Assembly (NCBI GenBank): GCA_003136675.1
Contig: PLFE01000044.1
Coordinates: forward strand, 1 to 54,920
DNA length: 54,920 nt
Source of the DNA: Bryobacterales bacterium
GTDB taxonomy: Bacteria > Acidobacteriota > Terriglobia > Bryobacterales > Bryobacteraceae
Direction: 5' to 3'
This document shows, in pieces, positions 1 through 54,920 of the stretch. A program made the translations under genes and the position numbers. How positions within the stretch are numbered: the first letter of the stretch is position 1; each line of letters opens with the position of its first letter. The notes below the pieces were generated by a model. That model was not told the origin of the DNA. It saw only the letters and a program-made list of their open reading frames with translations, and ran no database searches.

Positions 1-1862
1 AAGAAGCCGGTGGCGTCGGTGCCGTCGTCGGGGCGGCCAATCTGAGAAACCACCTCAGTTACTTCGGGGAATGACGCAAAGACAATGCGAGCCTGATTCA
101 TCAGTCGGGTGCCTTCGGTGGGGCCGGTGCTGGGCGCCAATGTTCCGCGAGCCCAGATAGCGCCTTCATCGAGATGAGGCAGAAATTCGGAGCCAATGAC
201 GCCGCTTGTAGCAAGATACGCGGATAGGGCGAGAGCGAAAACGGCGATGGCCGCCGTGATCCAGCGGAACCGGATGGCCTGGCGCACGCTTCGTTGATAG
301 CCGTTGGTGAGCATCCGCATGACCGGGTTTTCCCATTCACGAATTTCCTTCGGGAAAACAAAGCTGGAGAGCACCGGGGCAATCAGCATGGAATAGATCA
401 AAGCGCCCAGCAAGGCGAATGCGACGGTCCAGGCCATCGGCTTGAACAGGCGGCCTTCCACGCGCTGGAGCGTAAAGATCGGTACGTAGGCGGTAATGAT
501 GATCCCAATCGAGTAGAAGACCGGCCGCTGCACTTCGTGGGCCGCCTCGCGGATACGATCAAGCTTAGTAACCGTGCGGCCATCGCGATGAGCGAGGTAG
601 CGGATGATGTTTTCCACCATGACGACCGCGCCCTCCACCACCATTCCGAAATCGAGCGCGCCGAGCGAAAGCAGGTTAGCCGGTATACCGTTCAGATTCA
701 GACAGATCGCAGCAAAGAGAAGCGAGAACGGAATGGTTAGCGCAACAATAAAAGCGCCGCGTACGTTACCGAGGAAAAGGAACAGGATGACGGCGACAAG
801 AATGATCCCTTCGGTAAGGTTATGAAGCACCGTGTGGGTTGTATAGTGGACCAGTTCGCTCCGGTCGAGGAAGGGCACAACCTTCACACCTTTGGGGAGA
901 ATCGTTTTATTCAGTTCATCGACTTTGGCATGGATAGCATCCAGAGTCGCATCCGATTCCGCACCCTTGCGAAGGAGAACGATTCCTTCGACGACGTCGT
1001 CGTTGTCGATTACCTTCCCGTCTTTACGATGAATCGCCTTCCCGATCCGCCCCAGACGAATCTTGGGGCCTTCAACGACGGTCGCGATGTCACTGATGCG
1101 TATTGGAGTGCCATGCTGAGTGGCCACAACCGTTTGTGCAATGTCGTCCACATTCTCAGCTAAGCCGAGTGCGCGGACGTTGATCTGCTGCAGGCCCTGT
1201 TCGATAAAACTGCCGCCGGCATTTACGTTGTTGTTAGTCAGTTGCTGCTCGACTTGACCGATCGTCAGGTTATAGGCAATGAGCTTGTCGGGATCGATGC
1301 GAACCTGATACTCGCGCGTGGGGCCGCCGAAACTGGAAACATCCACGACATTGGGGACGGACTTGAACTGTTTCTCAAGCACCCAATCCTCCAGGGACTT
1401 GAGATCCATCAGGTTGAATTCCGGATTTGAACTCGTCAGCGTGTACCAGTAGATCTGGCCGACAGGACTCCAATCGGTTCCGATCTGCGGTTGCAGATTT
1501 TCCGGAAGGGTGACTTGAGACAGACGCTCAAGAACTTTCTGGCGGTTCGTATCGTTCGACGACTGATCGTCAAAAATCAACATGACGCTCGAAAGTCCGA
1601 ATAGGGATGTGGATCGCAGATGATCGAGATGCGGAATTCCGTTCATCACGATTTCAAGCGGGATGGTGACCTGCTGTTCCACTTCCTCAGCCGCGCGTCC
1701 GGGCCATTGCGTGATGATCTGCACGTAGTTGTTAGCCACGTCAGGGTAGGCTTCAATCGGCAGGCTGTGAAAGGAGATCGCTCCCCAAATGAGGAGGAGG
1801 ATCGCGATCGCAAGGATAATGACTCTGCTATTTAATGCGAAGTCGACAAGGGCACGGATCAT
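1..1862 (-). CDS. CzcA/CusA-type RND heavy-metal efflux pump, 3' part missing
   Basis: Inner-membrane proton-driven pump of the heavy-metal efflux branch of the RND superfamily; with the next two genes it would form a tripartite CzcCBA/CusCBA-like exporter. Reading the minus strand from the ATG at 1862 gives about 620 codons, open to the window edge. The N-terminus begins MIRALVDFALNSRVII and then shows the family block around LPIEAYPDVANNYVQIIT, followed by a porter domain and several transmembrane segments (ILVAVILFLFLGN, then DFGMVVEGAVVMVEN, where the charged residues in the membrane segment are typical of the metal branch). A full protein is about 1000-1050 aa, so roughly 40 percent is outside the window. 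The start overlaps the adaptor stop by one base (TAATG), so translation is coupled. The metal cannot be named from this part. Confidence 0.93.
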   Translation of the reverse strand, partial: MIRALVDFALNSRVIILAIAILLLIWGAISFHSLPIEAYPDVANNYVQIITQWPGRAAEEVEQQVTIPLEIVMNGIPHLDHLRSTSLFGLSSVMLIFDDQSSNDTNRQKVLERLSQVTLPENLQPQIGTDWSPVGQIYWYTLTSSNPEFNLMDLKSLEDWVLEKQFKSVPNVVDVSSFGGPTREYQVRIDPDKLIAYNLTIGQVEQQLTNNNVNAGGSFIEQGLQQINVRALGLAENVDDIAQTVVATQHGTPIRISDIATVVEGPKIRLGRIGKAIHRKDGKVIDNDDVVEGIVLLRKGAESDATLDAIHAKVDELNKTILPKGVKVVPFLDRSELVHYTTHTVLHNLTEGIILVAVILFLFLGNVRGAFIVALTIPFSLLFAAICLNLNGIPANLLSLGALDFGMVVEGAVVMVENIIRYLAHRDGRTVTKLDRIREAAHEVQRPVFYSIGIIITAYVPIFTLQRVEGRLFKPMAWTVAFALLGALIYSMLIAPVLSSFVFPKEIREWENPVMRMLTNGYQRSVRQAIRFRWITAAIAVFALALSAYLATSGVIGSEFLPHLDEGAIWARGTLAPSTGPTEGTRLMNQARIVFASFPEVTEVVSQIGRPDDGTDATGF

Positions 1863-2992
1863 TACTGTTCCACGGTGTTTTGAAGGACGAGAGCGTTGCT
1901 GACAACTTTTTGCCCAGGCTGAAGTCCTGATTCGATCTCTTGTAAAGTGCCTTTCATTGGGCCTCCGACGACACCGACGCGGCGAAACCGCCCCCCGGTT
2001 TCCGGCTCGTAGACCCAATCCCGGTCATGGAGATGAAGCACCGCGGAGGCAGGCACGCCCGCATGCACTTCTTTCTTGAGTCCGTGAAACGTCGCAGTTA
2101 CGAACATGCCAATACGAAGCATCCCAGGGTTGTGAACCTGCAGACGAACCTTCGCGGTTCGAAGCGCAGGGTCGAGCACGGGTCCGATATCGGAGATGCG
2201 CCCCTTCAGCAAAAGATCTGGATATGCGGCGAGGTGAATATCCGCGAACTCGCCCAAGCGGATCTGAGAAAGATCGTTTTCGTAGACGTCGCAGAGCACC
2301 CAGACCTCGGAAAGATCAGTGACCGTGAATAGGTTGGGAGAGTTATCCAGCGTCTTGACGGGGCCCGCCGTGGTAATGTTCTGTTCGGTAAGCACGCCGG
2401 AGATAGGGGCGCGAACGTCGAGGATGGACGACGGGTGGTCGATGTCGGCGCCGAGCACGCGTAGGCGCTCCGCAGTGGTGTTCACCACCACCTTGGCGTC
2501 ATCCTCCGCATTTTGCGCGACTTCAACGTCCTTTTCCGCGATGGCGCCGTGCTGCTTGAGGTCTTGAGAGCGCTCGAACTGCGCGCGCGCCAGCCTCTCG
2601 TCTGCGACCGCTTTTTGATAATCCGAGAAGGCGCTCGAAATGTCGCTACTTTGAACGCGCATCAGGAGTTGGCCCTTGTGGACGGTGTCTCCAAGGCGGG
2701 CATAGATCTGGATGGCGCGGCCCGATGCGAGCGAAATAGCCGGGACCTGGCGCGAGACGTCCGGACTTACGCTGCCGGTCGCGGTCAAGGTGGAGGCAGC
2801 ATCAATTTCCGTCGCCGTCGCCAGCGGGAAGTCTCCCGGTTGGTCGACCTTGAAAACGCTCGAATCCTGGACCTCCTCTACCTTGGGCGCCGGGGGAGCC
2901 TCAGCCGCAGGATCGGCCGCGGTCTTTGTGCCACATGCGCCACAGGCCACGAGGCAAAGCAGAAGAAGGCAAACGCGGGAATCAAGTGTCAT
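1862..2992 (-). CDS. Efflux RND periplasmic adaptor (CzcB/CusB family, probable lipoprotein)
   Basis: Membrane-fusion protein that would bridge the RND pump and the TolC-like channel; 376 aa, a usual length. The N-terminus has a short hydrophobic signal ending in a lipobox-like LVAC/CGAC stretch near residues 14-21, which suggests a lipid anchor. A lipoyl/barrel-sandwich half-motif (IYARLGDTVHKGQLLMRV) is followed by a helical hairpin (DYQKAVADERLARAQFERSQ), then the second lipoyl half (DVRAPISGVLTEQNITTAG) and beta-barrel segments. The start overlaps the stop of the upstream TolC gene by ATGA (2989-2992) and the stop overlaps the pump start by one base, so the three genes form one coupled operon. 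No His-rich metal-binding N-terminus is seen, so substrate specificity is open. Confidence 0.92.
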   Translation of the reverse strand: MTLDSRVCLLLLCLVACGACGTKTAADPAAEAPPAPKVEEVQDSSVFKVDQPGDFPLATATEIDAASTLTATGSVSPDVSRQVPAISLASGRAIQIYARLGDTVHKGQLLMRVQSSDISSAFSDYQKAVADERLARAQFERSQDLKQHGAIAEKDVEVAQNAEDDAKVVVNTTAERLRVLGADIDHPSSILDVRAPISGVLTEQNITTAGPVKTLDNSPNLFTVTDLSEVWVLCDVYENDLSQIRLGEFADIHLAAYPDLLLKGRISDIGPVLDPALRTAKVRLQVHNPGMLRIGMFVTATFHGLKKEVHAGVPASAVLHLHDRDWVYEPETGGRFRRVGVVGGPMKGTLQEIESGLQPGQKVVSNALVLQNTVEQ

Positions 2993-4284
2993 TGCAGGAC
3001 CTCTCGTCCGACAGCCATATTGAGCTGACCCGCCGAGGATAGAAACGACCCGATCAAATTCAAGTAATTCAACTGCACGTCGCGATAGCTCTTCTGAGCG
3101 TCAAGAAAGTCAAGCAGGGTTGCTCCCCCCCGTTGGTACGCATAAGACACCGTGTCTCTGACCTTTACAGCCATTGGAAGATAATGCGCCTTATAGGGGC
3201 GCAACAAGCCGAGCGTGCCATTAATTGCCTCATATGCTGAATCCACATCGGAAAATACCTGCGCACGAGACGCCTCCAGCAGGTGCTGATTCCGAGTAAT
3301 ATCGAGCGCGGTTCGTTCTTTTTCGCCCTGATTCTTATCAAAGATACGTAGGGGGATGGAAACGCTGAACCCGACGTAGCCATAGATGGGAGGATTGCGG
3401 CCTCCATCGAAACCAAACGTGGGATCAGTTGTGCCATTGGCCACGGCAAGCCTGTGCGCCAGTTCCGCTTCCTCGACCGACTGCACCGCGGCCTGAAGAT
3501 CCGGTCGCGTATCCACGGCGATTTTCCGGAGTTCTTCAAGGCCCGGAATCTGGTCAGTAAAATCGAACTCGCCGGAAGCGTCGAACTGGTCGATTGGCGT
3601 GCGATCGTTCAATAGCGTCAGAACTTGAATCTTGGCGGTGCGAACGTTGACCAGGGCAGTCTCTAAATCCGATTCAAACTGAATCCTCTGAAGCTCCAGG
3701 CGATCCTCGTCGACCTCGGCGATGTCTCCGGCTTTCAGCCGAGCGCGGTTGATCTGCAGCTCGCGGTCGTAGTAGGCCAAATTCTCCTTGGCGTTCGCGA
3801 GGACGGCCTTGGCTTGCAGGAGTTGCACGAATGCGCTCCGAAGATTAAACAAAAGCGTGCGCTCCAAATCTGTTTGCTGAGACGTTGCCACCGCAGTCGC
3901 CTTTTGAGCGACATCCCGGCGGAGTTCGCGTTTGTGACCACGTTCATGGAGATAACTGATATCAGCTATTTGATCGGCGGAGGCCAAAGGCTGCAGCGGG
4001 TGGAAGTTGAACTGATCGGACGCGATAGACAAATCGGGATTGGGGCGAAGGAAGGCGGTGATTTCATTCGCGCGGTCCTCCCGGACATTCAACCGTCCCG
4101 CCTGCAAGGTGGGATTCGCCGCGATAAAGCGCTGTTTGAGCTGTTCCCACGAGTACGTGGTCTGCTGCGCGCAGACCGGGCTCGAGGTGAATGCGGCCAA
4201 GGCAAGCGCGAGAGCAATAGTCCCGCGACAGTTGTACGGAACTGGCCGTTTAGGCAAGCGCGAATCCTTGGGCAAGAGAATCAA
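2989..4284 (-). CDS. TolC-family outer-membrane efflux protein (CzcC-like)
   Basis: Outer-membrane channel of the tripartite exporter, 431 aa, first gene of the three-gene operon. It has a basic N-terminus, a hydrophobic signal core (TIALALALAAFTSSPVCA) and a likely cleavage after VCA near residue 39. The mature part contains the two repeated helical outer-membrane-efflux-protein units: the first includes NLRSAFVQLLQAKAVLANAKENL and the second DVDSAYEAINGTLGLL, with the characteristic GYVGFSVSIPLRIFDKNQGE strand between them. The 287-bp gap to the divergent kinase gene at 4572 must hold the operon promoter; no clear -35/-10 pair was picked out. Confidence 0.9.
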   Translation of the reverse strand: MILLPKDSRLPKRPVPYNCRGTIALALALAAFTSSPVCAQQTTYSWEQLKQRFIAANPTLQAGRLNVREDRANEITAFLRPNPDLSIASDQFNFHPLQPLASADQIADISYLHERGHKRELRRDVAQKATAVATSQQTDLERTLLFNLRSAFVQLLQAKAVLANAKENLAYYDRELQINRARLKAGDIAEVDEDRLELQRIQFESDLETALVNVRTAKIQVLTLLNDRTPIDQFDASGEFDFTDQIPGLEELRKIAVDTRPDLQAAVQSVEEAELAHRLAVANGTTDPTFGFDGGRNPPIYGYVGFSVSIPLRIFDKNQGEKERTALDITRNQHLLEASRAQVFSDVDSAYEAINGTLGLLRPYKAHYLPMAVKVRDTVSYAYQRGGATLLDFLDAQKSYRDVQLNYLNLIGSFLSSAGQLNMAVGREVLQ

Positions 4285-4571
4285 CGGGAAGAAATGCCGC
4301 GGGTGAATACATTCGGGAGTGGTGAGTTACAAGAGTGTGTAAGATCGCCAAGCAGGTGGCGCGACGTCCCACCATCCTAATTGAGCTACCACCCTAGTGA
4401 AGATGATAGCGTAACCCAGACAGGGGCCGCGCGCCCGAGCGCCGCGTACCCACATATCTTTTGGCTACTTGTGAAATCTTTCAGTCGAGGGAGGGGCGGA
4501 TTCAGCGAGGCTCCATGCCGGACGTTTTAAGATGAAAGCAGAAACGGATCAAGGTCGCGCCGCCAAATCTT

Positions 4572-6068
4572 ATGTGGACAGCATCCGGTCGTGGAGGTCG
4601 AATCGCTGTGCTGATTCGCGCGGGGGCGTTGATCGGTCTGATCGCCGTGGCGGACTGGCGTATCGATATCGATGTTCCCTTCGGCGTCGACGTTCCTCTG
4701 GGCTTTCTGTACTTATTTCCGATGCTGTTGGCAGGAGGCGCTCTTTCCAGGTGGCAGATTGCCGGGGCAGCGTCGGTGTGTACAGTTCTGACCGAAGAGT
4801 TCGACACTTTCAAGTGGTCTCCCCTTTCTGGAATCCCGCGGGATATTCTTTATTTCGCCGCGTTCTTTTGCATGGGTCTTTTTGTGTATGAGGTGGGAAG
4901 GAGCCGCCGACTCGCGCAGGCGCACGTCGACCAGATCGAAAAGGAGAGTGAAGCGCGACGCGATGCGGAGGAACAACTCAAGGTGCTGGTGGAAAGCAGC
5001 CCGCTTGCGGTATTCGCCGCCGACGCGGAGGGCGTTGTGCTGATGGCCAACGAGGCCGCGAGCCGTTTGTTCGGATTAAAGACGGGCACGCTTTCCGGCC
5101 GTTCCATCCGTCCGTACCTGCCGGCGCTGTTGAATGTTCCGCCGCGCAAAGAGCGTGGCCAGAGTTTTCGAACCGTGATGCAATGCCGGGGGCGCCGCGA
5201 AGATGGAGAAGTATTTCTGGCCGATATCTGGTTCTCGACCTATCAGACCTCGGCCGGTTCGCGACTGGCGGCGATGGTGATGGACACATCGGAGGAGTTG
5301 CGGACCAGGGAAGAGTCTAATCTCGACCAACTTCTTGCCGGGTCGAAGATTTTGGTAGGCGCTGTTTCGCATGAGATACGAAACGTGTGCGGAGCGATCG
5401 CAATGGTCCACGAGAACCTGTCGCGAGGAGGGACGCTGGCCGCGAACAAGGATTTTGAAGCTCTGGGGACTCTGATTCTCGCCCTCGAGAAAATTGCGGG
5501 TATGGAGCTGCGTGAGACTGCCAACCAGGCTTCCGGAGTCGATGTCGTTTCGCTTTTGGAAGAGTTGCGCATTGTTGTGGAGCCATCCCTTCGCGAAGAC
5601 GGGGTCAATGTTCGCTGGAATACGGATGTTGACCTTCCAGCGGTTTGGGCTGACCGGCAAAGCTTGATGCAAGTGTTTCTGAACCTGGTGAAGAACAGCA
5701 GTCGGGCGATGCGATCCAGATTGACGCGGGAATTTGTGATCTCGACGGGGCTTGAACACGGTTGCGTGCGCGTATCGTTTCAGGACACCGGAGGCGGCCT
5801 GGCCCACCCGGAACAGTTGTTCAAACCCTTTCAACAGGGGGCTCAGGCGACAGGACTGGGCCTGTATCTCTCACGAGCTTTCATGCGGTCTTTCCGGGGA
5901 GACCTGAAGTACGAGCCAGCGGAAGGGGGCGCGTGCTTCACGGTGGAATTGACCGTGGCGCTTCCAGACAGCCTTGACAACTATGAACCCACCTATTCGC
6001 ATTCTGCTGATGGACGATCACGGCCTCTTCCGGGAGAGCCTGAGCCGTCTGTTGCAGGCCGAGCCTGA
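4572..6068 (+). CDS. Membrane-anchored PAS-domain sensor histidine kinase
   Basis: 498 aa sensor kinase. Three or four hydrophobic segments fill residues 13-110 (VLIRAGALIGLIAVA, LGFLYLFPMLLAGGAL, ILYFAAFFCMGLFVYEV). They are followed by a short coiled coil (VDQIEKESEARRDAEEQLKVL), a PAS domain (about 140-250, beginning ESSPLAVFAADAEGVVLMAN) and the kinase core. The phospho-acceptor is H267 in SHEIRN. The N-box is LNLVKNSSRAM (about 370-380), the G1 box QDTGGGLA and the G2 box GLGLYLSRAF. The 3' end overlaps the response regulator by 86 nt in another frame, so the pair is co-translated. The signal is unknown. It lies immediately upstream of the phage-structural cassette and is the nearest regulator to it. 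The start is the first ATG of the frame; its ribosome binding site is weak. Confidence 0.88.
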   Translation: MWTASGRGGRIAVLIRAGALIGLIAVADWRIDIDVPFGVDVPLGFLYLFPMLLAGGALSRWQIAGAASVCTVLTEEFDTFKWSPLSGIPRDILYFAAFFCMGLFVYEVGRSRRLAQAHVDQIEKESEARRDAEEQLKVLVESSPLAVFAADAEGVVLMANEAASRLFGLKTGTLSGRSIRPYLPALLNVPPRKERGQSFRTVMQCRGRREDGEVFLADIWFSTYQTSAGSRLAAMVMDTSEELRTREESNLDQLLAGSKILVGAVSHEIRNVCGAIAMVHENLSRGGTLAANKDFEALGTLILALEKIAGMELRETANQASGVDVVSLLEELRIVVEPSLREDGVNVRWNTDVDLPAVWADRQSLMQVFLNLVKNSSRAMRSRLTREFVISTGLEHGCVRVSFQDTGGGLAHPEQLFKPFQQGAQATGLGLYLSRAFMRSFRGDLKYEPAEGGACFTVELTVALPDSLDNYEPTYSHSADGRSRPLPGEPEPSVAGRA

Positions 6069-6648
6069 TCTACAAATCGTAAATGCCTGTGGGTCTATCG
6101 ACGAAGGCCTGACATTGCTCAGGCGCGAGTACATCGATCTTGTTTTGCTTGACTACGACTTAGGCGAAGAGCAGGGAACCACTTTCCTTTCCGAAGCGCA
6201 AAGGCAAGGTTTCTCCGGCAGAGTACTGCTGGTGACCGCCGGCATGAGCGACGCGGGTACCCTGCGCGCCATGGAGGACGGCGCCGCCGGAATCTTTCTC
6301 AAGCACAGCCCTCCCGCGCAGTTGATCGAAGCCATTCACAAGGTGATGAAAGGCGAGGTCTGGCTGGATTCGAAGGCGGTGCGCGCCTTAGTCGCCGGAG
6401 CGCAGGCCCACGGAAGATCCGGAGAGCCACGGCCGAGCGGCGATCTGACCGCGCGCGAGCGTTTAGTGCTCCGGTCGGTATTTGAAGGGCTGACGAACAA
6501 GGAGATTGCGGCCAGGATGCAGATTTCCGAGAGTTCGGTGAAGGCGGTTTTGCAACAACTCTTCGACAAGACCGGCGTCAGGACTCGCAGCCAACTCGTC
6601 AGGATCGCTCTGGAGAAGCATGCAGAAGACTGGCTCAGCGATTCCTAG
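5983..6648 (+). CDS. NarL/FixJ-type response regulator (REC plus LuxR helix-turn-helix)
   Basis: DNA-binding response regulator, 221 aa from the ATG at 5983; a TTG three codons earlier (5974) is possible but less likely. The receiver domain occupies residues 4-120, with the acidic pair D11-D12, phospho-acceptor D57 in LVLLDYDL, the conserved Thr in LLVTAG and Lys in FLKH. The LuxR-type HTH starts at LTARERLVLRSVFEGLTNKEIA and runs through MQISESSVKAVLQQLFDKTGV to about residue 210. It is the cognate partner of the overlapping kinase by position. A hairpin with a T-run follows 85 bases after the stop. Its targets are unknown; its own operon, the efflux operon or the phage cassette next door are the nearest candidates, and this is inference only. 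Confidence 0.9.
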   Translation: MNPPIRILLMDDHGLFRESLSRLLQAEPDLQIVNACGSIDEGLTLLRREYIDLVLLDYDLGEEQGTTFLSEAQRQGFSGRVLLVTAGMSDAGTLRAMEDGAAGIFLKHSPPAQLIEAIHKVMKGEVWLDSKAVRALVAGAQAHGRSGEPRPSGDLTARERLVLRSVFEGLTNKEIAARMQISESSVKAVLQQLFDKTGVRTRSQLVRIALEKHAEDWLSDS

Positions 6649-6732
6649 TCTCGAGAGACGTGGATAGTCTTTCACCCGCGCGCCGCGGATGCCCGCTCTT
6701 TGTCGGGATTTCGTGTAAAACGACACCCCCTT

Positions 6733-6754
6733 CACCGGCCGTCACCGGTTTTTT
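6733..6754 (+). terminator. Probable rho-independent terminator after the two-component genes
   Basis: The sequence shows a hairpin ACCGG-loop(6)-CCGGT (6734-6749) running straight into a run of six T. It lies 85 bases after the response-regulator stop and 150 bases before the first phage gene, so the two units are probably transcribed separately. The stem is only 5 bp, hence moderate confidence. Confidence 0.5.
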
Positions 6755-6902
6755 GCGCTTTTATCTCTTTCCCCGGCAGTCACTTAGCTAAATGCAGCAC
6801 GAATTATTCCCCTCCTCCGCGATAGCTTTGTGAATGAGAGAGTTGACCGGGTGGCCGGACCGTGAACTTTGCGGACAACTTAGGCTCTCTCGGGGAGGCT
6901 TT

Positions 6903-7151
6903 ATGGATTCCAGGAAAACTGAAGTGCCGCTTAAGCCAGAGGACAGGTCAGAGGAAATATGGCAAGCAGACATCTTTGAAAAGCAGGAGACGTTAGTGAG
7001 CAAACTAATCGACCGATTCCTGAGTGAGGCGAGCGACCAAACGGCGAAGATATCGATTGCCGAGTTGATCCGCCTGCTGCAATTCCAGCGAGAGATCGCG
7101 CAGGTGCGACCTGTGGACGTTGTCGAGGTGAGATGGATAGATCCACAGTAA
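6903..7151 (+). CDS. Small first gene of the phage cassette, function unknown
   Basis: 82 aa protein starting at the ATG at 6903, chosen because a strong GGGGAGG ribosome binding site sits just before it (6892-6898). A longer frame opens at 6834 but has no such site. The product is charged and helical, with an N-terminal acidic part and a segment rich in Leu/Ile (KISIAELIRLLQFQREIAQ). It overlaps the large terminase start by 19 nt and is therefore co-translated with it. The position directly before the large terminase is where small terminase subunits or DNA-packaging accessory proteins usually lie, but no helix-turn-helix was recognised, so that role is only a guess. Confidence 0.6.
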   Translation: MDSRKTEVPLKPEDRSEEIWQADIFEKQETLVSKLIDRFLSEASDQTAKISIAELIRLLQFQREIAQVRPVDVVEVRWIDPQ

Positions 7152-8440
7152 AAGATCCGATCATCGCGTACCGGGATATACCTTACAAACGTCTGGAGTC
7201 GCAGCAGAAGTTTCACGACTCCGAATCCCGGTTCAAAGGCTTTTCGGGACCGATCGGATCTGGGAAGAGTCAGGCGCTGGTGCAACAGGCGATCAAGCTG
7301 TGCATGAAGAATCCCGGCCGGACCGGGCTCCTCGGCGCTCCCACTTTCCAAATGCTTCGCGATGCAACTCAGAAGCCGCTCTTTGAAACCCTGGAACAAG
7401 CGGGCCTGTGTTTCAGCTTCAACAAGTCCGAGGGGGCTGTGCAACTGCAGGAATCGCGATCGACCATTCTTCTTCGATCGCTCGATGAATATGAGCATCT
7501 CAGAGGGACGAACCTGGCATGGTTCGGTGTAGACGAGCTCTCCTACACTCATGAGGCAGCCTGGCTGCGCCTGGAGGGGCGCCTGCGAGATCGCCGGGCC
7601 CCTCATCTCTGTGGGTTCGCGGCATGGACCCCCAAGGGGTTCGATTGGGTCTACCGGCGGTTCATCCAGGATCAGAGCGGCTCTTATGAAGTCATCCGGG
7701 CGAAGCCCTTTGAGAATACTCATTTACTGGAGGCTGTGCCCGATTTTTACGAAAGGCTGAGAAAAACCTATGACCCGCTCTTCTTCGAGCAGGAAGTGCT
7801 TGGCGAATACATCAATCAAAGCGGCGGGAAGGTCTACCGGAACTTCCTGCGCTCGACGCATCTGCGACCGTGCGAGATAGACGCGGGAAAGCCGCTCCTC
7901 TGGGCGCTGGATTTCAACGTGAATCCAATGTGTTCGATCATCGCCCAAATTGACGGCGGCAAAGCGCTGGTTCTCAATGAAATTGAGTTAGCCGACGCAA
8001 CAACCGAACAAGCGTGCGAAGAGTTCTCCGGACTCTATAAACAATACTTGCGCAACATCCGGATCTATGGGGATGCTTCCGGAAGCAATAGCCATTCGAC
8101 CGGCTCGTCGGATTATGAAATTATCCAGAAGTTCTTCAAAAGCCGTTTTGGACTAACACCGGTACAACGGGTACCGCAGAAGAATCCGTTGATTCGCGAC
8201 CGGGTCTCGTTGCTGAATGCGAAGCTGTTGAATATGGATGGAGAAACTAATCTTTTCGTCGATCCGAAGTGCAAGGGACTTATCGCGGACTTTGAGGAGC
8301 TGAGTTACAAAGAGGGCTCCATGATTCCCGATAAAGAAAAGGATTCCAAGCGTTCGCACCTGTCCGACGCTCTAGGGTATCTGCTGTGGCAGGAATTTCG
8401 GTCCGCTCCTATCGAGCCGGAGAAAGTGCGTATTTTCTGA
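7133..8440 (+). CDS. Phage terminase large subunit (DNA-packaging ATPase/nuclease)
   Basis: Motor that cuts concatemeric DNA and pumps it into the prohead; 435 aa, normal size. Walker A is GPIGSGKS at residues 39-46; Walker B is LAWFGVDEL at about 126-134, with the acidic pair DE. The C-terminal nuclease half begins around LLWALDFNVNPMCSII and contains GDASGSNSHSTGSSDYEII and, near the end, SHLSDALGYLLW, each carrying acidic residues expected of the RNase-H-like fold. A GAGGTGAG site precedes the ATG. It overlaps the small gene before it by 19 nt, and its stop overlaps the portal ATG (TGATG at 8438-8442). Both enzymatic halves look intact, which argues for retained packaging function. Confidence 0.93.
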   Translation: MDRSTVKDPIIAYRDIPYKRLESQQKFHDSESRFKGFSGPIGSGKSQALVQQAIKLCMKNPGRTGLLGAPTFQMLRDATQKPLFETLEQAGLCFSFNKSEGAVQLQESRSTILLRSLDEYEHLRGTNLAWFGVDELSYTHEAAWLRLEGRLRDRRAPHLCGFAAWTPKGFDWVYRRFIQDQSGSYEVIRAKPFENTHLLEAVPDFYERLRKTYDPLFFEQEVLGEYINQSGGKVYRNFLRSTHLRPCEIDAGKPLLWALDFNVNPMCSIIAQIDGGKALVLNEIELADATTEQACEEFSGLYKQYLRNIRIYGDASGSNSHSTGSSDYEIIQKFFKSRFGLTPVQRVPQKNPLIRDRVSLLNAKLLNMDGETNLFVDPKCKGLIADFEELSYKEGSMIPDKEKDSKRSHLSDALGYLLWQEFRSAPIEPEKVRIF

Positions 8441-9870
8441 TGACAACAGGGTCCGGTAGCAACGGTTTCATTACACGGGAACATCCCGAGTACGCGCGCA
8501 CTCGTCAGAGCCGGCGCATGTACCGGGATCTGTATGAGGGCGGAGAACGGTTTAATTCGAACGCCTCTTACTACCTCGTGCGTCGGCACAAGGAGCCGAA
8601 CGATATCTATTTTGAGCGGCTCTTGCGGGTGTTCTATCAGAACTATGCCGGCTCCATTATCGACTGGTACACGGCGACGTTGTTCCGGCGCGAGCCAGTC
8701 CTCCAATTCAGCGGAGACAATGAAGACGGCAAGGAGTTCTTCAACCATTTCGTGCAAGACTGCAATCGGCGAGGAACAAAGCTATTCGAGTTTTTCCGGC
8801 GCGCCGTTTCGGACGCTCTGGTGTATGGAAAGTCTTATATTGCGGTAGACTTCCCTTCCTCCGGCGGACCGGCCTATAGCCGAGCGCAGGAAGACGAGGC
8901 GGGTCTATCGAGAGCTTACCTGGTGAACTACTCGGCCGATGAGGTGATCAACTGGTCCTATGATGAGTTCGGTGTTCTCGATTGGATCGTAATTCGAACC
9001 GCTACTGTCAAGCAATCGAGCGTTCGAGACGAATCCTGGAAGACTCATACGCGCTGGATTTACTACGATCGCGAAAGCTTTGAAGTTTACGCCAGCGAAA
9101 CGGCGGCCGCCGGCGGAAATGGATCGCCGGAGCTGGTAGCGTCTGGCCCGCATGCGCTATCGCGCCAGAAGAAGGTTCCTATCTTTGAGCTTTCAGTCAC
9201 CGAAGGGCTTTGGTTGATGAACAAGGTTTCTCTGCTTCAACTGGAGCACTTCAACAAATCAAATGCTCTGGCGTGGGCTCTGACAATGGGGCTTTTCGCG
9301 GTTCCGGTGGTGTATTCGGACCGCGAGTTCGCTCAAATCATGGGTGAATCCTATTTCATTCAGCTTGGGGCTCAAGATAAGTTCGGATGGACGGAGCCGG
9401 AAGGGCATGTCTACCAGATCGCCGCCGACAACCTGGTCAGTCTCAAGGACGAGATCTACCGCGTCTGCTATATGAATAGCGAGATAAGCGGCGGAAAAGG
9501 CGGGGCAAACCAGAGCGGGTTGAGCAAGGCCTGGGACTTCAGTGTGACCGAAGAGATTCTCCGGTCTTACGGTGACGTAGTGAAGGATTCCGTCCAGGAG
9601 GTCCTAACGGCCATTTCGGAGGCAAGGCAGGACGGGATTCAAATCGATGTCTCCGGAATGGATGAATTCGATATCCAGAGCTTTGCGGACGAAGTTCAAG
9701 ACGCGGCCAGCGTACTCGCGCTGCAGATTCCATCGGAAACGGTGAAGGGTCAGCTATACAAGCGAGTGGCGCTCAAGTATCTTAGCGACGCGCGTCAGAA
9801 CATAAAATCGCAGATCGTCGATGAGATAGACGAAGCTCTCAAGAAGCCGATACCGGCCGAAACGAACTAG
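8440..9870 (+). CDS. Phage portal protein (DUF4055-like)
   Basis: Portal proteins form the dodecameric DNA channel at one vertex of the head. 476 aa from the ATG at 8440, which overlaps the terminase stop (TGATG); the same frame is open upstream to 8386, but that part lies inside the terminase gene. The N-terminus has the pattern HPEY...RDLYEGGERFNSNASYYL followed by ERLLRVFYQNYAGSIIDWYTATLF, typical of portals that pair with P22-like coats. A central part FRRAVSDALVYGKSYIAVDFP and a late helical part follow. It is assigned from family pattern plus its place between the terminase and the scaffold/coat genes. Lengths in this family are about 450-500 aa, so it appears complete. Confidence 0.82.
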   Translation: MTTGSGSNGFITREHPEYARTRQSRRMYRDLYEGGERFNSNASYYLVRRHKEPNDIYFERLLRVFYQNYAGSIIDWYTATLFRREPVLQFSGDNEDGKEFFNHFVQDCNRRGTKLFEFFRRAVSDALVYGKSYIAVDFPSSGGPAYSRAQEDEAGLSRAYLVNYSADEVINWSYDEFGVLDWIVIRTATVKQSSVRDESWKTHTRWIYYDRESFEVYASETAAAGGNGSPELVASGPHALSRQKKVPIFELSVTEGLWLMNKVSLLQLEHFNKSNALAWALTMGLFAVPVVYSDREFAQIMGESYFIQLGAQDKFGWTEPEGHVYQIAADNLVSLKDEIYRVCYMNSEISGGKGGANQSGLSKAWDFSVTEEILRSYGDVVKDSVQEVLTAISEARQDGIQIDVSGMDEFDIQSFADEVQDAASVLALQIPSETVKGQLYKRVALKYLSDARQNIKSQIVDEIDEALKKPIPAETN

Positions 9871-9878
9871 GAGGAAAT

Positions 9879-10439
9879 ATGGACGACCAGAAATCGCAGC
9901 CGGAGCTGGATGTGCAGGCCTTGGTGCAGCGCGCGATCGCCGAATACGTGCGACAGGACTCGGGTAGAAGGGAGCCGGCGTTGAAAGCCGAGCTTCAGGA
10001 GGAGAGAAGGAAGCGCGAGGCTCTGGAAAGACGTCTCAACCAAATGGCGGAAGAGAATAGCCGCAGCCGGGAGATTGCGGACCAGGCCGAGCGGAGTTCG
10101 AAGATTCGAAGTGAGCTGCAATCACTTGGAGTGACAAAGATCGACCTGGCCTACAAGGCCGTCCAGGGAGACATCCAGCGCACTGAGGACGGACGCCTCA
10201 TGGCCAAGAACGAAAACGGGGAATTTGGAATCAAGGAGTACCTCACTAACTTCGTTCACGAAAACCCGGAGTTTCTTCCCGCGAGAATTCCCGGCGGAAC
10301 AGGTTTGACGACAGGACAACGCCAGAGCGCTGGCCGCGGCGCCGTCGACACGGACATGATTTCACCCAGGATGAGCAGCGAAGACAAGGAACGCGTGCGG
10401 CAGGAGATACTCCGCGTTACCTCAAGAGATGGGCACTAG
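9879..10439 (+). CDS. Putative capsid scaffolding protein
   Basis: 186 aa, highly charged and helical. Residues 25-70 form a predicted coiled coil (ALKAELQEERRKREALERRL onward). A middle part contains GVTKIDLAYKAVQG and the C-terminus is basic/acidic, ending in a short helix (SSEDKERVRQEILRV). An AGGAGG site lies just before the ATG. Helical scaffolds immediately upstream of the coat gene are the rule in tailed phages with P22-type or HK97-type coats. No protease motif is present here or elsewhere in the cassette, so a non-cleaved scaffold is the best reading. Identification rests on position and composition, not on recognised sequence similarity. Confidence 0.65.
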   Translation: MDDQKSQPELDVQALVQRAIAEYVRQDSGRREPALKAELQEERRKREALERRLNQMAEENSRSREIADQAERSSKIRSELQSLGVTKIDLAYKAVQGDIQRTEDGRLMAKNENGEFGIKEYLTNFVHENPEFLPARIPGGTGLTTGQRQSAGRGAVDTDMISPRMSSEDKERVRQEILRVTSRDGH

Positions 10440-10469
10440 AGAAGTAGTTACAAAGAAAGAAGGAGATAA

Positions 10470-11381
10470 ATGGCAGCAATTACCTCAGCAAACGTAGCGA
10501 GCGCGATTGTAAAACTTGTGGCGGCCGATGCTTTGCCCGCCCTTGTGGGTAACCTGATTATGGGTAACCTGGTGAATCGCGATTACGAGCCTGTTCTGGC
10601 GAATGCGGGCGACACGGTCAACGTGCCGATTCCGCCGTCGTTAGTGGCAAACAACATCGCGGAAGGCGGTACGGTCCAGACGCAAAATCCGAATCTGGGC
10701 AATGCGCAAATCGTTCTGAACACTCACGCTGAAGCGACGTTTCAGATTCCGGATGTGACTCGTGTTCTGGCCGTGCCGGACCTGCTAAAGGTCTACATGG
10801 AACCCGCGGTTATCGCTATCGCGGAGAGCATCGAGACGAGCCTTTTGAATACATACGCTGGCTTCACGGCCAACGCGCCGCTGGGAACGTCAGGCACTCC
10901 AATCACGGAGGCGACGATTGACGCTGCGGAAACAGCGCTCTTTGCCGCAATGGTGCCGGCGAGTGAAGCGAAGTATTTGGTCGTTGACCCGAATACTTAC
11001 TCTCAGATGCGCCAGATCTCGCGCTTCAGTGAGTATCAGACCGCCGGAGAAGCTGGGCTGAGAGCGATCATCGACGGCACGTTCGGGAAGCTGAAGGACT
11101 TCTTCGTATTCAGGTCACAGTACGTGCCCTATACGGGGAGTGCGCCGCTGGCGACTCATAACCTTGCCTTTACGAAGAACGCGCTTGGTTTGGTAATTCG
11201 CCGGCTGCCTCAACCGTTGCCCGGTACAGGCGCGATTGCGGAGTACGCGGACTTGGGGAATTTCGGGATGCGCGTCACGATGAGCTATCAGCCGAACACC
11301 CTGGCGCAGCAGTTCACAGTGGATGTGCTCTATGGTTGTGCGGTTCTTCGGAACAACTTCGGCGTACAGGTAAATAGCTAG
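10470..11381 (+). CDS. Major capsid protein, P22-coat-like HK97 fold
   Basis: 303 aa shell protein. It begins MAAITSANVASAIVKLVAADALPALVGNL-like and then has the P22-coat-type segment VNRDYEPVLANAGDTVNVPIP, with the later features LVVDPNTYSQMRQI and GTFGKLKDFFVFRSQYVPY. It has no long N-terminal delta-domain, consistent with the absence of a prohead protease gene. The ribosome binding site AAGGAG is the best in the cassette, as expected for the most abundant particle protein. The gene is followed by four 13-bp tandem repeats and then a good terminator hairpin (11436-11475), so its transcript dose may differ from the tail genes downstream. Confidence 0.85.
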   Translation: MAAITSANVASAIVKLVAADALPALVGNLIMGNLVNRDYEPVLANAGDTVNVPIPPSLVANNIAEGGTVQTQNPNLGNAQIVLNTHAEATFQIPDVTRVLAVPDLLKVYMEPAVIAIAESIETSLLNTYAGFTANAPLGTSGTPITEATIDAAETALFAAMVPASEAKYLVVDPNTYSQMRQISRFSEYQTAGEAGLRAIIDGTFGKLKDFFVFRSQYVPYTGSAPLATHNLAFTKNALGLVIRRLPQPLPGTGAIAEYADLGNFGMRVTMSYQPNTLAQQFTVDVLYGCAVLRNNFGVQVNS

Positions 11382-11390
11382 GAACCGAGA

Positions 11391-11442
11391 GCTTCACAAG
11401 GCAGCTTCACAAGGCAGCTTAACAGTGCAACTTAACAGGGCA
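11391..11442 (+). repeat. Four tandem 13-bp repeats between coat and connector genes
   Basis: Units at 11391-11403, 11404-11416, 11417-11429 and 11430-11442. The first two are identical (GCTTCACAAGGCA); the third and fourth are variants (GCTTAACAGTGCA, ACTTAACAGGGCA). They lie wholly in the intergenic gap; the last unit supplies the left arm of the terminator stem. Function unknown. Confidence 0.85.
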
Positions 11443-11475
11443 ACTACGCAACGTGGTTGCCCTGAATCTTTTTCT
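11436..11475 (+). terminator. Rho-independent terminator after the major capsid gene
   Basis: A perfect 9-bp stem CAGGGCAAC (11436-11444) / GTTGCCCTG (11456-11464) with an 11-base loop is followed by AATCTTTTTCT. It sits inside an otherwise continuous structural operon, so it is more likely to attenuate downstream tail expression relative to the coat gene than to end the operon completely. Confidence 0.75.
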
Positions 11476-11486
11476 AAGGACGTGGT

Positions 11487-11807
11487 ATGGACTTAAAAGG
11501 TTATTTCAAGAAAATCCGGGACGTCGAGGCTACAATTCCGGCGCCTTACGTGTTGATTGCGAGCCTGGAGACCCCGGAGGGCGGAAAGGAAGGGACCTTC
11601 ACGGAGGTCTCGAGGAGACTGGCTGCGCGAATCATCGCCGAGAGCCGCGGCCGGCTCGCGACGGAGGCGGAGTCAGAATTGTTTCGGGAAAAGCAGGCCG
11701 AAGCGTTGCGGGCGGCTCAGGCTCTGGCAGCGGCCCAAAGGATGCAATTCACTTTGGTGCAACCGATTGATAGCCGGCCAAAGCCGGCGCGGGGACCTAA
11801 GGACTAA
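11487..11807 (+). CDS. Small head/tail-region phage protein, function unknown
   Basis: 106 aa. The N-terminal half is mixed (KKIRDVEATIPAPYVLIASLETPEGGKEG) and the C-terminal half is a long Ala/Glu/Arg-rich helix (ELFREKQAEALRAAQALAAAQRM). It has an AAGGA site 6 bases before the ATG and ends 5 bases before the next gene. By place (between coat and connector) it may be a head-decoration or head-completion component. I do not recognise a family. Confidence 0.65.
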   Translation: MDLKGYFKKIRDVEATIPAPYVLIASLETPEGGKEGTFTEVSRRLAARIIAESRGRLATEAESELFREKQAEALRAAQALAAAQRMQFTLVQPIDSRPKPARGPKD

Positions 11808-11812
11808 ATCAA

Positions 11813-12580
11813 ATGGCTCTATTCCAGGACGGACCGCCTTCCGCGATCGACGATCTCGTTGAGCAGGACTCGTTCCTGCTTTCGGTTGCCGGCACTGAAG
11901 GCATAAACGTCACGAACAAGCTCTCCCTCGCTTATAGCGAGCTTCAAATCGAACTCACGACAATCTACGGCCGCGAGGCGTCCATCTATGCGCCGGTCCT
12001 TGGGGAAGCCCCTCTCGACACGGATCATACGGCCGTTACGCCCGCTCTCAAACTCTGGCACACGTATCGCTCGCTCGACCTGGTCTATCGCGACGCTTAT
12101 TTCAACCAGTTAAATGATCGATATCAAGGCAAGTGGGCCGAATTTCAACGTCTTGGGTTGCTGGCTCGAACCTCGTTCATTGATACGGGCGCCGGGTTGG
12201 TGATAGATCCTCTGCCCCAGGCCGCCGCCCCCGTGATCACGTTTGAGGCAGCATCTCTGCCGGGTGGTACGGCGTATTTCACGGTCACGTTCGTAAACAC
12301 TGAGGGTGAGGAGAGTTCCCCCTCCGTCGTCGTCGAGAGCACTGCGCCGCAGGGGACCGCCGCGGTCGTGGAAGCGGCAACAGCGCCGTCGAATGCAGTG
12401 GGATGGAACTTGTACGGGGGTACCTCGCCCGGCACGCTGTCCCTGCAAAACAGCACGCCGAATGCGATTGGGTCGACTTGGCAATTTATTCTTCCCGGAG
12501 TGGCCGGCGGCGTCGCGCCCGGTACCGGGCAGTCACCAAATGTCACGAGGGATTTACCGCGAAGGATCATGCGAGGCTAA
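11813..12580 (+). CDS. Probable head-tail connector protein with an Ig/FN3-like C-terminal domain
   Basis: 255 aa in two parts. Residues 1-130 are helical (NKLSLAYSELQIELTTIYGR, then LKLWHTYRSLDLVYRDAYFNQL...RYQGKWAEF), as in gp6-type connectors that bind the portal. Residues about 140-235 form a beta-rich module (GGTAYFTVTFVNTEGEESSP, then GWNLYGGTSPGTLSL) resembling an FN3/Ig-like domain. The same kind of module recurs in the 1310-aa tip protein. Ig-like extensions on virion proteins usually decorate the surface. The connector role is inferred from order (after coat, before tail completion and tail tube). Complete and in frame. Confidence 0.6.
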   Translation: MALFQDGPPSAIDDLVEQDSFLLSVAGTEGINVTNKLSLAYSELQIELTTIYGREASIYAPVLGEAPLDTDHTAVTPALKLWHTYRSLDLVYRDAYFNQLNDRYQGKWAEFQRLGLLARTSFIDTGAGLVIDPLPQAAAPVITFEAASLPGGTAYFTVTFVNTEGEESSPSVVVESTAPQGTAAVVEAATAPSNAVGWNLYGGTSPGTLSLQNSTPNAIGSTWQFILPGVAGGVAPGTGQSPNVTRDLPRRIMRG

Positions 12581-12582
12581 AA

Positions 12583-13071
12583 ATGAATCTTGCTAGCACG
12601 GTCGCATCCACTCTCAGCAGCATTCTTACCGCGCCTTCAAATGGAGACATTCAACTCAATACCATCGTCGCAACCCTTTCACCGGTCGCCCCGGTTGCGC
12701 TTGGCTCCGTCGTTACGGGAAACGCCTCCGCCGATCTGAACGAGAAAAGTCTTATCCTGAGCTATCCGACGGTTACCATCTTTTGCGAAAAGCTGAGTAA
12801 CACCTTGAAGGAGAAGTTCCGAACTTTCTCCGGATCCGCGGAGACCGTAATCGAAGTGCGACAGTCGCAAGACCAATTAGAGACCATTCAGGCGGCGCTG
12901 GAGACTTATGTCTCCGCCGTCTGTCAGATCTTGGACGCATCACGGGGCGACTGGGGAAACGGAATGTTCTATCCCGGCGGGTACGTGGTCACCTTTGGGC
13001 CGGTAAAACATGGCGGTAAGAACTTTATACAAACAGGACGTATCGTCCTGAGCGTCGATTTAATTGTCTGA
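12583..13071 (+). CDS. Probable tail-completion/tail-terminator protein
   Basis: 162 aa from the ATG at 12583, two bases after the preceding stop; the frame is open upstream to 12403 but that stretch lies inside the previous gene. The content is mixed alpha/beta, with SLILSYPTVTIFCEKLSNTLKEKF early, RQSQDQLETIQAALETYVSAVCQIL as a helix and a C-terminal beta part (GYVVTFGPVKHGGKNFIQTGRIVLSVDLIV), the usual outline of a tail-terminator or head-closure protein placed just before the tail tube. Assigned from position and outline only. Confidence 0.55.
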   Translation: MNLASTVASTLSSILTAPSNGDIQLNTIVATLSPVAPVALGSVVTGNASADLNEKSLILSYPTVTIFCEKLSNTLKEKFRTFSGSAETVIEVRQSQDQLETIQAALETYVSAVCQILDASRGDWGNGMFYPGGYVVTFGPVKHGGKNFIQTGRIVLSVDLIV

Positions 13072-13109
13072 GCAAACAGCACATTCCAATATTGCAGATC
13101 AGGTGAAAC

Positions 13110-14270
13110 GTGGCATACATATCTTCAAATAACAACCGCTGGTACTGCCAGCTTGAGGCTTCCTACGGTCAGGTTCCCGGAGTTGTTGCGGCGAACCGTT
13201 TTCCGGCTGTGTCGATGACCGCGCAACAAAAGATCGAAACGCCGGCTCGTCAGGATAAGACCGGGACTCGAACATTTTCCGGGGCGCTGGCCAGCATGCG
13301 TAAGCAGACCCAGTTCGACCTCACGACTTACATGACCTCGTGGACCACTGGTTCAATGCCAGGATACGGACCTTTGTTTCAAGCGACTCTTGGTGCGAGT
13401 CCGCTGTATTTCGCGGGAGGAACTGCGACCGCGTCGTCAACCACTTCCTATGTCACGTTCGCGAGCCCCCACGGGCTGGTAGTTGGGCAGGCGATCACAT
13501 ATCAGGGTGAGATGCGGTTCGTTTCAAGCGTGGAAAACACGACGGCTGTAATGGTCAACGCTCCTTTCTCCGCTATTCCAAATGGCCCGGTAGGTCAGAC
13601 TGTAACGTTCCTTCCGACTACTGAACTTCCAAGCGTCAGCATCTTCGACTATTGGGATCCTTCAACCTCCGTGCAAAGGCTACTCTGCGGCTGCGCCGTA
13701 AATCAGATGATGGTGTCAGTTAACGCGAACTATCAACAGTTTCAGTTTAAAGGGATGGCCCAGGACGTGCTCGACTCCAGCAGTTTCACAGCGGGTTCCG
13801 GGGAGCTCACCGCATATCCAGCCGAACCAGCCCTCGGCGCCCCCCCCACTACGATCGTTCCCGGACACCTGGGACAAGCGTGGTTAGGAGCGTCCGCCTC
13901 TCAGTTTTTGACGCTAACGAGTGCGAACGTGAGCTTAAGTAACGCGCTTGATATGCGTACGGAGGAGTTTGGAAGCATCCTGCCCAGGGCAATCAATCCG
14001 GGCGCGCGAACTGTCTTGCTGGACATGGAGATTTACGCCCAAGACGATTCCGCTACCGTGGCACTCTATCAGGCGTCGCGACAGCGAGCGCCCATCATAG
14101 CGGGATTTCAAATGGGACAGACGGCCGGCCAGCTGTTTGGCGTGTACATGAAGAGTGTAGTGCCTGAAGTGCCTCAATATAGCGATAAAGACTCGCGATT
14201 GATATGGCAGTTTAAAGGTTCGCAGGCGCAAGGGCAAGGCGATGATGAGCTCGCGGTCGCATTTGGATAG
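13110..14270 (+). CDS. Major tail tube protein
   Basis: 386 aa, beta-rich, beginning MAYISSNNNRWYCQLEASYGQVPG, a pattern common to siphophage tail-tube proteins that open with the residues lining the tube. A hydroxyl-rich insertion around residues 105-170 (ATASSTTSYVTFASPHGLVVGQ) looks like a surface domain. The C-terminal half contains LSNALDMRTEEFG and MEIYAQDDSATVALYQASRQ. It lies directly before the frameshifting tail chaperone, the standard position of the tube gene. The length is larger than minimal tube proteins (about 150-250 aa), consistent with an inserted domain. Confidence 0.72.
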   Translation: MAYISSNNNRWYCQLEASYGQVPGVVAANRFPAVSMTAQQKIETPARQDKTGTRTFSGALASMRKQTQFDLTTYMTSWTTGSMPGYGPLFQATLGASPLYFAGGTATASSTTSYVTFASPHGLVVGQAITYQGEMRFVSSVENTTAVMVNAPFSAIPNGPVGQTVTFLPTTELPSVSIFDYWDPSTSVQRLLCGCAVNQMMVSVNANYQQFQFKGMAQDVLDSSSFTAGSGELTAYPAEPALGAPPTTIVPGHLGQAWLGASASQFLTLTSANVSLSNALDMRTEEFGSILPRAINPGARTVLLDMEIYAQDDSATVALYQASRQRAPIIAGFQMGQTAGQLFGVYMKSVVPEVPQYSDKDSRLIWQFKGSQAQGQGDDELAVAFG

Positions 14271-14272
14271 CC

Positions 14273-14638
14273 ATGACCTACGAGAGCTTTGAGGTCAGGG
14301 AGTCTAAGTGCTCCCCGGGTGTCCAGTTTGTTGTCAACCGAATGTCGTTCGGCCGGCGGGTGGAGCTAATGCGGCTGATTCGGGGACTTGCGCCTCGGTG
14401 GGAGTGCTTCCATGCGGGCGCTGGGAAGTCCGATGAAATTGAGGCCGGACTTTTGTCAGCGGAGATCGACCGGCTTTACATTGAGTGGGGATTGAAGGAA
14501 GTGCACGGGCTGGAGATCGACGGCCAAACGGCGGGTCCTCTGTCTTTGCTGCTGGCTGGTCCGGAAGAACTTTTCCTCGAGGCGTTGGGGCATGTGAAAG
14601 CCGCCTGCCGTCTCTCGGGGCCCGAAGCAAAAAACTAA
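14273..14638 (+). CDS. Tail assembly chaperone, short (gpG-like) form
   Basis: 121 aa helical protein: it begins MTYESFEVRESKCSPGVQFV and continues FGRRVELMRLIRGLAP and IDRLYIEWGLKEVHGLEIDG, ending in SGPEAKN-stop. It starts 2 bases after the tail-tube stop. In long-tailed phages the gene after the tube encodes a chaperone made in two forms, the longer by a programmed -1 frameshift near the end. Here the last sense codons are GCA AAA AAC followed by TAA, an ideal A AAA AAC slippery heptamer in the correct frame (14629-14635). The short form is the product of ribosomes that do not slip. Confidence 0.78.
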   Translation: MTYESFEVRESKCSPGVQFVVNRMSFGRRVELMRLIRGLAPRWECFHAGAGKSDEIEAGLLSAEIDRLYIEWGLKEVHGLEIDGQTAGPLSLLLAGPEELFLEALGHVKAACRLSGPEAKN

Positions 14639-14985
14639 GAGTCGCATTCCGATTTCATCGCAAGGGACAAGCCGCGTGGAACTGCGACGAATGCCGGAGA
14701 TGCGGCTTGGAGATCAAGAGAAACTGTGGATTCCTGCGGCCGGAAGGTTTGCTTCCACATAGACCCGTGTGGGCTCAAGGCGACCTTCTGCTCGAAGAGT
14801 GCCCTAAGCCTTACATCAGTGCCGACAGCCTGGGAATTATTGAGAGCTATCTTGTGTGGAAGAAGTTCGGCGGAAGTCCGGTGGAGTCTCGCAGCGCGAA
14901 AGAAGTGGACGGCTTCCTGACACTGGACGCCGAGATCGCCGAGGAAGAAAGAGCTTATGCACTGCGTAATAGAACAGTCAGTTAG
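14273..14985 (+). CDS. Tail assembly chaperone, -1 frameshift (gpGT-like) long form
   Basis: Predicted product of join(14273..14635, 14635..14985): 121 codons in the first frame, a -1 slip on A AAA AAC, then 116 codons in the -1 frame, 237 aa in all. The -1 frame is open from before the slip site to a TAG at 14983-14985 and has no ATG start of its own near its beginning, so it is best explained as an extension. The extension contains a cysteine cluster (NCDECRRCGLEIKRNC; C-x2-C-x2-C-x6-C) that looks metal-binding, then a helical tail (TLDAEIAEEERAYALRN). Such T-domains recruit tail-tube monomers or the tape-measure protein in lambda-like phages. Slip efficiency cannot be read from the sequence. 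Confidence 0.75.
14629..14635 (+). other. Slippery heptamer A AAA AAC for -1 programmed frameshifting
   Basis: The seven bases are phased exactly as X XXY YYZ in the upstream frame and are followed immediately by the TAA of the short form. A possible stimulatory hairpin has arms AGCCGC (about 14671-14676) and GCGGCT some 25-30 bases later, but this is weak. No strong internal Shine-Dalgarno enhancer was noted upstream. Confidence 0.75.
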
Positions 14986-14994
14986 GAGTTGAAT

Positions 14995-15354
14995 ATGGCC
15001 GCCTTCCCAATTCTCAAGACCGGCGCGGTAGCGCAATATCCTCTCAAAACCACGTTTAACTACACGGCCGACATTGTCTGGTTCCTGGACGGATCCGAAC
15101 AACGGTTTCGCAATTCTCCCTCCGTGTTGCACCAATGGGAGATTGATCTAGCCAAACTTGACGAACAAGAAATGGCATCCATCGAGCAATTCTTCCTTGG
15201 AAATGAGGGGCCCGCGGAGTCTTTTGCATTTACCGATCCTTCAACTACCACGGTGTATCCGAACTGCTCCGTGTCTAATAGCGAGCTCGCCTTGATTTTC
15301 ACCGCCGCTTTATCTGGAAAGACGACTATTGTAATTCGGGAGAACAGGACCTAA
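14995..15354 (+). CDS. DUF2460-like distal tail protein, short paralogue
   Basis: 119 aa from the ATG at 14995, with AGGAG six bases upstream. The sequence starts MAAFPILKTGAVAQYPLKTT and keeps a compact beta-rich pattern: FLDGSEQRFRNSP, WEIDLAKLDEQEMASIEQFF and ESFAFTDPSTTTVYPN. These match the pattern of DUF2460-type distal tail proteins (the RcGTA g12 position). The next gene repeats the same pattern, so the two are tandem paralogues. The family call is from remembered pattern and would need a profile search. Confidence 0.6.
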   Translation: MAAFPILKTGAVAQYPLKTTFNYTADIVWFLDGSEQRFRNSPSVLHQWEIDLAKLDEQEMASIEQFFLGNEGPAESFAFTDPSTTTVYPNCSVSNSELALIFTAALSGKTTIVIRENRT

Positions 15355-15357
15355 TAA

Positions 15358-16158
15358 ATGCTTGTATTTCCACAACTCGCGACCGGGGCAACTGCTCAAT
15401 ACCCGATTCGGAGGCGTCGATCGGAGCGGGCGATCCTCAATCTTAGTCAGGACGGCTCGGTGATCGCCCTCTGGGACCAAACGGCAAGCCAAATAAAATG
15501 GGACCTCCGTTTCGGCGGACTCACGGACACGGAAGCGGCAAGTCTCACATCGTTTTACGAACTCTGTGAAGGCCCGCTTCAGCCTTTTCTTTTCCTGGAC
15601 CCGGCAGGCAATTTGTTCGCATATAGCGAGGACTTTACTCAGCCCGTGTGGCAGGCCAGCAGTCTTCTTTCTTTGACTCCAGGAATTACGGACCCTTACA
15701 ACACGACACGTGCGACCCAAGTGGAAAACAGCTCGCTGGGTGCCTTGACGCTAACCCAGACACTAGCGATACCCGGCTTCACTCCTTGCGCGCTCAGCGT
15801 CTACCTTCGAAGTGACTCCGCCACCGAGGCAACGATCACGCGTTCGGATGGTTCGAATGTCGACTCGATAGTTCTTCAGACCGGCTCGGCATGGACCCGC
15901 TTTAGCCTGAACACTGCGTTTACGAGCAGCATCAGTACGTCCTGCGACTTTTCTTTGGAACTCCCCGCTGGCCAGACCCTTGACGTTTTTGGATTTCAGG
16001 CGGAGCCTCAACCGCTGCCCGGAACATATGTGATGACCTCCGCGCAGACAGGTATTTTTCCCAACACTCGTTTCGATGGGAACCAAATCGTAGTAACAGC
16101 AACAGGGCCAGGCGAAAGCAGCGTGGCCATATCACTTCTTTCGCCGTCAGCACAGTGA
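15358..16158 (+). CDS. DUF2460-like distal tail protein with carbohydrate-binding-like C-terminus
   Basis: 266 aa. Residues 1-90 repeat the outline of the previous protein (FPQLATGATAQYPI, SQIKWDLRFGGLTDTEAASLTSFYELCEGPLQPFLFLDP). From about residue 90 it carries a beta-sandwich module opening NLFAYSEDFTQPVWQ with YLRSDSATEATITRSDG and SLELPAGQTLDVFGFQAEPQPLPGTYV. This N-x-x-YSEDF-x-x-x-W opening is typical of phage fibre/spike domains related to carbohydrate-binding modules and suggests surface glycan binding at the tail tip. It begins three bases after the preceding stop and ends seven bases before the hub gene. Confidence 0.62.
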   Translation: MLVFPQLATGATAQYPIRRRRSERAILNLSQDGSVIALWDQTASQIKWDLRFGGLTDTEAASLTSFYELCEGPLQPFLFLDPAGNLFAYSEDFTQPVWQASSLLSLTPGITDPYNTTRATQVENSSLGALTLTQTLAIPGFTPCALSVYLRSDSATEATITRSDGSNVDSIVLQTGSAWTRFSLNTAFTSSISTSCDFSLELPAGQTLDVFGFQAEPQPLPGTYVMTSAQTGIFPNTRFDGNQIVVTATGPGESSVAISLLSPSAQ

Positions 16159-16164
16159 AACCCG

Positions 16165-19100
16165 ATGCTTCCTCTCTTTCAAGCTAAAGAACAACCGATT
16201 TCCGATATACCGCTCCTGCTGTTCGACTGCATCTTCGCAGACGGCACGGTCGAGTCATGGAGCACGCACGCGGCCACCGTAAATGGGAATGTCTATGCGC
16301 CTCGCGTCCTGAAGCAGAACGTGTTCCAGATGCAGATAGGATCCGATCTTGGCGTCGATACGCTACCCAGGATCACCATCGAACTCGCCAATGCAGATTC
16401 GCTGCTTTCTGAAATCGAGAGAAGCGTGGGAGTCAAAGGGGGTCAACTGACCGTCTCAATGGTCTTCTACAGTTTCGCCAACGGCGGCCCATCGAGTACG
16501 GTTCAAGTGCTTTTTAAGGGTATATTAGATCCGCCCGAACTGATAACCGAGACGAACTTCAGGATAAGTGCAAGTAACAGGCTATCGCTGCAGAGAGTAA
16601 ACCTGCCTGAAGTTCGGATTCAAATGCGATGTCCGTGGACCTTCCCGACTACCTCAACGCAAAGGCAAGAGGCGGTTGCGGGAGGTGTTGCCGGTCCTTA
16701 CTCGCTTTTCTATAACTGTGGATATTCGCCGGATTTTACAGGTGGTGTCGGTTCTTTTGCCCCCGACGGTACTCCCTATTCGTCGTGCGCCTACACAAGG
16801 TCTGATTGCGTGTCGCACGGCATGTTCAGCGTTGACTCCTTACTGCGGCCAACGGCGCGTTTCGGAGGGATCGAATTTGTTCCTTCCACAATTGTTGTAC
16901 GCAGTTATGGCGAGAAAGGCAGCCACTTCTCGCCGATAGATGACAACCTGGCCATCTACAACGACTTCATACCGATGATTTACGGAACGGGTTGGTTTGC
17001 CCCAGGGATCGTCTTTCTGCGAAACGACGGTAATTTGACCCACATGGAGTTAGTGTTGGGTATTGGCCAGATCCAGGATGTACAGAAAGTTCTAGTCAAT
17101 CAAATTGAAATTCCGGCCGGGTCGCCAGGGAAGAATATGACGGGTACAGGCTGGTACAACCTCGTAAGTCCTGGAACGCGCAACGGCGCTTTTAATCTGG
17201 ACTTCACAGACTCCAACGGAAATCCACTCGGCGATCCCTACGGAAGCATCGCGTTTTTGTCCGTGGTTGTTCCGAACCTGATCAATGACGGCAGTAGCCT
17301 TCCGCAAGTGCAAGTTCTGTTGGATGGGTTGCTTGTACCACAGTATGGGGCGGACGGCACAAACCTCGGCACGAGCTTTTCGAACAATCCCGCGTGGGTG
17401 ATTCTCGATCTGCTCCTGAGCATCGGCTGGGCGCTGACAGAAATGGACATGAGTTCGTTCGCGTCCACCGCGTCGTATTGCGCCGAGCAGATTGCAACGA
17501 CCGATCTGTTCGGCAACCCAGTGATGACGCCGCGCTTCCAATGCAACCTGATTCTGAAGAATCGACGTTCGGCTTCGGATGTAATCCGCGGCATACGCAA
17601 CGCGTGCCGCCTTTTCCTGCGTTATGGATCAAATGGCCTACTTCAGCTCTCCGTGGAGAACTCAATCGCGCTCCAGCAACCAACTCTGCCCGCAAACAGC
17701 AACGCGGCTGAGGAGTTGAACGGCGGGTGGCCCGCGTATGAGTTCGGCGACGGTACGAATGGGACGACGGGAATTGCGCGAACCGCGAGCGGCGCGTCGA
17801 CAGTAAAGTTGTCAGCCCGGTCCTCGGCGGATACGCCCAATCGGTTTGCCGCTGAGTTTCAGGATGCCTTCAACGCTTACCAGCAGGACAGTCTGTCGAT
17901 TGTCGATTCAGATGACGTGAGCTTGACGGGCCAGGAAATAACGAGCACGACGCCTGTTTTGGGCCTGCCGCACTTCGACCAGGCGGCGCGTATTTTACAG
18001 TTCTTCCTTTCAAAAAGCGTCCTCGGCAACACCACCATCGAGTTTCAAACCAGTGTCAAGGCGCTGGGACTTTCTCCCGGCGACATAATCGCGGTTACTT
18101 ATGCGAAAGAGGGTTTGGAGCGGCAGCCATTTCGAATTACACGAATCCAACCGGGACCAAACTACAGAACCGCCACGATCACTGCTCAATGGCACGAAGA
18201 TACGTGGTACTACGATACAAATGGCCAGACCACCGCGGACGGGAGCAATCAGAATCCATTTGCGGGGGTAGGAGTTCCCAGACCGCTCGGCGGAGTGGTG
18301 CCTGACCAGAACGGCGTCTTGCAATTCGGAGTGGTCGAGACATGGTCCCAAGCGCCCGACGGAACAGCAACAGTTTCTGCCGCTGTCAGCTTCGCCGCCC
18401 CTAACGCGAGTGAAACGGGAGCTCCAAATTCGCCACTTATCTCGTTAGTCGCAACCGTCACGAGCACCGGCGGCACACTCGCCGGCGGTCAGGATCTTTA
18501 CTACGCGGTGACGAGCATAGGAACCGGCGGTTCGGAGAGCAGCCTGTCGTTTCTGGTGCACGCCTCAGTGCCGCCGGGTACGGCGACTAATGCGGTTACG
18601 CTCGCCGGTCTGAGCTTCCCAACCCTGGCGACTGCCTTTTCGATTTATCGGGGCGAGACTCCCAGCAACCTGTACGAGATCGCATCCGCATTGCCGTTGG
18701 TGAACCTGTTTGTCGATTCCGGGTTCCCGAATACCACCGTCTTGCCGCCCGATCCGAACTACGACCACGCGGACTTTTATTGGCGAGTCGAACTACAACC
18801 CGAAGTCCAGGCGACGATAGCAAGCGCGACATCGATCGGCTCTCAAATTCTTGAGATGATCCCCACAGCCTACGCGGGTATGGTGGTTCGAATTACGGGA
18901 GGCACGGGCACCGGGCAAGAGAGAACGGTGAGCACGAACACCATCACCACACTTACATTGACCACAACGTGGGATATCACGCCTGACGCCACCAGCTCCT
19001 TTGTTGTTGCTCCGAGTACCTATCAATTTGGATCCACGACCCGAAGCAGTCCCGCCCAGTTCACGATTCCAAATCAGTCGGGTGCGATTGTTGAAATCTC

Positions 19101-20097
19101 CGGGCGAGCGGCAAACTGCAATGGCATCGAGGCACCCTATTCTATCTCGCCGGTTACCAGATGGGTGATTGGAGGGGCCGGCATCAAGAATGTCGATTCG
19201 GCCCCTGCTCCCGCGCCGGTCTTTGGCATCAGTCCCGGCTATAGTGGAGGTACCCTGGTCTTCGGCGAACTCGGGTTTTCCGACTTTACAAACGTTTCCA
19301 CGGTAACTGCTGGAACCTACCAACTCTTCTACCTCGACGAAATGAATTTGGTAGCGGCCTGCCTTCTTACTACGGCGATTGCGCCTACCGACATCCAGCT
19401 AACCATCAGCGTGCCTTTCCAGGGTACTCTTCCACTGTTTCTTCTCATTGACAGCGAAGTAATCGGCCTCACAAGCATAGATAACACGGGGATGTTACTT
19501 ACCTGCGTCCGGGGAGCGCACGGCACGACTGCGGCGTCACATGCTGCCGGGGCCTCGATCTTCGCTCTGCTGCAGCAAATCTTCATCGTGCCTTTCGCCA
19601 AGAATTTCTTTGGCAGCCCGGCCAGCGGAAGCTGGAGCTTTCCGGTAATCTTCCCGAACGTGCGGCTCGTCAGTGCGGAACTCTTTGTAACTAATTCTCA
19701 AGGCGCGAGCCCAACGGCGTCCACCAACTTCACCAGCTCGCAGGACGGTTCGCTCCGCACGCTTTCCGGTGGCCAGCTTTCATTCCAGATAGGCGGTTTC
19801 CTCGCCATACAGACCGGCGCCGCGCCAGATGTCATCCTTGATGCAAATAAGGCGGTTCGCGATATCTACGCGGTCGTGAAACAAGCTCCCAGCGGGGCCG
19901 AAATTGCGATTAACCTGAACTTAAATGGAACGTTCTACTGTGCGCTGGCGATTCCGGACGGATCGACGACGATGACAGTCGCGCTGGATGGCGCTTCTCT
20001 CCCTCCGTTGCTGGCGCAGGATCTCCTGAGCATTGACATAACCGGTGTTGGGCTGACCACTCCCGGCAGCGATCTAACAGTAATTATCCGAGTCTGA
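16165..20097 (+). CDS. Giant tail-tip protein: Fe-S gpL-like domain fused to gpJ-like hub
   Basis: 1310 aa. Residues 1-220 resemble the tail-tip protein gpL/DUF2163: an N-terminal beta part (DIPLLLFDCIFADGTVESWS) and four cysteines, C156, C185, C208 and C215, in CPW, NCGY, SSCAY and SDCVS. The last three spacings (x22 and x6) equal those of the lambda gpL [4Fe-4S] ligands as I remember them. Residues about 300-690 look like the gpJ/phage-tail_3 hub (DLLLSIGWALTEMDMSSF, NLILKNRRSASDVIRGIRNACRLFLRYGSNG, LSPGDIIAVTYAKEGLERQPFRI). Residues 755-870 hold an FN3/Ig-like module (YYAVTSIGTGGSESSLSF, FSIYRGETPSNLYEIA), then further beta domains. In RcGTA and lambda these functions are on separate proteins. 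No peptidase motif was noticed. Confidence 0.75.
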   Translation: MLPLFQAKEQPISDIPLLLFDCIFADGTVESWSTHAATVNGNVYAPRVLKQNVFQMQIGSDLGVDTLPRITIELANADSLLSEIERSVGVKGGQLTVSMVFYSFANGGPSSTVQVLFKGILDPPELITETNFRISASNRLSLQRVNLPEVRIQMRCPWTFPTTSTQRQEAVAGGVAGPYSLFYNCGYSPDFTGGVGSFAPDGTPYSSCAYTRSDCVSHGMFSVDSLLRPTARFGGIEFVPSTIVVRSYGEKGSHFSPIDDNLAIYNDFIPMIYGTGWFAPGIVFLRNDGNLTHMELVLGIGQIQDVQKVLVNQIEIPAGSPGKNMTGTGWYNLVSPGTRNGAFNLDFTDSNGNPLGDPYGSIAFLSVVVPNLINDGSSLPQVQVLLDGLLVPQYGADGTNLGTSFSNNPAWVILDLLLSIGWALTEMDMSSFASTASYCAEQIATTDLFGNPVMTPRFQCNLILKNRRSASDVIRGIRNACRLFLRYGSNGLLQLSVENSIALQQPTLPANSNAAEELNGGWPAYEFGDGTNGTTGIARTASGASTVKLSARSSADTPNRFAAEFQDAFNAYQQDSLSIVDSDDVSLTGQEITSTTPVLGLPHFDQAARILQFFLSKSVLGNTTIEFQTSVKALGLSPGDIIAVTYAKEGLERQPFRITRIQPGPNYRTATITAQWHEDTWYYDTNGQTTADGSNQNPFAGVGVPRPLGGVVPDQNGVLQFGVVETWSQAPDGTATVSAAVSFAAPNASETGAPNSPLISLVATVTSTGGTLAGGQDLYYAVTSIGTGGSESSLSFLVHASVPPGTATNAVTLAGLSFPTLATAFSIYRGETPSNLYEIASALPLVNLFVDSGFPNTTVLPPDPNYDHADFYWRVELQPEVQATIASATSIGSQILEMIPTAYAGMVVRITGGTGTGQERTVSTNTITTLTLTTTWDITPDATSSFVVAPSTYQFGSTTRSSPAQFTIPNQSGAIVEISGRAANCNGIEAPYSISPVTRWVIGGAGIKNVDSAPAPAPVFGISPGYSGGTLVFGELGFSDFTNVSTVTAGTYQLFYLDEMNLVAACLLTTAIAPTDIQLTISVPFQGTLPLFLLIDSEVIGLTSIDNTGMLLTCVRGAHGTTAASHAAGASIFALLQQIFIVPFAKNFFGSPASGSWSFPVIFPNVRLVSAELFVTNSQGASPTASTNFTSSQDGSLRTLSGGQLSFQIGGFLAIQTGAAPDVILDANKAVRDIYAVVKQAPSGAEIAINLNLNGTFYCALAIPDGSTTMTVALDGASLPPLLAQDLLSIDITGVGLTTPGSDLTVIIRV

Positions 20098-20100
20098 GAC

Positions 20101-22857
20101 ATGCCTGAAAATCTACAGAAGCTAACGCCCGATCGCGATCTGATCTGTTACTTTCAAATTCCGTCTGCGATTGCGGCATTAAGTTCCACAAGTGCCAGCG
20201 GGTTCACGGTCTCAGGAAGTTGGCGGCAGCAATCTGATTGGGCAGTCATCGAATGGAATCGCGATAACACCTTTGAGCATCCGCTGCTTCGTCCTCTTCC
20301 GGACGGCGATTTAAGTGGACTCACGCTGACTTATCAAGAGACGCGGAGCAGTTGCATTCCGATAGATTCTGAGTTGTACCCAACCGTCGACTGGCCGTAT
20401 CTGCGTTTTTGGATTGATACTGGATCGGGAGACCTGTTCCGGCGGGTGAGCCTTCTACCGCTCGCTGTTCCATCCGCCGGAGTTTTCGCACCCGCTTCGA
20501 CAACCTTTGTCTTGAGCGGCAGCGCCACACCCGGCGATGCGATCGAATTGGAGTGGAACGGATCGGAGCATTACAACTATACGATTGCCGACGGTGACAC
20601 GCTCGTGAGCGCCGTGTCCGCACTTGCTGCGATCATCAACTCCATCTCGACTACGGCGCTCGCCACGGCCAACGCCTCCGCGATTACGCTTACCTTGACC
20701 AATCCATCGTTGGGAGAAAATGCAAATCGCCTGGGGGCTTACGGAACCGTATTCGGCGCGGCCACTGAAATATGGCAGCCGGAATTCCAGCAGTTCAGCA
20801 ATGGCACCTCACCCAGCGCCTGGCAAGTGACGATTCCGTTTGGAGCCTTGACGGACGCGGATACCGGCGAAGTGTTTTCGGCGACGAACGTCCGAAAGAT
20901 GCGCTGGACTTATGCGGCAGACCTTCAACCCGCAACGTTCGCGCGCACTGAATTTCAGGTGGTGGTGTCCAATTGGACCGTAACCGGTACAAATCAGGCG
21001 TATAGCGTCGCGGGTCCGGGTTCACATCGAATCGAGGATGATTCAACAATCCTCTCTTATACGGGAACGTGGTCTCCATCCGCCGACAACCGCGGCAATT
21101 TCTCCGGTGGATCGATCGCATACACGGTAGCGCCGCTTAGCGCGGTGGCGTGCTCTTACACGGAGCCGGCTTCGCACCAGCTTTTCCTCGGTACGCGTTA
21201 CACTCCCGTCGGAGGTCTCATTACAGTTACAGTGGATGGAGCGACGCAAAACTTCAATTTGAATCTGTCGGACGATGAGTTGGTCAGAATCCTTCTCGGA
21301 ACGTTTGCCGAGGGAACGCACCGGGTGAGCGTGGAATTCACGGGAAGTCAGGGAACTTACTTTTACTTTGATTTTATTGAGATTGCTTATCCTTCAGTAG
21401 ATCTCCCGGATTTATCGACGAACAACCTGCTCACACTGGCAACGGATTGGGATACTTATCATTCCATCGCATTGGCGCCGGAGCGTACCGCCTGGTTGAT
21501 TCAGAAGCTGGGTTTCACGGGACGCGCCAATCATTATCAGGGGGCATTGTGGTTCTTTGAGCTCGTTCGGGAAGGCCAGATTTACGCGGCGGCGACAGTC
21601 ACATTTGGGGGTGTATCGTCGATCAGTGTTCAAACCACGCTGATTGTCGATTCGACCATCATGACTCACCTTCATCTTGAAGGTGATACTCCCGCGACGG
21701 TTGCAACTTGGTTCGTTCTGCAGATCAACAGCGGATCGACGGGTATTTGGGCAAGTGCTTCCGGTGATGTCTTAACTATTACCGCCCGCGCGATGGGGAC
21801 AGAGGGAAACTCCATCACTCTTTCGGTGAGCGTGGTGCAGACAGCGCTCAGTGCATTTACCGCGGAAACGAGCGGACCGACTCTTGCAGGTGGGGTTGAT
21901 GGCTCGCCAAGCGGCGTTCCCTTTCAGGATGCGGGTACGGCTATCGGCTGGCGAACCGACCTCAGTGCGGGAAACGCGCTGAACCGCGCCGCGATCGACT
22001 GGTGCACCAGCTTCTTTACCGCGCTGACTGGCTATGGAATCCAGGCAACCGCGGCATTCAGTACGGAATTGCAGTTCGTTGATCCTTCTCTCTCGGCGGG
22101 GATGGCGCAGCGATACTATAACCAGGGTCCCGTGATTCTTAACACGCCGGCCATCCAAACGAACTTTTCACCCACCAGCCTGTCGTTTTGGCAAAGCGCA
22201 CACCTTGAGATGGCGCAGATTTTAGTCACCGCCGGCCAAGCGCCCTATCTGCAATTTGGCGAAGTTCAATGGTGGTACTTTCCAGATGCTGAGCCTAGCA
22301 TGCCATTCTACGATGCTTACACCCAGCAGCAGTTCCAAAACACTTACAACCGGCCAATCTCGTTGATTTCCGGCAATACCGTTGACCCGTCGAGCTTTCC
22401 TCAAGAGTCTGTGTTCCTTCCTGGCTTGATTGGGCTCTTTACTTCCGCGATTATCTCTTACGTGCAGGCCGTTCTACCGCAGACGCAGTTTGAAGTGCTA
22501 TACCCGCCCGACACGAATGCTTATCCATTTACCGAGGTCGCAAATCTTCCCTCAAACTATTGGACGCCCGCGGCGCTTGCGTGCTTCAAAACGGAGAACT
22601 TCACCTATACCGGTGACCGCAATCTCGCTCAGGCGCAGGAATCAGTCAGTTTGCCGGGCACGCTGAGCTTTCCTCCAGCCAAGTCCAGCCACCTGGTGGG
22701 AATTAGCGACTACACGACGCCATGGGCCAAGGAAGCTGGGATGGCGATCGCTGAGGGCGACGAATCGGTTGTCCTTTTTGCGCTCGATCAGTTCTGCCTC
22801 ATCGGATACCCCGCCGATTGGTACGACAATATTCAGCGCGCGATCTCAATGGCTTAG
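20101..22857 (+). CDS. Large phage tail protein with TIM-barrel-like C-terminal half
   Basis: 918 aa, last gene of the cassette, 3 bases after the hub gene. Residues 1-130 form a distinctive domain (SGFTVSGSWRQQSDWAVIEW, HPLLRPLPDGDLSGLTLTY, YPTVDWPYLRFWID). The middle is beta-rich, with a sheath-like stretch (GTEGNSITLSVSVV...TLAGGVDG). The C-terminal 300 residues look like a glycosidase-type TIM barrel: repeated beta strands followed by acidic residues (AFSTELQFVDP, LQFGEVQWWYFPD, QFEVLYPPDTN, VLFALDQFCLIGYP). It could be a tail fibre, a receptor-degrading spike or a non-contractile sheath-like protein; RcGTA carries a TIM-barrel domain in its megatron. Function is not settled by the sequence alone. 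Confidence 0.6.
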   Translation: MPENLQKLTPDRDLICYFQIPSAIAALSSTSASGFTVSGSWRQQSDWAVIEWNRDNTFEHPLLRPLPDGDLSGLTLTYQETRSSCIPIDSELYPTVDWPYLRFWIDTGSGDLFRRVSLLPLAVPSAGVFAPASTTFVLSGSATPGDAIELEWNGSEHYNYTIADGDTLVSAVSALAAIINSISTTALATANASAITLTLTNPSLGENANRLGAYGTVFGAATEIWQPEFQQFSNGTSPSAWQVTIPFGALTDADTGEVFSATNVRKMRWTYAADLQPATFARTEFQVVVSNWTVTGTNQAYSVAGPGSHRIEDDSTILSYTGTWSPSADNRGNFSGGSIAYTVAPLSAVACSYTEPASHQLFLGTRYTPVGGLITVTVDGATQNFNLNLSDDELVRILLGTFAEGTHRVSVEFTGSQGTYFYFDFIEIAYPSVDLPDLSTNNLLTLATDWDTYHSIALAPERTAWLIQKLGFTGRANHYQGALWFFELVREGQIYAAATVTFGGVSSISVQTTLIVDSTIMTHLHLEGDTPATVATWFVLQINSGSTGIWASASGDVLTITARAMGTEGNSITLSVSVVQTALSAFTAETSGPTLAGGVDGSPSGVPFQDAGTAIGWRTDLSAGNALNRAAIDWCTSFFTALTGYGIQATAAFSTELQFVDPSLSAGMAQRYYNQGPVILNTPAIQTNFSPTSLSFWQSAHLEMAQILVTAGQAPYLQFGEVQWWYFPDAEPSMPFYDAYTQQQFQNTYNRPISLISGNTVDPSSFPQESVFLPGLIGLFTSAIISYVQAVLPQTQFEVLYPPDTNAYPFTEVANLPSNYWTPAALACFKTENFTYTGDRNLAQAQESVSLPGTLSFPPAKSSHLVGISDYTTPWAKEAGMAIAEGDESVVLFALDQFCLIGYPADWYDNIQRAISMA

Positions 22858-22893
22858 CGCCACCTTCGCGGTACGCTAGGGATTCACGGCATT

Positions 22894-24102
22894 GTGCTCC
22901 TCGTTAATAACGTCTCAAAAGTTTACCGGCTCTACCGCAAGCCCTCGGATCGGATTATCGAGGCTCTCCGGCTCTCGCGAAAAATCCTGCACTCTGACTT
23001 TTGGGCGATCCGGGATATCTCGTTCTCAGCGGAGCGGGGAGAGTTTGTGGCATTGGTTGGACCGAATGGATGTGGGAAAAGCACGCTTCTCCAAGTGGTG
23101 AGCGGCATCCTTCCACCAACTCAGGGGAAAGTGGTTACCCGCGGACGCGTCGCCGCGTTGCTTGAGTTAGGGGCTGGTTTCAACCCGGAATTCACCGGTC
23201 GCGAAAATGTGATGATTAACGGCGAACTCCTCGGCTTAAGCAGGACTGAAATTCAACTCGCGCTTCCCAAGATCGAAGAGTTCGCGGGCATCGGTGAATT
23301 TATTGACCGGCCGGTGAAAGAGTATTCCAGCGGAATGTACGTCCGGCTCGCGTTTTCGACCGCGATCCATGTGGAGCCGGAGTTGCTGATTGTCGACGAG
23401 GCCCTCGCCGTGGGTGATGCCGCTTTCGCCAATAGGTGCATAAGAAAATTCCAGGAACTTCGTGACCGCCGGGTTACCGTCCTGTTCGTTTCGCATGACA
23501 TGGGGCTGGTGAAGCAGTTAGCCGACCGGGCGCTCTTCCTTTCGGGTGGTCGCGTTGCGGCGGATGGCGACCCCAAATCTGTTATCGATCGCTATATCGC
23601 CAGCGTCCTCGAACGTCAAACGGAAGAGAGTTCCGTATCGGTGCGGACCCGCCTGAGTTCGCAGCATCGCCACGGCGACTTATCAAGCGAGATTCTGACA
23701 GCCGAATTTGTCGATCTGGATGGCAAGGCAATCTCAACCGTCGAGAGTGGGCAGTGCGTTACAGTTCGGATCCGTTGCCGGTTCCATCGGAGGCAGGTGG
23801 ATCCGCTCATTGGAGTCCTGATCAGGAATCGCATCGGGATTGAGGTCTACGGCGCCAACACCCGGATTGAAGGGCAGGAAATGGGCACGTTCGAGCCGGG
23901 GGACGAACTGAACGTTGAGTTTACATTCGCATGCTGGCTCACGCCGCAACACTACACGGTGACGGTAGCGACGCAAAACTCCGACGGGACGAGTAATGAC
24001 TGGCTGGATGACGCGATCGTTTTTGACGTGGTCGGACAGAGGCACGCGGCCGGAGTGGTTGATCTGCGCGCTTGCACAAGCTGGTCCAGGATGGCGCGAT
24101 GA
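22894..24102 (+). CDS. ABC-transporter ATPase for polysaccharide export (Wzt/TagH-like)
   Basis: 402 aa from a GTG at 22894. The nucleotide-binding domain (1-240) has Walker A GPNGCGKS at 56-63, the signature EYSSGMYVRLAF, Walker B LLIVDEAL and the switch His in FVSHDM. The insert GRVAALLELGAGFNPEFTGREN is diagnostic of the polysaccharide/teichoic-acid/O-antigen export group. Residues about 250-395 form a beta-sandwich Wzt-C-type domain (SGQCVTVRIRCRFHRRQVDPLIGVLIRNRIG) that binds the glycan end. No partner permease (Wzm/TagG) is in the window, so it is an orphan here. Its stop overlaps the next start (ATGA). It lies 36 bases after the phage cassette on the same strand. Confidence 0.88.
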   Translation: MLLVNNVSKVYRLYRKPSDRIIEALRLSRKILHSDFWAIRDISFSAERGEFVALVGPNGCGKSTLLQVVSGILPPTQGKVVTRGRVAALLELGAGFNPEFTGRENVMINGELLGLSRTEIQLALPKIEEFAGIGEFIDRPVKEYSSGMYVRLAFSTAIHVEPELLIVDEALAVGDAAFANRCIRKFQELRDRRVTVLFVSHDMGLVKQLADRALFLSGGRVAADGDPKSVIDRYIASVLERQTEESSVSVRTRLSSQHRHGDLSSEILTAEFVDLDGKAISTVESGQCVTVRIRCRFHRRQVDPLIGVLIRNRIGIEVYGANTRIEGQEMGTFEPGDELNVEFTFACWLTPQHYTVTVATQNSDGTSNDWLDDAIVFDVVGQRHAAGVVDLRACTSWSRMAR

Positions 24103-24359
24103 AGAGCCGGATTCAGGTTAAGATTCGACCCCGCGCGAAACGCTCGGGCCTGCGGAGCCCGGCGGGAGATTGTGTCAGAATAGACGTGCAGTCGCCGCCT
24201 GTTGACGGCCGCGCGAACGCGGAATTGATTGAGATTATCGCCCGGCTCGCCGGCGTTCCCATTTCGCGTGTCACTGTTGTTTTAGGTAAGACGAGCACCC
24301 AGAAGCTCATTGAGGTCGAAGGAATCCGTCAGGAAGAGCTTGTAGCGAGGTTACAGTGA
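24099..24359 (+). CDS. DUF167/YggU family protein
   Basis: 86 aa, begun at the ATG at 24099 that overlaps the ABC gene stop (ATGA); a longer frame from 24072 is less likely. The family signature is clear: KIRPRAKRSGL, then VQSPPVDGRANAELIEIIARLAGVP and VVLGKTSTQKLIEVEG. The family is widespread, small and cytoplasmic with no settled biochemical role. Its stop overlaps the GTG of the peptidase gene, so three genes are coupled. Confidence 0.88.
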   Translation: MKSRIQVKIRPRAKRSGLRSPAGDCVRIDVQSPPVDGRANAELIEIIARLAGVPISRVTVVLGKTSTQKLIEVEGIRQEELVARLQ

Positions 24360-25528
24360 AGCTAGAGCAGATACAATCGGAGCTACGCCGGCAGAAGCTC
24401 GACGGCTGGCTGTTTTTCGACCATCACCATCGCGACCCGCTAGCCTATCGGGTGCTCGGATTCCAACCATCGCAGCACGTAACGCGACGTTGGTACTATT
24501 TGATTCCGGCACGAGGTGCGCCCAATAAGCTGGTTCATCGCATCGAGAGTAAGATGCTGGATTCCCTGCCAGGCGATACAACGGTGTACTCAAGTTGGGG
24601 CGAACAAACCAGCGAGTTAAAAAAGCTGCTTGGTGGTTGCAAGCGAGCGGCCATGCAATATTCACCTGATTGCGCGATCCCTTACGTTTCCATGGTGGAC
24701 GCGGGCACCGTCGAATTGATCCGGTCGATGGGCATAGACGTTGTTACCTCCGCGGAGTTAATCCAGTTCTTTGAAGCGCGGCTGGACCAGGAAGGTTTGG
24801 AATCGCACCTTGCAGCTGGCCGGCTGGTTGATCAAGTAAGAGCGGAAGCCTTTGCTTTCATCGGCGAGTGCCTTCGTGCCGGCCGGACGATTTCCGAATG
24901 GGACGTTGCAGAGTTTGTGCGCCGTAGGTTTGAAGCGGAGCAGCTATACACGGAAAGCGGACCAATCGTCGCGGTTAACGAACACGCGGCGGACCCGCAT
25001 TACGAGCCGCAAGCTTCCGGAAGTTCGCCGATTCGCGCGGGTGATCTGGTATTGCTGGATATGTGGGCCAAGCTGAAAACCCCGGGCGCTGTTTACTATG
25101 ACATCACATGGACAGGGTATTGCGGAAACACCGTTCCAGGTGAAATCGCGCATGTCTTCGAAGTGGTGCGCGATGCGCGCGATGCCGCTATCCAGCGTGT
25201 TCAGGATGCATTCGCCCAGGGCGCTACCCTCTGCGGTTACGAGGTGGACGACGCAGCCAGGGAATCCATCCGCGCGGCCGGATTTGGAGATCGGTTCGTT
25301 CACCGAACCGGTCACTCGATCGCCGTTGAAGTGCACGGCAACGGGGCGAACATGGATAACCTCGAAACCCACGACACCCGCGTGGTAATTCCCTGGTCGT
25401 GCTTTTCGATCGAACCGGGAGTGTATCTTGACCACTTCGGCATTCGATCCGAAATCAATATCTTTATCGACGACAAGCAGCCCCGGGTCACGGGCGCGAT
25501 ACAGCGCGAAATGCTACTTATCCGTTAG
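24356..25528 (+). CDS. M24-family metallopeptidase (Xaa-Pro aminopeptidase-like)
   Basis: 390 aa from GTG at 24356 (overlapping the previous stop as GTGA). The N-terminal 160 residues form the creatinase-type domain ([21 protein letters not shown]). The C-terminal pita-bread fold keeps the five metal ligands: Asp in LVLLDMWAK, Asp in VYYDITWTG, His in [13 protein letters not shown], Glu in SIEPGVY and Glu in RSEINIFI. It would remove an N-terminal residue before proline from peptides, or cleave dipeptides, using two Mn or Co ions. The 3' end overlaps that of the convergent pgk gene by 15 nt. Confidence 0.9.
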
Positions 25529-26683
25529 TGCCGCGACGCCGGGCAAGATCACTCCCGACAGGAACTCAAGGGAAGCTCCGCCGCCGGTGGAGACATGCGA
25601 GATCTTATCGGCGACGCCCGCCACTTTCAGCGCTTTTTCCGAATCTCCGCCGCCCACAACGGAGATCGCTTCCGAGGCCGCTACAGCTTTGGCGATCGCG
25701 ACGGTGCCTTTGTCAAATGGAGGTTTCTCGAAAACGCCCATGGGCCCATTCCAGATGATGGTTTTGGCTTTCGCGATCTCGCTTGAGAAAAGCTCGACGG
25801 TCCGTGGACCAATATCGAGGCCCATCATGCCGTCAGGTACTATCTCCACCACCTCGCTGGCCGCGCCCTCCTTCAGTTCCGATGCAACGACATGATCTAC
25901 CGGGAGTAGTAGCTTGTCTTTATGCTCGAGAAGTAGCGTTCTGGCGAGGTCAAGCTTGTCGTCTTCGACGAGCGATTTGCCGACCGGAACGCCCTGCGAT
26001 TTAAGAAATGTGTAAGCCATCGCGCCGCCTATCAACAGACGGTCGACTATCTTGGAGAGGTTCTCGATAATTTCGATCTTATCTGAAACCTTCGCGCCGC
26101 CAAGGATAGCTACGGCTGGCCGTTGCGGATTCTGAGTGACCATCGAAAGATAGGTAAGCTCTTTCTCCATCAACAGTCCGGCGGCGGCTTCCGGCAAGAA
26201 CTCGATCATACCGACAGTGGATGCGTGGGCGCGGTGCGCTGTCCCAAAAGCATCGTTCACATAGAGGTCGCAAAGGGAAGCGAGCTGTTTAGCAAATACG
26301 GGGTCGTTCGCTTCTTCCTGGGCGTGGAACCGCAGGTTCTCAAGCAGCAGGATCTCGCCTGGTTTCGGCAGCATTGCCGAAACTTGCGCGCCCACGCAAT
26401 CGGGCGCCATGGCAACTGGCATCTTCAGCAGTTCCGAAAGGCGCAGGGCAATCGGGCGCAGGCTCATCTCCGGGTTTACCTTGCCCTTGGGCCGGCCAAG
26501 ATGTGAGGCAAGAATTAGGGCTGCTCCATGTTCCAGCGCATATTGAATGGTCGGAATCGAAGCTCTGATCCGTTTGTCGCTCGTGATCTCCTGGCCCTCG
26601 GACGCAAGAGGCACATTGAAGTCGACGCGGATAAACAGGTGCTTCCCTTTAAGGTCGAGATCTTTAATCGAAAGTTTTGACAT
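25514..26683 (-). CDS. pgk: Phosphoglycerate kinase
   Basis: Glycolytic/gluconeogenic enzyme interconverting 1,3-bisphosphoglycerate plus ADP and 3-phosphoglycerate plus ATP. 389 aa, the usual length, from the ATG at 26683 ([26 protein letters not shown]); the frame is open upstream to 26785 but that part is inside the sugar-kinase gene. The family segments are present: [69 protein letters not shown] and the nucleotide-binding [12 protein letters not shown] with the terminal [13 protein letters not shown]. The start overlaps the upstream kinase gene by 20 nt. It is not next to gap in this window. Confidence 0.96.
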
Positions 26684-27617
26684 GCGGAACTTTGAGATTA
26701 GCAAGGTCGATTCCGCAAAGCCGAAATGCGTCGAGCAGCGCGCCGGAGGCCGGGTCGAGGACAGGGTCCACGCACGTGCAGCCACTCAGTTCCACAAACC
26801 GCCGAAAACGTTCCAGCAGAAACCCGCTTCGAAATGCGCCCCCGGCGTAGCTCACTTTTACGTCTTCACCAACGGGAAATATCTGTTCTCGAACACAAGC
26901 GGCGAGCATGCACAAAGACTGCGCCGCCTGATCCATGATGGCGCGTGCGATGGCGTCGCCTTGCATAGTTGCCGCGTCCACCAACATGGCAAACTGCGCG
27001 ACTCGCGACCGCGGCCAGGCCTCCGAATAGAAACGATGCAACATCGCGTTGGCGGTGGGCTCGCCACTCGCTTCGAGCAGCATCGGATGCAAATCTGTCT
27101 TCGGACCCCAACCTTCCTCGAACCGAAGCGCGGCCCTGGTGGCTTGTCTCGCGATGTCAAACGCACTGCCTTCATCGCCGAAAATGTAGCCCCAACCGCC
27201 CGCGCGAGCAAGCTTTCTGCTTGCGTTCCTTCCAAGGCTCAAAGACCCCGTCCCGGCGATCACAATGATGCCGGGCATTCCAGCAAACGCGCCCGTCAAT
27301 GCGATCTCACCGTCTGTAACGACTCTCAGATGGTCAGTCCGAAGGATGCTCCGGATTAAACCGTCTTTGTCCTCCGCCCCTCCACTCATGCCGCAGCAAA
27401 CGCCTGCGAAGCTCACGGTGGCCGGGTCGATTGATGCGGGAGCGCATGCCTGAGTCACACAGTCCGACATCACTCGCGTGAACTTGGCCGCAGCCTCATT
27501 CGCGCTCACGTGGTTGCAGGGACCGCTCCTGCCGGAGCCGACGACGGTGCCGTCTTCTCGCGCGATCAGCGCGATGGTGCTGGATTGGCCGCCGTCGACT
27601 CCGAGGAACAACTGCAT
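26664..27617 (-). CDS. BadF/BadG/BcrA/BcrD-family sugar kinase (N-acetylglucosamine kinase-like)
   Basis: 317 aa ASKHA-fold kinase. The phosphate-1 motif [14 protein letters not shown] is at residues 4-17. An adenosine/phosphate-2 motif [14 protein letters not shown] follows near 115, with [17 protein letters not shown] directly after; that block is typical of the NAGK-type branch rather than the Fe-S benzoyl-CoA reductase activators. The late glycine-rich segment is [14 protein letters not shown]. It probably phosphorylates GlcNAc or a related amino sugar from wall recycling. Its start abuts the BON gene stop with no gap and its end overlaps pgk. Confidence 0.85.
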
Positions 27618-28166
27618 TTAAGTTTTATGCGACGGATTCTCGACCCGGAGGTTATTGACGACCGGCCCAAAGCTAAGGCTGGCTCCGCTGGCCCGTATCC
27701 CCGCGACGTTCTTTTCCGTGTCTGTGTTTACCACGCCTTCCAAAGTCACGTGCCCATTATCCACAATGATGTGGATCGGCGGAACCACTTGAATCGCGTA
27801 TTTTGAGAGCATCGGATCGCGGAATATGGCCCGCGCGGTCTGCATGCGAATGCGGTTGTCAAAGTTTGAAAGAGGCAGCACCTTCACGTCGTTCGTGACG
27901 CTGGTCACGCCCGGAGTATGTGCGACGATGCGCTTCAAATCGTTCTTCTTGTACGGCTGGGTTACTTCGCCCATGAGTTCCACGTTGCCATTGTCTACCC
28001 TTACTTTCACATCATCGAAGACTGAAAAATTCGGGTACATGCGGATCTGGTGCATCACTTGTTGAGTGAGTGGATCGCCCGGGGCAGCCGCGGGACCACT
28101 ACTCGCGCCGTAGGCTGAGGCACCGGCAATCAGTACTCCAAGACACAAACTTCTTAAGTTCTTCAT
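27618..28166 (-). CDS. Secreted protein with two BON domains
   Basis: 182 aa from the ATG at 28166, chosen over a TTG two codons upstream because a GGAG site precedes it. A signal peptide (LCLGVLIAGASAYG) is followed by two BON domains. The first is about residues 35-95 (VMHQIRMYPNFSVFDDVKVRVDNGNVELMG). The second is about 105-175 (IFRDPMLSKYAIQVVPPIHIIVDNGHVTLEGVV). BON domains bind phospholipid or periplasmic partners in proteins such as OsmY. It is adjacent to the sugar kinase gene in the same direction. Confidence 0.86.
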   Translation of the reverse strand: MKNLRSLCLGVLIAGASAYGASSGPAAAPGDPLTQQVMHQIRMYPNFSVFDDVKVRVDNGNVELMGEVTQPYKKNDLKRIVAHTPGVTSVTNDVKVLPLSNFDNRIRMQTARAIFRDPMLSKYAIQVVPPIHIIVDNGHVTLEGVVNTDTEKNVAGIRASGASLSFGPVVNNLRVENPSHKT

Positions 28167-28218
28167 TGTCAAACTCCGTTCTACTAACTTGGATGGAGCA
28201 AGACCTCGCGCGGTTTCT

Positions 28219-28890
28219 TTACACTGTTTTATCTTTCGCGTAGCAGAGCTTTTCCAGCGGGCACTCCACGCAACGCGGCTTCCTCGCTATACAAATAGCG
28301 CGACCATGCAGGATGATCTCATGTGAAAACACTATCCAGCGGTCCTGCGGCACGATGCGCATCAGGTCACGTTCGATCTTCCCCGGGTCCGATTCTTTGG
28401 TGAAATCGAGGCGTTGGGAGATCCGTTGTACGTGTGTATCGACCACCACCCCGCTGGCGATCCCGTAGGCCGTTCCGAGGACGACATTGGCGGTTTTGCG
28501 GGCCGCCCCTGGTACGGTAAGCAGTTCTTCGATGGTGCGGGGGACCGAGCCGCCGAACTCATCCACTACTTTCCTGGCCGCTCCTACGATCGACTTGGCC
28601 TTGTTGTTGAAGAACCCAGTTGATCTGATATCGTTCGCCAACACCTCCGGCCGAACGGCGGCGAAATCCTCGGGTGTCGGGTATTTCCTGAACAAACCTG
28701 GCGTCACCTCGTTCACGCGCTTGTCGGTGCATTGCGCGGAAAGGATAGTGGCCACCAGCAGTTCCCACGGTGAACTGTGGATCAGTGCGCAAGTCGCGCC
28801 GGGATACGTCCGATCCAATATTTTATAGATCTGCTCGAACCGCGCGCGTCGTTCCACCGCGGACTTCGGTCGTTTTGGTCTGGGGGTCAC
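28219..28890 (-). CDS. nth: Endonuclease III (base-excision DNA glycosylase/AP lyase)
   Basis: Removes oxidised pyrimidines and nicks the AP site. The helix-hairpin-helix is LLTVPGAARKTANVVL with the catalytic Lys; the catalytic Asp is in VVDTHVQRISQRL. The C-terminal [4Fe-4S] loop is CIARKPRCVECPLEKLC (C-x6-C-x2-C-x5-C). The early conserved block is LLVATILSAQCTDKRVN. The start is uncertain: GTG at 28890 gives 223 aa (MTPRPKRPKSAVERRARFEQ); GTG at 28923 adds 11 residues but would overlap the divergent gene at 28916. The intergenic start region is therefore very short. Confidence 0.93.
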   Translation of the reverse strand: MTPRPKRPKSAVERRARFEQIYKILDRTYPGATCALIHSSPWELLVATILSAQCTDKRVNEVTPGLFRKYPTPEDFAAVRPEVLANDIRSTGFFNNKAKSIVGAARKVVDEFGGSVPRTIEELLTVPGAARKTANVVLGTAYGIASGVVVDTHVQRISQRLDFTKESDPGKIERDLMRIVPQDRWIVFSHEIILHGRAICIARKPRCVECPLEKLCYAKDKTV

Positions 28891-28915
28891 TGGATAAGAA
28901 ATGTAGCATGGTGAA

Positions 28916-30307
28916 TTGCCCACACGTATTCTGCTCGTGCTCCTCGTGGTCCTCGCGTTCGGCGCTTCGGCTTCGCACGGTTTCCACTTCGACGATTACG
29001 AAGTGGTTCACGGAGCCAGTTGGAGCGAGTTCCAAACCCGTCCCATAACATGGCTTTCATTCGAGGCCAACCATGCGCTGGGAGAGAACCCGATTCTATG
29101 GCACCTGGTTAACCTGGCGGCGCACATCGCCGCGGTGCTTCTGCTTTATGAGCTTCTCCTGTTGTGGGCGCCTGGAGCGGCGCTGCTGGCCGCGGCGATT
29201 TTCGCCATACATCCGATACAGGCGGAATCGGTGGCTTACGTTTACTCCCGTGCCACGCTGTTCAGCACAGCTCTCTCACTCGCGGCGATGCTGTGTTGGG
29301 CGCGCGGCAGGAAACTGCTAGCCGTCGTTTGGTTTGGATTCGCTCTGCTGGCGAAAGAAGATTGCGTGCTGGTTCCCGCCATGATTCTGCTGGTGGACTA
29401 TGCATCCGGAAGACTGAAGCGCAACATCTTCCCGGCCATTGGTTCGATGGTCGCGCTCGCTGCCGCCGCAGGCGCTTGGACGCTCCTGGCCACTCGGGCG
29501 CCGCATTCGGGCGCGGGATTCAGCGCGGGGATCGCCTGGCCCAGCTATCTTCTTGACCAGGGATTCGTGATACTCCGCTACCTCAGGCTGGTGGTGCTGC
29601 CGTGGGGATTCACCATCGATCCGGAGATCCACGTCACGCTCATGCTTGCGCTGGCCTCGTGGTTCGCGCTTGCAGTTCTGGTGCTGCTTTCGAGCCGTCT
29701 ACGCGGCGGATTCTGGTTTGCGGCGGGGATCATTCTCCTGCTTCCGAGCTCTTCGGTTTTTCCAGCAGCGGACCTGGCGGCGGATCACCGTATGTATCTA
29801 CCGATGATCGCTTTCTCCACCGCGATTGCCGTGCAGGTGGTGCGCGCGCCGCGATGGGCGCAGATTGCCGTCCCCGCTGCGCTGCTGCTGGTCTCCGCCG
29901 CGCGTATGAGCGTTTGGGCGGAGGATACCAAGCTCTGGGCGGAAGCCGTCGAACGGTCTCCCGACAAAGTGCGGCCGCGCATCCAACTCGCCCGTGCGCT
30001 TGATCCAACTCAGGCGATTCAGGAACTCGATTCCGCCAATGCCAGGTTCCCCGACAACGTCGATATCGAGAACGAGCTGGGGCGGGTTGATATGGAGCTG
30101 GGACATCCCGAACAAGCGCTGGTGGAGTACGGGCGCGTTCTCGCAGTGCGGCCGGCGGACGCGCGCGCGATCAATAACCGGGCCGTCGCGCTCCAGGCGA
30201 TGGGACAATCCGCGACGGCGGAGATGGAATTTCGCAGAGCGTTAAAGGTCGATTCGTGTCTGGAAGAAGCACGCAGAAACCTGGGACTCGCGCCTTGCAA
30301 GCGATAA
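28916..30307 (+). CDS. Multi-pass TMTC/PMT-like membrane protein with C-terminal TPRs
   Basis: 463 aa, begun at TTG 28916 because an in-frame stop lies at 28904-28906 and no ATG occurs before the first membrane helix. The first loop carries the acidic pair in HFDDYEVVHG, as in GT-C glycosyltransferases of the O-mannosyltransferase group, with RPITWLSFEANHAL and FAIHPIQAESVAYVYSRATL, the TMTC-like block. About nine or ten hydrophobic segments follow to residue 345. Then come two or three TPR units (PDNVDIENELGRVDMELGHPEQALVEYG, then AINNRAVALQAMGQSATAEMEFRRALK). It is predicted to transfer a sugar from a lipid carrier to a protein; donor and target are unknown. It is convergent with the next gene, one base apart. 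Confidence 0.72.
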   Translation: MPTRILLVLLVVLAFGASASHGFHFDDYEVVHGASWSEFQTRPITWLSFEANHALGENPILWHLVNLAAHIAAVLLLYELLLLWAPGAALLAAAIFAIHPIQAESVAYVYSRATLFSTALSLAAMLCWARGRKLLAVVWFGFALLAKEDCVLVPAMILLVDYASGRLKRNIFPAIGSMVALAAAAGAWTLLATRAPHSGAGFSAGIAWPSYLLDQGFVILRYLRLVVLPWGFTIDPEIHVTLMLALASWFALAVLVLLSSRLRGGFWFAAGIILLLPSSSVFPAADLAADHRMYLPMIAFSTAIAVQVVRAPRWAQIAVPAALLLVSAARMSVWAEDTKLWAEAVERSPDKVRPRIQLARALDPTQAIQELDSANARFPDNVDIENELGRVDMELGHPEQALVEYGRVLAVRPADARAINNRAVALQAMGQSATAEMEFRRALKVDSCLEEARRNLGLAPCKR

Positions 30308-30308
30308 C

Positions 30309-30995
30309 TTACGGAGTTGTAAACTGCACTTCCGGCGTCGCGTTCTGCCAATCCGGCATCTCGTAGATCTTGAGCTTGGTATTCAGCGGCTCGGTCATTT
30401 CCTTGGATTCGTAGCTGCCGAGGGAGCCGATTTTGAAGGTAAAGGTACCTACCGAATCCTCTTCCGACCGCGACGTACTGGCCCAGATGGTTACCGTTGC
30501 CGAAAGATCATCCAGCTCATCAGGCGAGTGATTCACCACCACAAAGCGCGCCTGCGGCTTCTTTTTTGAATCGAGCACGAGGCGCAGGCCCACCACTTCC
30601 ACCACCTTTTGAAGGGGATTGCTCAGTTTGGTGCGGGCCACATTGGCGGCGGGATCGAGCCCCGTCGAGGTAGCTGCCTTGCGGTTTCCAAAATAGGTGA
30701 TGCCGTAGTAGATTCCTAACCCGATTCCGGCAATGGCAAAGAAGAAGACGATGGTAAGAAGCCATGTGGGAAGGCCGGCCGATGGAGCAGTTTGCTGGGG
30801 CGCAGGGCGAACGGGGACGGGCTCCGGGTCCGGCTGCACCACATGAACAGGCGGCGGAATAGCCGGTGGAACTGGCTGCGGAGCAGGCGCCTTGACTTCT
30901 TCTTCAGGCGCATCAAAAGGGACGCCGCAGGACTGGCAAACGACGGCAGAGGGACGGTTGTCTTGACCGCAGCGAGTGCATATCCAGGAGAACAT
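30309..30995 (-). CDS. Zinc-ribbon, single-pass membrane protein of unknown function
   Basis: 228 aa. The N-terminal zinc ribbon is CTRCGQ...VCQSCG (two CxxC pairs within the first 25 residues), then a Pro/Val-rich linker (about 30-75), one transmembrane helix (TWLLTIVFFFAIAGIGLGIYYGI) and a beta-rich extracytoplasmic domain (residues 120-228) with GLRLVLDSKKKPQARFVVVNHSPDE, resembling FxLYD-like folds. The topology puts the ribbon in the cytoplasm. It is nine bases after the DUF6807 gene and probably the last gene of the icd-purE-purK operon. Confidence 0.72.
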   Translation of the reverse strand: MFSWICTRCGQDNRPSAVVCQSCGVPFDAPEEEVKAPAPQPVPPAIPPPVHVVQPDPEPVPVRPAPQQTAPSAGLPTWLLTIVFFFAIAGIGLGIYYGITYFGNRKAATSTGLDPAANVARTKLSNPLQKVVEVVGLRLVLDSKKKPQARFVVVNHSPDELDDLSATVTIWASTSRSEEDSVGTFTFKIGSLGSYESKEMTEPLNTKLKIYEMPDWQNATPEVQFTTP

Positions 30996-31004
30996 GCCCT
31001 TAGA

Positions 31005-31907
31005 CTAGCGCAGTGTCCATGCCCGGTAGAGGTCGGAAATCTTTGCCCCCGACGCGTCTCCGGCGTGCAGAATGACGCGATACCGGAAGTGCAGGCTTTG
31101 GCCTTGCGGTAACTTGAGCGAACCGTCGGCGGCGCTGTTGTTTGTGAAGAACTTCACGCCAAAGATGTTGGCCGCCAGCAGCCCGTAATCTCGCACATGC
31201 CAGTAGGTGGGATGACGCGGATTGTCCGGATGATCGAAGACCGCGACCCCCGCCGTGCCGGTCCCGATTTTTCCTGAAACATCCACCCAGTCGGCGCGCT
31301 TCCCCCAGCAGCCGGCTTCTTGATGGCAGCCTTCTGAACTGGTCATTTGATCCAGCTCGCGGGCGAGGCGGATGCCCAGGACGCCATCCTTCTCGTCGCC
31401 AAACGTCACGTCTTCGCGCGCCGTCAGGACGATGTCCACGTCCACGATGCGCGGGTCTCCTCGTTGAAAAACGAACCCGCGCTTTTCGCTGATCAGAACA
31501 TGGCCGGCAGGGTCGCGCCAGTCGATCGCGGCCTTGATGGTTCCCGCTTCAGCGCCGCCATCGGCTTGCTCGATGCCGGTAACAACCTGGTGCCCCATGT
31601 TGTCTTTGTGGTAACTGGGGTCGGAGTTCCAGAAGTCGATCCCGTTCACTAACGAATGCGCGAACCACAGGCCGCGGTGATGGATATGGTCGCGCGGGTC
31701 CTTGTTATTGGTTTCCATGGGCCAGTGGCGCGTGACCTCCGTTCCGTTGGCCACGCGCAAGGGCCATAGATAGGGCTTAGTTACTGACGGTCCGAAGTAG
31801 AATGTGCTTGCGTCTTTGCCATCTATCTGCACGGCGATGTGGTCGCCTCCGTTGCTCACTTGAACCTGGGCGATTAGTGGAATAGCAAGAAAAACAGCAG
31901 GTAACAT
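31005..31907 (-). CDS. DUF6807 (PmoA-family) secreted protein
   Basis: 300 aa with a short signal peptide (MLPAVFLAIPLIAQ). The family blocks are clear: RHWPMETNNKDPRDHIHHRGLWFAH, VNGIDFWNS, WYEH-type middle replaced here by DWVDVSGKIG, and VAVFDHPDNPRHPTYWHVRDYGLLAANIFG. This family is common in Acidobacteria, Planctomycetes and Bacteroidetes near carbohydrate genes and is often labelled methane oxygenase PmoA, a name without biochemical support here. The conserved His residues in DHIHHRG suggest metal or sugar binding. It begins four bases after purK. Confidence 0.85.
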   Translation of the reverse strand: MLPAVFLAIPLIAQVQVSNGGDHIAVQIDGKDASTFYFGPSVTKPYLWPLRVANGTEVTRHWPMETNNKDPRDHIHHRGLWFAHSLVNGIDFWNSDPSYHKDNMGHQVVTGIEQADGGAEAGTIKAAIDWRDPAGHVLISEKRGFVFQRGDPRIVDVDIVLTAREDVTFGDEKDGVLGIRLARELDQMTSSEGCHQEAGCWGKRADWVDVSGKIGTGTAGVAVFDHPDNPRHPTYWHVRDYGLLAANIFGVKFFTNNSAADGSLKLPQGQSLHFRYRVILHAGDASGAKISDLYRAWTLR

Positions 31908-31911
31908 CAGC

Positions 31912-33042
31912 TCACCTCACGAGCGCCGAGCGGGCTCTCCAGGCACATGCTTCGGCTTCGGCCGCGGTTCCCGCCAGCGCCGTGATGTGACCCATCTTCC
32001 TGCCGGGACGCGGTTCCATCTTACCGTAGAGGTGGAGCTTGGCGTTGCTTGTTGCGAGGGCCGCGGCCCAATCGGGTTCTCCCGCCGACCAGAGGTCGCC
32101 CAGCAGATTCGTCATCGCCGCGGGACAGAACTGTGTGGTCTCGCCAAGAGGCAGCCCGCAGACGGCGCGCAACTGCTGTTCGAACTGGCTGGTGATGCAG
32201 GCGTCGATCGTGAAGTGCCCGGAGTTGTGGGGCCGCGGCGCGAGTTCGTTGATGAGCAGATTCCCGTCCTTCGTGAGAAAGAATTCCACGCAGAGAACGC
32301 CTGCTACCTGCATTTGATCGAGCACGCCACGGGCGATCTTTACCGCGTCCCGTTCGATCTCGGGTGGGATGCCGGCGGGTGCCGTAGTCAAGTCCAGAAT
32401 GCCGCGCACGTGATGGTTGCGGACAGCGCCCCAGTGGGCAAACGTGCCATCTTCCGCGCGCGCCGCGACGACGGAGAGTTCCCACTCGAAATCGATACGC
32501 CGTTCCAGAACCGCTTCCTGGGAGAGTTGCGACCATGCCGCTTCGGCTTCATCAGCCTTCGAGATCGGGAACTGGCCCTTGCCGTCATAACCGAATCCGG
32601 CGGACTTGAGAATAGCTGGCGCGCCGATGCTGGTCAGCGCCCGGTTTAACTGGTCCAATGAAGAAACGGACGCGAACGGCGCAACAGGGAAACCGTGCTG
32701 CGCCAGGTAGTTCTTCTCCCGCAGGCGATGCTGGGAGATGTGGAGCACCTCGCCCGAAGGCCGCACCGGCGCGCGGCTGGCCGCCGCATCGGCGGTCGCC
32801 GCGGGTACGTTCTCGAACTCAAAGGTGACCACGTCTACGTTTGACGCGAACAGCCGCACGGCGTCCAGATCGCTATATTCCGCTTGAATTTCAACGTCCG
32901 CAATTTGACCGGTGGGCGTGTCCAGATCCGGCGAAAAAGTGTGCACCCGGTAACCCATGCGGCGCGCGGCGATGGCAAACATTCGCCCCAGTTGGCCGCT
33001 GCCGAGAACGCCGATGGTCGCGCCGGGGAGCACCGGACTCAA
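31912..33042 (-). CDS. purK: N5-carboxyaminoimidazole ribonucleotide synthase
   Basis: ATP-grasp enzyme of purine synthesis that carboxylates AIR with bicarbonate; 376 aa. It has the N-terminal [25 protein letters not shown]-grasp blocks [12 protein letters not shown] and [18 protein letters not shown], the metal/ATP segment [34 protein letters not shown] with ligands Glu and Asn, and the C-terminal [19 protein letters not shown]. The start overlaps the purE stop (ATGA at 33039-33042), the usual purEK arrangement. Confidence 0.96.
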
Positions 33043-33533
33043 GTAAGCTTCTCTTGCTCGATCCGCTCGGCAGTTTCGCGGCGATAGTTCAAAAGTTTTT
33101 GGCGAAGGTTGCTATCGGCCAGAGCCAGAATCTGGGCCGCCAGAATGCCCGCATTCTTCGCGCCGGCGGGACCAATTGACATGGTTGCGACCGGCACGCC
33201 CGTCGGCATCTGGACGATCGAGAGCAGGGAATCCACGCCGCGCAGGACCCGGCTCTCGACCGGCACTCCAATCACCGGCAGCAGAGTGAGCGCAGCCATC
33301 ATTCCGGGTAAGTGCGCCGCGCCGCCGGCCCCGGCGATGATCACATGAAGGCCCCGTGCTTCCGCGGACTTCGCATAATCGAACATGATTTCCGGCGTGC
33401 GATGCGCCGATACGATCCGAGCTTCATGCTTGATGCCGAACTCGGCAAGGATGTGGCTGGCGAACTGCATAGTCTCCCAGTCGGACTTGCCGCCCATGAC
33501 TATGCCCACTACGGCCGTCGATTCGTTGCCCAT
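33039..33533 (-). CDS. purE: N5-CAIR mutase
   Basis: 164 aa class I PurE, partner of PurK: it moves the carboxylate of N5-CAIR to C4 to give CAIR. Signature segments are [17 protein letters not shown] (the usual GSxSD region, here with GGKSD), [62 protein letters not shown] and [21 protein letters not shown]. The catalytic His in SAHRTP is present. The ATG immediately follows the isocitrate dehydrogenase stop with no gap. Confidence 0.96.
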
Positions 33534-34988
33534 CTATTGACCTTGTACCTGCGAGTAGCCTGACTTGCCGTCGAAGTTGCGCAGCGTTTCGATTTTGACT
33601 ATATCGTACCCCGCGTCGACAACCTTATCCATCAGCGCCAGGATTTGTTTCTGGGTCACCAGCGTTCCGGGTTTGGCCTTGTTGGTGAAGCGGCACTGGT
33701 TGCTGTCTGTGGTAAAGGTCTCCTCCATAAATTCCGGCCAAATCGCAACACCCCGGTTGGAGACCACGGTGAGCTCCAGACCGTCGTGGGAAACGTGATG
33801 CAACTTATCCCCGAAGACTTTCCCGTTGTGTTCCCTGGTGCCGATGTAGAGATCGACGCCGACTAAGTCGACTTTCACGTCGGGCGTGGGCTTCAGGGTC
33901 CATTCCTTGCGTTTCACCGCGTCCTTCGAATAAGACGCAGGTTTTAGGGTTTCCGGCTTCTGACCCATGCGCGCCACAACGGCCTGCGCGAATTCTTTCG
34001 TGCCCACTTTCTCACGGCTGACGCCTGCCTTATAAATGTCGTATGTGTGGACGCCGTCCTCTAAAGTTTTCAGCCACGCATTGTGCACGCGGTCCGCCGC
34101 TTCAATTTGACCCAGATGCACCAGCATCATCACGCCGCCCAGCAGCAAGCCCGAGGGGTTGGCCAGGTTTTGTCCCGCGCGCCGAGGGGCGGAGCCGTGG
34201 ATGGCTTCGAACATCGAGCAGGCCGTGCCGATGTTCGCGGACCCCGCGAGCCCCACCGAACCGGCGATCTGGGCAGCCACGTCGGAAAGGATATCGCCGT
34301 AGAGATTGGCCATCACAAGGACGTCGAAGGCTTCCGGCGTATCGGCGAGTTTGGCCGCGCCGATATCGACAATCCAATGCTCATTGACGATCTCGGGGTA
34401 TTCGGCGGCGATTTCATCGAATACCTTATGGAAGAGACCGTCGGTCATCTTCATGATGTTGTCTTTGCTGAAGCAGGTGACCTTCTTGCGGTTATTGATT
34501 TTGGCGTATTCGAAGGCGAAGCGGACGATCTTCTCGCAGCCGGGGCGCGAAATGAGTTTCAGGCATTCGGTGACCTCCGGACTGAGCTGGTATTCAATGC
34601 CAGCGTAGAGATCCTCTTCGTTTTCGCGGACGATGATCACGTCCATTTTGGTGTGTTTGGTATCGACGAAGGGCGCGTAAGAGACGCAGGGCCGCACGTT
34701 GGCGTAGAGGCCCAGCTTCTTGCGCGCGGTGACGTTGAGGCTTTTGAAGCCGCCGCCCTGCGGGGTCGTGATCGGCGCTTTGTAGAAAACCTTGGTGCGG
34801 CGCAGGGACTCCCAGGCGCTGGGATCGATGCCGGCGGGGTTCCCGCGCAGGTAGACTTTCTCGCCGATCTCGATGGTTTCAATTTCGAATTGCGCTCCGC
34901 CTTCGGCGAGGATGTGGAGCGAGGCCTCCATGATTTCGGGGCCGATGCCGTCGCCGTGCGCGACCGTGATGGGTGTTTTTAGGCTCAT
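33534..34988 (-). CDS. icd: NADP-type isocitrate dehydrogenase
   Basis: TCA-cycle enzyme converting isocitrate to 2-oxoglutarate. 484 aa, the longer Thermus/alpha-type class rather than the 416-aa E. coli type. Residues: VAHGDGIGPEIMEAS (start), SLNVTARKKLGLYANVRPC substrate loop, VDTKHTKMDVIIVRENEEDLYAGIEYQL, YGDILSDVAAQIAGSVGLAGSANIG with the metal Asp residues, and FEAIHGSAPRRAG...NPSGLLLGGVMML. A C-terminal domain of about 140 residues (LYIGTREHNGKVFGDKLHHV) is typical of this class. It is the first gene of the minus-strand run and is linked without a gap to purE. Confidence 0.93.
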   Translation of the reverse strand: MSLKTPITVAHGDGIGPEIMEASLHILAEGGAQFEIETIEIGEKVYLRGNPAGIDPSAWESLRRTKVFYKAPITTPQGGGFKSLNVTARKKLGLYANVRPCVSYAPFVDTKHTKMDVIIVRENEEDLYAGIEYQLSPEVTECLKLISRPGCEKIVRFAFEYAKINNRKKVTCFSKDNIMKMTDGLFHKVFDEIAAEYPEIVNEHWIVDIGAAKLADTPEAFDVLVMANLYGDILSDVAAQIAGSVGLAGSANIGTACSMFEAIHGSAPRRAGQNLANPSGLLLGGVMMLVHLGQIEAADRVHNAWLKTLEDGVHTYDIYKAGVSREKVGTKEFAQAVVARMGQKPETLKPASYSKDAVKRKEWTLKPTPDVKVDLVGVDLYIGTREHNGKVFGDKLHHVSHDGLELTVVSNRGVAIWPEFMEETFTTDSNQCRFTNKAKPGTLVTQKQILALMDKVVDAGYDIVKIETLRNFDGKSGYSQVQGQ

Positions 34989-35037
34989 GATGTGGAATGG
35001 ATCTTGAAGGGAAAGGATATCAGGGTGCAGGTTGATC

Positions 35038-37496
35038 TTATCGAACCGCTGGACGAGGCCGAGGGATCGCGGCAGTGCCTTTGGTCAGGGCTCCCGATCC
35101 CATTGCCGTCGAGCCGTGATAGAAGGTGACTTTGCCGGTGGCCGCCGAGGGAGTCACGGTTGCTGTCAGAGTTACGGCCTGGCCGACTGCCGATGGGTTG
35201 GGCGATGCGGTCAATATCGTCGCGGTGGGGTCACGCACCACCTGCATTAAAGTCGCGGACGTGCTGAGAGTGTCGTTGGCGTCACCGCCATACGACGCCG
35301 TTAGCGAGCTGGAACCGAGCGGGAGCGTAGAAAGGGTAAGCGTCGCGGTTCCCGCGGTCAACGTTCCCGTTCCCAGTGTGCTTGTGCCGTTATAGAACGT
35401 TATCGTTCCGGTGGCTGTCGCGGGCGAGACTGTCGCCGTCAACGTGACGTTCTGGCGGAAAGTTGAAGGGTTGGGCGACGAGGCGAGGGTTGTCGTCGTG
35501 GGGGCTTTGCCAACGGTTTGCGTGAGGCTGGGGGAAGTGCTGACGGCGTCATTTTCGCCTCCGCTATAGGTTGCGGTCAGCGCATGCGTTCCTACAGTGA
35601 GCGTGGAGACGGCCAGCGTCGCCTTTCCGGAAGTAAGCGTACTTGTTCCGAGCGAAGTGGAACCGTGATAGAACGCTACCGTGCCTGTCGCGGTGGCGGG
35701 CTTCACCGTCGCCTTCAACGTCACGGGCTGGCCGAATGTAGATGGGTTCGGCGTCGAGGTTAAGGTGGCAGAGGTAGGGAGGGGATCAACGGTTTGAGTC
35801 AGCACAGCCGAAGTGCTGGTTAAGTCATCGGTGTCCCCGCCATACACAGCCTTCAGCGAGTGCGCTCCCGTGGTGAACGACAGCACCGCCAATTCAGCTG
35901 CTCCTCCGCTCAAACTAGCGTTTCCTAACTCCGTGGAGCCGTCATAGAACGTCACGGTGCCCGTAGCGGCGGTTGGAGAAACGGCCGCAGTCAAGGTTAC
36001 GTTCTGTTCGAAGATGGATGGATTCGGGGATGCGGCAAGCGTGGTGGTAGTGCTCTTAGCGGCGATTCCGATCAGGACGCGAAGGGTGCCGTCCTGGAAC
36101 GTCGCGGCGAGGTCCGTGGTTCCATCCCCGTTAATATCTCCGACTACCGCCGACCCTAGCGCAACGGGAAAGCTGTAAGCAACCTGAGGCTGGAAGGTTC
36201 CATCGCCGTTGCCCAGTAGCACGTTCATGCTACCCGTAGTTTGCGGGAACACGGGATAGTCGGAGGTGACAAGATCGGGCCTTCCATCTCCGTTGAAGTC
36301 TCCAATTTCCACCAGTCCGGGTTGAGGCGTCGAAGCGTAGGTGACAGCTGGCTGGAAAGTCCCATCGCCGTTCCCTAACAGCACCGCTACGGTAGGTGGA
36401 TACGGGTTCGTAACCGCAAAATCCAGCTTTCCGTCGCCGTTGAAATCTCCCGCCGCAGGGATGGAGCCGGCGTAGATGCCTTGGGGAAACGTGCATGGTA
36501 CCGCGGGCTGGAAGGTCCCGTCGCCGTTGCCAAGCGCTACGCTCACGCTAAAAGTATTCCAACTGGTGATGACGAGGTCCGTTTTGCCATCTCCATTGAA
36601 GTCGCCTAATCCAATGGATGCGGGCGAATCAATCGAATAGGTAAGCGCCGGCTGAAATGTGCCGTCGCCATTGCCCAGCAGCACAATCACCGCAGAGCCA
36701 GTGCCGAAGCCGGTCGCGAGGACGAGATCCGCCTTCCCATCCCCGTTGAAGTCCCCGGCAGTGATGGAGGAGAGCGGCAAAGTGGAAACCACGTAGATCT
36801 TCGGGGCGTCGAAGGTGCCGTCGGCGTTGCCCAGTAGCACGCTCACCGCCGTGCTGTTGGATACGACGGCCATGTCGGCGTGCCCGTCTCCGTTGTAATC
36901 TGCTACTGCCAGATATGAAGCATATCCGCCGTCGTTATAGAAGACCGGAGCCTGAAATGTTCCGTCGCCGTTGCCTAACAACACGCCCACGCTTGCCCGA
37001 ACGCGATGAGATCGGCCTTGCCGTCGCCGTTGAAGTCGCCCATTGCAACGTTGTAGGCGGTACTGACGGTCGAGTCCAATTCTGTTTGGAAGCCGTTCCC
37101 GGGAAGAGCATTCACCGTTTGCGCGAGGATAGCCGAGGTGCTCGGTCCGTCGTTGCTGTTGCCGAGGTAGTAGGCCTTGAGTGGTTGCACGCCGGACGGT
37201 AGCAGGATGGTGGTCAAGGTCGCTTGGCCGTTCACAAGAGGCTCTATTTCGAGCACGGTTGTGCCGCTATAGAAGGTGACAACGCCCGTAGCGGATGAGG
37301 GCGTTACGACCGCTGCACTAGCGTACCGTTTCGTTCGCGGGATCGCAACACAGCCCGTCGTGTTCGGCTCGGTTGTCACGAAACTTGACAAAATTGGTTT
37401 GGGGAAGAACCGCCTGAAAGCGCGGCCGCCGCCAAAATTGGCCTCCCTACCGGCTGACATAATGAAGGTTCGTGACCATTTGTTATCTGGATGCAT
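35038..37496 (-). pseudogene. Decayed surface-protein gene with FG-GAP and Ig-like repeats
   Basis: Read on the minus strand, an upstream piece (36975-37496) carries a partial Ig-like unit and one DFNGDGKAD calcium-loop block, then runs to a stop shortly after ADLIAF. The matching continuation (ASVGVLLGNGDGTF...) is in a neighbouring frame from about 36990, so one indel near 36990-37000 splits the gene. The downstream piece has six more DxNGDGxxD and about six LGNGDGTF blocks (FG-GAP/VCBS type) and then three full Ig-like repeats (each with SPNPS...ATGTVTFY). It ends in a fourth repeat that breaks off after HGSTAMGSGALTKG, where the frame runs to a stop. There is no signal peptide at the 5' end. 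The piece looks truncated at both ends; a single sequencing error would explain only the frame break. Confidence 0.7.
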
Positions 37497-38629
37497 TCTC
37501 AGGGCTTAGTGGAGACATGCTGGTGGGAGCACTTGCGGACGCCGGGGCGGACCAGAACGCCATTGCATCGGCGATTGAATCTCTTGGCGTGGGCGCCACG
37601 GTTGGGTTTGAGCGCGTGACGCGCTGTGGGATTTCCGCGTTGAAGTTTCGCGTGAATGCGCCCGAGGGGAAGACCCACCGGCATTTATCCGGAATTTTGA
37701 AGATGGTGGATGCGGCCGCTTTGCCGGCGCGGGTCAAAGAGAATGTCGCCCGGGTGTTTACGCGGCTCGGGGAATCGGAAGCCGCTGTCCATGGCGTGCC
37801 CATCGAGAAGGTCCATTTCCATGAGGTGGGTGCGGTGGATTCCATCGCCGATATCGTGGGCGCTTGCCTGGGGTTTGACCTTCTTGGCGCGGAGAAGGTT
37901 TATTGCTCGGCTGTGAATACCGGGTCCGGGACGGCTCAGACGGAGCATGGCACGCTTCCGGTGCCGGCGCCGGCTACTGCTTCGTTGCTGCGCGGCGCGC
38001 CGGTTTACTCGCGTGGTCCGGCGGTGGAGTTGACCACGCCCACGGGCGCGGCGGTGGTCACCACTCTGGCTGCGGAATTCGGAACCATGCCGCCCATCAG
38101 TATCGACCATATCGGCTACGGCGCGGGCGATAAAGACTTCAAGGAAATGGCGAATGTGCTGCGCGTGCTCGTCGGCCGCAGCAATTCGGCATCGGAAGCC
38201 ACTCTGGTGACGGTGCTGGAGGCGAATATCGACGACCTCAGTCCACAAGTTCTGGCCTATGCGATGGAACGGTTGATGGAAGCCGGTGCGCTGGATGCGT
38301 CACTGCAGCCGCTGTCCATGAAGAAGAACCGGTCGGCTTTCCTGCTGCGGGTGATCGCGAAGCCGGAAGATCGCGAACGGCTGGCCGCGATTATTTTCGC
38401 CGAGACTTCCACTCTGGGACTGCGCAGCTTTGTGATGGAGCGCATTGTGGAAGCGCGGCGTCTGGTGGAAGTTACGACGAAGTACGGAATAGTACGAGTG
38501 AAAGTATCGGACTCCGGGAACATCGCTCCCGAGTATGAAGATTGCCGGGCGCTGGCTCGCTTGAGGGACGTTCCTTTGAAAGCCATACTGGCGGAAGCCA
38601 CTTACGAGTATCAGAAATCGATTCGATGA
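37472..38629 (+). CDS. larC: LarC, nickel-pincer cofactor biosynthesis protein
   Basis: 385 aa from GTG at 37472 (MTICYLDAFSGLSGDMLVGAL). In lactate-racemase cofactor synthesis LarC is the nickel-insertion cyclometallase acting after LarB and LarE. Family segments: VHFHEVGAVDSIADIVGACLG, PVPAPATASLLRGAPVYSRG, ELTTPTGAAVVTTLAAEFG and the C-terminal VTVLEANIDDLSPQVLAYAMERL...LSMKKNRSAFLLRVIA. No larA, larB or larE is in the window. The gene overlaps metG by ATGA and the pseudogene's 5' end by 25 nt. Confidence 0.92.
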   Translation: MTICYLDAFSGLSGDMLVGALADAGADQNAIASAIESLGVGATVGFERVTRCGISALKFRVNAPEGKTHRHLSGILKMVDAAALPARVKENVARVFTRLGESEAAVHGVPIEKVHFHEVGAVDSIADIVGACLGFDLLGAEKVYCSAVNTGSGTAQTEHGTLPVPAPATASLLRGAPVYSRGPAVELTTPTGAAVVTTLAAEFGTMPPISIDHIGYGAGDKDFKEMANVLRVLVGRSNSASEATLVTVLEANIDDLSPQVLAYAMERLMEAGALDASLQPLSMKKNRSAFLLRVIAKPEDRERLAAIIFAETSTLGLRSFVMERIVEARRLVEVTTKYGIVRVKVSDSGNIAPEYEDCRALARLRDVPLKAILAEATYEYQKSIR

Positions 38630-40563
38630 AATATTACCTGACTACCCCACTTTATTACGTAAACGCCGCGCCGCACATTGGCCACACTTACACCACACTG
38701 GCCGCGGAAACCATCAAGCGCCTGAAGCGCATGCAGGGCTTCGACGCCGTGCTGACGACGGGCACGGATGAACATGGCCAGAAAGTGGAGCGGTCCGCCG
38801 AAGCGTCGAAGAGAACGCCGCAGGAATTTGCGGATGTGGTGTCGGCGGAATTCCGGCGGCAGTGGGATGCGCTGGGTATCCAATACGACCACTTCATTCG
38901 CACCACCGATCCGCAGCATCATCTGACCGTTCAATGGTTGTTTGAACGCTGCCGGAAGAATGGATACATCTATCAGGGCAGTTACACGGGCCAATACTGC
39001 GTTTCGGATGAGCTTTATGTGAATGAAGCGGGGCCAGGCGATCCGTGTCCTTTCTGCGGGCGCATCACGGAGACAGTTACGGAGGAGAATTACTTCTTCA
39101 AGCTATCGGCCTTTCAGGATAAGTTGCTGGCGCTTTACGAAACGGAGAAAGACTTCGTGCGTCCCGAAGCGCGCCGCAATGAAGTGATCAGCTTCGTGAA
39201 GCAGGGCTTGCAGGATCTCTCCATCAGCCGCACTTCACTGAAGTGGGGCATTCCGCTCCCCGTGGAAGGAAAGCACGTTTTCTATGTTTGGTTTGACGCG
39301 CTGATCGGGTACCTGAGCGCGGTTCGGGACACGGGCTTGTGGCCCGCGGATCTGCACCTGGTGGGCAAGGAAATCGTGCGATTTCACGCCGTATTCTGGC
39401 CTGCGTTTCTGATGGCCGCGGATCTGCCGCTGCCGAAGAGTGTGTTTGCGCATGGCTGGCTGTTGTTTGAGAACGACAAGATGAGTAAGTCGCGCGGAAA
39501 TATCGTGCGGACCGATCCGATTCGCGAAGTCGTGGGCATTGAAGCGCTGCGTTATTATCTGTTCCGCGAAATTGTTTTTGGACAGGACGGCAGCTTCAGT
39601 TACGATGCGCTGATTGGGCGCTATAACGCGGACCTGGCGAACGGATTAGGGAACTTAGTCAGCCGCACATTGACCATGATCAAGCAGTATCGCGCGGGAG
39701 TCACCCCGGCGCAGTTCGACCAAGCCACGGGCCAAGCCGCGGCGATTGCCATTCAAGCGGCGGCTTCCGCGTTCGATCGCTTTGAGTTCTCGCGCGGTCT
39801 GGAAGCCATCTGGACGCTGATCGCCGCGGCGGATAAATTCATTGTCGACCAGGCTCCCTGGAAGCTGGCTCGCGCGCAGGATGAAGAATCGCACCGCAGG
39901 CTCGATACCGCTCTGGGGACGGCCGCGGAAACAGTACGCATCGCGACGGCTTTGCTCTCGCCCGTGCTGCCGGATTCGACCGCGCGGATCTGGAAGCAGC
40001 TCGGCATGCGGAACGATTTGAGCTTGATTCAAATGAAAGATATCCGATGGGGTGAGTTTCCGGCGGGCCAGGCGATTGGCGATATCGCCGGTGTGTTTCC
40101 CCGAATCGACTCTGCTGTGGCGATTGAGAAGATGCGCGCGCTGGAAGTGGAAGTGGGACGGCAGCAAGCCGCGCTGCTGGGGAAAACGGTTGAGGAGCCT
40201 GCTGGGGCCACCGGCGCAATCGCCCCGCTCGCGCCTTCAATCAACATCGATGATTTCGGAAAGGTGGATCTCCGGGTGGGGTTAGTTCTCTCCGCCGAGG
40301 CCGTGAAGGGCGCGGATAAGCTGCTCCACCTGAAGGTGGATATCGGAGAGGCCGAACCGCGGACCATCGTGGCTGGTATCGCCAAGGTCTATAAACCGGA
40401 GCAGATGGTGGGCCGCAAAGTGGTAATTGTGGCGAACCTGGAACCGCGCAAGCTGCGTGGAATTCTGTCGCAGGGGATGATCGTTGCTGCTTCGCTCGAA
40501 GACGGAGCGCCGGTTCTGGCCGGCTTCCTCGAAGAAGTCCCGGTGGGCGCGCGGCTCAAGTGA
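38626..40563 (+). CDS. metG: Methionyl-tRNA synthetase
   Basis: Class I synthetase charging tRNA-Met; 645 aa from the ATG at 38626 overlapping the larC stop (ATGA). The HIGH motif is AAPHIGHTYTT at residues 15-25; KMSKS is NDKMSKSRGN near 287. A zinc-knuckle region QYCVSDELY...DPCPFCGRI lies around 120-147. The anticodon-binding helical domain follows, and a C-terminal EMAP/tRNA-binding domain (DFGKVDLRVGLVLSAEAVKGADKLLHLKVDIG) occupies the last 110 residues, as in dimeric MetRS. Its stop overlaps the tatD GTG. Confidence 0.97.
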   Translation: MKYYLTTPLYYVNAAPHIGHTYTTLAAETIKRLKRMQGFDAVLTTGTDEHGQKVERSAEASKRTPQEFADVVSAEFRRQWDALGIQYDHFIRTTDPQHHLTVQWLFERCRKNGYIYQGSYTGQYCVSDELYVNEAGPGDPCPFCGRITETVTEENYFFKLSAFQDKLLALYETEKDFVRPEARRNEVISFVKQGLQDLSISRTSLKWGIPLPVEGKHVFYVWFDALIGYLSAVRDTGLWPADLHLVGKEIVRFHAVFWPAFLMAADLPLPKSVFAHGWLLFENDKMSKSRGNIVRTDPIREVVGIEALRYYLFREIVFGQDGSFSYDALIGRYNADLANGLGNLVSRTLTMIKQYRAGVTPAQFDQATGQAAAIAIQAAASAFDRFEFSRGLEAIWTLIAAADKFIVDQAPWKLARAQDEESHRRLDTALGTAAETVRIATALLSPVLPDSTARIWKQLGMRNDLSLIQMKDIRWGEFPAGQAIGDIAGVFPRIDSAVAIEKMRALEVEVGRQQAALLGKTVEEPAGATGAIAPLAPSINIDDFGKVDLRVGLVLSAEAVKGADKLLHLKVDIGEAEPRTIVAGIAKVYKPEQMVGRKVVIVANLEPRKLRGILSQGMIVAASLEDGAPVLAGFLEEVPVGARLK

Positions 40564-41360
40564 TCGATTCCCATTGCCATCTGGATCACGAGAAATTTCA
40601 GGGTGATCTGGAAGAGACGGTGGCGCGCGCGCGAGCGGCCGGAGTCGAACGTTTTCTCGCGATCGGGACCGGCGAAGGGCCGCCCCATCTTGAAGCCGGT
40701 CTGCGTCTCGCGGAGCGGTTTGATGGGTTTTTCGCCACAGTTGGCGTTCATCCACACGACGCCTCGAAAGCCGTCGCCGAAACTTTTGCAAGACTCCGCG
40801 GGCTGGCGAAGCATCCAATGGTCGTGGCTTTCGGCGAGATTGGGTTGGATTATCACTATGATTTCTCGCCGCGCGATGTGCAGGCGAGCGTTTTCATCCA
40901 GCAGCTCGAGATCGCGCGCGAGGCCGCGCTGCCCATTGTCATTCACACTCGCGAGGCTTGGGCGGATACCGTGCGGGTGTTGCGGGAACACTGGAACGGC
41001 GGCGGCATCATGCATTGCTTCACCGGGGACGTGGCTCAGGCGCGGGAGGCATTAGATCTTGGGTTTCACCTGGCGTTCGGCGGCGTGATCACTTTCCCGA
41101 AATCCGATGAGACGCGAGCGGCGGCGCGGATGGTGCCCGACGATCGCCTGCTCGTGGAGACGGACGCGCCCTACCTGGCTCCCGCTCCGCATCGCGGTAA
41201 GCGGAACGAACCCTCGTTTCTGGCGGAGACGGTTCGAAAACTCGCGGAGGTTCGCGGCGCGGAGCCGGCGCGCATCGCCGAGATCACCACCCGTAATTTC
41301 GAGCGCCTCTGTCTCGCGGGCCGAAGCGGTTACACTGAGGAATCCGATGAACAGCGGTAA
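40560..41360 (+). CDS. TatD-family metal-dependent hydrolase (DNase)
   Basis: 266 aa from GTG at 40560 (GTGA overlap with metG). TIM-barrel metallohydrolase with the family pattern: MIDSHCHLDHEKF (two His ligands), FFATVGVHPHDA, VVAFGEIGLDYHYDFSP (Glu), VFIQQLEIAREAALPIVIHTREAW (His), IMHCFTGDVAQA (His) and RLLVETDAPYLAPAPHRGKRNEPSF (Asp). Acts as a 3'-5' exonuclease or related hydrolase in known members. Its frequent pairing with metG is seen here too. The 3' end overlaps the polyprenyl synthase gene by 14 nt. Confidence 0.94.
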   Translation: MIDSHCHLDHEKFQGDLEETVARARAAGVERFLAIGTGEGPPHLEAGLRLAERFDGFFATVGVHPHDASKAVAETFARLRGLAKHPMVVAFGEIGLDYHYDFSPRDVQASVFIQQLEIAREAALPIVIHTREAWADTVRVLREHWNGGGIMHCFTGDVAQAREALDLGFHLAFGGVITFPKSDETRAAARMVPDDRLLVETDAPYLAPAPHRGKRNEPSFLAETVRKLAEVRGAEPARIAEITTRNFERLCLAGRSGYTEESDEQR

Positions 41361-42360
41361 AACCAGCTCGACTGCTGCATCCGCGCCCGAGATTTTCGCG
41401 CTCGTGGAACAGGATTTGCGCGCCGTGGAGCGCGAGTTGGCGCGGGAATCGGTGGCCAGCGTGGAATCCGTGACGCGGATTGCGCGGTATTTGCAAACCA
41501 GCGGCGGCAAGCGCCTGCGTCCCTCGCTGTTGCTTTTGTGCGCGCGCGTGGCGGCTGATGGGGAACCGCCGTCTCAGGCGGCCATTGAACTGGCTGCCGT
41601 GGTTGAGATGCTGCATGCGGCTACCCTGGTGCACGACGATGTGATCGACGTGGCCCAGACGCGGCGGGGGCGGCCTTCGACCAACGTTCAATGGGGCAAC
41701 CATACTTCTGTTCTGGCGGGCGACTGGCTCTATATGCAGGCCTTCCAGGTGGCTTTGCAACTGCGCAATTTCCATGTGCTCGATCTGCTCATCGGCCTGA
41801 CTCAGTTGATGGTGGAAGGCGAGTTGATCCAGCTGGAACGGATTGGCAAGATCGACATCACTGAGGCGGATTGCATGGAGCTGGCCGATCGCAAGACGGC
41901 CGGCCTTTTCAGCGTGTGCGCCAAGATCGGCGCGATTGTGGGGGGCGCGGAGAATGGGCTGGAAGAGAAGCTGGGCGAGTTTGCCTGGAACCTCGGCATG
42001 GCGTTTCAACTGATTGACGATGTTCTGGATTTCAATGCCGAGGAGCGCGTGCTGGGCAAACCCGTGGGCGGCGACCTGCGCGAAGGAAAAGTGACTTTGC
42101 CAGTGGTTTACGCGCTGGAATCCGCTACGGCGGAAGAGCGCCGTCAGGTAGCTACCGTGCTGCACGATCGGGCCTATGATCGCGTGCCGCTGGCGGATGT
42201 GCGGGCCATTGTGGAAGATCGCGGCGGGATTCGTCGCGCGCTCGACAGGGCGCAGCAATTCAGCGAGCGGGCCGCGCAGATTGCCGCCGAACTTCCGGAG
42301 ACGGCCTTTCAGAGGGGGCTGATCGCGCTGGCGGAATTGGTAGTCGAGCGCAGTTTCTAA
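41347..42360 (+). CDS. Long-chain trans-polyprenyl diphosphate synthase
   Basis: 337 aa from the ATG at 41347; the frame is open further upstream inside tatD. It condenses isopentenyl diphosphate onto an allylic primer to make a C35-C45 chain, probably for menaquinone or ubiquinone. First aspartate-rich motif: TLVHDDVIDVAQTRRGRPS (DDxxD); second: FQLIDDVLDFNAEERVLGKPVGGDLREGK (DDxxD followed by GKP and the GD-EGK block). The QTSGGKRLRPSLLLL block starts the fold. It is the last gene of the coupled larC-metG-tatD run. Product length cannot be read from the sequence. Confidence 0.93.
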   Translation: MNSGKTSSTAASAPEIFALVEQDLRAVERELARESVASVESVTRIARYLQTSGGKRLRPSLLLLCARVAADGEPPSQAAIELAAVVEMLHAATLVHDDVIDVAQTRRGRPSTNVQWGNHTSVLAGDWLYMQAFQVALQLRNFHVLDLLIGLTQLMVEGELIQLERIGKIDITEADCMELADRKTAGLFSVCAKIGAIVGGAENGLEEKLGEFAWNLGMAFQLIDDVLDFNAEERVLGKPVGGDLREGKVTLPVVYALESATAEERRQVATVLHDRAYDRVPLADVRAIVEDRGGIRRALDRAQQFSERAAQIAAELPETAFQRGLIALAELVVERSF

Positions 42361-42891
42361 CTAAAACAGCAGGTAAGATCCGTAACCTAAGACGCATCCC
42401 AGCGCGCAACCCGCAATCACATCGCTCAGGAAATGCAGTCCTAACATAATGCGCGAGACGGCGATGCTCACCGCGCAGAAAACCAATCCCGCGGCCAGAG
42501 TAGGGTAATGCAGAACCATCGGCGTCGCCACCGCAAACGCCGTGATGGAATGGCCCGATGGAAATGAAAACTGGTCCGGCGGAAGCAGCTTCGCCCAGCA
42601 ATGTGGTTCAATGGCGCACGGCCTTCGTCGATGGAAAATCCGTTTCAGCTTCAGGAAACACAGAATGCCCAGAGCGGAAGCCAGCGCGGCCGCTCCGACA
42701 GTGGCGAACCTTCCCGCACCACCGAAGAGCACAATAATCGCACCCATCACATACCACAGCCAGCCATCGCCCCCGCGTGTCGCGCAGATCATCCAGAGCC
42801 GGATCCAACTGGGCGCGCGCCAGCGATTCACGCGGCGCATCAGCTTGTGGTCCCCACTCGCAATGTGGTTGAGAACGCCTTGCGCGATCAA
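42361..42891 (-). CDS. PAP2-family membrane phosphatase
   Basis: 176 aa from a TTG at 42891 that overlaps the upstream gene's stop as TTGA, a coupling pattern that decides the start; an ATG at 42840 would give 159 aa. The three phosphatase motifs are present: KRIFHRRRP (KxxxxxxRP), FSFPSGHS, and SRIMLGLHFLSDV (SRxxxxxHxxxD). Several hydrophobic helices place the active site on the outer face. Likely substrates are phosphatidate or undecaprenyl diphosphate. It is convergent with the polyprenyl synthase gene, without a gap. Confidence 0.88.
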   Translation of the reverse strand: MIAQGVLNHIASGDHKLMRRVNRWRAPSWIRLWMICATRGGDGWLWYVMGAIIVLFGGAGRFATVGAAALASALGILCFLKLKRIFHRRRPCAIEPHCWAKLLPPDQFSFPSGHSITAFAVATPMVLHYPTLAAGLVFCAVSIAVSRIMLGLHFLSDVIAGCALGCVLGYGSYLLF

Positions 42892-43748
42892 GCCGCTACC
42901 TCGCAGATGGCGGATTCCCGAGAAGCTGCAATGGCGACGCGCCTCGACCAATGATACGCAAACTTCTTTTCGCGAATGTAGTTGATCAGCGTGATTATTG
43001 GCACAAGCCCACCCAGAAGGGCCACAGGGGCCGTTAAGGGATTGGAAGTGACCATTGCCAAGCCTATTTCCACGATATCACGGGTCAGCTTCAAATAGCT
43101 TCCCTGATTTCCATGTACCGCGCCCCGGCCCTGGCGCAATCCCGAAAAGAATTCCCCTTTGTTGCGCGCGCCTGCTACTTCTGTCCAGCAGCAGCCGGTG
43201 GTGGAAAGCGTATGCGCGTCGCTGCCTCCCAGTGCGACCTTGCCGCATTTGGCGGCGAACTCGGCGGCGCTGCGATTCGTAACCTCCAGCATGCAGCCGT
43301 TCAACACCTCAAACGCGTCGAAAAAAGACTCGAAGCACTCGAAATCGGCAGCCGTGCGCGTGCCCGTCAAACTGGAAAAAATGTGATTGGCGCTGAAGAA
43401 GAGATTCTGCTCCCGAAGATAGGAGATCAGCGATTCGAAATCGTCGCGCCGTCGCTGCAACTCGATGTGCTGTCGATCACTAATGTCATAGACGCCGACG
43501 TGCATTTCAGACCCGCCGGGGAGCGTGCAGGTGACTTCTTCGCTGACGAAAAAATCGGCATGGCGGCGGAGTTCGTCCCCTGCTCCAACGGAATCGTGGT
43601 CGGTGATCGTGACCAGGGACATGCCGCGTCTCTTCAATTTGCTGTAGACTGCTTCCGGCTCGGAGTAGCTTTCGAGACAGAATGCCGAGATCACAGGGAT
43701 GTTACACAGCCCTGAGTGCACCGTATGCACATGCAAGTCGCACCGCAT
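42888..43748 (-). CDS. PHP-domain metal-dependent hydrolase
   Basis: 286 aa from the ATG at 43748 (MRCDLHVHTVHSGLCNIP); a GTG seven codons upstream (43769) is possible. PHP motifs: DLHVHT, VTITDHDSVGAGDEL, SANHIFSSLTGTRT and ALGGSDAHTLSTTGCC provide the His/Asp metal ligands. The C-terminal part contains a hydrophobic stretch (NPLTAPVALLGGLVPIITLINYI) that may attach it to the membrane. It could act on phosphoesters such as nucleotides or lipid head groups. It is coupled with the PAP2 gene, so a shared membrane-lipid role is possible but not shown. Confidence 0.85.
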   Translation of the reverse strand: MRCDLHVHTVHSGLCNIPVISAFCLESYSEPEAVYSKLKRRGMSLVTITDHDSVGAGDELRRHADFFVSEEVTCTLPGGSEMHVGVYDISDRQHIELQRRRDDFESLISYLREQNLFFSANHIFSSLTGTRTAADFECFESFFDAFEVLNGCMLEVTNRSAAEFAAKCGKVALGGSDAHTLSTTGCCWTEVAGARNKGEFFSGLRQGRGAVHGNQGSYLKLTRDIVEIGLAMVTSNPLTAPVALLGGLVPIITLINYIREKKFAYHWSRRVAIAASRESAICEVAA

Positions 43749-43869
43749 GCTCCTGTTATAAAATTTCACCTGTCACGGTTCCGTGACGAATGCAAAAAAC
43801 AATTGTGAATGTCTATGTTTAGCTGCGCCGCCACATGTAAGAATCGAACCTGCTGATGAATACGGGCGA

Positions 43870-45006
43870 ATGAAGACCATTCACTTGATTTTTTTCGATG
43901 CGGGCGGCGGCCATCGCAGCGCCGCCAACGCGCTCAAGCACGTGATCTCCCAGCAGGGCCGGGAATGGCAAGTGGAAATGGTGAACCTGCAGGAACTCTT
44001 CGACTCCCTCGACGTTTTCCGCAAGCTGACCGGCGTCAGGATGCAGGATATTTACAACACCACCCTGCGCAAAGGCTGGACGATGGGATCCTCCCAACTC
44101 ACGCGGGCCATGCACGGGATTATCCGTCTGTATCATCCACGGCAGTTGAAGCTGCTCGAGCGCTTCTGGCGAACGAATCCAAGCGATCTGGTCGTTTCGT
44201 TAATACCGAACTTCAATCGCGCGCTGTTCCAGAGCGTCGAAAGCACACTGGCCGGCGTTCCTTTTATGACGATCCTCACAGACCTCGCCGACTTTCCGCC
44301 GCATTTCTGGATTGAGAAGCAGCGGCAGTACCTGGTGTGCGGCACCGAGCGCGCCATCACCCAGGCACGTTCCATGGGTTATACGGACAACCTCTTATTC
44401 CGGTCTTCGGGGATGATCCTGAATCCGCAGTTCTATGAGCCGGTCGAAATCGATCGCGAAGCGGAACGGCGGAAGTTGGGCCTCGAACCGGACGTACCCA
44501 CGGGAATTGTTTTATTCGGCGGCTTCGGTTCGAGCGACATGGAGGACATCGCGGAACGCTTAAAGGAATCCGGCCAGCGCGTTCAGTTGATCATGATGTG
44601 CGGGCATAACGCGAAACTGGCGGATCGCCTGCGAGCCATTGGGCCGCCTCCGCGGATGCATGTGGAAGGTTTCTCCCGCGAGGTGCCCTACTTCATGAAG
44701 CTGGCCGATTTCTTTATTGGCAAGCCGGGCCCCGGCAGCATCAGCGAAGCGCTCGCGATGAAATTGCCAATGGTGGTGGAACGCAACGCCCGCACGCTGC
44801 CGCAGGAGCGTTATAACGCCGATTGGATTCACGAGAACAATTTCGGGCTGGTGCTGTCGGGTTTCCGTGAGGTGGGAAGCGCGATTGAGGAATTGCTGGC
44901 GCCGGAAAATTACCGGCGCCTTCGAGAAAGCGCGGACTGTTACCAGAACCGCGCCGTGTTTGAGATCCCGGATTTTATGGCAAAGGTGATGGCGCGAAGC
45001 GTTTAG
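43870..45006 (+). CDS. MGDG-synthase-like glycosyltransferase (GT28 fold)
   Basis: 378 aa from the ATG at 43870 (MKTIHLIFFDAGGGHRSAANALKH); 29 upstream codons in frame are not included because they lack family similarity and a site. The N-terminal domain has the FDAGGGHRSAA glycine loop of monogalactosyl-diacylglycerol synthase type. The C-terminal GT-B nucleotide-sugar part has GIVLFGGFGSSDMEDIAERL and DFFIGKPGPGSISEALAMKLPMVVERN...PQERYNADWI. It would transfer a hexose to diacylglycerol or a related lipid at the inner membrane face. It is divergent from the PHP/PAP2 pair. Confidence 0.87.
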   Translation: MKTIHLIFFDAGGGHRSAANALKHVISQQGREWQVEMVNLQELFDSLDVFRKLTGVRMQDIYNTTLRKGWTMGSSQLTRAMHGIIRLYHPRQLKLLERFWRTNPSDLVVSLIPNFNRALFQSVESTLAGVPFMTILTDLADFPPHFWIEKQRQYLVCGTERAITQARSMGYTDNLLFRSSGMILNPQFYEPVEIDREAERRKLGLEPDVPTGIVLFGGFGSSDMEDIAERLKESGQRVQLIMMCGHNAKLADRLRAIGPPPRMHVEGFSREVPYFMKLADFFIGKPGPGSISEALAMKLPMVVERNARTLPQERYNADWIHENNFGLVLSGFREVGSAIEELLAPENYRRLRESADCYQNRAVFEIPDFMAKVMARSV

Positions 45007-45028
45007 GGCGCTGCATCGCCGACGAGGT

Positions 45029-45991
45029 CTAGATTGTGGCTGCGGCCATCCCGCTACCGTGCGCCATCTTGACTAATGCTTCGAGTTGGTCCTCAGCCAC
45101 GGTCAGCGACAGATTTACCGCGGTGCCGTCCGTAGAAATCGTGAGGCCCTTCAATAAGTTCGTCAGCTCCGAAGGCGCTCCGCCTGTTCCGCTGTGCATC
45201 GATGCCATTTGAGAGAGCATCTTGACCACATCGCTGAGCGATGCCGCGTCCTGCGTGCTATCGGCGATTACCTGAACCGTCAACACAACGCTGCTGCCGA
45301 ACTTAATGCCGCCACTCGACTGCTGAATACTCTGAAGCACGGCGGAACCGGAATCTCCAGTCCCCAGCATCGGAAGCGCGCCCGCCAGACCTTTGGTGGA
45401 TACGCTCCAGGCATCTTCGGTGGTGCTCAGTTCGTTGATGCGAGCCATGGTGCCGGAATCGATCGCGCTGCCCGGACCTGTGCGCCGGTCGAGCGCGGCC
45501 TTCACGCTGACCAAATCGCCCACTGCCGCCGTGGAGGCGTCAATCAATCCGAAAGCCATCGTCCCGTCGATCGTGAGAAGCTGCACACCCGCGTACGTGG
45601 AGAGTTGAACCTTCTGATCGGCGCCGGCCGTCGCCACAATTTTCGGAATGTTAAACGTGCCCTTGGCTAAAACCAGACCGGACGAAAACGAGGGATGCCC
45701 GTTCTGCGTGGCGGCATTCGCGGCTGGCGCGGTCAGAGTCGCAGCCATCAGGACCTCTGTGAGATCGGTGCGCGGATCGAATCCGGTTTTTGTAATGAAG
45801 GTTTGAATGTCCGCGTTCTGTGGAATATTATTCAGCAGGAACTGGCCAAACTGGCTGGTCTTTGCCTGGGTCACGTTGATGCCCGCGTAGGTGGTGGCGT
45901 CAGACGGCGCCATAGCCAGCAACTGCGGGTCGGCTGCGAAAAGGGACGAGCCGGCGAATAGCAGCGCCGCCAGTAAAGTGGTTTGTCTCAT
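45029..45991 (-). CDS. Secreted protein of unknown function
   Basis: 320 aa from the ATG at 45991, preceded by GAGGAG. A signal peptide (TTLLAALLFAGSSLFA-AD) is cut near residue 19. The mature protein starts DPQLLAMAPSDATTYAGINVTQAKTSQFGQFLLNNIP and alternates beta and helical segments. The outline (a lipid- or ligand-binding alpha/beta sandwich with repeated LSxT/VSLxV strands) resembles secreted proteins abundant in Acidobacteria, but no named family was recognised. It is convergent with the glycosyltransferase gene, 22 bases apart. Confidence 0.75.
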   Translation of the reverse strand: MRQTTLLAALLFAGSSLFAADPQLLAMAPSDATTYAGINVTQAKTSQFGQFLLNNIPQNADIQTFITKTGFDPRTDLTEVLMAATLTAPAANAATQNGHPSFSSGLVLAKGTFNIPKIVATAGADQKVQLSTYAGVQLLTIDGTMAFGLIDASTAAVGDLVSVKAALDRRTGPGSAIDSGTMARINELSTTEDAWSVSTKGLAGALPMLGTGDSGSAVLQSIQQSSGGIKFGSSVVLTVQVIADSTQDAASLSDVVKMLSQMASMHSGTGGAPSELTNLLKGLTISTDGTAVNLSLTVAEDQLEALVKMAHGSGMAAATI

Positions 45992-46035
45992 GAAGTGCTC
46001 CTCACGCAATAGTAACGGAAAGCAGGCACGGCCAG

Positions 46036-46059
46036 TTCCAAATTATTTTCCAAATTATT
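46036..46059. repeat. Two exact tandem copies of a 12-bp unit at the ribBA 3' end
   Basis: TTCCAAATTATT at 46036-46047 and again at 46048-46059, followed by a further TTC. The second copy contains the stop codon of the minus-strand GNAT-RibBA gene (46055-46057). AT-rich compared with its surroundings. Confidence 0.85.
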
Positions 46060-47635
46060 TTCTAACCAGCGCGGAAATCGGATCGTGAACCGGAACCTGG
46101 TCCACAATTTGTATGCCAAACCCTTCCAGCGCAACAACCTTACGAGGGTTATTCGTCAATAGACGAATCGAGTGCAATCCGAGGTCCGAAAGAATCTGGG
46201 CCCCGATACCGTTTTCATGCTGGAGGTGGGTGTTTGGGGAACCCGATTCATGCCGCAAACCCGGTCCATTCTGGTGCAGATAGACCAGAACACCGCGTTC
46301 CTCCTTGGCGATCTGCTGCAAAGATCCGCGGATCAGGTCCTGGCACTCGCAGTTCGTTGAACCGAAAACATCGCCATAAAGGCAATGCGAATGCATCCGG
46401 ACCAGAACCGGTTCCGGCCCGGTGAGATCTCCCCGCACCAGGGCCAGATGCCGTTCTGGCTCGATGTCGCTGGAATACCAGATGGCCCGGAACGGACCGG
46501 ACGGCGTTTGGAGAACTGTCTCGGAGCGGCGGTGGATGTAGCGCTCATGCTTCATCCGGTAGCGGATCAGGTCGGCAACCGAAGTCATCACCAGCGAGTG
46601 CTTCTTGCAGAATTCGATCAGTTGCGGGACCCGGGCCATGGTCCCGTCGTCATTCATGATTTCGCAGATCACTCCGGCGGGGGTGAGCCCGGCGAGGCGA
46701 GCCAGGTCGACCGCGGCTTCGGTCTGCCCGGCACGCACCAGAACGCCGCCTTCGCGCGCGCGCAACGGAAATACGTGGCCGGGGCGCGCCAGGTCATTCG
46801 GGCGTGTGGAAGGGTCCACGGCGGCCAATATCGTTCGCGCTCGATCCGCGGAAGAAATACCAGTGGTCGTGCCTTCCTTGGCGTCTATCGATTCGGTGAA
46901 CGCGGTCCCGAAGTTCGATGTATTCTGCGCGGACATCATCGGCAGCCGCAAATAGTCGCAGCGCGCAGGAGAGAGGGCCAAGCAGATAAGGCCGCGGCCA
47001 TGGGTCGCCATGAACGTAATCACGTCCGGGGTAACGCATTCGGCCGCGATGGTCAGATCGCCTTCGTTTTCCCGATCCTCGTCGTCCACGACGATGACCA
47101 TGCCGCCCGCCCGCACAGTGTCAATCGCTTCCGGAATTGAGACGAAGCCCATGAATAGCTTATTTCCAGTGTACTGATTTCCAGTGTAATGGATCTGAGG
47201 ATGGTCCAGTCGCACCACTCGCCGCCTGACATTCTCGCCCGCGAGCTGCACCGTCTCTGTCTCCGCGAACCCCGCCTTCTCGAACGCACGTAACGACCGC
47301 AGGTTACCCACCTCGGGATCGGTAATCACGGCGCTCACCCTCGAGTCTTGAAACACGATTTGCCGGAGGAATTCGCAGATCGCAACCGGTCCCACTCCCC
47401 GACCCGTCAGCGCGAGTTCCCCAATAGCGAGATCGATACCAGCCGACCCGGGTTCCACTCCGAGCTGGATCGCATGCTCCGGGTAATTGGACCACAGATA
47501 CCACTGGATCCATCCCACCGCCCTCGCGCCGTATTCGATCACGAAAACGTGCGTAGGCTCGATGCCATCCACCCTTGGACCGTACCTGGCGCGTACGCTC
47601 GCCTCGTCGAAGCGCTCATTCCACCACACGGCCAC
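46055..47635 (-). CDS. GNAT acetyltransferase fused to RibBA riboflavin-synthesis protein
   Basis: 526 aa in one frame. Residues 1-150 look like a GNAT of the aminoglycoside 6'-acetyltransferase/siderophore type (FVIEYGARAVGWIQWYLW, GELALTGRGVGPVAICEFLR with the acetyl-CoA loop, GNLRSLRAFEKAGF). A linker with the 5-residue repeat HYTGN-QYTGN leads to RibBA from MGFVSIPEAIDTVRAGG (47152). The RibB half has VVDDEDRENEGDL, THGRGLICLALS and RPGHVFPLRAREGGVLVRAGQTEA. The RibA half has HSHCLYGDVFGSTNCEC (three Zn cysteines) and RLLTNNPRKV, but the usual QEGRGIGL is QNGPGLRHE and the following region is about 19 residues short. GNAT residues FRPLRRSDFPLLEKW are encoded upstream in the same frame without a start codon, so the N-terminus may be truncated. 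RibBA alone could start at 47152. Confidence 0.78.
   Translation of the reverse strand: MAVWWNERFDEASVRARYGPRVDGIEPTHVFVIEYGARAVGWIQWYLWSNYPEHAIQLGVEPGSAGIDLAIGELALTGRGVGPVAICEFLRQIVFQDSRVSAVITDPEVGNLRSLRAFEKAGFAETETVQLAGENVRRRVVRLDHPQIHYTGNQYTGNKLFMGFVSIPEAIDTVRAGGMVIVVDDEDRENEGDLTIAAECVTPDVITFMATHGRGLICLALSPARCDYLRLPMMSAQNTSNFGTAFTESIDAKEGTTTGISSADRARTILAAVDPSTRPNDLARPGHVFPLRAREGGVLVRAGQTEAAVDLARLAGLTPAGVICEIMNDDGTMARVPQLIEFCKKHSLVMTSVADLIRYRMKHERYIHRRSETVLQTPSGPFRAIWYSSDIEPERHLALVRGDLTGPEPVLVRMHSHCLYGDVFGSTNCECQDLIRGSLQQIAKEERGVLVYLHQNGPGLRHESGSPNTHLQHENGIGAQILSDLGLHSIRLLTNNPRKVVALEGFGIQIVDQVPVHDPISALVRK
47162..47191. repeat. 15-bp tandem duplication in the GNAT-RibBA linker
   Basis: ATTTCCAGTGTACTG (47162-47176) and ATTTCCAGTGTAATG (47177-47191) differ at one base. 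On the minus strand they encode HYTGN and QYTGN in frame, exactly at the junction of the two enzyme domains. Confidence 0.85.
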
Positions 47636-47694
47636 GTGCGGGGCGGACGGCCATTTCTCAAGAAGTGGAAAGTCAGACCGGCGAAGAGGGCGGA

Positions 47695-48573
47695 ATGAAA
47701 CGGCATCGGTTTATCGGCGTATACAACACCTATGACAGAATAAGTCAGCGGATGTCGATTTTTGAACCATTTTCGCGGCTCACTTTCGGGTCTGTTGTCG
47801 ACATTCTAGCCGTCGCTTTTGTCTTTTATCAGTTGTTGATGATTGTCCGTGGAACGCGCGCGGCGCACATCCTGGGCGGCATCATCACCGTAATCATTGT
47901 TTACTTCGCCGCCGCATGGCTGCAACTCGAAACGCTGCGCACTTTGCTTTCGTACCTTGTCCCTTATTCGGCCATTGCGACCATTGTTCTGTTCCAAAGT
48001 GAGATACGTCGCACACTCGCGCGCATCGGCCGCAAGAACTGGTTCAGCCGCGGATTCCGACGACTCGAATCCACCGATGAGATTCTGCTCGCAGTGTCGA
48101 TCCTGTCGCAGGACAACAAGGGCGCTCTCATCGTGCTGGAACGCGATACCGGCCTCCGCACGTTCGTCGAAAGCGGGGTGCGCCTCGACGCGGAAATTTC
48201 CCGCGACCTGCTCCTCGCCATCTTCCAACCAGGCGCCGCGTTGCATGACGGCGCAGTCATCATTCAAAAGGAGCGGATTGGAGCGGCCGCCTGTTTTCTG
48301 CCGCTCAGCACGAACCCGGCGATTTCCTCGAAGTATGGAACCCGCCACCGGGCCGGAATCGGGATTACCGAAGAGACGGATTGTCTGTCTCTCATTGTGA
48401 GCGAAGAAACCGGCGCCATTTCCGTTGCCATTGGCGGGGAACTCCGGCCGGACCTGACGGTGGATGAAGTCGATGAGACTATTCACGCGCACTTTGGCTC
48501 CGGCAACCTCGCGGCAACGGCGGAAGCCGCGCTCGGCGATGGAATCGCTGCGGAGAGGGCCGTGAAGGAATGA
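47695..48573 (+). CDS. cdaA: Diadenylate cyclase CdaA
   Basis: Makes cyclic di-AMP from two ATP at the membrane. 292 aa from the ATG at 47695 with a GAGGG site just upstream; an ATG at 47752 (MSIFEPFSRLTFGSVVDILA) would give 273 aa and is the more usual family start. Three transmembrane helices lie in the first 110 residues (ILAVAFVFYQLLMIV, GIITVIIVYFAAAWLQL, LLSYLVPYSAIATIVLFQ). The DisA_N domain follows, with the catalytic HDGAVII (about 184-190) and KYGTRHRAGIGI (about 213-224). Coupled to cdaR by ATGA. Confidence 0.94.
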   Translation: MKRHRFIGVYNTYDRISQRMSIFEPFSRLTFGSVVDILAVAFVFYQLLMIVRGTRAAHILGGIITVIIVYFAAAWLQLETLRTLLSYLVPYSAIATIVLFQSEIRRTLARIGRKNWFSRGFRRLESTDEILLAVSILSQDNKGALIVLERDTGLRTFVESGVRLDAEISRDLLLAIFQPGAALHDGAVIIQKERIGAAACFLPLSTNPAISSKYGTRHRAGIGITEETDCLSLIVSEETGAISVAIGGELRPDLTVDEVDETIHAHFGSGNLAATAEAALGDGIAAERAVKE

Positions 48574-49223
48574 AGAGCCTCTTACGCCTCCTTGTTAAGA
48601 ATTGGCCCTGGAAATTGCTTTCACTCGGCGCGGCCGCGCTGCTCTGGATGGCCGTTGCCAGCGAACCGGAAATGGCCTCTTTTATTCGCGTGCCCGTGGT
48701 CTATAAGAACGCGCCACAGAGTCTCGAAATCAGTTCTACGGTTGAAAACTTCGTTACGGTACAGGCCACGGGTGTAAGCGGCCGTCTTCGCGATGCCTCT
48801 TTGGCGCCGTTGCCGGTCGTGCTGGATCTTTCGAGCGTGCGCAACCCCGGTGCGCGCACATTCAACATCGATGCTGGCGATGTCCGTCTGCCGCGCGGCG
48901 TTCAATTTGTAAGCTCGGTTCCGGCGCAGTTGCACTTCACCTTCGAGAATCGCGTCACCAGGAGTGTTCCGGTTGTGGTGCGCTGGTCTGGCAAGCTGCG
49001 CGAAGGCAAACAACTCGACGCGGCTCAGCCAGATCCCGCGGTAATGACCATCGAAGGTCCAGCGAGTCGTGTGGACGCCGTGCAATCCGTTTCGACGGAT
49101 CCAATCGACCTTGGGCATCTTTATGACGGCGAGGTGGTCACCACGTCCCCTTTCATCGAAGAGCCATTGGTCCGGTTCCAGAGTTTCCACCCGGTCCACG
49201 TTCGGGTGATACTGAAGGATTGA
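48570..49223 (+). CDS. cdaR: YbbR-domain protein, CdaR-like regulator of CdaA
   Basis: 217 aa, start overlapping cdaA (ATGA). One N-terminal membrane helix (WPWKLLSLGAAALLWMAVAS) is followed by two YbbR-type repeats outside the membrane (IRVPVVYKNAPQSLEISSTVENFVTVQATG and RSVPVVVRWSGKLREGKQLDAAQPDPAVMTIEGP). CdaR proteins bind CdaA and tune c-di-AMP synthesis. Firmicute CdaR has three or four repeats, so this is a short form. Confidence 0.9.
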   Translation: MKSLLRLLVKNWPWKLLSLGAAALLWMAVASEPEMASFIRVPVVYKNAPQSLEISSTVENFVTVQATGVSGRLRDASLAPLPVVLDLSSVRNPGARTFNIDAGDVRLPRGVQFVSSVPAQLHFTFENRVTRSVPVVVRWSGKLREGKQLDAAQPDPAVMTIEGPASRVDAVQSVSTDPIDLGHLYDGEVVTTSPFIEEPLVRFQSFHPVHVRVILKD

Positions 49224-49229
49224 CGCTTG

Positions 49230-50567
49230 ATGGTTAGAAAATTGTTCGGAACCGACGGCATCCGCGGTGTTGCCGGCGAGCGCCCCCTTGACGAAGCGAC
49301 CGTGTCGGCCTTTGGATGCGCCCTTGGGAAAGACGTTCAGGAGCACGCAGGCCCCGGCGCGACGGTTCTGATTGGGATGGACACCAGGGAATCCGGCCAG
49401 TGGATTGCCGAAAGTATCGCCGGCGGCCTCCGGCAGCACCAGGTCTCGTCCCGTTTCGCAGGCGTCATCACCACCCCCGGCGTGGCCTATCTCACCAGAT
49501 CCGGAGAATTCGCCGCGGGCGTGATGGTCTCCGCCTCGCATAACCCTTACGAGGACAACGGCATCAAGGTTTTCGCAGCCACCGGATATAAGTTGCCGGA
49601 TGACGAGGAGCTCGAAATCGAGCACGAAATCTTCCGGGTACTCCTGCAGCAGCCGGTGCCGCCGGAGCCTCTCGAAGCGGACGCGCTACTTGCGCCGCGC
49701 TATGCCGGCTATCTCCTCTCGACGCTGCCGGCGCGCCTCGACGGGATGCACGTGGTGATCGATTCCGGCAACGGCTCTGCTTCCCGCCTGGCGCCGGAAC
49801 TGTTCCGGCGAGCTGGCGCGCGCGTGACCTCCATCCACGATCAGCCGAACGGGCGCAACATTAATCTGAATTGTGGCGCTTTGCATGTCGCATCTCTGGC
49901 GGATCGAGTGATCGCCGAAAAAGCCGACGCCGGAGTCGCGTTCGACGGCGATGCGGACCGGGCCATCTTCGTGTCGTCCAGCGGCCGCGTCGTGAATGGC
50001 GATGCCGTGATGCTGATATTGGCGCGCTCCTTGAAACAGCAGGGGCGCCTTTTGGGAAACCTCGTGGTATCGACCGTGATGTCGAACCTGGGACTGGAAC
50101 TGGCGTTGGAGCGCGATGGAATTCGTATGTTGCGCACGCCGGTGGGCGATAAGTACGTGCTCGAAGAGATGGTGCGCGTCGGCGCCAGCCTGGGTGGAGA
50201 GCAGTCCGGCCACATCATTTTCCGCGAATTTGCCACCACCGGCGACGGAATGCTCACCGCCCTGCACGCGTTTTCCATTACGCGGAAAATGCGAATGTCG
50301 CTCGAAGAGCTTTCAAGCGACATGGAACTGTTCCCGCAAACGCTGGTCAATATCCGCGTCAAGGATCGCCGTAAACTGGAGGACCTCGCCTCCGTCCAGG
50401 ACGCAATCCTGTTAGCCGAAAAAGCTCTGGACGGCGGCGGACGCGTGCTGGTCCGTTTTTCCGGGACAGAGCCTCTGGCGCGCGTCATGGTGGAGGGTCG
50501 CGATCCTGCGCTCGTCGAAAAGTATTCCCAAAGCATCGCGAAAGCGATTGAACAGGAGTTTCAATGA
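49230..50567 (+). CDS. glmM: Phosphoglucosamine mutase
   Basis: 445 aa from the ATG at 49230. Interconverts glucosamine-6-P and glucosamine-1-P for peptidoglycan precursors. Signature blocks: KLFGTDGIRG at the start, MVSASHNPYEDNGIK with the phosphoserine S103, AFDGDADRAIF metal loop near 240, GEQSGHIIF sugar loop and RFSGTEPLARVMVEG phosphate-binding loop near the end. The cdaA-cdaR-glmM order is the classic c-di-AMP/cell-wall linkage, in which GlmM binds CdaA and lowers its activity in studied species. Its stop overlaps the next start (ATGA). Confidence 0.97.
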   Translation: MVRKLFGTDGIRGVAGERPLDEATVSAFGCALGKDVQEHAGPGATVLIGMDTRESGQWIAESIAGGLRQHQVSSRFAGVITTPGVAYLTRSGEFAAGVMVSASHNPYEDNGIKVFAATGYKLPDDEELEIEHEIFRVLLQQPVPPEPLEADALLAPRYAGYLLSTLPARLDGMHVVIDSGNGSASRLAPELFRRAGARVTSIHDQPNGRNINLNCGALHVASLADRVIAEKADAGVAFDGDADRAIFVSSSGRVVNGDAVMLILARSLKQQGRLLGNLVVSTVMSNLGLELALERDGIRMLRTPVGDKYVLEEMVRVGASLGGEQSGHIIFREFATTGDGMLTALHAFSITRKMRMSLEELSSDMELFPQTLVNIRVKDRRKLEDLASVQDAILLAEKALDGGGRVLVRFSGTEPLARVMVEGRDPALVEKYSQSIAKAIEQEFQ

Positions 50568-51190
50568 AGCCATTCGCCGCGTTACTCATAGGCTGTCTGG
50601 CCGCAGCCGCTCAGCAACCCGCTCCGCTGCCCAACCTGCAATGGGTTTCGCTCTTTAACGGACACGATCTCACCGGATGGGACCCGGTTGGCCAGGAAAC
50701 CTGGGAAGTGGTCGATGGCAGTATCCACGGGAAAACCGTCACCAAGAACTACGGATATTTGCAGACGTCAAAGAACTTCAAGGACTTTGAACTCTCGCTG
50801 CGCTTCAAATGCGTCTCCGACGGCAATAGCGGTGTTTTCTTTCACACGGCGTTCAAGCCCGGAACCGTGGATGTCAGCCAGGGCCTGCAGTTTGAGATCG
50901 ACCCCACCCTGCACCGCCATACCGGCGGAATCTACGGCGACGGCCGCGATTGGATTGCTTGGCCTGCCGCGGAATTCGAACAGGTCATACACCCCCACGA
51001 CTGGAACGACTATCTCTTAAAGGTGGAAGGGAACCACTACGTGGCCCGGCTGAACGGAATTGTGGTCCTGGACTTCACCGATCCCAAGCCGAAATCCACC
51101 GATGGAACCATCGCTCTGCAAATGCACGAGGGTGGCGGCGGAGATGTCCTGTTCAAGGACATCTTTATCCGTGACATGTCGCGCCGGTAA
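50564..51190 (+). CDS. DUF1080 secreted protein (3-keto-disaccharide hydrolase family)
   Basis: 208 aa with a signal peptide (MKPFAALLIGCLAAAAQQ). The concanavalin-like beta-sandwich family pattern is clear: WVSLFNGHDLTGWDPVGQETWEVVDGSIHGK, YLQTSKNFKDFELSLRFKCVSDGNSGVFFHT, GRDWIAW-type middle, DWNDYLLKVEGNHYVARLNGIVVLDFTDPK and GTIALQMHEGGGGDVLFKDIFIRDM. Members are hydrolases of 3-keto sugars or glycan-binding proteins. The gene is coupled to glmM by ATGA and to the next gene by a one-base overlap (TAATG). Confidence 0.9.
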   Translation: MKPFAALLIGCLAAAAQQPAPLPNLQWVSLFNGHDLTGWDPVGQETWEVVDGSIHGKTVTKNYGYLQTSKNFKDFELSLRFKCVSDGNSGVFFHTAFKPGTVDVSQGLQFEIDPTLHRHTGGIYGDGRDWIAWPAAEFEQVIHPHDWNDYLLKVEGNHYVARLNGIVVLDFTDPKPKSTDGTIALQMHEGGGGDVLFKDIFIRDMSRR

Positions 51191-52095
51191 TGGCGCTTCG
51201 CCTTTTCTACTCAGACCTTTACACGATTCCCCTGCCCGAAGGGCACAAATTCCCGATGCACAAATACCGGGCCCTTCGCGCCGCCCTCGAAGGCGATCCG
51301 CGCTTCGAATTTGAGCCGTCTCCGCTCGCCACACCCGAGGAGGTTGAACTGGCGCACGACCCCGCCTATGTCCACCGGTTTCTCGAAGGGCGTCTGGAGC
51401 GTCACCAGATTCGGCGAATTGGTTTCCCCTGGTCCGAAGCTCTGGTCAAGCGTACCCTGGCCTCAGCCGGAGGCACGCTGGCTGCCACCCGGCACGCATG
51501 GGCCTTCGGGTGTAGTGGCGCTCTCGCCGGAGGCACCCACCACGCGTTCTACTCCGAGGGTTCCGGATTCTGCATTTTCAACGATATAGCGATCGGCATT
51601 CTGTGGCTTCGCGAGAACCGCGGCGTGGGCCGCGCCGCGGTAGCAGACCTCGATGTCCACCAGGGCGACGGAACGGCGTCGATCTTCGCCGATGACCCAG
51701 ACGTTTACACGCTATCCGTGCATGGCGAGAAGAATTTTCCGCTCCGCAAGCAGGTTTCTCGGCGCGATGTGGGCCTTGCGGATGGCGTCGGCGATGCCGA
51801 ATACCTCGAAATCCTCGCCAGGGAATTGCCGGCTTTGTTTTCGTTCCGCCCCGAGATCGTTTTCTTCCAGGCCGGAGTGGACGGGCTTTCCACAGACCGG
51901 TTGGGGCGTCTCAAGCTCACACACGACGGATTGCGGGAACGGGATCGCATGGTCCTCGAAGCGTGTAACGTTCGCAATATCCCTGTAGTGGTCACAATCG
52001 GTGGGGGCTATTCCGACCCGATCGACCCGACGGTGGAAGCGCACGCAAACACCTTCCGGACCGCTGCGGACCTTCGCGGCAAACCCTTAAGTTAG
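51190..52095 (+). CDS. Histone-deacetylase-superfamily hydrolase
   Basis: 301 aa zinc amidohydrolase of the class IV-like/acetoin-utilisation branch. Motifs: LPEGHKFPMHKYRALRAAL early, LAGGTHHAFYSEGSGFCIFND with the two active-site His, AVADLDVHQGDGTASIF with the zinc Asp and His near residues 152-165, FQAGVDGLSTDRLGRLKLT, and VTIGGGYSDP at the end. It would remove acetyl or similar groups from small amines or lysines. It is the last gene of the run that begins with cdaA; the sequence gives no direct link to c-di-AMP. Confidence 0.9.
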   Translation: MALRLFYSDLYTIPLPEGHKFPMHKYRALRAALEGDPRFEFEPSPLATPEEVELAHDPAYVHRFLEGRLERHQIRRIGFPWSEALVKRTLASAGGTLAATRHAWAFGCSGALAGGTHHAFYSEGSGFCIFNDIAIGILWLRENRGVGRAAVADLDVHQGDGTASIFADDPDVYTLSVHGEKNFPLRKQVSRRDVGLADGVGDAEYLEILARELPALFSFRPEIVFFQAGVDGLSTDRLGRLKLTHDGLRERDRMVLEACNVRNIPVVVTIGGGYSDPIDPTVEAHANTFRTAADLRGKPLS

Positions 52096-52140
52096 TGCCC
52101 TTTAGCTGAGTACTATACAAAAACTGGGACAAAAATTCGT

Positions 52141-52169
52141 TTGACTAGTACCGCCGCCCTATGTACACT
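52141..52169 (+). promoter_or_regulatory. Sigma-70-type promoter for the PEP-CTERM gene
   Basis: TTGACT (52141-52146), a 17-base spacer and TACACT (52164-52169), 40 bases before the ATG at 52210. Both boxes match the consensus at four or five of six positions with optimal spacing. Confidence 0.6.
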
Positions 52170-52209
52170 AATGTGAGCGTCAGAAAAGTTCGTTTCCACA
52201 CAAAACCAA

Positions 52210-52932
52210 ATGAAAATTCCCCATTCTCTCCTGTTCTCCTTCCTGGCCGTCGGCGTTGCCGCCGTTCCTTCGTTTGCCGCACCTGTAACGTTCGGCCAAG
52301 GTTTAGAGCAGAGCGCAAGTCAGGATTTCAACCTTGTTGATACCGGCTCTGGAGTGACGCTCTCGGCTTCCAGCCAGATTTACTTCATTTTCTCGAATAT
52401 CAACGGCACCTTGCCCGCGGGTTTATCCGGCCCCCTTTCCGCCACCCTGACGCTGAACCTGTCCTCCACAACGCCGGATGTGATCAGCAATGGCACGATC
52501 TCCGAAGGCGGTTTCACCGGGACGTTCTCAATCGTGCTGAACACGCCCGTGAACGGTCTCACGAACTTATTGTCTGGGACCATCACTTCCTCCTCGAATG
52601 CCACCCTGACTGGAAAAAGCGGGGGCACGGGCGCGAGCCTCTCGGCCTCCACCCCTCCTCTTGGGTCCGTTACGTTTAACTCCGCCTTCGTCCAGTTCAT
52701 CAACCCGACCACGCAGGCGTTTTCGCTGGCGCTTTCCTCGGTCGTGCCTTCGTTCGTGGATAACGGTTCCGGTTTCCTCAGTCCCTTCTCGGCGGCGGGC
52801 AGTTTGACATTTTCCTCCGATCCGGCCCCCAGCGTGGCCGGCGTCGCGACACCCGAGCCGATTTCCATGCTGCTGCTGGGATTTGGCCTGATCACGCTCG
52901 GCGCTGTCGGATATCGTTTCCGCCGCGCTTAA
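52210..52932 (+). CDS. PEP-CTERM-sorted secreted protein
   Basis: 240 aa. A signal peptide (LLFSFLAVGVAAVPSFA) is cut near residue 24. The mature domain is a Ser/Thr/Gly-rich beta structure with repeated TLTLNLSSTT-like strands (residues 30-210). The C-terminal sorting signal reads TPEPISMLLLGFGLITLGAVGYRFRRA: the PEP motif, a transmembrane helix and a basic tail, as in exosortase substrates. No exosortase gene is in the window. It has its own promoter (52141-52169) and is not tied to the upstream operon. Confidence 0.85.
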   Translation: MKIPHSLLFSFLAVGVAAVPSFAAPVTFGQGLEQSASQDFNLVDTGSGVTLSASSQIYFIFSNINGTLPAGLSGPLSATLTLNLSSTTPDVISNGTISEGGFTGTFSIVLNTPVNGLTNLLSGTITSSSNATLTGKSGGTGASLSASTPPLGSVTFNSAFVQFINPTTQAFSLALSSVVPSFVDNGSGFLSPFSAAGSLTFSSDPAPSVAGVATPEPISMLLLGFGLITLGAVGYRFRRA

Positions 52933-52946
52933 TTGCGCCGCCCCGC

Positions 52947-53807
52947 CTATTGAAACCGTTCCAGAACGCGCCTCTGGAACTCTACCGGCTGCGTGCCGAA
53001 CGCTCCGCAGTGATCCGCGCCGGCGACCTCCCATAACTGGATTTCCCGGTTCACTCGCGCCATCCGGCGCGAGTGCGCGATCGGCGTGTGGCTATCTTCC
53101 AACCCATCAATCAACAGGACCGGAGTCCTGGTATCCCGCAACGCGTCCACGGCCGATGTCGCCTTTAAGTCCACGCCATAGCGGACGCGGGCATAAAACA
53201 TTCCGCCTGCTACGGCGGGGACGGCGGCAAAATCTCCTAGCCACGCAGGCACTCCCAGCACACGATTGATCCGGTCAACCGCAATGCGGGGGAAACTGGA
53301 ATACGCGGAATCCGCGACCACCGCCCGAAACCGCGTCTCGTGCGCCAGGGATTGCAACAAGACCGCGCCGCCCAGCGATTCGCCCAATCCGAAGATCCGC
53401 GTGCAGCCCCGGCCCTGCAGCCAATCGACCCACGTGGAAACATCGCGCGATTCGCGCACGCCATAAGTCACCAGCGCATCGCCGCTCCACCCGTGGCCGC
53501 GGCTATCCGGCGCAAGGGTGCGATAGCCCGCGGCAACCAACACCTCACTGAAGCCGTTCATGCCGAAGTGCGTGTCGCCGATGCCGTGTAAGAGCAGCAC
53601 GCAACCCCGGTCCCCCGAGCCGCGAAATTTACCACGCAGAATGACGCCGTCGAAGGCGATCGCCTGTGGCGTGCCCGGAGGACATGCGCCCAAACCCGGC
53701 GGCCGTCGCACGTGCATCGACATCTCCGCCAGCACCCCGCCGATCACAAGCAACCCGATCAGAAGAGCCGCGACCCATTCGGCGACGCGCCTCACAACCT
53801 TCACCAT
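52947..53807 (-). CDS. Membrane-anchored alpha/beta hydrolase
   Basis: 286 aa from the ATG at 53807; an ATG at 53864 in the same frame is a weaker choice. One N-terminal membrane helix (WVAALLIGLLVIGGVLAEM), then the hydrolase fold: oxyanion region VLLLHGIGDTHFGMNGF, APDSRGHGWSG, nucleophile elbow FGLGESLGGAVLL (G-E-S-L-G), acid near LIDGLEDSHTPI and a late His in AGADHCGAF. It likely hydrolyses an ester or peptide bond. It is convergent with the PEP-CTERM gene, 14 bases apart. Confidence 0.83.
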   Translation of the reverse strand: MVKVVRRVAEWVAALLIGLLVIGGVLAEMSMHVRRPPGLGACPPGTPQAIAFDGVILRGKFRGSGDRGCVLLLHGIGDTHFGMNGFSEVLVAAGYRTLAPDSRGHGWSGDALVTYGVRESRDVSTWVDWLQGRGCTRIFGLGESLGGAVLLQSLAHETRFRAVVADSAYSSFPRIAVDRINRVLGVPAWLGDFAAVPAVAGGMFYARVRYGVDLKATSAVDALRDTRTPVLLIDGLEDSHTPIAHSRRMARVNREIQLWEVAGADHCGAFGTQPVEFQRRVLERFQ

Positions 53808-53882
53808 GCAAGGCCCATCATGCAAGGCATGACGTGGTTTCAGACGCGTTTGTTCAAGACTCATGGGGCATCTCACAAAACG

Positions 53883-54348
53883 CTCTCCCTCGGAAGTGGC
53901 GTGACCGTCGGCGCTGGCGGCGTTCTTTACGGAGCGATACTCGGAGACCCCCACCAACCCCGACGGGGTGGTGTTCTCATTGTCCCCTCCGGCTGCTCAA
54001 GGCGGGGCCTGGAGCTATGCAGAATTGTATTCATTTCCTCTGAACGGCAGCGGCGGGGAACAGCCCGAGTCTCCCCTGGCGCTCGGCGCGGGTGGGATCC
54101 TCTATGGCGCCACTCAGTATGGCGGCGACACTGAAGGAGGCCTGCTGCAGGGCCTTGGGGCGGTTTTCTCAGTGACCCCTCCGACGTCGCAAGGCGGTGC
54201 CTGGACCGAGACCGTCCTGCATTCGTTCCTGGACGACGGCGACGGCATTGGCCCCTGCTGCGTGGTCCTTGGAGGCAACGGAACCCTCTATGGCATCGCT
54301 GTGGAAGGCTCAAGCTCCGCCGGCAGCGTATGGGAAATCCGGCCGTGA
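53883..54348 (+). pseudogene. Frameshifted GloVer-repeat protein remnant
   Basis: Repeats of the type GGxLYGxxxxGG...VFSLxPP...GGxWxExxLhSF are seen: LGSGVTVGAGGVLYGAILG in one frame (53883 to about 53955), then DGVVFSLSPPAAQGGAWSYAELYSF in the +1 frame from about 53955 on, and GILYGATQYGG...VFSVTPPTSQGGAWTETVLHSF, ending GNGTLYGIAVEGSSSAGSVWEIRP at 54348. A shift at a C-rich run (near 53950-53958) separates the parts. There is no signal peptide and only about two repeats, whereas such proteins usually have many. Probably a decayed end of a longer gene. Confidence 0.65.
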
Positions 54349-54540
54349 ACGTGATGGCAGGCCGACGCCGCTCACGCGAAGTGTTCGGGCGAGCTTGGGC
54401 AGTTGACACAAAACAGCAAACCTCCCACATTGAGGGCATGGAAGTACAGTGGGCGCGAAAAATCCTGTCGGGCCAGTCCGGTGAGGCAGAACGCGCCACT
54501 CGCAACGCTGCCACGCAACGCTGACCTGTGTACTCGTCCG

Positions 54541-54569
54541 TTGACAGAAAGCGCTGCAACTCTTACCCT
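54541..54569 (+). promoter_or_regulatory. Promoter-like sequence before the antitoxin-like gene
   Basis: TTGACA (54541-54546) with a 17-base spacer to TACCCT (54564-54569), 56 bases before the ATG at 54625. The -35 box is perfect; the -10 box matches at three positions. Confidence 0.4.
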
Positions 54570-54624
54570 TGGAACATGGACGTAGTACCGATCCGGCCGG
54601 AGCGCAAGGCGCCACTGTAAGAGT

Positions 54625-54822
54625 ATGCCCAACGCCGAGGTCAAGATCCCGGAGCTGTCGTTGATGACGCGCTGGGCTGCTTATCTGGAATGGGAGCGGG
54701 AAGACTACGAGGAGACGGTCGAAGCCCCGCAAGCAGGTTATGAGGACGTGCGAGCCGGCCGCACCAAACCGGCCGCGGAGTTTCTGCGGGACTTGCGCGT
54801 GAAACATGGCTTTCCGGGTTGA
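54625..54822 (+). CDS. Antitoxin-like small protein
   Basis: 65 aa: MPNAEVKIPELSLMTRWAAYLEWERE at the start and GYEDVRAGRTKPAAEFLRDLRVKHGFPG at the end. The C-terminal pattern (D/E-x-G-x-x-KPAxEFLxxLRxKHG) is seen in ParD/RelB-like antitoxins of type II systems. It is overlapped by a second frame starting MAFRVEVT, typical of a ParE/RelE toxin start, so a toxin-antitoxin pair is likely. Assigned from pattern and gene order only. Confidence 0.5.
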   Translation: MPNAEVKIPELSLMTRWAAYLEWEREDYEETVEAPQAGYEDVRAGRTKPAAEFLRDLRVKHGFPG

Positions 54823-54920
54823 AGTCACCTGGCTAGCCCGCAAAGGGTGCGTCGGGCACCCTCATTGCATTCAAGTAAAGCGGCCCGCGCACTCCGTTTT
54901 GCGGGCGACTTACTTAGAAG
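54806..54920 (+). CDS. ParE/RelE-type toxin fragment, cut by the window edge or decayed
   Basis: ATG at 54806 overlaps the antitoxin-like gene by 17 nt. The frame is open to the edge (38 codons): it opens MAFRVEVTWLARKG, resembling the first strand of RelE/ParE toxins, but the residues that follow (CVGHPHCIQVKRPAHSVLRATYLE) do not continue in the usual way. It may be a decayed or shifted copy. Low confidence. Confidence 0.3.
   Translation, partial: MAFRVEVTWLARKGCVGHPHCIQVKRPAHSVLRATYLE

Follow-up and report, generated by a model that had tools for sequence, protein, structure and literature searches.

A candidate clade-wide domesticated siphovirus-type particle of Bryobacterales, possibly a gene transfer agent of independent origin

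Is the phage-like head-tail gene cluster on the chromosome of a member of Bryobacterales, an order of abundant soil Acidobacteria, a resident prophage, a decaying remnant, or a particle that the host maintains for its own use? The window (the whole stretch of DNA analyzed, 54,920 nucleotides of contig PLFE01000044.1 in assembly GCA_003136675.1) carries a single compact head-tail cassette at positions 6834 to 22857 of the plus strand, as delimited by open reading frame (ORF) calls and profile searches. This caudovirus-type cluster on the host chromosome runs from a TerS-like ORF and the large terminase (TerL) through portal, scaffold-like protein, P22-type coat, and three small proteins at the connector position to a T5-type tail tube, a chaperone in two frames, a pair of DUF2460 proteins, a lambda-J-like hub, and an N4-sheath-like tip. 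A first-pass annotation made from the letters alone had listed packaging, head, connector, tail tube, chaperone, and tip genes packed on one strand, and the ORFs and profile matches agree with it; the first gene, which it started at the internal ATG at 6903, begins at 6834. The features are as follows.

6834..7151, plus strand: TerS-like small ORF, 105 aa, overlapping the TerL start; assigned by position only
7133..8440, plus strand: large terminase TerL, 435 aa; phrog_2 (5e-38), Pfam Terminase_6N
8386..9870, plus strand: portal; phrog_145 (2e-45)
9879..10439, plus strand: scaffold-like protein; weak match to phrog_206 (0.006), position, kept in 41 loci
10470..11381, plus strand: P22-type major coat, 303 aa; Pfam P22_CoatProtein PF11651 (62.9 bits)
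11487..11807, plus strand: small protein conserved at this place; no profile match
11813..12580, plus strand: candidate connector or head-tail joining protein; place conserved, no convincing family match
12403..13071, plus strand: candidate connector or tail completion protein; place conserved, no convincing family match
13110..14270, plus strand: major tail tube protein, 386 aa, T5/P74-26 type, non-contractile; phrog_290 (9e-9) and structure model
14273..14638, plus strand: tail assembly chaperone, upstream frame; position and conservation
14629..14635, plus strand: slippery heptamer A AAA AAC for a -1 frameshift, the next codon being a stop; sequence
14485..14985, plus strand: chaperone extension frame reached by the -1 shift; its ORF begins upstream of the slip
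14989..15354, plus strand: DUF2460-like distal tail protein (gene 10); PF09343 (4e-7, just below the Pfam curated cut-off)
15358..16158, plus strand: second DUF2460-like tail tip protein (gene 11); PF09343 (7e-5, just below the Pfam cut-off), phrog_2913
16165..20097, plus strand: gpJ-like baseplate hub/tip, 1310 aa; phrog_31 (lambda J, 1e-24), Phage-tail_3 PF13550
20101..22857, plus strand: distal tip protein, 918 aa, N4-sheath-like TIM barrel, optional module; PF23845 (56.8 bits)
22894..24102, plus strand: flanking Wzt-type ABC ATPase, outside the particle; PF14524
24356..25528, plus strand: flanking M24 peptidase; PF00557

Position suggests a TerS-like role for the small first ORF, which returned no profile match. 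A cluster of ORFs at this position (about 92 aa, ending about 48 nt past the TerL start) was recovered at 202 of 300 loci by automatic clustering, with a few spurious members. In TerL, 20 copies drawn from many genera agree without exception at the Walker A and B residues and at the C-terminal DFN and H..DA residues of the putative nuclease. Conservation within the cassette is highest for the coat (72 to 88% identity between genera), and profile searches found no prohead protease gene in the cassette; the P22 family match and this absence bear out the earlier claim of a P22-type rather than a protease-processed coat, and the HK97-type coat with protease that characterizes the agent RcGTA was not found. 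The product of 11487..11807 may serve in head completion or decoration.

The tail is of the siphovirus kind. The AlphaFold model of the tube (pLDDT 87) has its best solved matches in the tail tubes of T5, P74-26, and SH-Ab15497 (Foldseek E of about 1e-14), and the hub matches the solved lambda J structure at 2e-7. A frameshifting chaperone had been claimed from the letters, and the canonical heptamer does lie right before the stop of the first ORF; the slippery site, AAAAAAC or AAAAAAT, is kept in nearly all relatives, loci without TerL included. The 918-aa product of the last gene has its TIM-barrel domain in common with the phage N4 tail protein gp64, and this gene was detected in 23 of the 40 relatives with a fetched locus; neither it nor the first ORF matched a defense system.

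Most cassettes differ from the window in one gene. At the tape-measure position, 54 of 62 cassette loci encode a protein of 180 to 300 aa (about 220 aa), and this gene is missing from the window, from the other sampled species of its genus (G014), from two related metagenome contigs, and also from G030. The distance from the tube to DUF2460 is correspondingly 690 to 760 bases in the window, G014, and the two metagenome contigs, against a typical value of about 1340. The cassette had been called intact; its compact set of head-tail genes is indeed there, but the term is not quite right because the tape-measure gene is missing from the window and its genus.

The surroundings are those of a bacterial chromosome. 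As first described, a two-component system (histidine kinase and response regulator) lies upstream and housekeeping genes (Wzt, M24, and a PGK-like gene) lie downstream. Integrase, repressor, lysis, and replication genes had been reported absent, and none occurs among the scanned proteins, which comprise the cassette and its nearest flanks. The cassette itself contains neither a lysis nor a regulator gene, no phage genes were seen in the flanks checked, and no tRNA gene was found at the cassette flanks.

A search of related acidobacterial genomes, suggested along with the first annotation, found the same cassette throughout the order and, in two species of the genus, at one shared locus. The coat is present in 200 of 257 genomes and 73 of 84 genera of Bryobacterales, nearly always as one copy, and TerL in 160 of the 200 genomes sampled from the family (about 80%; 67 of 76 genera), mostly as a single copy and with about 50 to 58% identity among the matches listed. 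A 396-genome sample of the phylum gave no match outside the family (f1) at E ≤ 1e-10, and the order-wide scan added two genomes of family f2 and one of f3; no genome in the phylum sample carried the cassette coat outside Bryobacterales. Named matching records belong almost entirely to Bryobacterales, Bryobacteraceae, or Solibacteraceae. The 12-gene order is identical, on one strand, in 40 of 40 fetched loci, one of which (L047) is cut by a contig end. Presence across the order is not patchy, and neither integrase nor repressor, two further marks of a temperate prophage named at the outset as counter-evidence, was found among the scanned proteins.

The cassette has evolved in concert with the host genome. 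For 28 genomes, a tree of nine cassette proteins shared 12 of 25 splits with a tree from 1211 rpoB columns, while 2000 relabelings gave a chance mean of 0.22 and a maximum of 3; the cassette tree recovered 8 of 12 supported rpoB splits, these eight having support in both trees, and contradicted 1. Since rpoB is a single host marker, this agreement supports exact co-descent and does not measure it. In G014, the cassette occupies the locus that it has in the window: u376, u431, and the kinase/regulator pair, here inverted, lie to one side, and Wzt, M24, and the PGK-like gene lie to the opposite side. Among the genera compared, Wzt and M24 adjoin about one cassette in three and other flanks differ, so the idea of a flanking locus shared between genera was rejected; the two-component pair was not found next to the cassette in other genera.

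Selection was assessed gene by gene, as had also been suggested at the outset, with Nei-Gojobori estimates from non-overlapping close pairs among all fetched loci. Median dN/dS was 0.07 to 0.15 for eight genes (TerL 0.09, portal 0.07, coat 0.09, tube 0.10, hub 0.12), indicating purifying selection. Cassette genes are full length across the family. A stop was present in 10 of 504 extracted genes, some of these being extraction artifacts at start sites, and a few single copies with internal stops may be damaged. Low dN/dS was not accepted by itself as proof of domestication, active phages showing low ratios too; taken with vertical descent, it argues for a selected host function. The earlier inference of a domesticated P22-coat particle in an acidobacterium stands on order-wide, nearly always single-copy presence, vertical descent, purifying selection, and the locus shared within the genus, and we regard domestication by the host as very likely; the accompanying proposal of a gene transfer agent (GTA) stands as a possible one.

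One genome offers a view of where the cassette may have come from. Besides its cassette on contig C9, G054 has a second locus on C157 with the same gene order, a prophage around which we read by eye MazG-, DnaN-, SSB-, RusA-, and DnaG-like genes with interspersed HNH genes. Its coat is 69% identical to that of the window, whereas TerL, the J-like hub, and the tip are about 30% identical (31% for TerL and J), and its tape measure has 944 aa against about 220 aa in cassettes. The C157 hub has no close relatives in IMG/VR. On the strength of the common gene order, the shared coat, and the shortening of the tape measure, the cassette appears to be a cut-down particle module of the C157 phage lineage. 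Its tail is predicted to be shorter than that of this phage cousin, provided that tape-measure length sets tail length; at the usual 1.5 Å per residue, about 220 aa would correspond to roughly 30 to 35 nm.

The packaging motor has been lost in several lineages. Ten genomes from six genera lack TerL next to the portal yet retain the portal-to-hub cassette (G103, G128, G145, and G174 of genus g55; G054:C9 and G102 of genus g54; and G194, G050, G014, and G030); G030 has a TerL fragment upstream of the portal, and the other nine loci have none. In genus g55, none of the eight sampled species' assemblies contains a cassette-type TerL and all eight contain the coat, with a contig end near the portal in four. 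The g55 portals are 69 to 97% identical, the chaperone frameshift is retained, and the closest pairs give dN/dS of 0.02 to 0.04 for portal and coat and 0.04 to 0.09 for scaffold, g55 being the one clade in which the ratios of TerL-less cassettes were measurable. Because of the low ratios, the retained frameshift, and the portal divergence, the g55 cassette seems to have been maintained for long without a terminase of its own.

Many genomes also contain dispersed, stand-alone split terminases, each an ATPase ORF of 260 to 300 aa followed immediately by a small ORF of about 210 aa. They are multi-copy, with several copies at contig ends, and the flanks examined hold RloB, AAA_21, a sugar dehydrogenase, and an integrase-core transposase and no phage genes. 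The g55 matches to phrog_2 proved to be members of this family; phrog_2 was therefore dropped as too broad a marker of any terminase, and the matches are not phage loci as far as their flanks were seen.

A simple account of the cassette would be an ordinary prophage family acquired repeatedly. A true prophage cousin with replication genes does exist in one genome, and phage-marker regions in subdivision 3 Acidobacteria have been counted as prophages (PMC5900883). However, the cousin sits at another locus and its TerL and J are only 31% identical, the agreement of the rpoB and cassette trees contradicts repeated acquisition, and the fixed order of 12 genes, the near-universal single copy, the shared locus within the genus, the lack of visible mobility genes, and the confinement to the order all speak for vertical descent; we consider this account highly improbable. 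Functionless decay is scarcely more plausible. Relic-like states do occur: in genus g24, the cassettes of G024, G177, and G185 are reduced to TerL or pieces of it, the last gene, the tape measure, and TerL have each disappeared in places, and the 10 genes with a stop, some possibly artifactual, could be read in the same way. For the order as a whole, the dN/dS medians contradict decay, and the preserved frameshift signal and the full-length genes across the family speak against it.

The harder question is what a domesticated particle does. A less likely reading is that the packaging motor is dispensable or replaceable, the particle being, in several lineages that have lost the cassette terminase, used DNA-free or loaded by dispersed stand-alone split terminases that behave like satellites of a host-owned particle. 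DNA-free use would make the particle a headed bacteriocin-like or kin-killing device, a vehicle for protein delivery, or a decoy, in which TerL is optional and has repeatedly been lost without cost. The loss of TerL in six genera with the rest intact, extending to all eight g55 species, and the strong constraint on the g55 portal, coat, and scaffold with the frameshift kept fit this idea, which we nonetheless think unlikely to hold: where TerL is present it is under similar purifying selection, with invariant active-site motifs, which argues that packaging is selected in most lineages, and tailocin-type elements lose the head, yet no gene of this cassette is better conserved than the coat. For TerL-less lineages, packaging in trans by the dispersed terminases, which are perhaps mobile elements exploiting the host particle in the way that satellites exploit phage heads, would explain why the stand-alone family occurs in 13 of 14 TerL-less cassette genomes and in 11 of 29 TerL-bearing ones (Fisher P = 0.0008), and why in genera g1 and g42 it is found in TerL-less species and not in the sampled TerL-bearing ones; its multiple copies, several at contig ends, would also fit. 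Counted by independent TerL losses, however, the association is weak (5 of 6 against 11 of 29; P = 0.07), the g55 species examined have no single orthologous copy in common, and the TerL-less genome G050 has no family member, so that we rate packaging in trans as quite improbable.

The explanation that we prefer, and consider probable, is a siphovirus head-tail module that is kept vertically and acts as a GTA where TerL is kept. Invariant TerL motifs wherever TerL occurs, the TerS-like ORF, and the short tape measure fit a GTA; the loss of TerL in six genera, the missing tape measure in the genus of the window, and the absence of a lysis gene from the cassette do not fit a plain one. On balance, we lean toward transfer of DNA by the cassette in TerL-bearing lineages.

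The course of events may be pictured from the observed gene content, descent, selection, frameshift, and TerL motifs, with the remaining steps modeled on known GTAs. A siphovirus head-tail module would have entered a single time, no later than the ancestor of Bryobacteraceae-type Acidobacteriota, and been inherited vertically since. Its product would be a small particle whose head is of the P22 type and whose tail is short and non-contractile, and the cassette presumably cannot move itself from its locus, because integration, replication, and regulation genes were not found with it. The host may switch the operon on in some cells, whereupon the capsid would assemble on the scaffold and, in lineages that keep TerL, the terminase and the small upstream protein would fill heads with host DNA by a headful mechanism. 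The short tail would then be attached and the particle released, and the J-like hub and the tip might recognize kin cells and deliver the DNA. In TerL-less lineages, the particle could be filled by another terminase or used DNA-free; such lineages are a natural experiment on the purpose of these particles.

Several known systems invite comparison. RcGTA is encoded by a head-tail cluster of about 15 kb that is inherited vertically over a large clade, has TerL and TerS, a short tape measure, and DUF2460 and Phage-tail_3 tail-tip proteins, and lacks mobility genes. The cassette resembles it in its compact, vertical cluster of about 15 kb, TerL with a TerS-like gene, DUF2460 and Phage-tail_3 proteins, and, in most relatives, a short tape measure; it differs in its P22-type coat without a protease gene, its T5-type tube, its phylum, and the loss of TerL in several lineages. 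PBSX, a defective prophage, is a fixed head-and-tail particle without self-propagation that keeps lysis and regulation genes and has a contractile tail. The cassette is likewise a chromosomally fixed head-and-tail particle that would not propagate itself, but its tube belongs to the non-contractile T5 type, and lysis and regulation genes were not found. Tailocins drop the head, whereas the coat and portal are among the most conserved genes here.

The alphaproteobacterial type I GTAs, RcGTA included, make up the Rhodogtaviriformidae (PMC9662315). If DNA transfer by the cassette is true, it would represent an independent origin of GTAs in a major soil phylum. Eichorst et al. (2018) scored as active prophages those regions of strain KBS 96, Bryobacter aggregatus, and Solibacter usitatus that carry capsid, portal, or terminase genes, and the passages considered here do not recognize vertical inheritance (PMC5900883). 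Acidobacteria bacterium KBS 96 has the cassette (L152), with TerL and a gap wide enough for the tape measure, and its published regions may include this cassette. A Sphagnum virome study reported a phage-like contig with a match in an Acidobacteriaceae genome and named GTAs as a possible fate of cryptic phages (PMC12142844). The literature searched, which largely excluded subscription journals and preprints, contained no report of a GTA in Acidobacteriota or of a domesticated head-tail particle in Bryobacterales.

Relatives of the cassette are common in virus catalogs. Two scans of IMG/VR confirmed at least 582 and at least 591 cassette relatives, and the contigs among the matches listed are at most 26.5 kb long. 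Hundreds of these "virus" contigs are most likely stretches of bacterial chromosome cataloged as provirus, a misassignment that would affect soil virus counts and host predictions. Three of the contigs (L249, L169, and L250), 99.9% identical to the window, fall inside the cassette.

Two features of the sampled genomes (numbered G) fall outside the inherited cassette, listed by fetched locus (L) and contig (C):

L415:2989-4409 (G055:C88), stand-alone split terminase
L418:4289-5805 (G103:C4), stand-alone split terminase
L435-L454 (G186, G148 and G004), stand-alone split terminase
L411, L379 and L529 (G054:C157), a prophage related to the cassette

The G054 prophage contains replication genes, read by eye, and a tape measure of 944 aa. 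Its P22-type coat is 69% identical to that of the window's cassette, yet the large terminase (TerL) and the lambda-J-like hub reach only ~30%.

The stand-alone split terminase consists of a 260- to 300-aa ATPase ORF with a small ORF of ~210 aa immediately 3'. It is scattered and multicopy (up to 17 matches per genome, with the maximum in G186), and several copies lie at contig ends. No phage genes were found beside it in the flanks seen. It is possibly a mobile element.

In genomes of genus g24, TerL or TerL fragments remain while the coat and hub are gone (L407 in G177, L408 in G024, and L406 in G185), gene content indicating that the cassette is decaying within a single genus. The window's assembly (G000) has indel errors, evident from its rpoB (G000:C76), which is broken across several frames; in the window, the cassette frames are open.

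At least hundreds of IMG/VR virus contigs, among the matches listed, are likely the chromosomal Bryobacterales cassette. This cassette was also found in records labeled Nevskia soli (NZ_CAJCHS010000017.1; L089) and Arcobacter sp. (DYJN01000047.1; L168), probably through wrong labels or wrong binning; the former corresponds to G014, a member of the window's genus.
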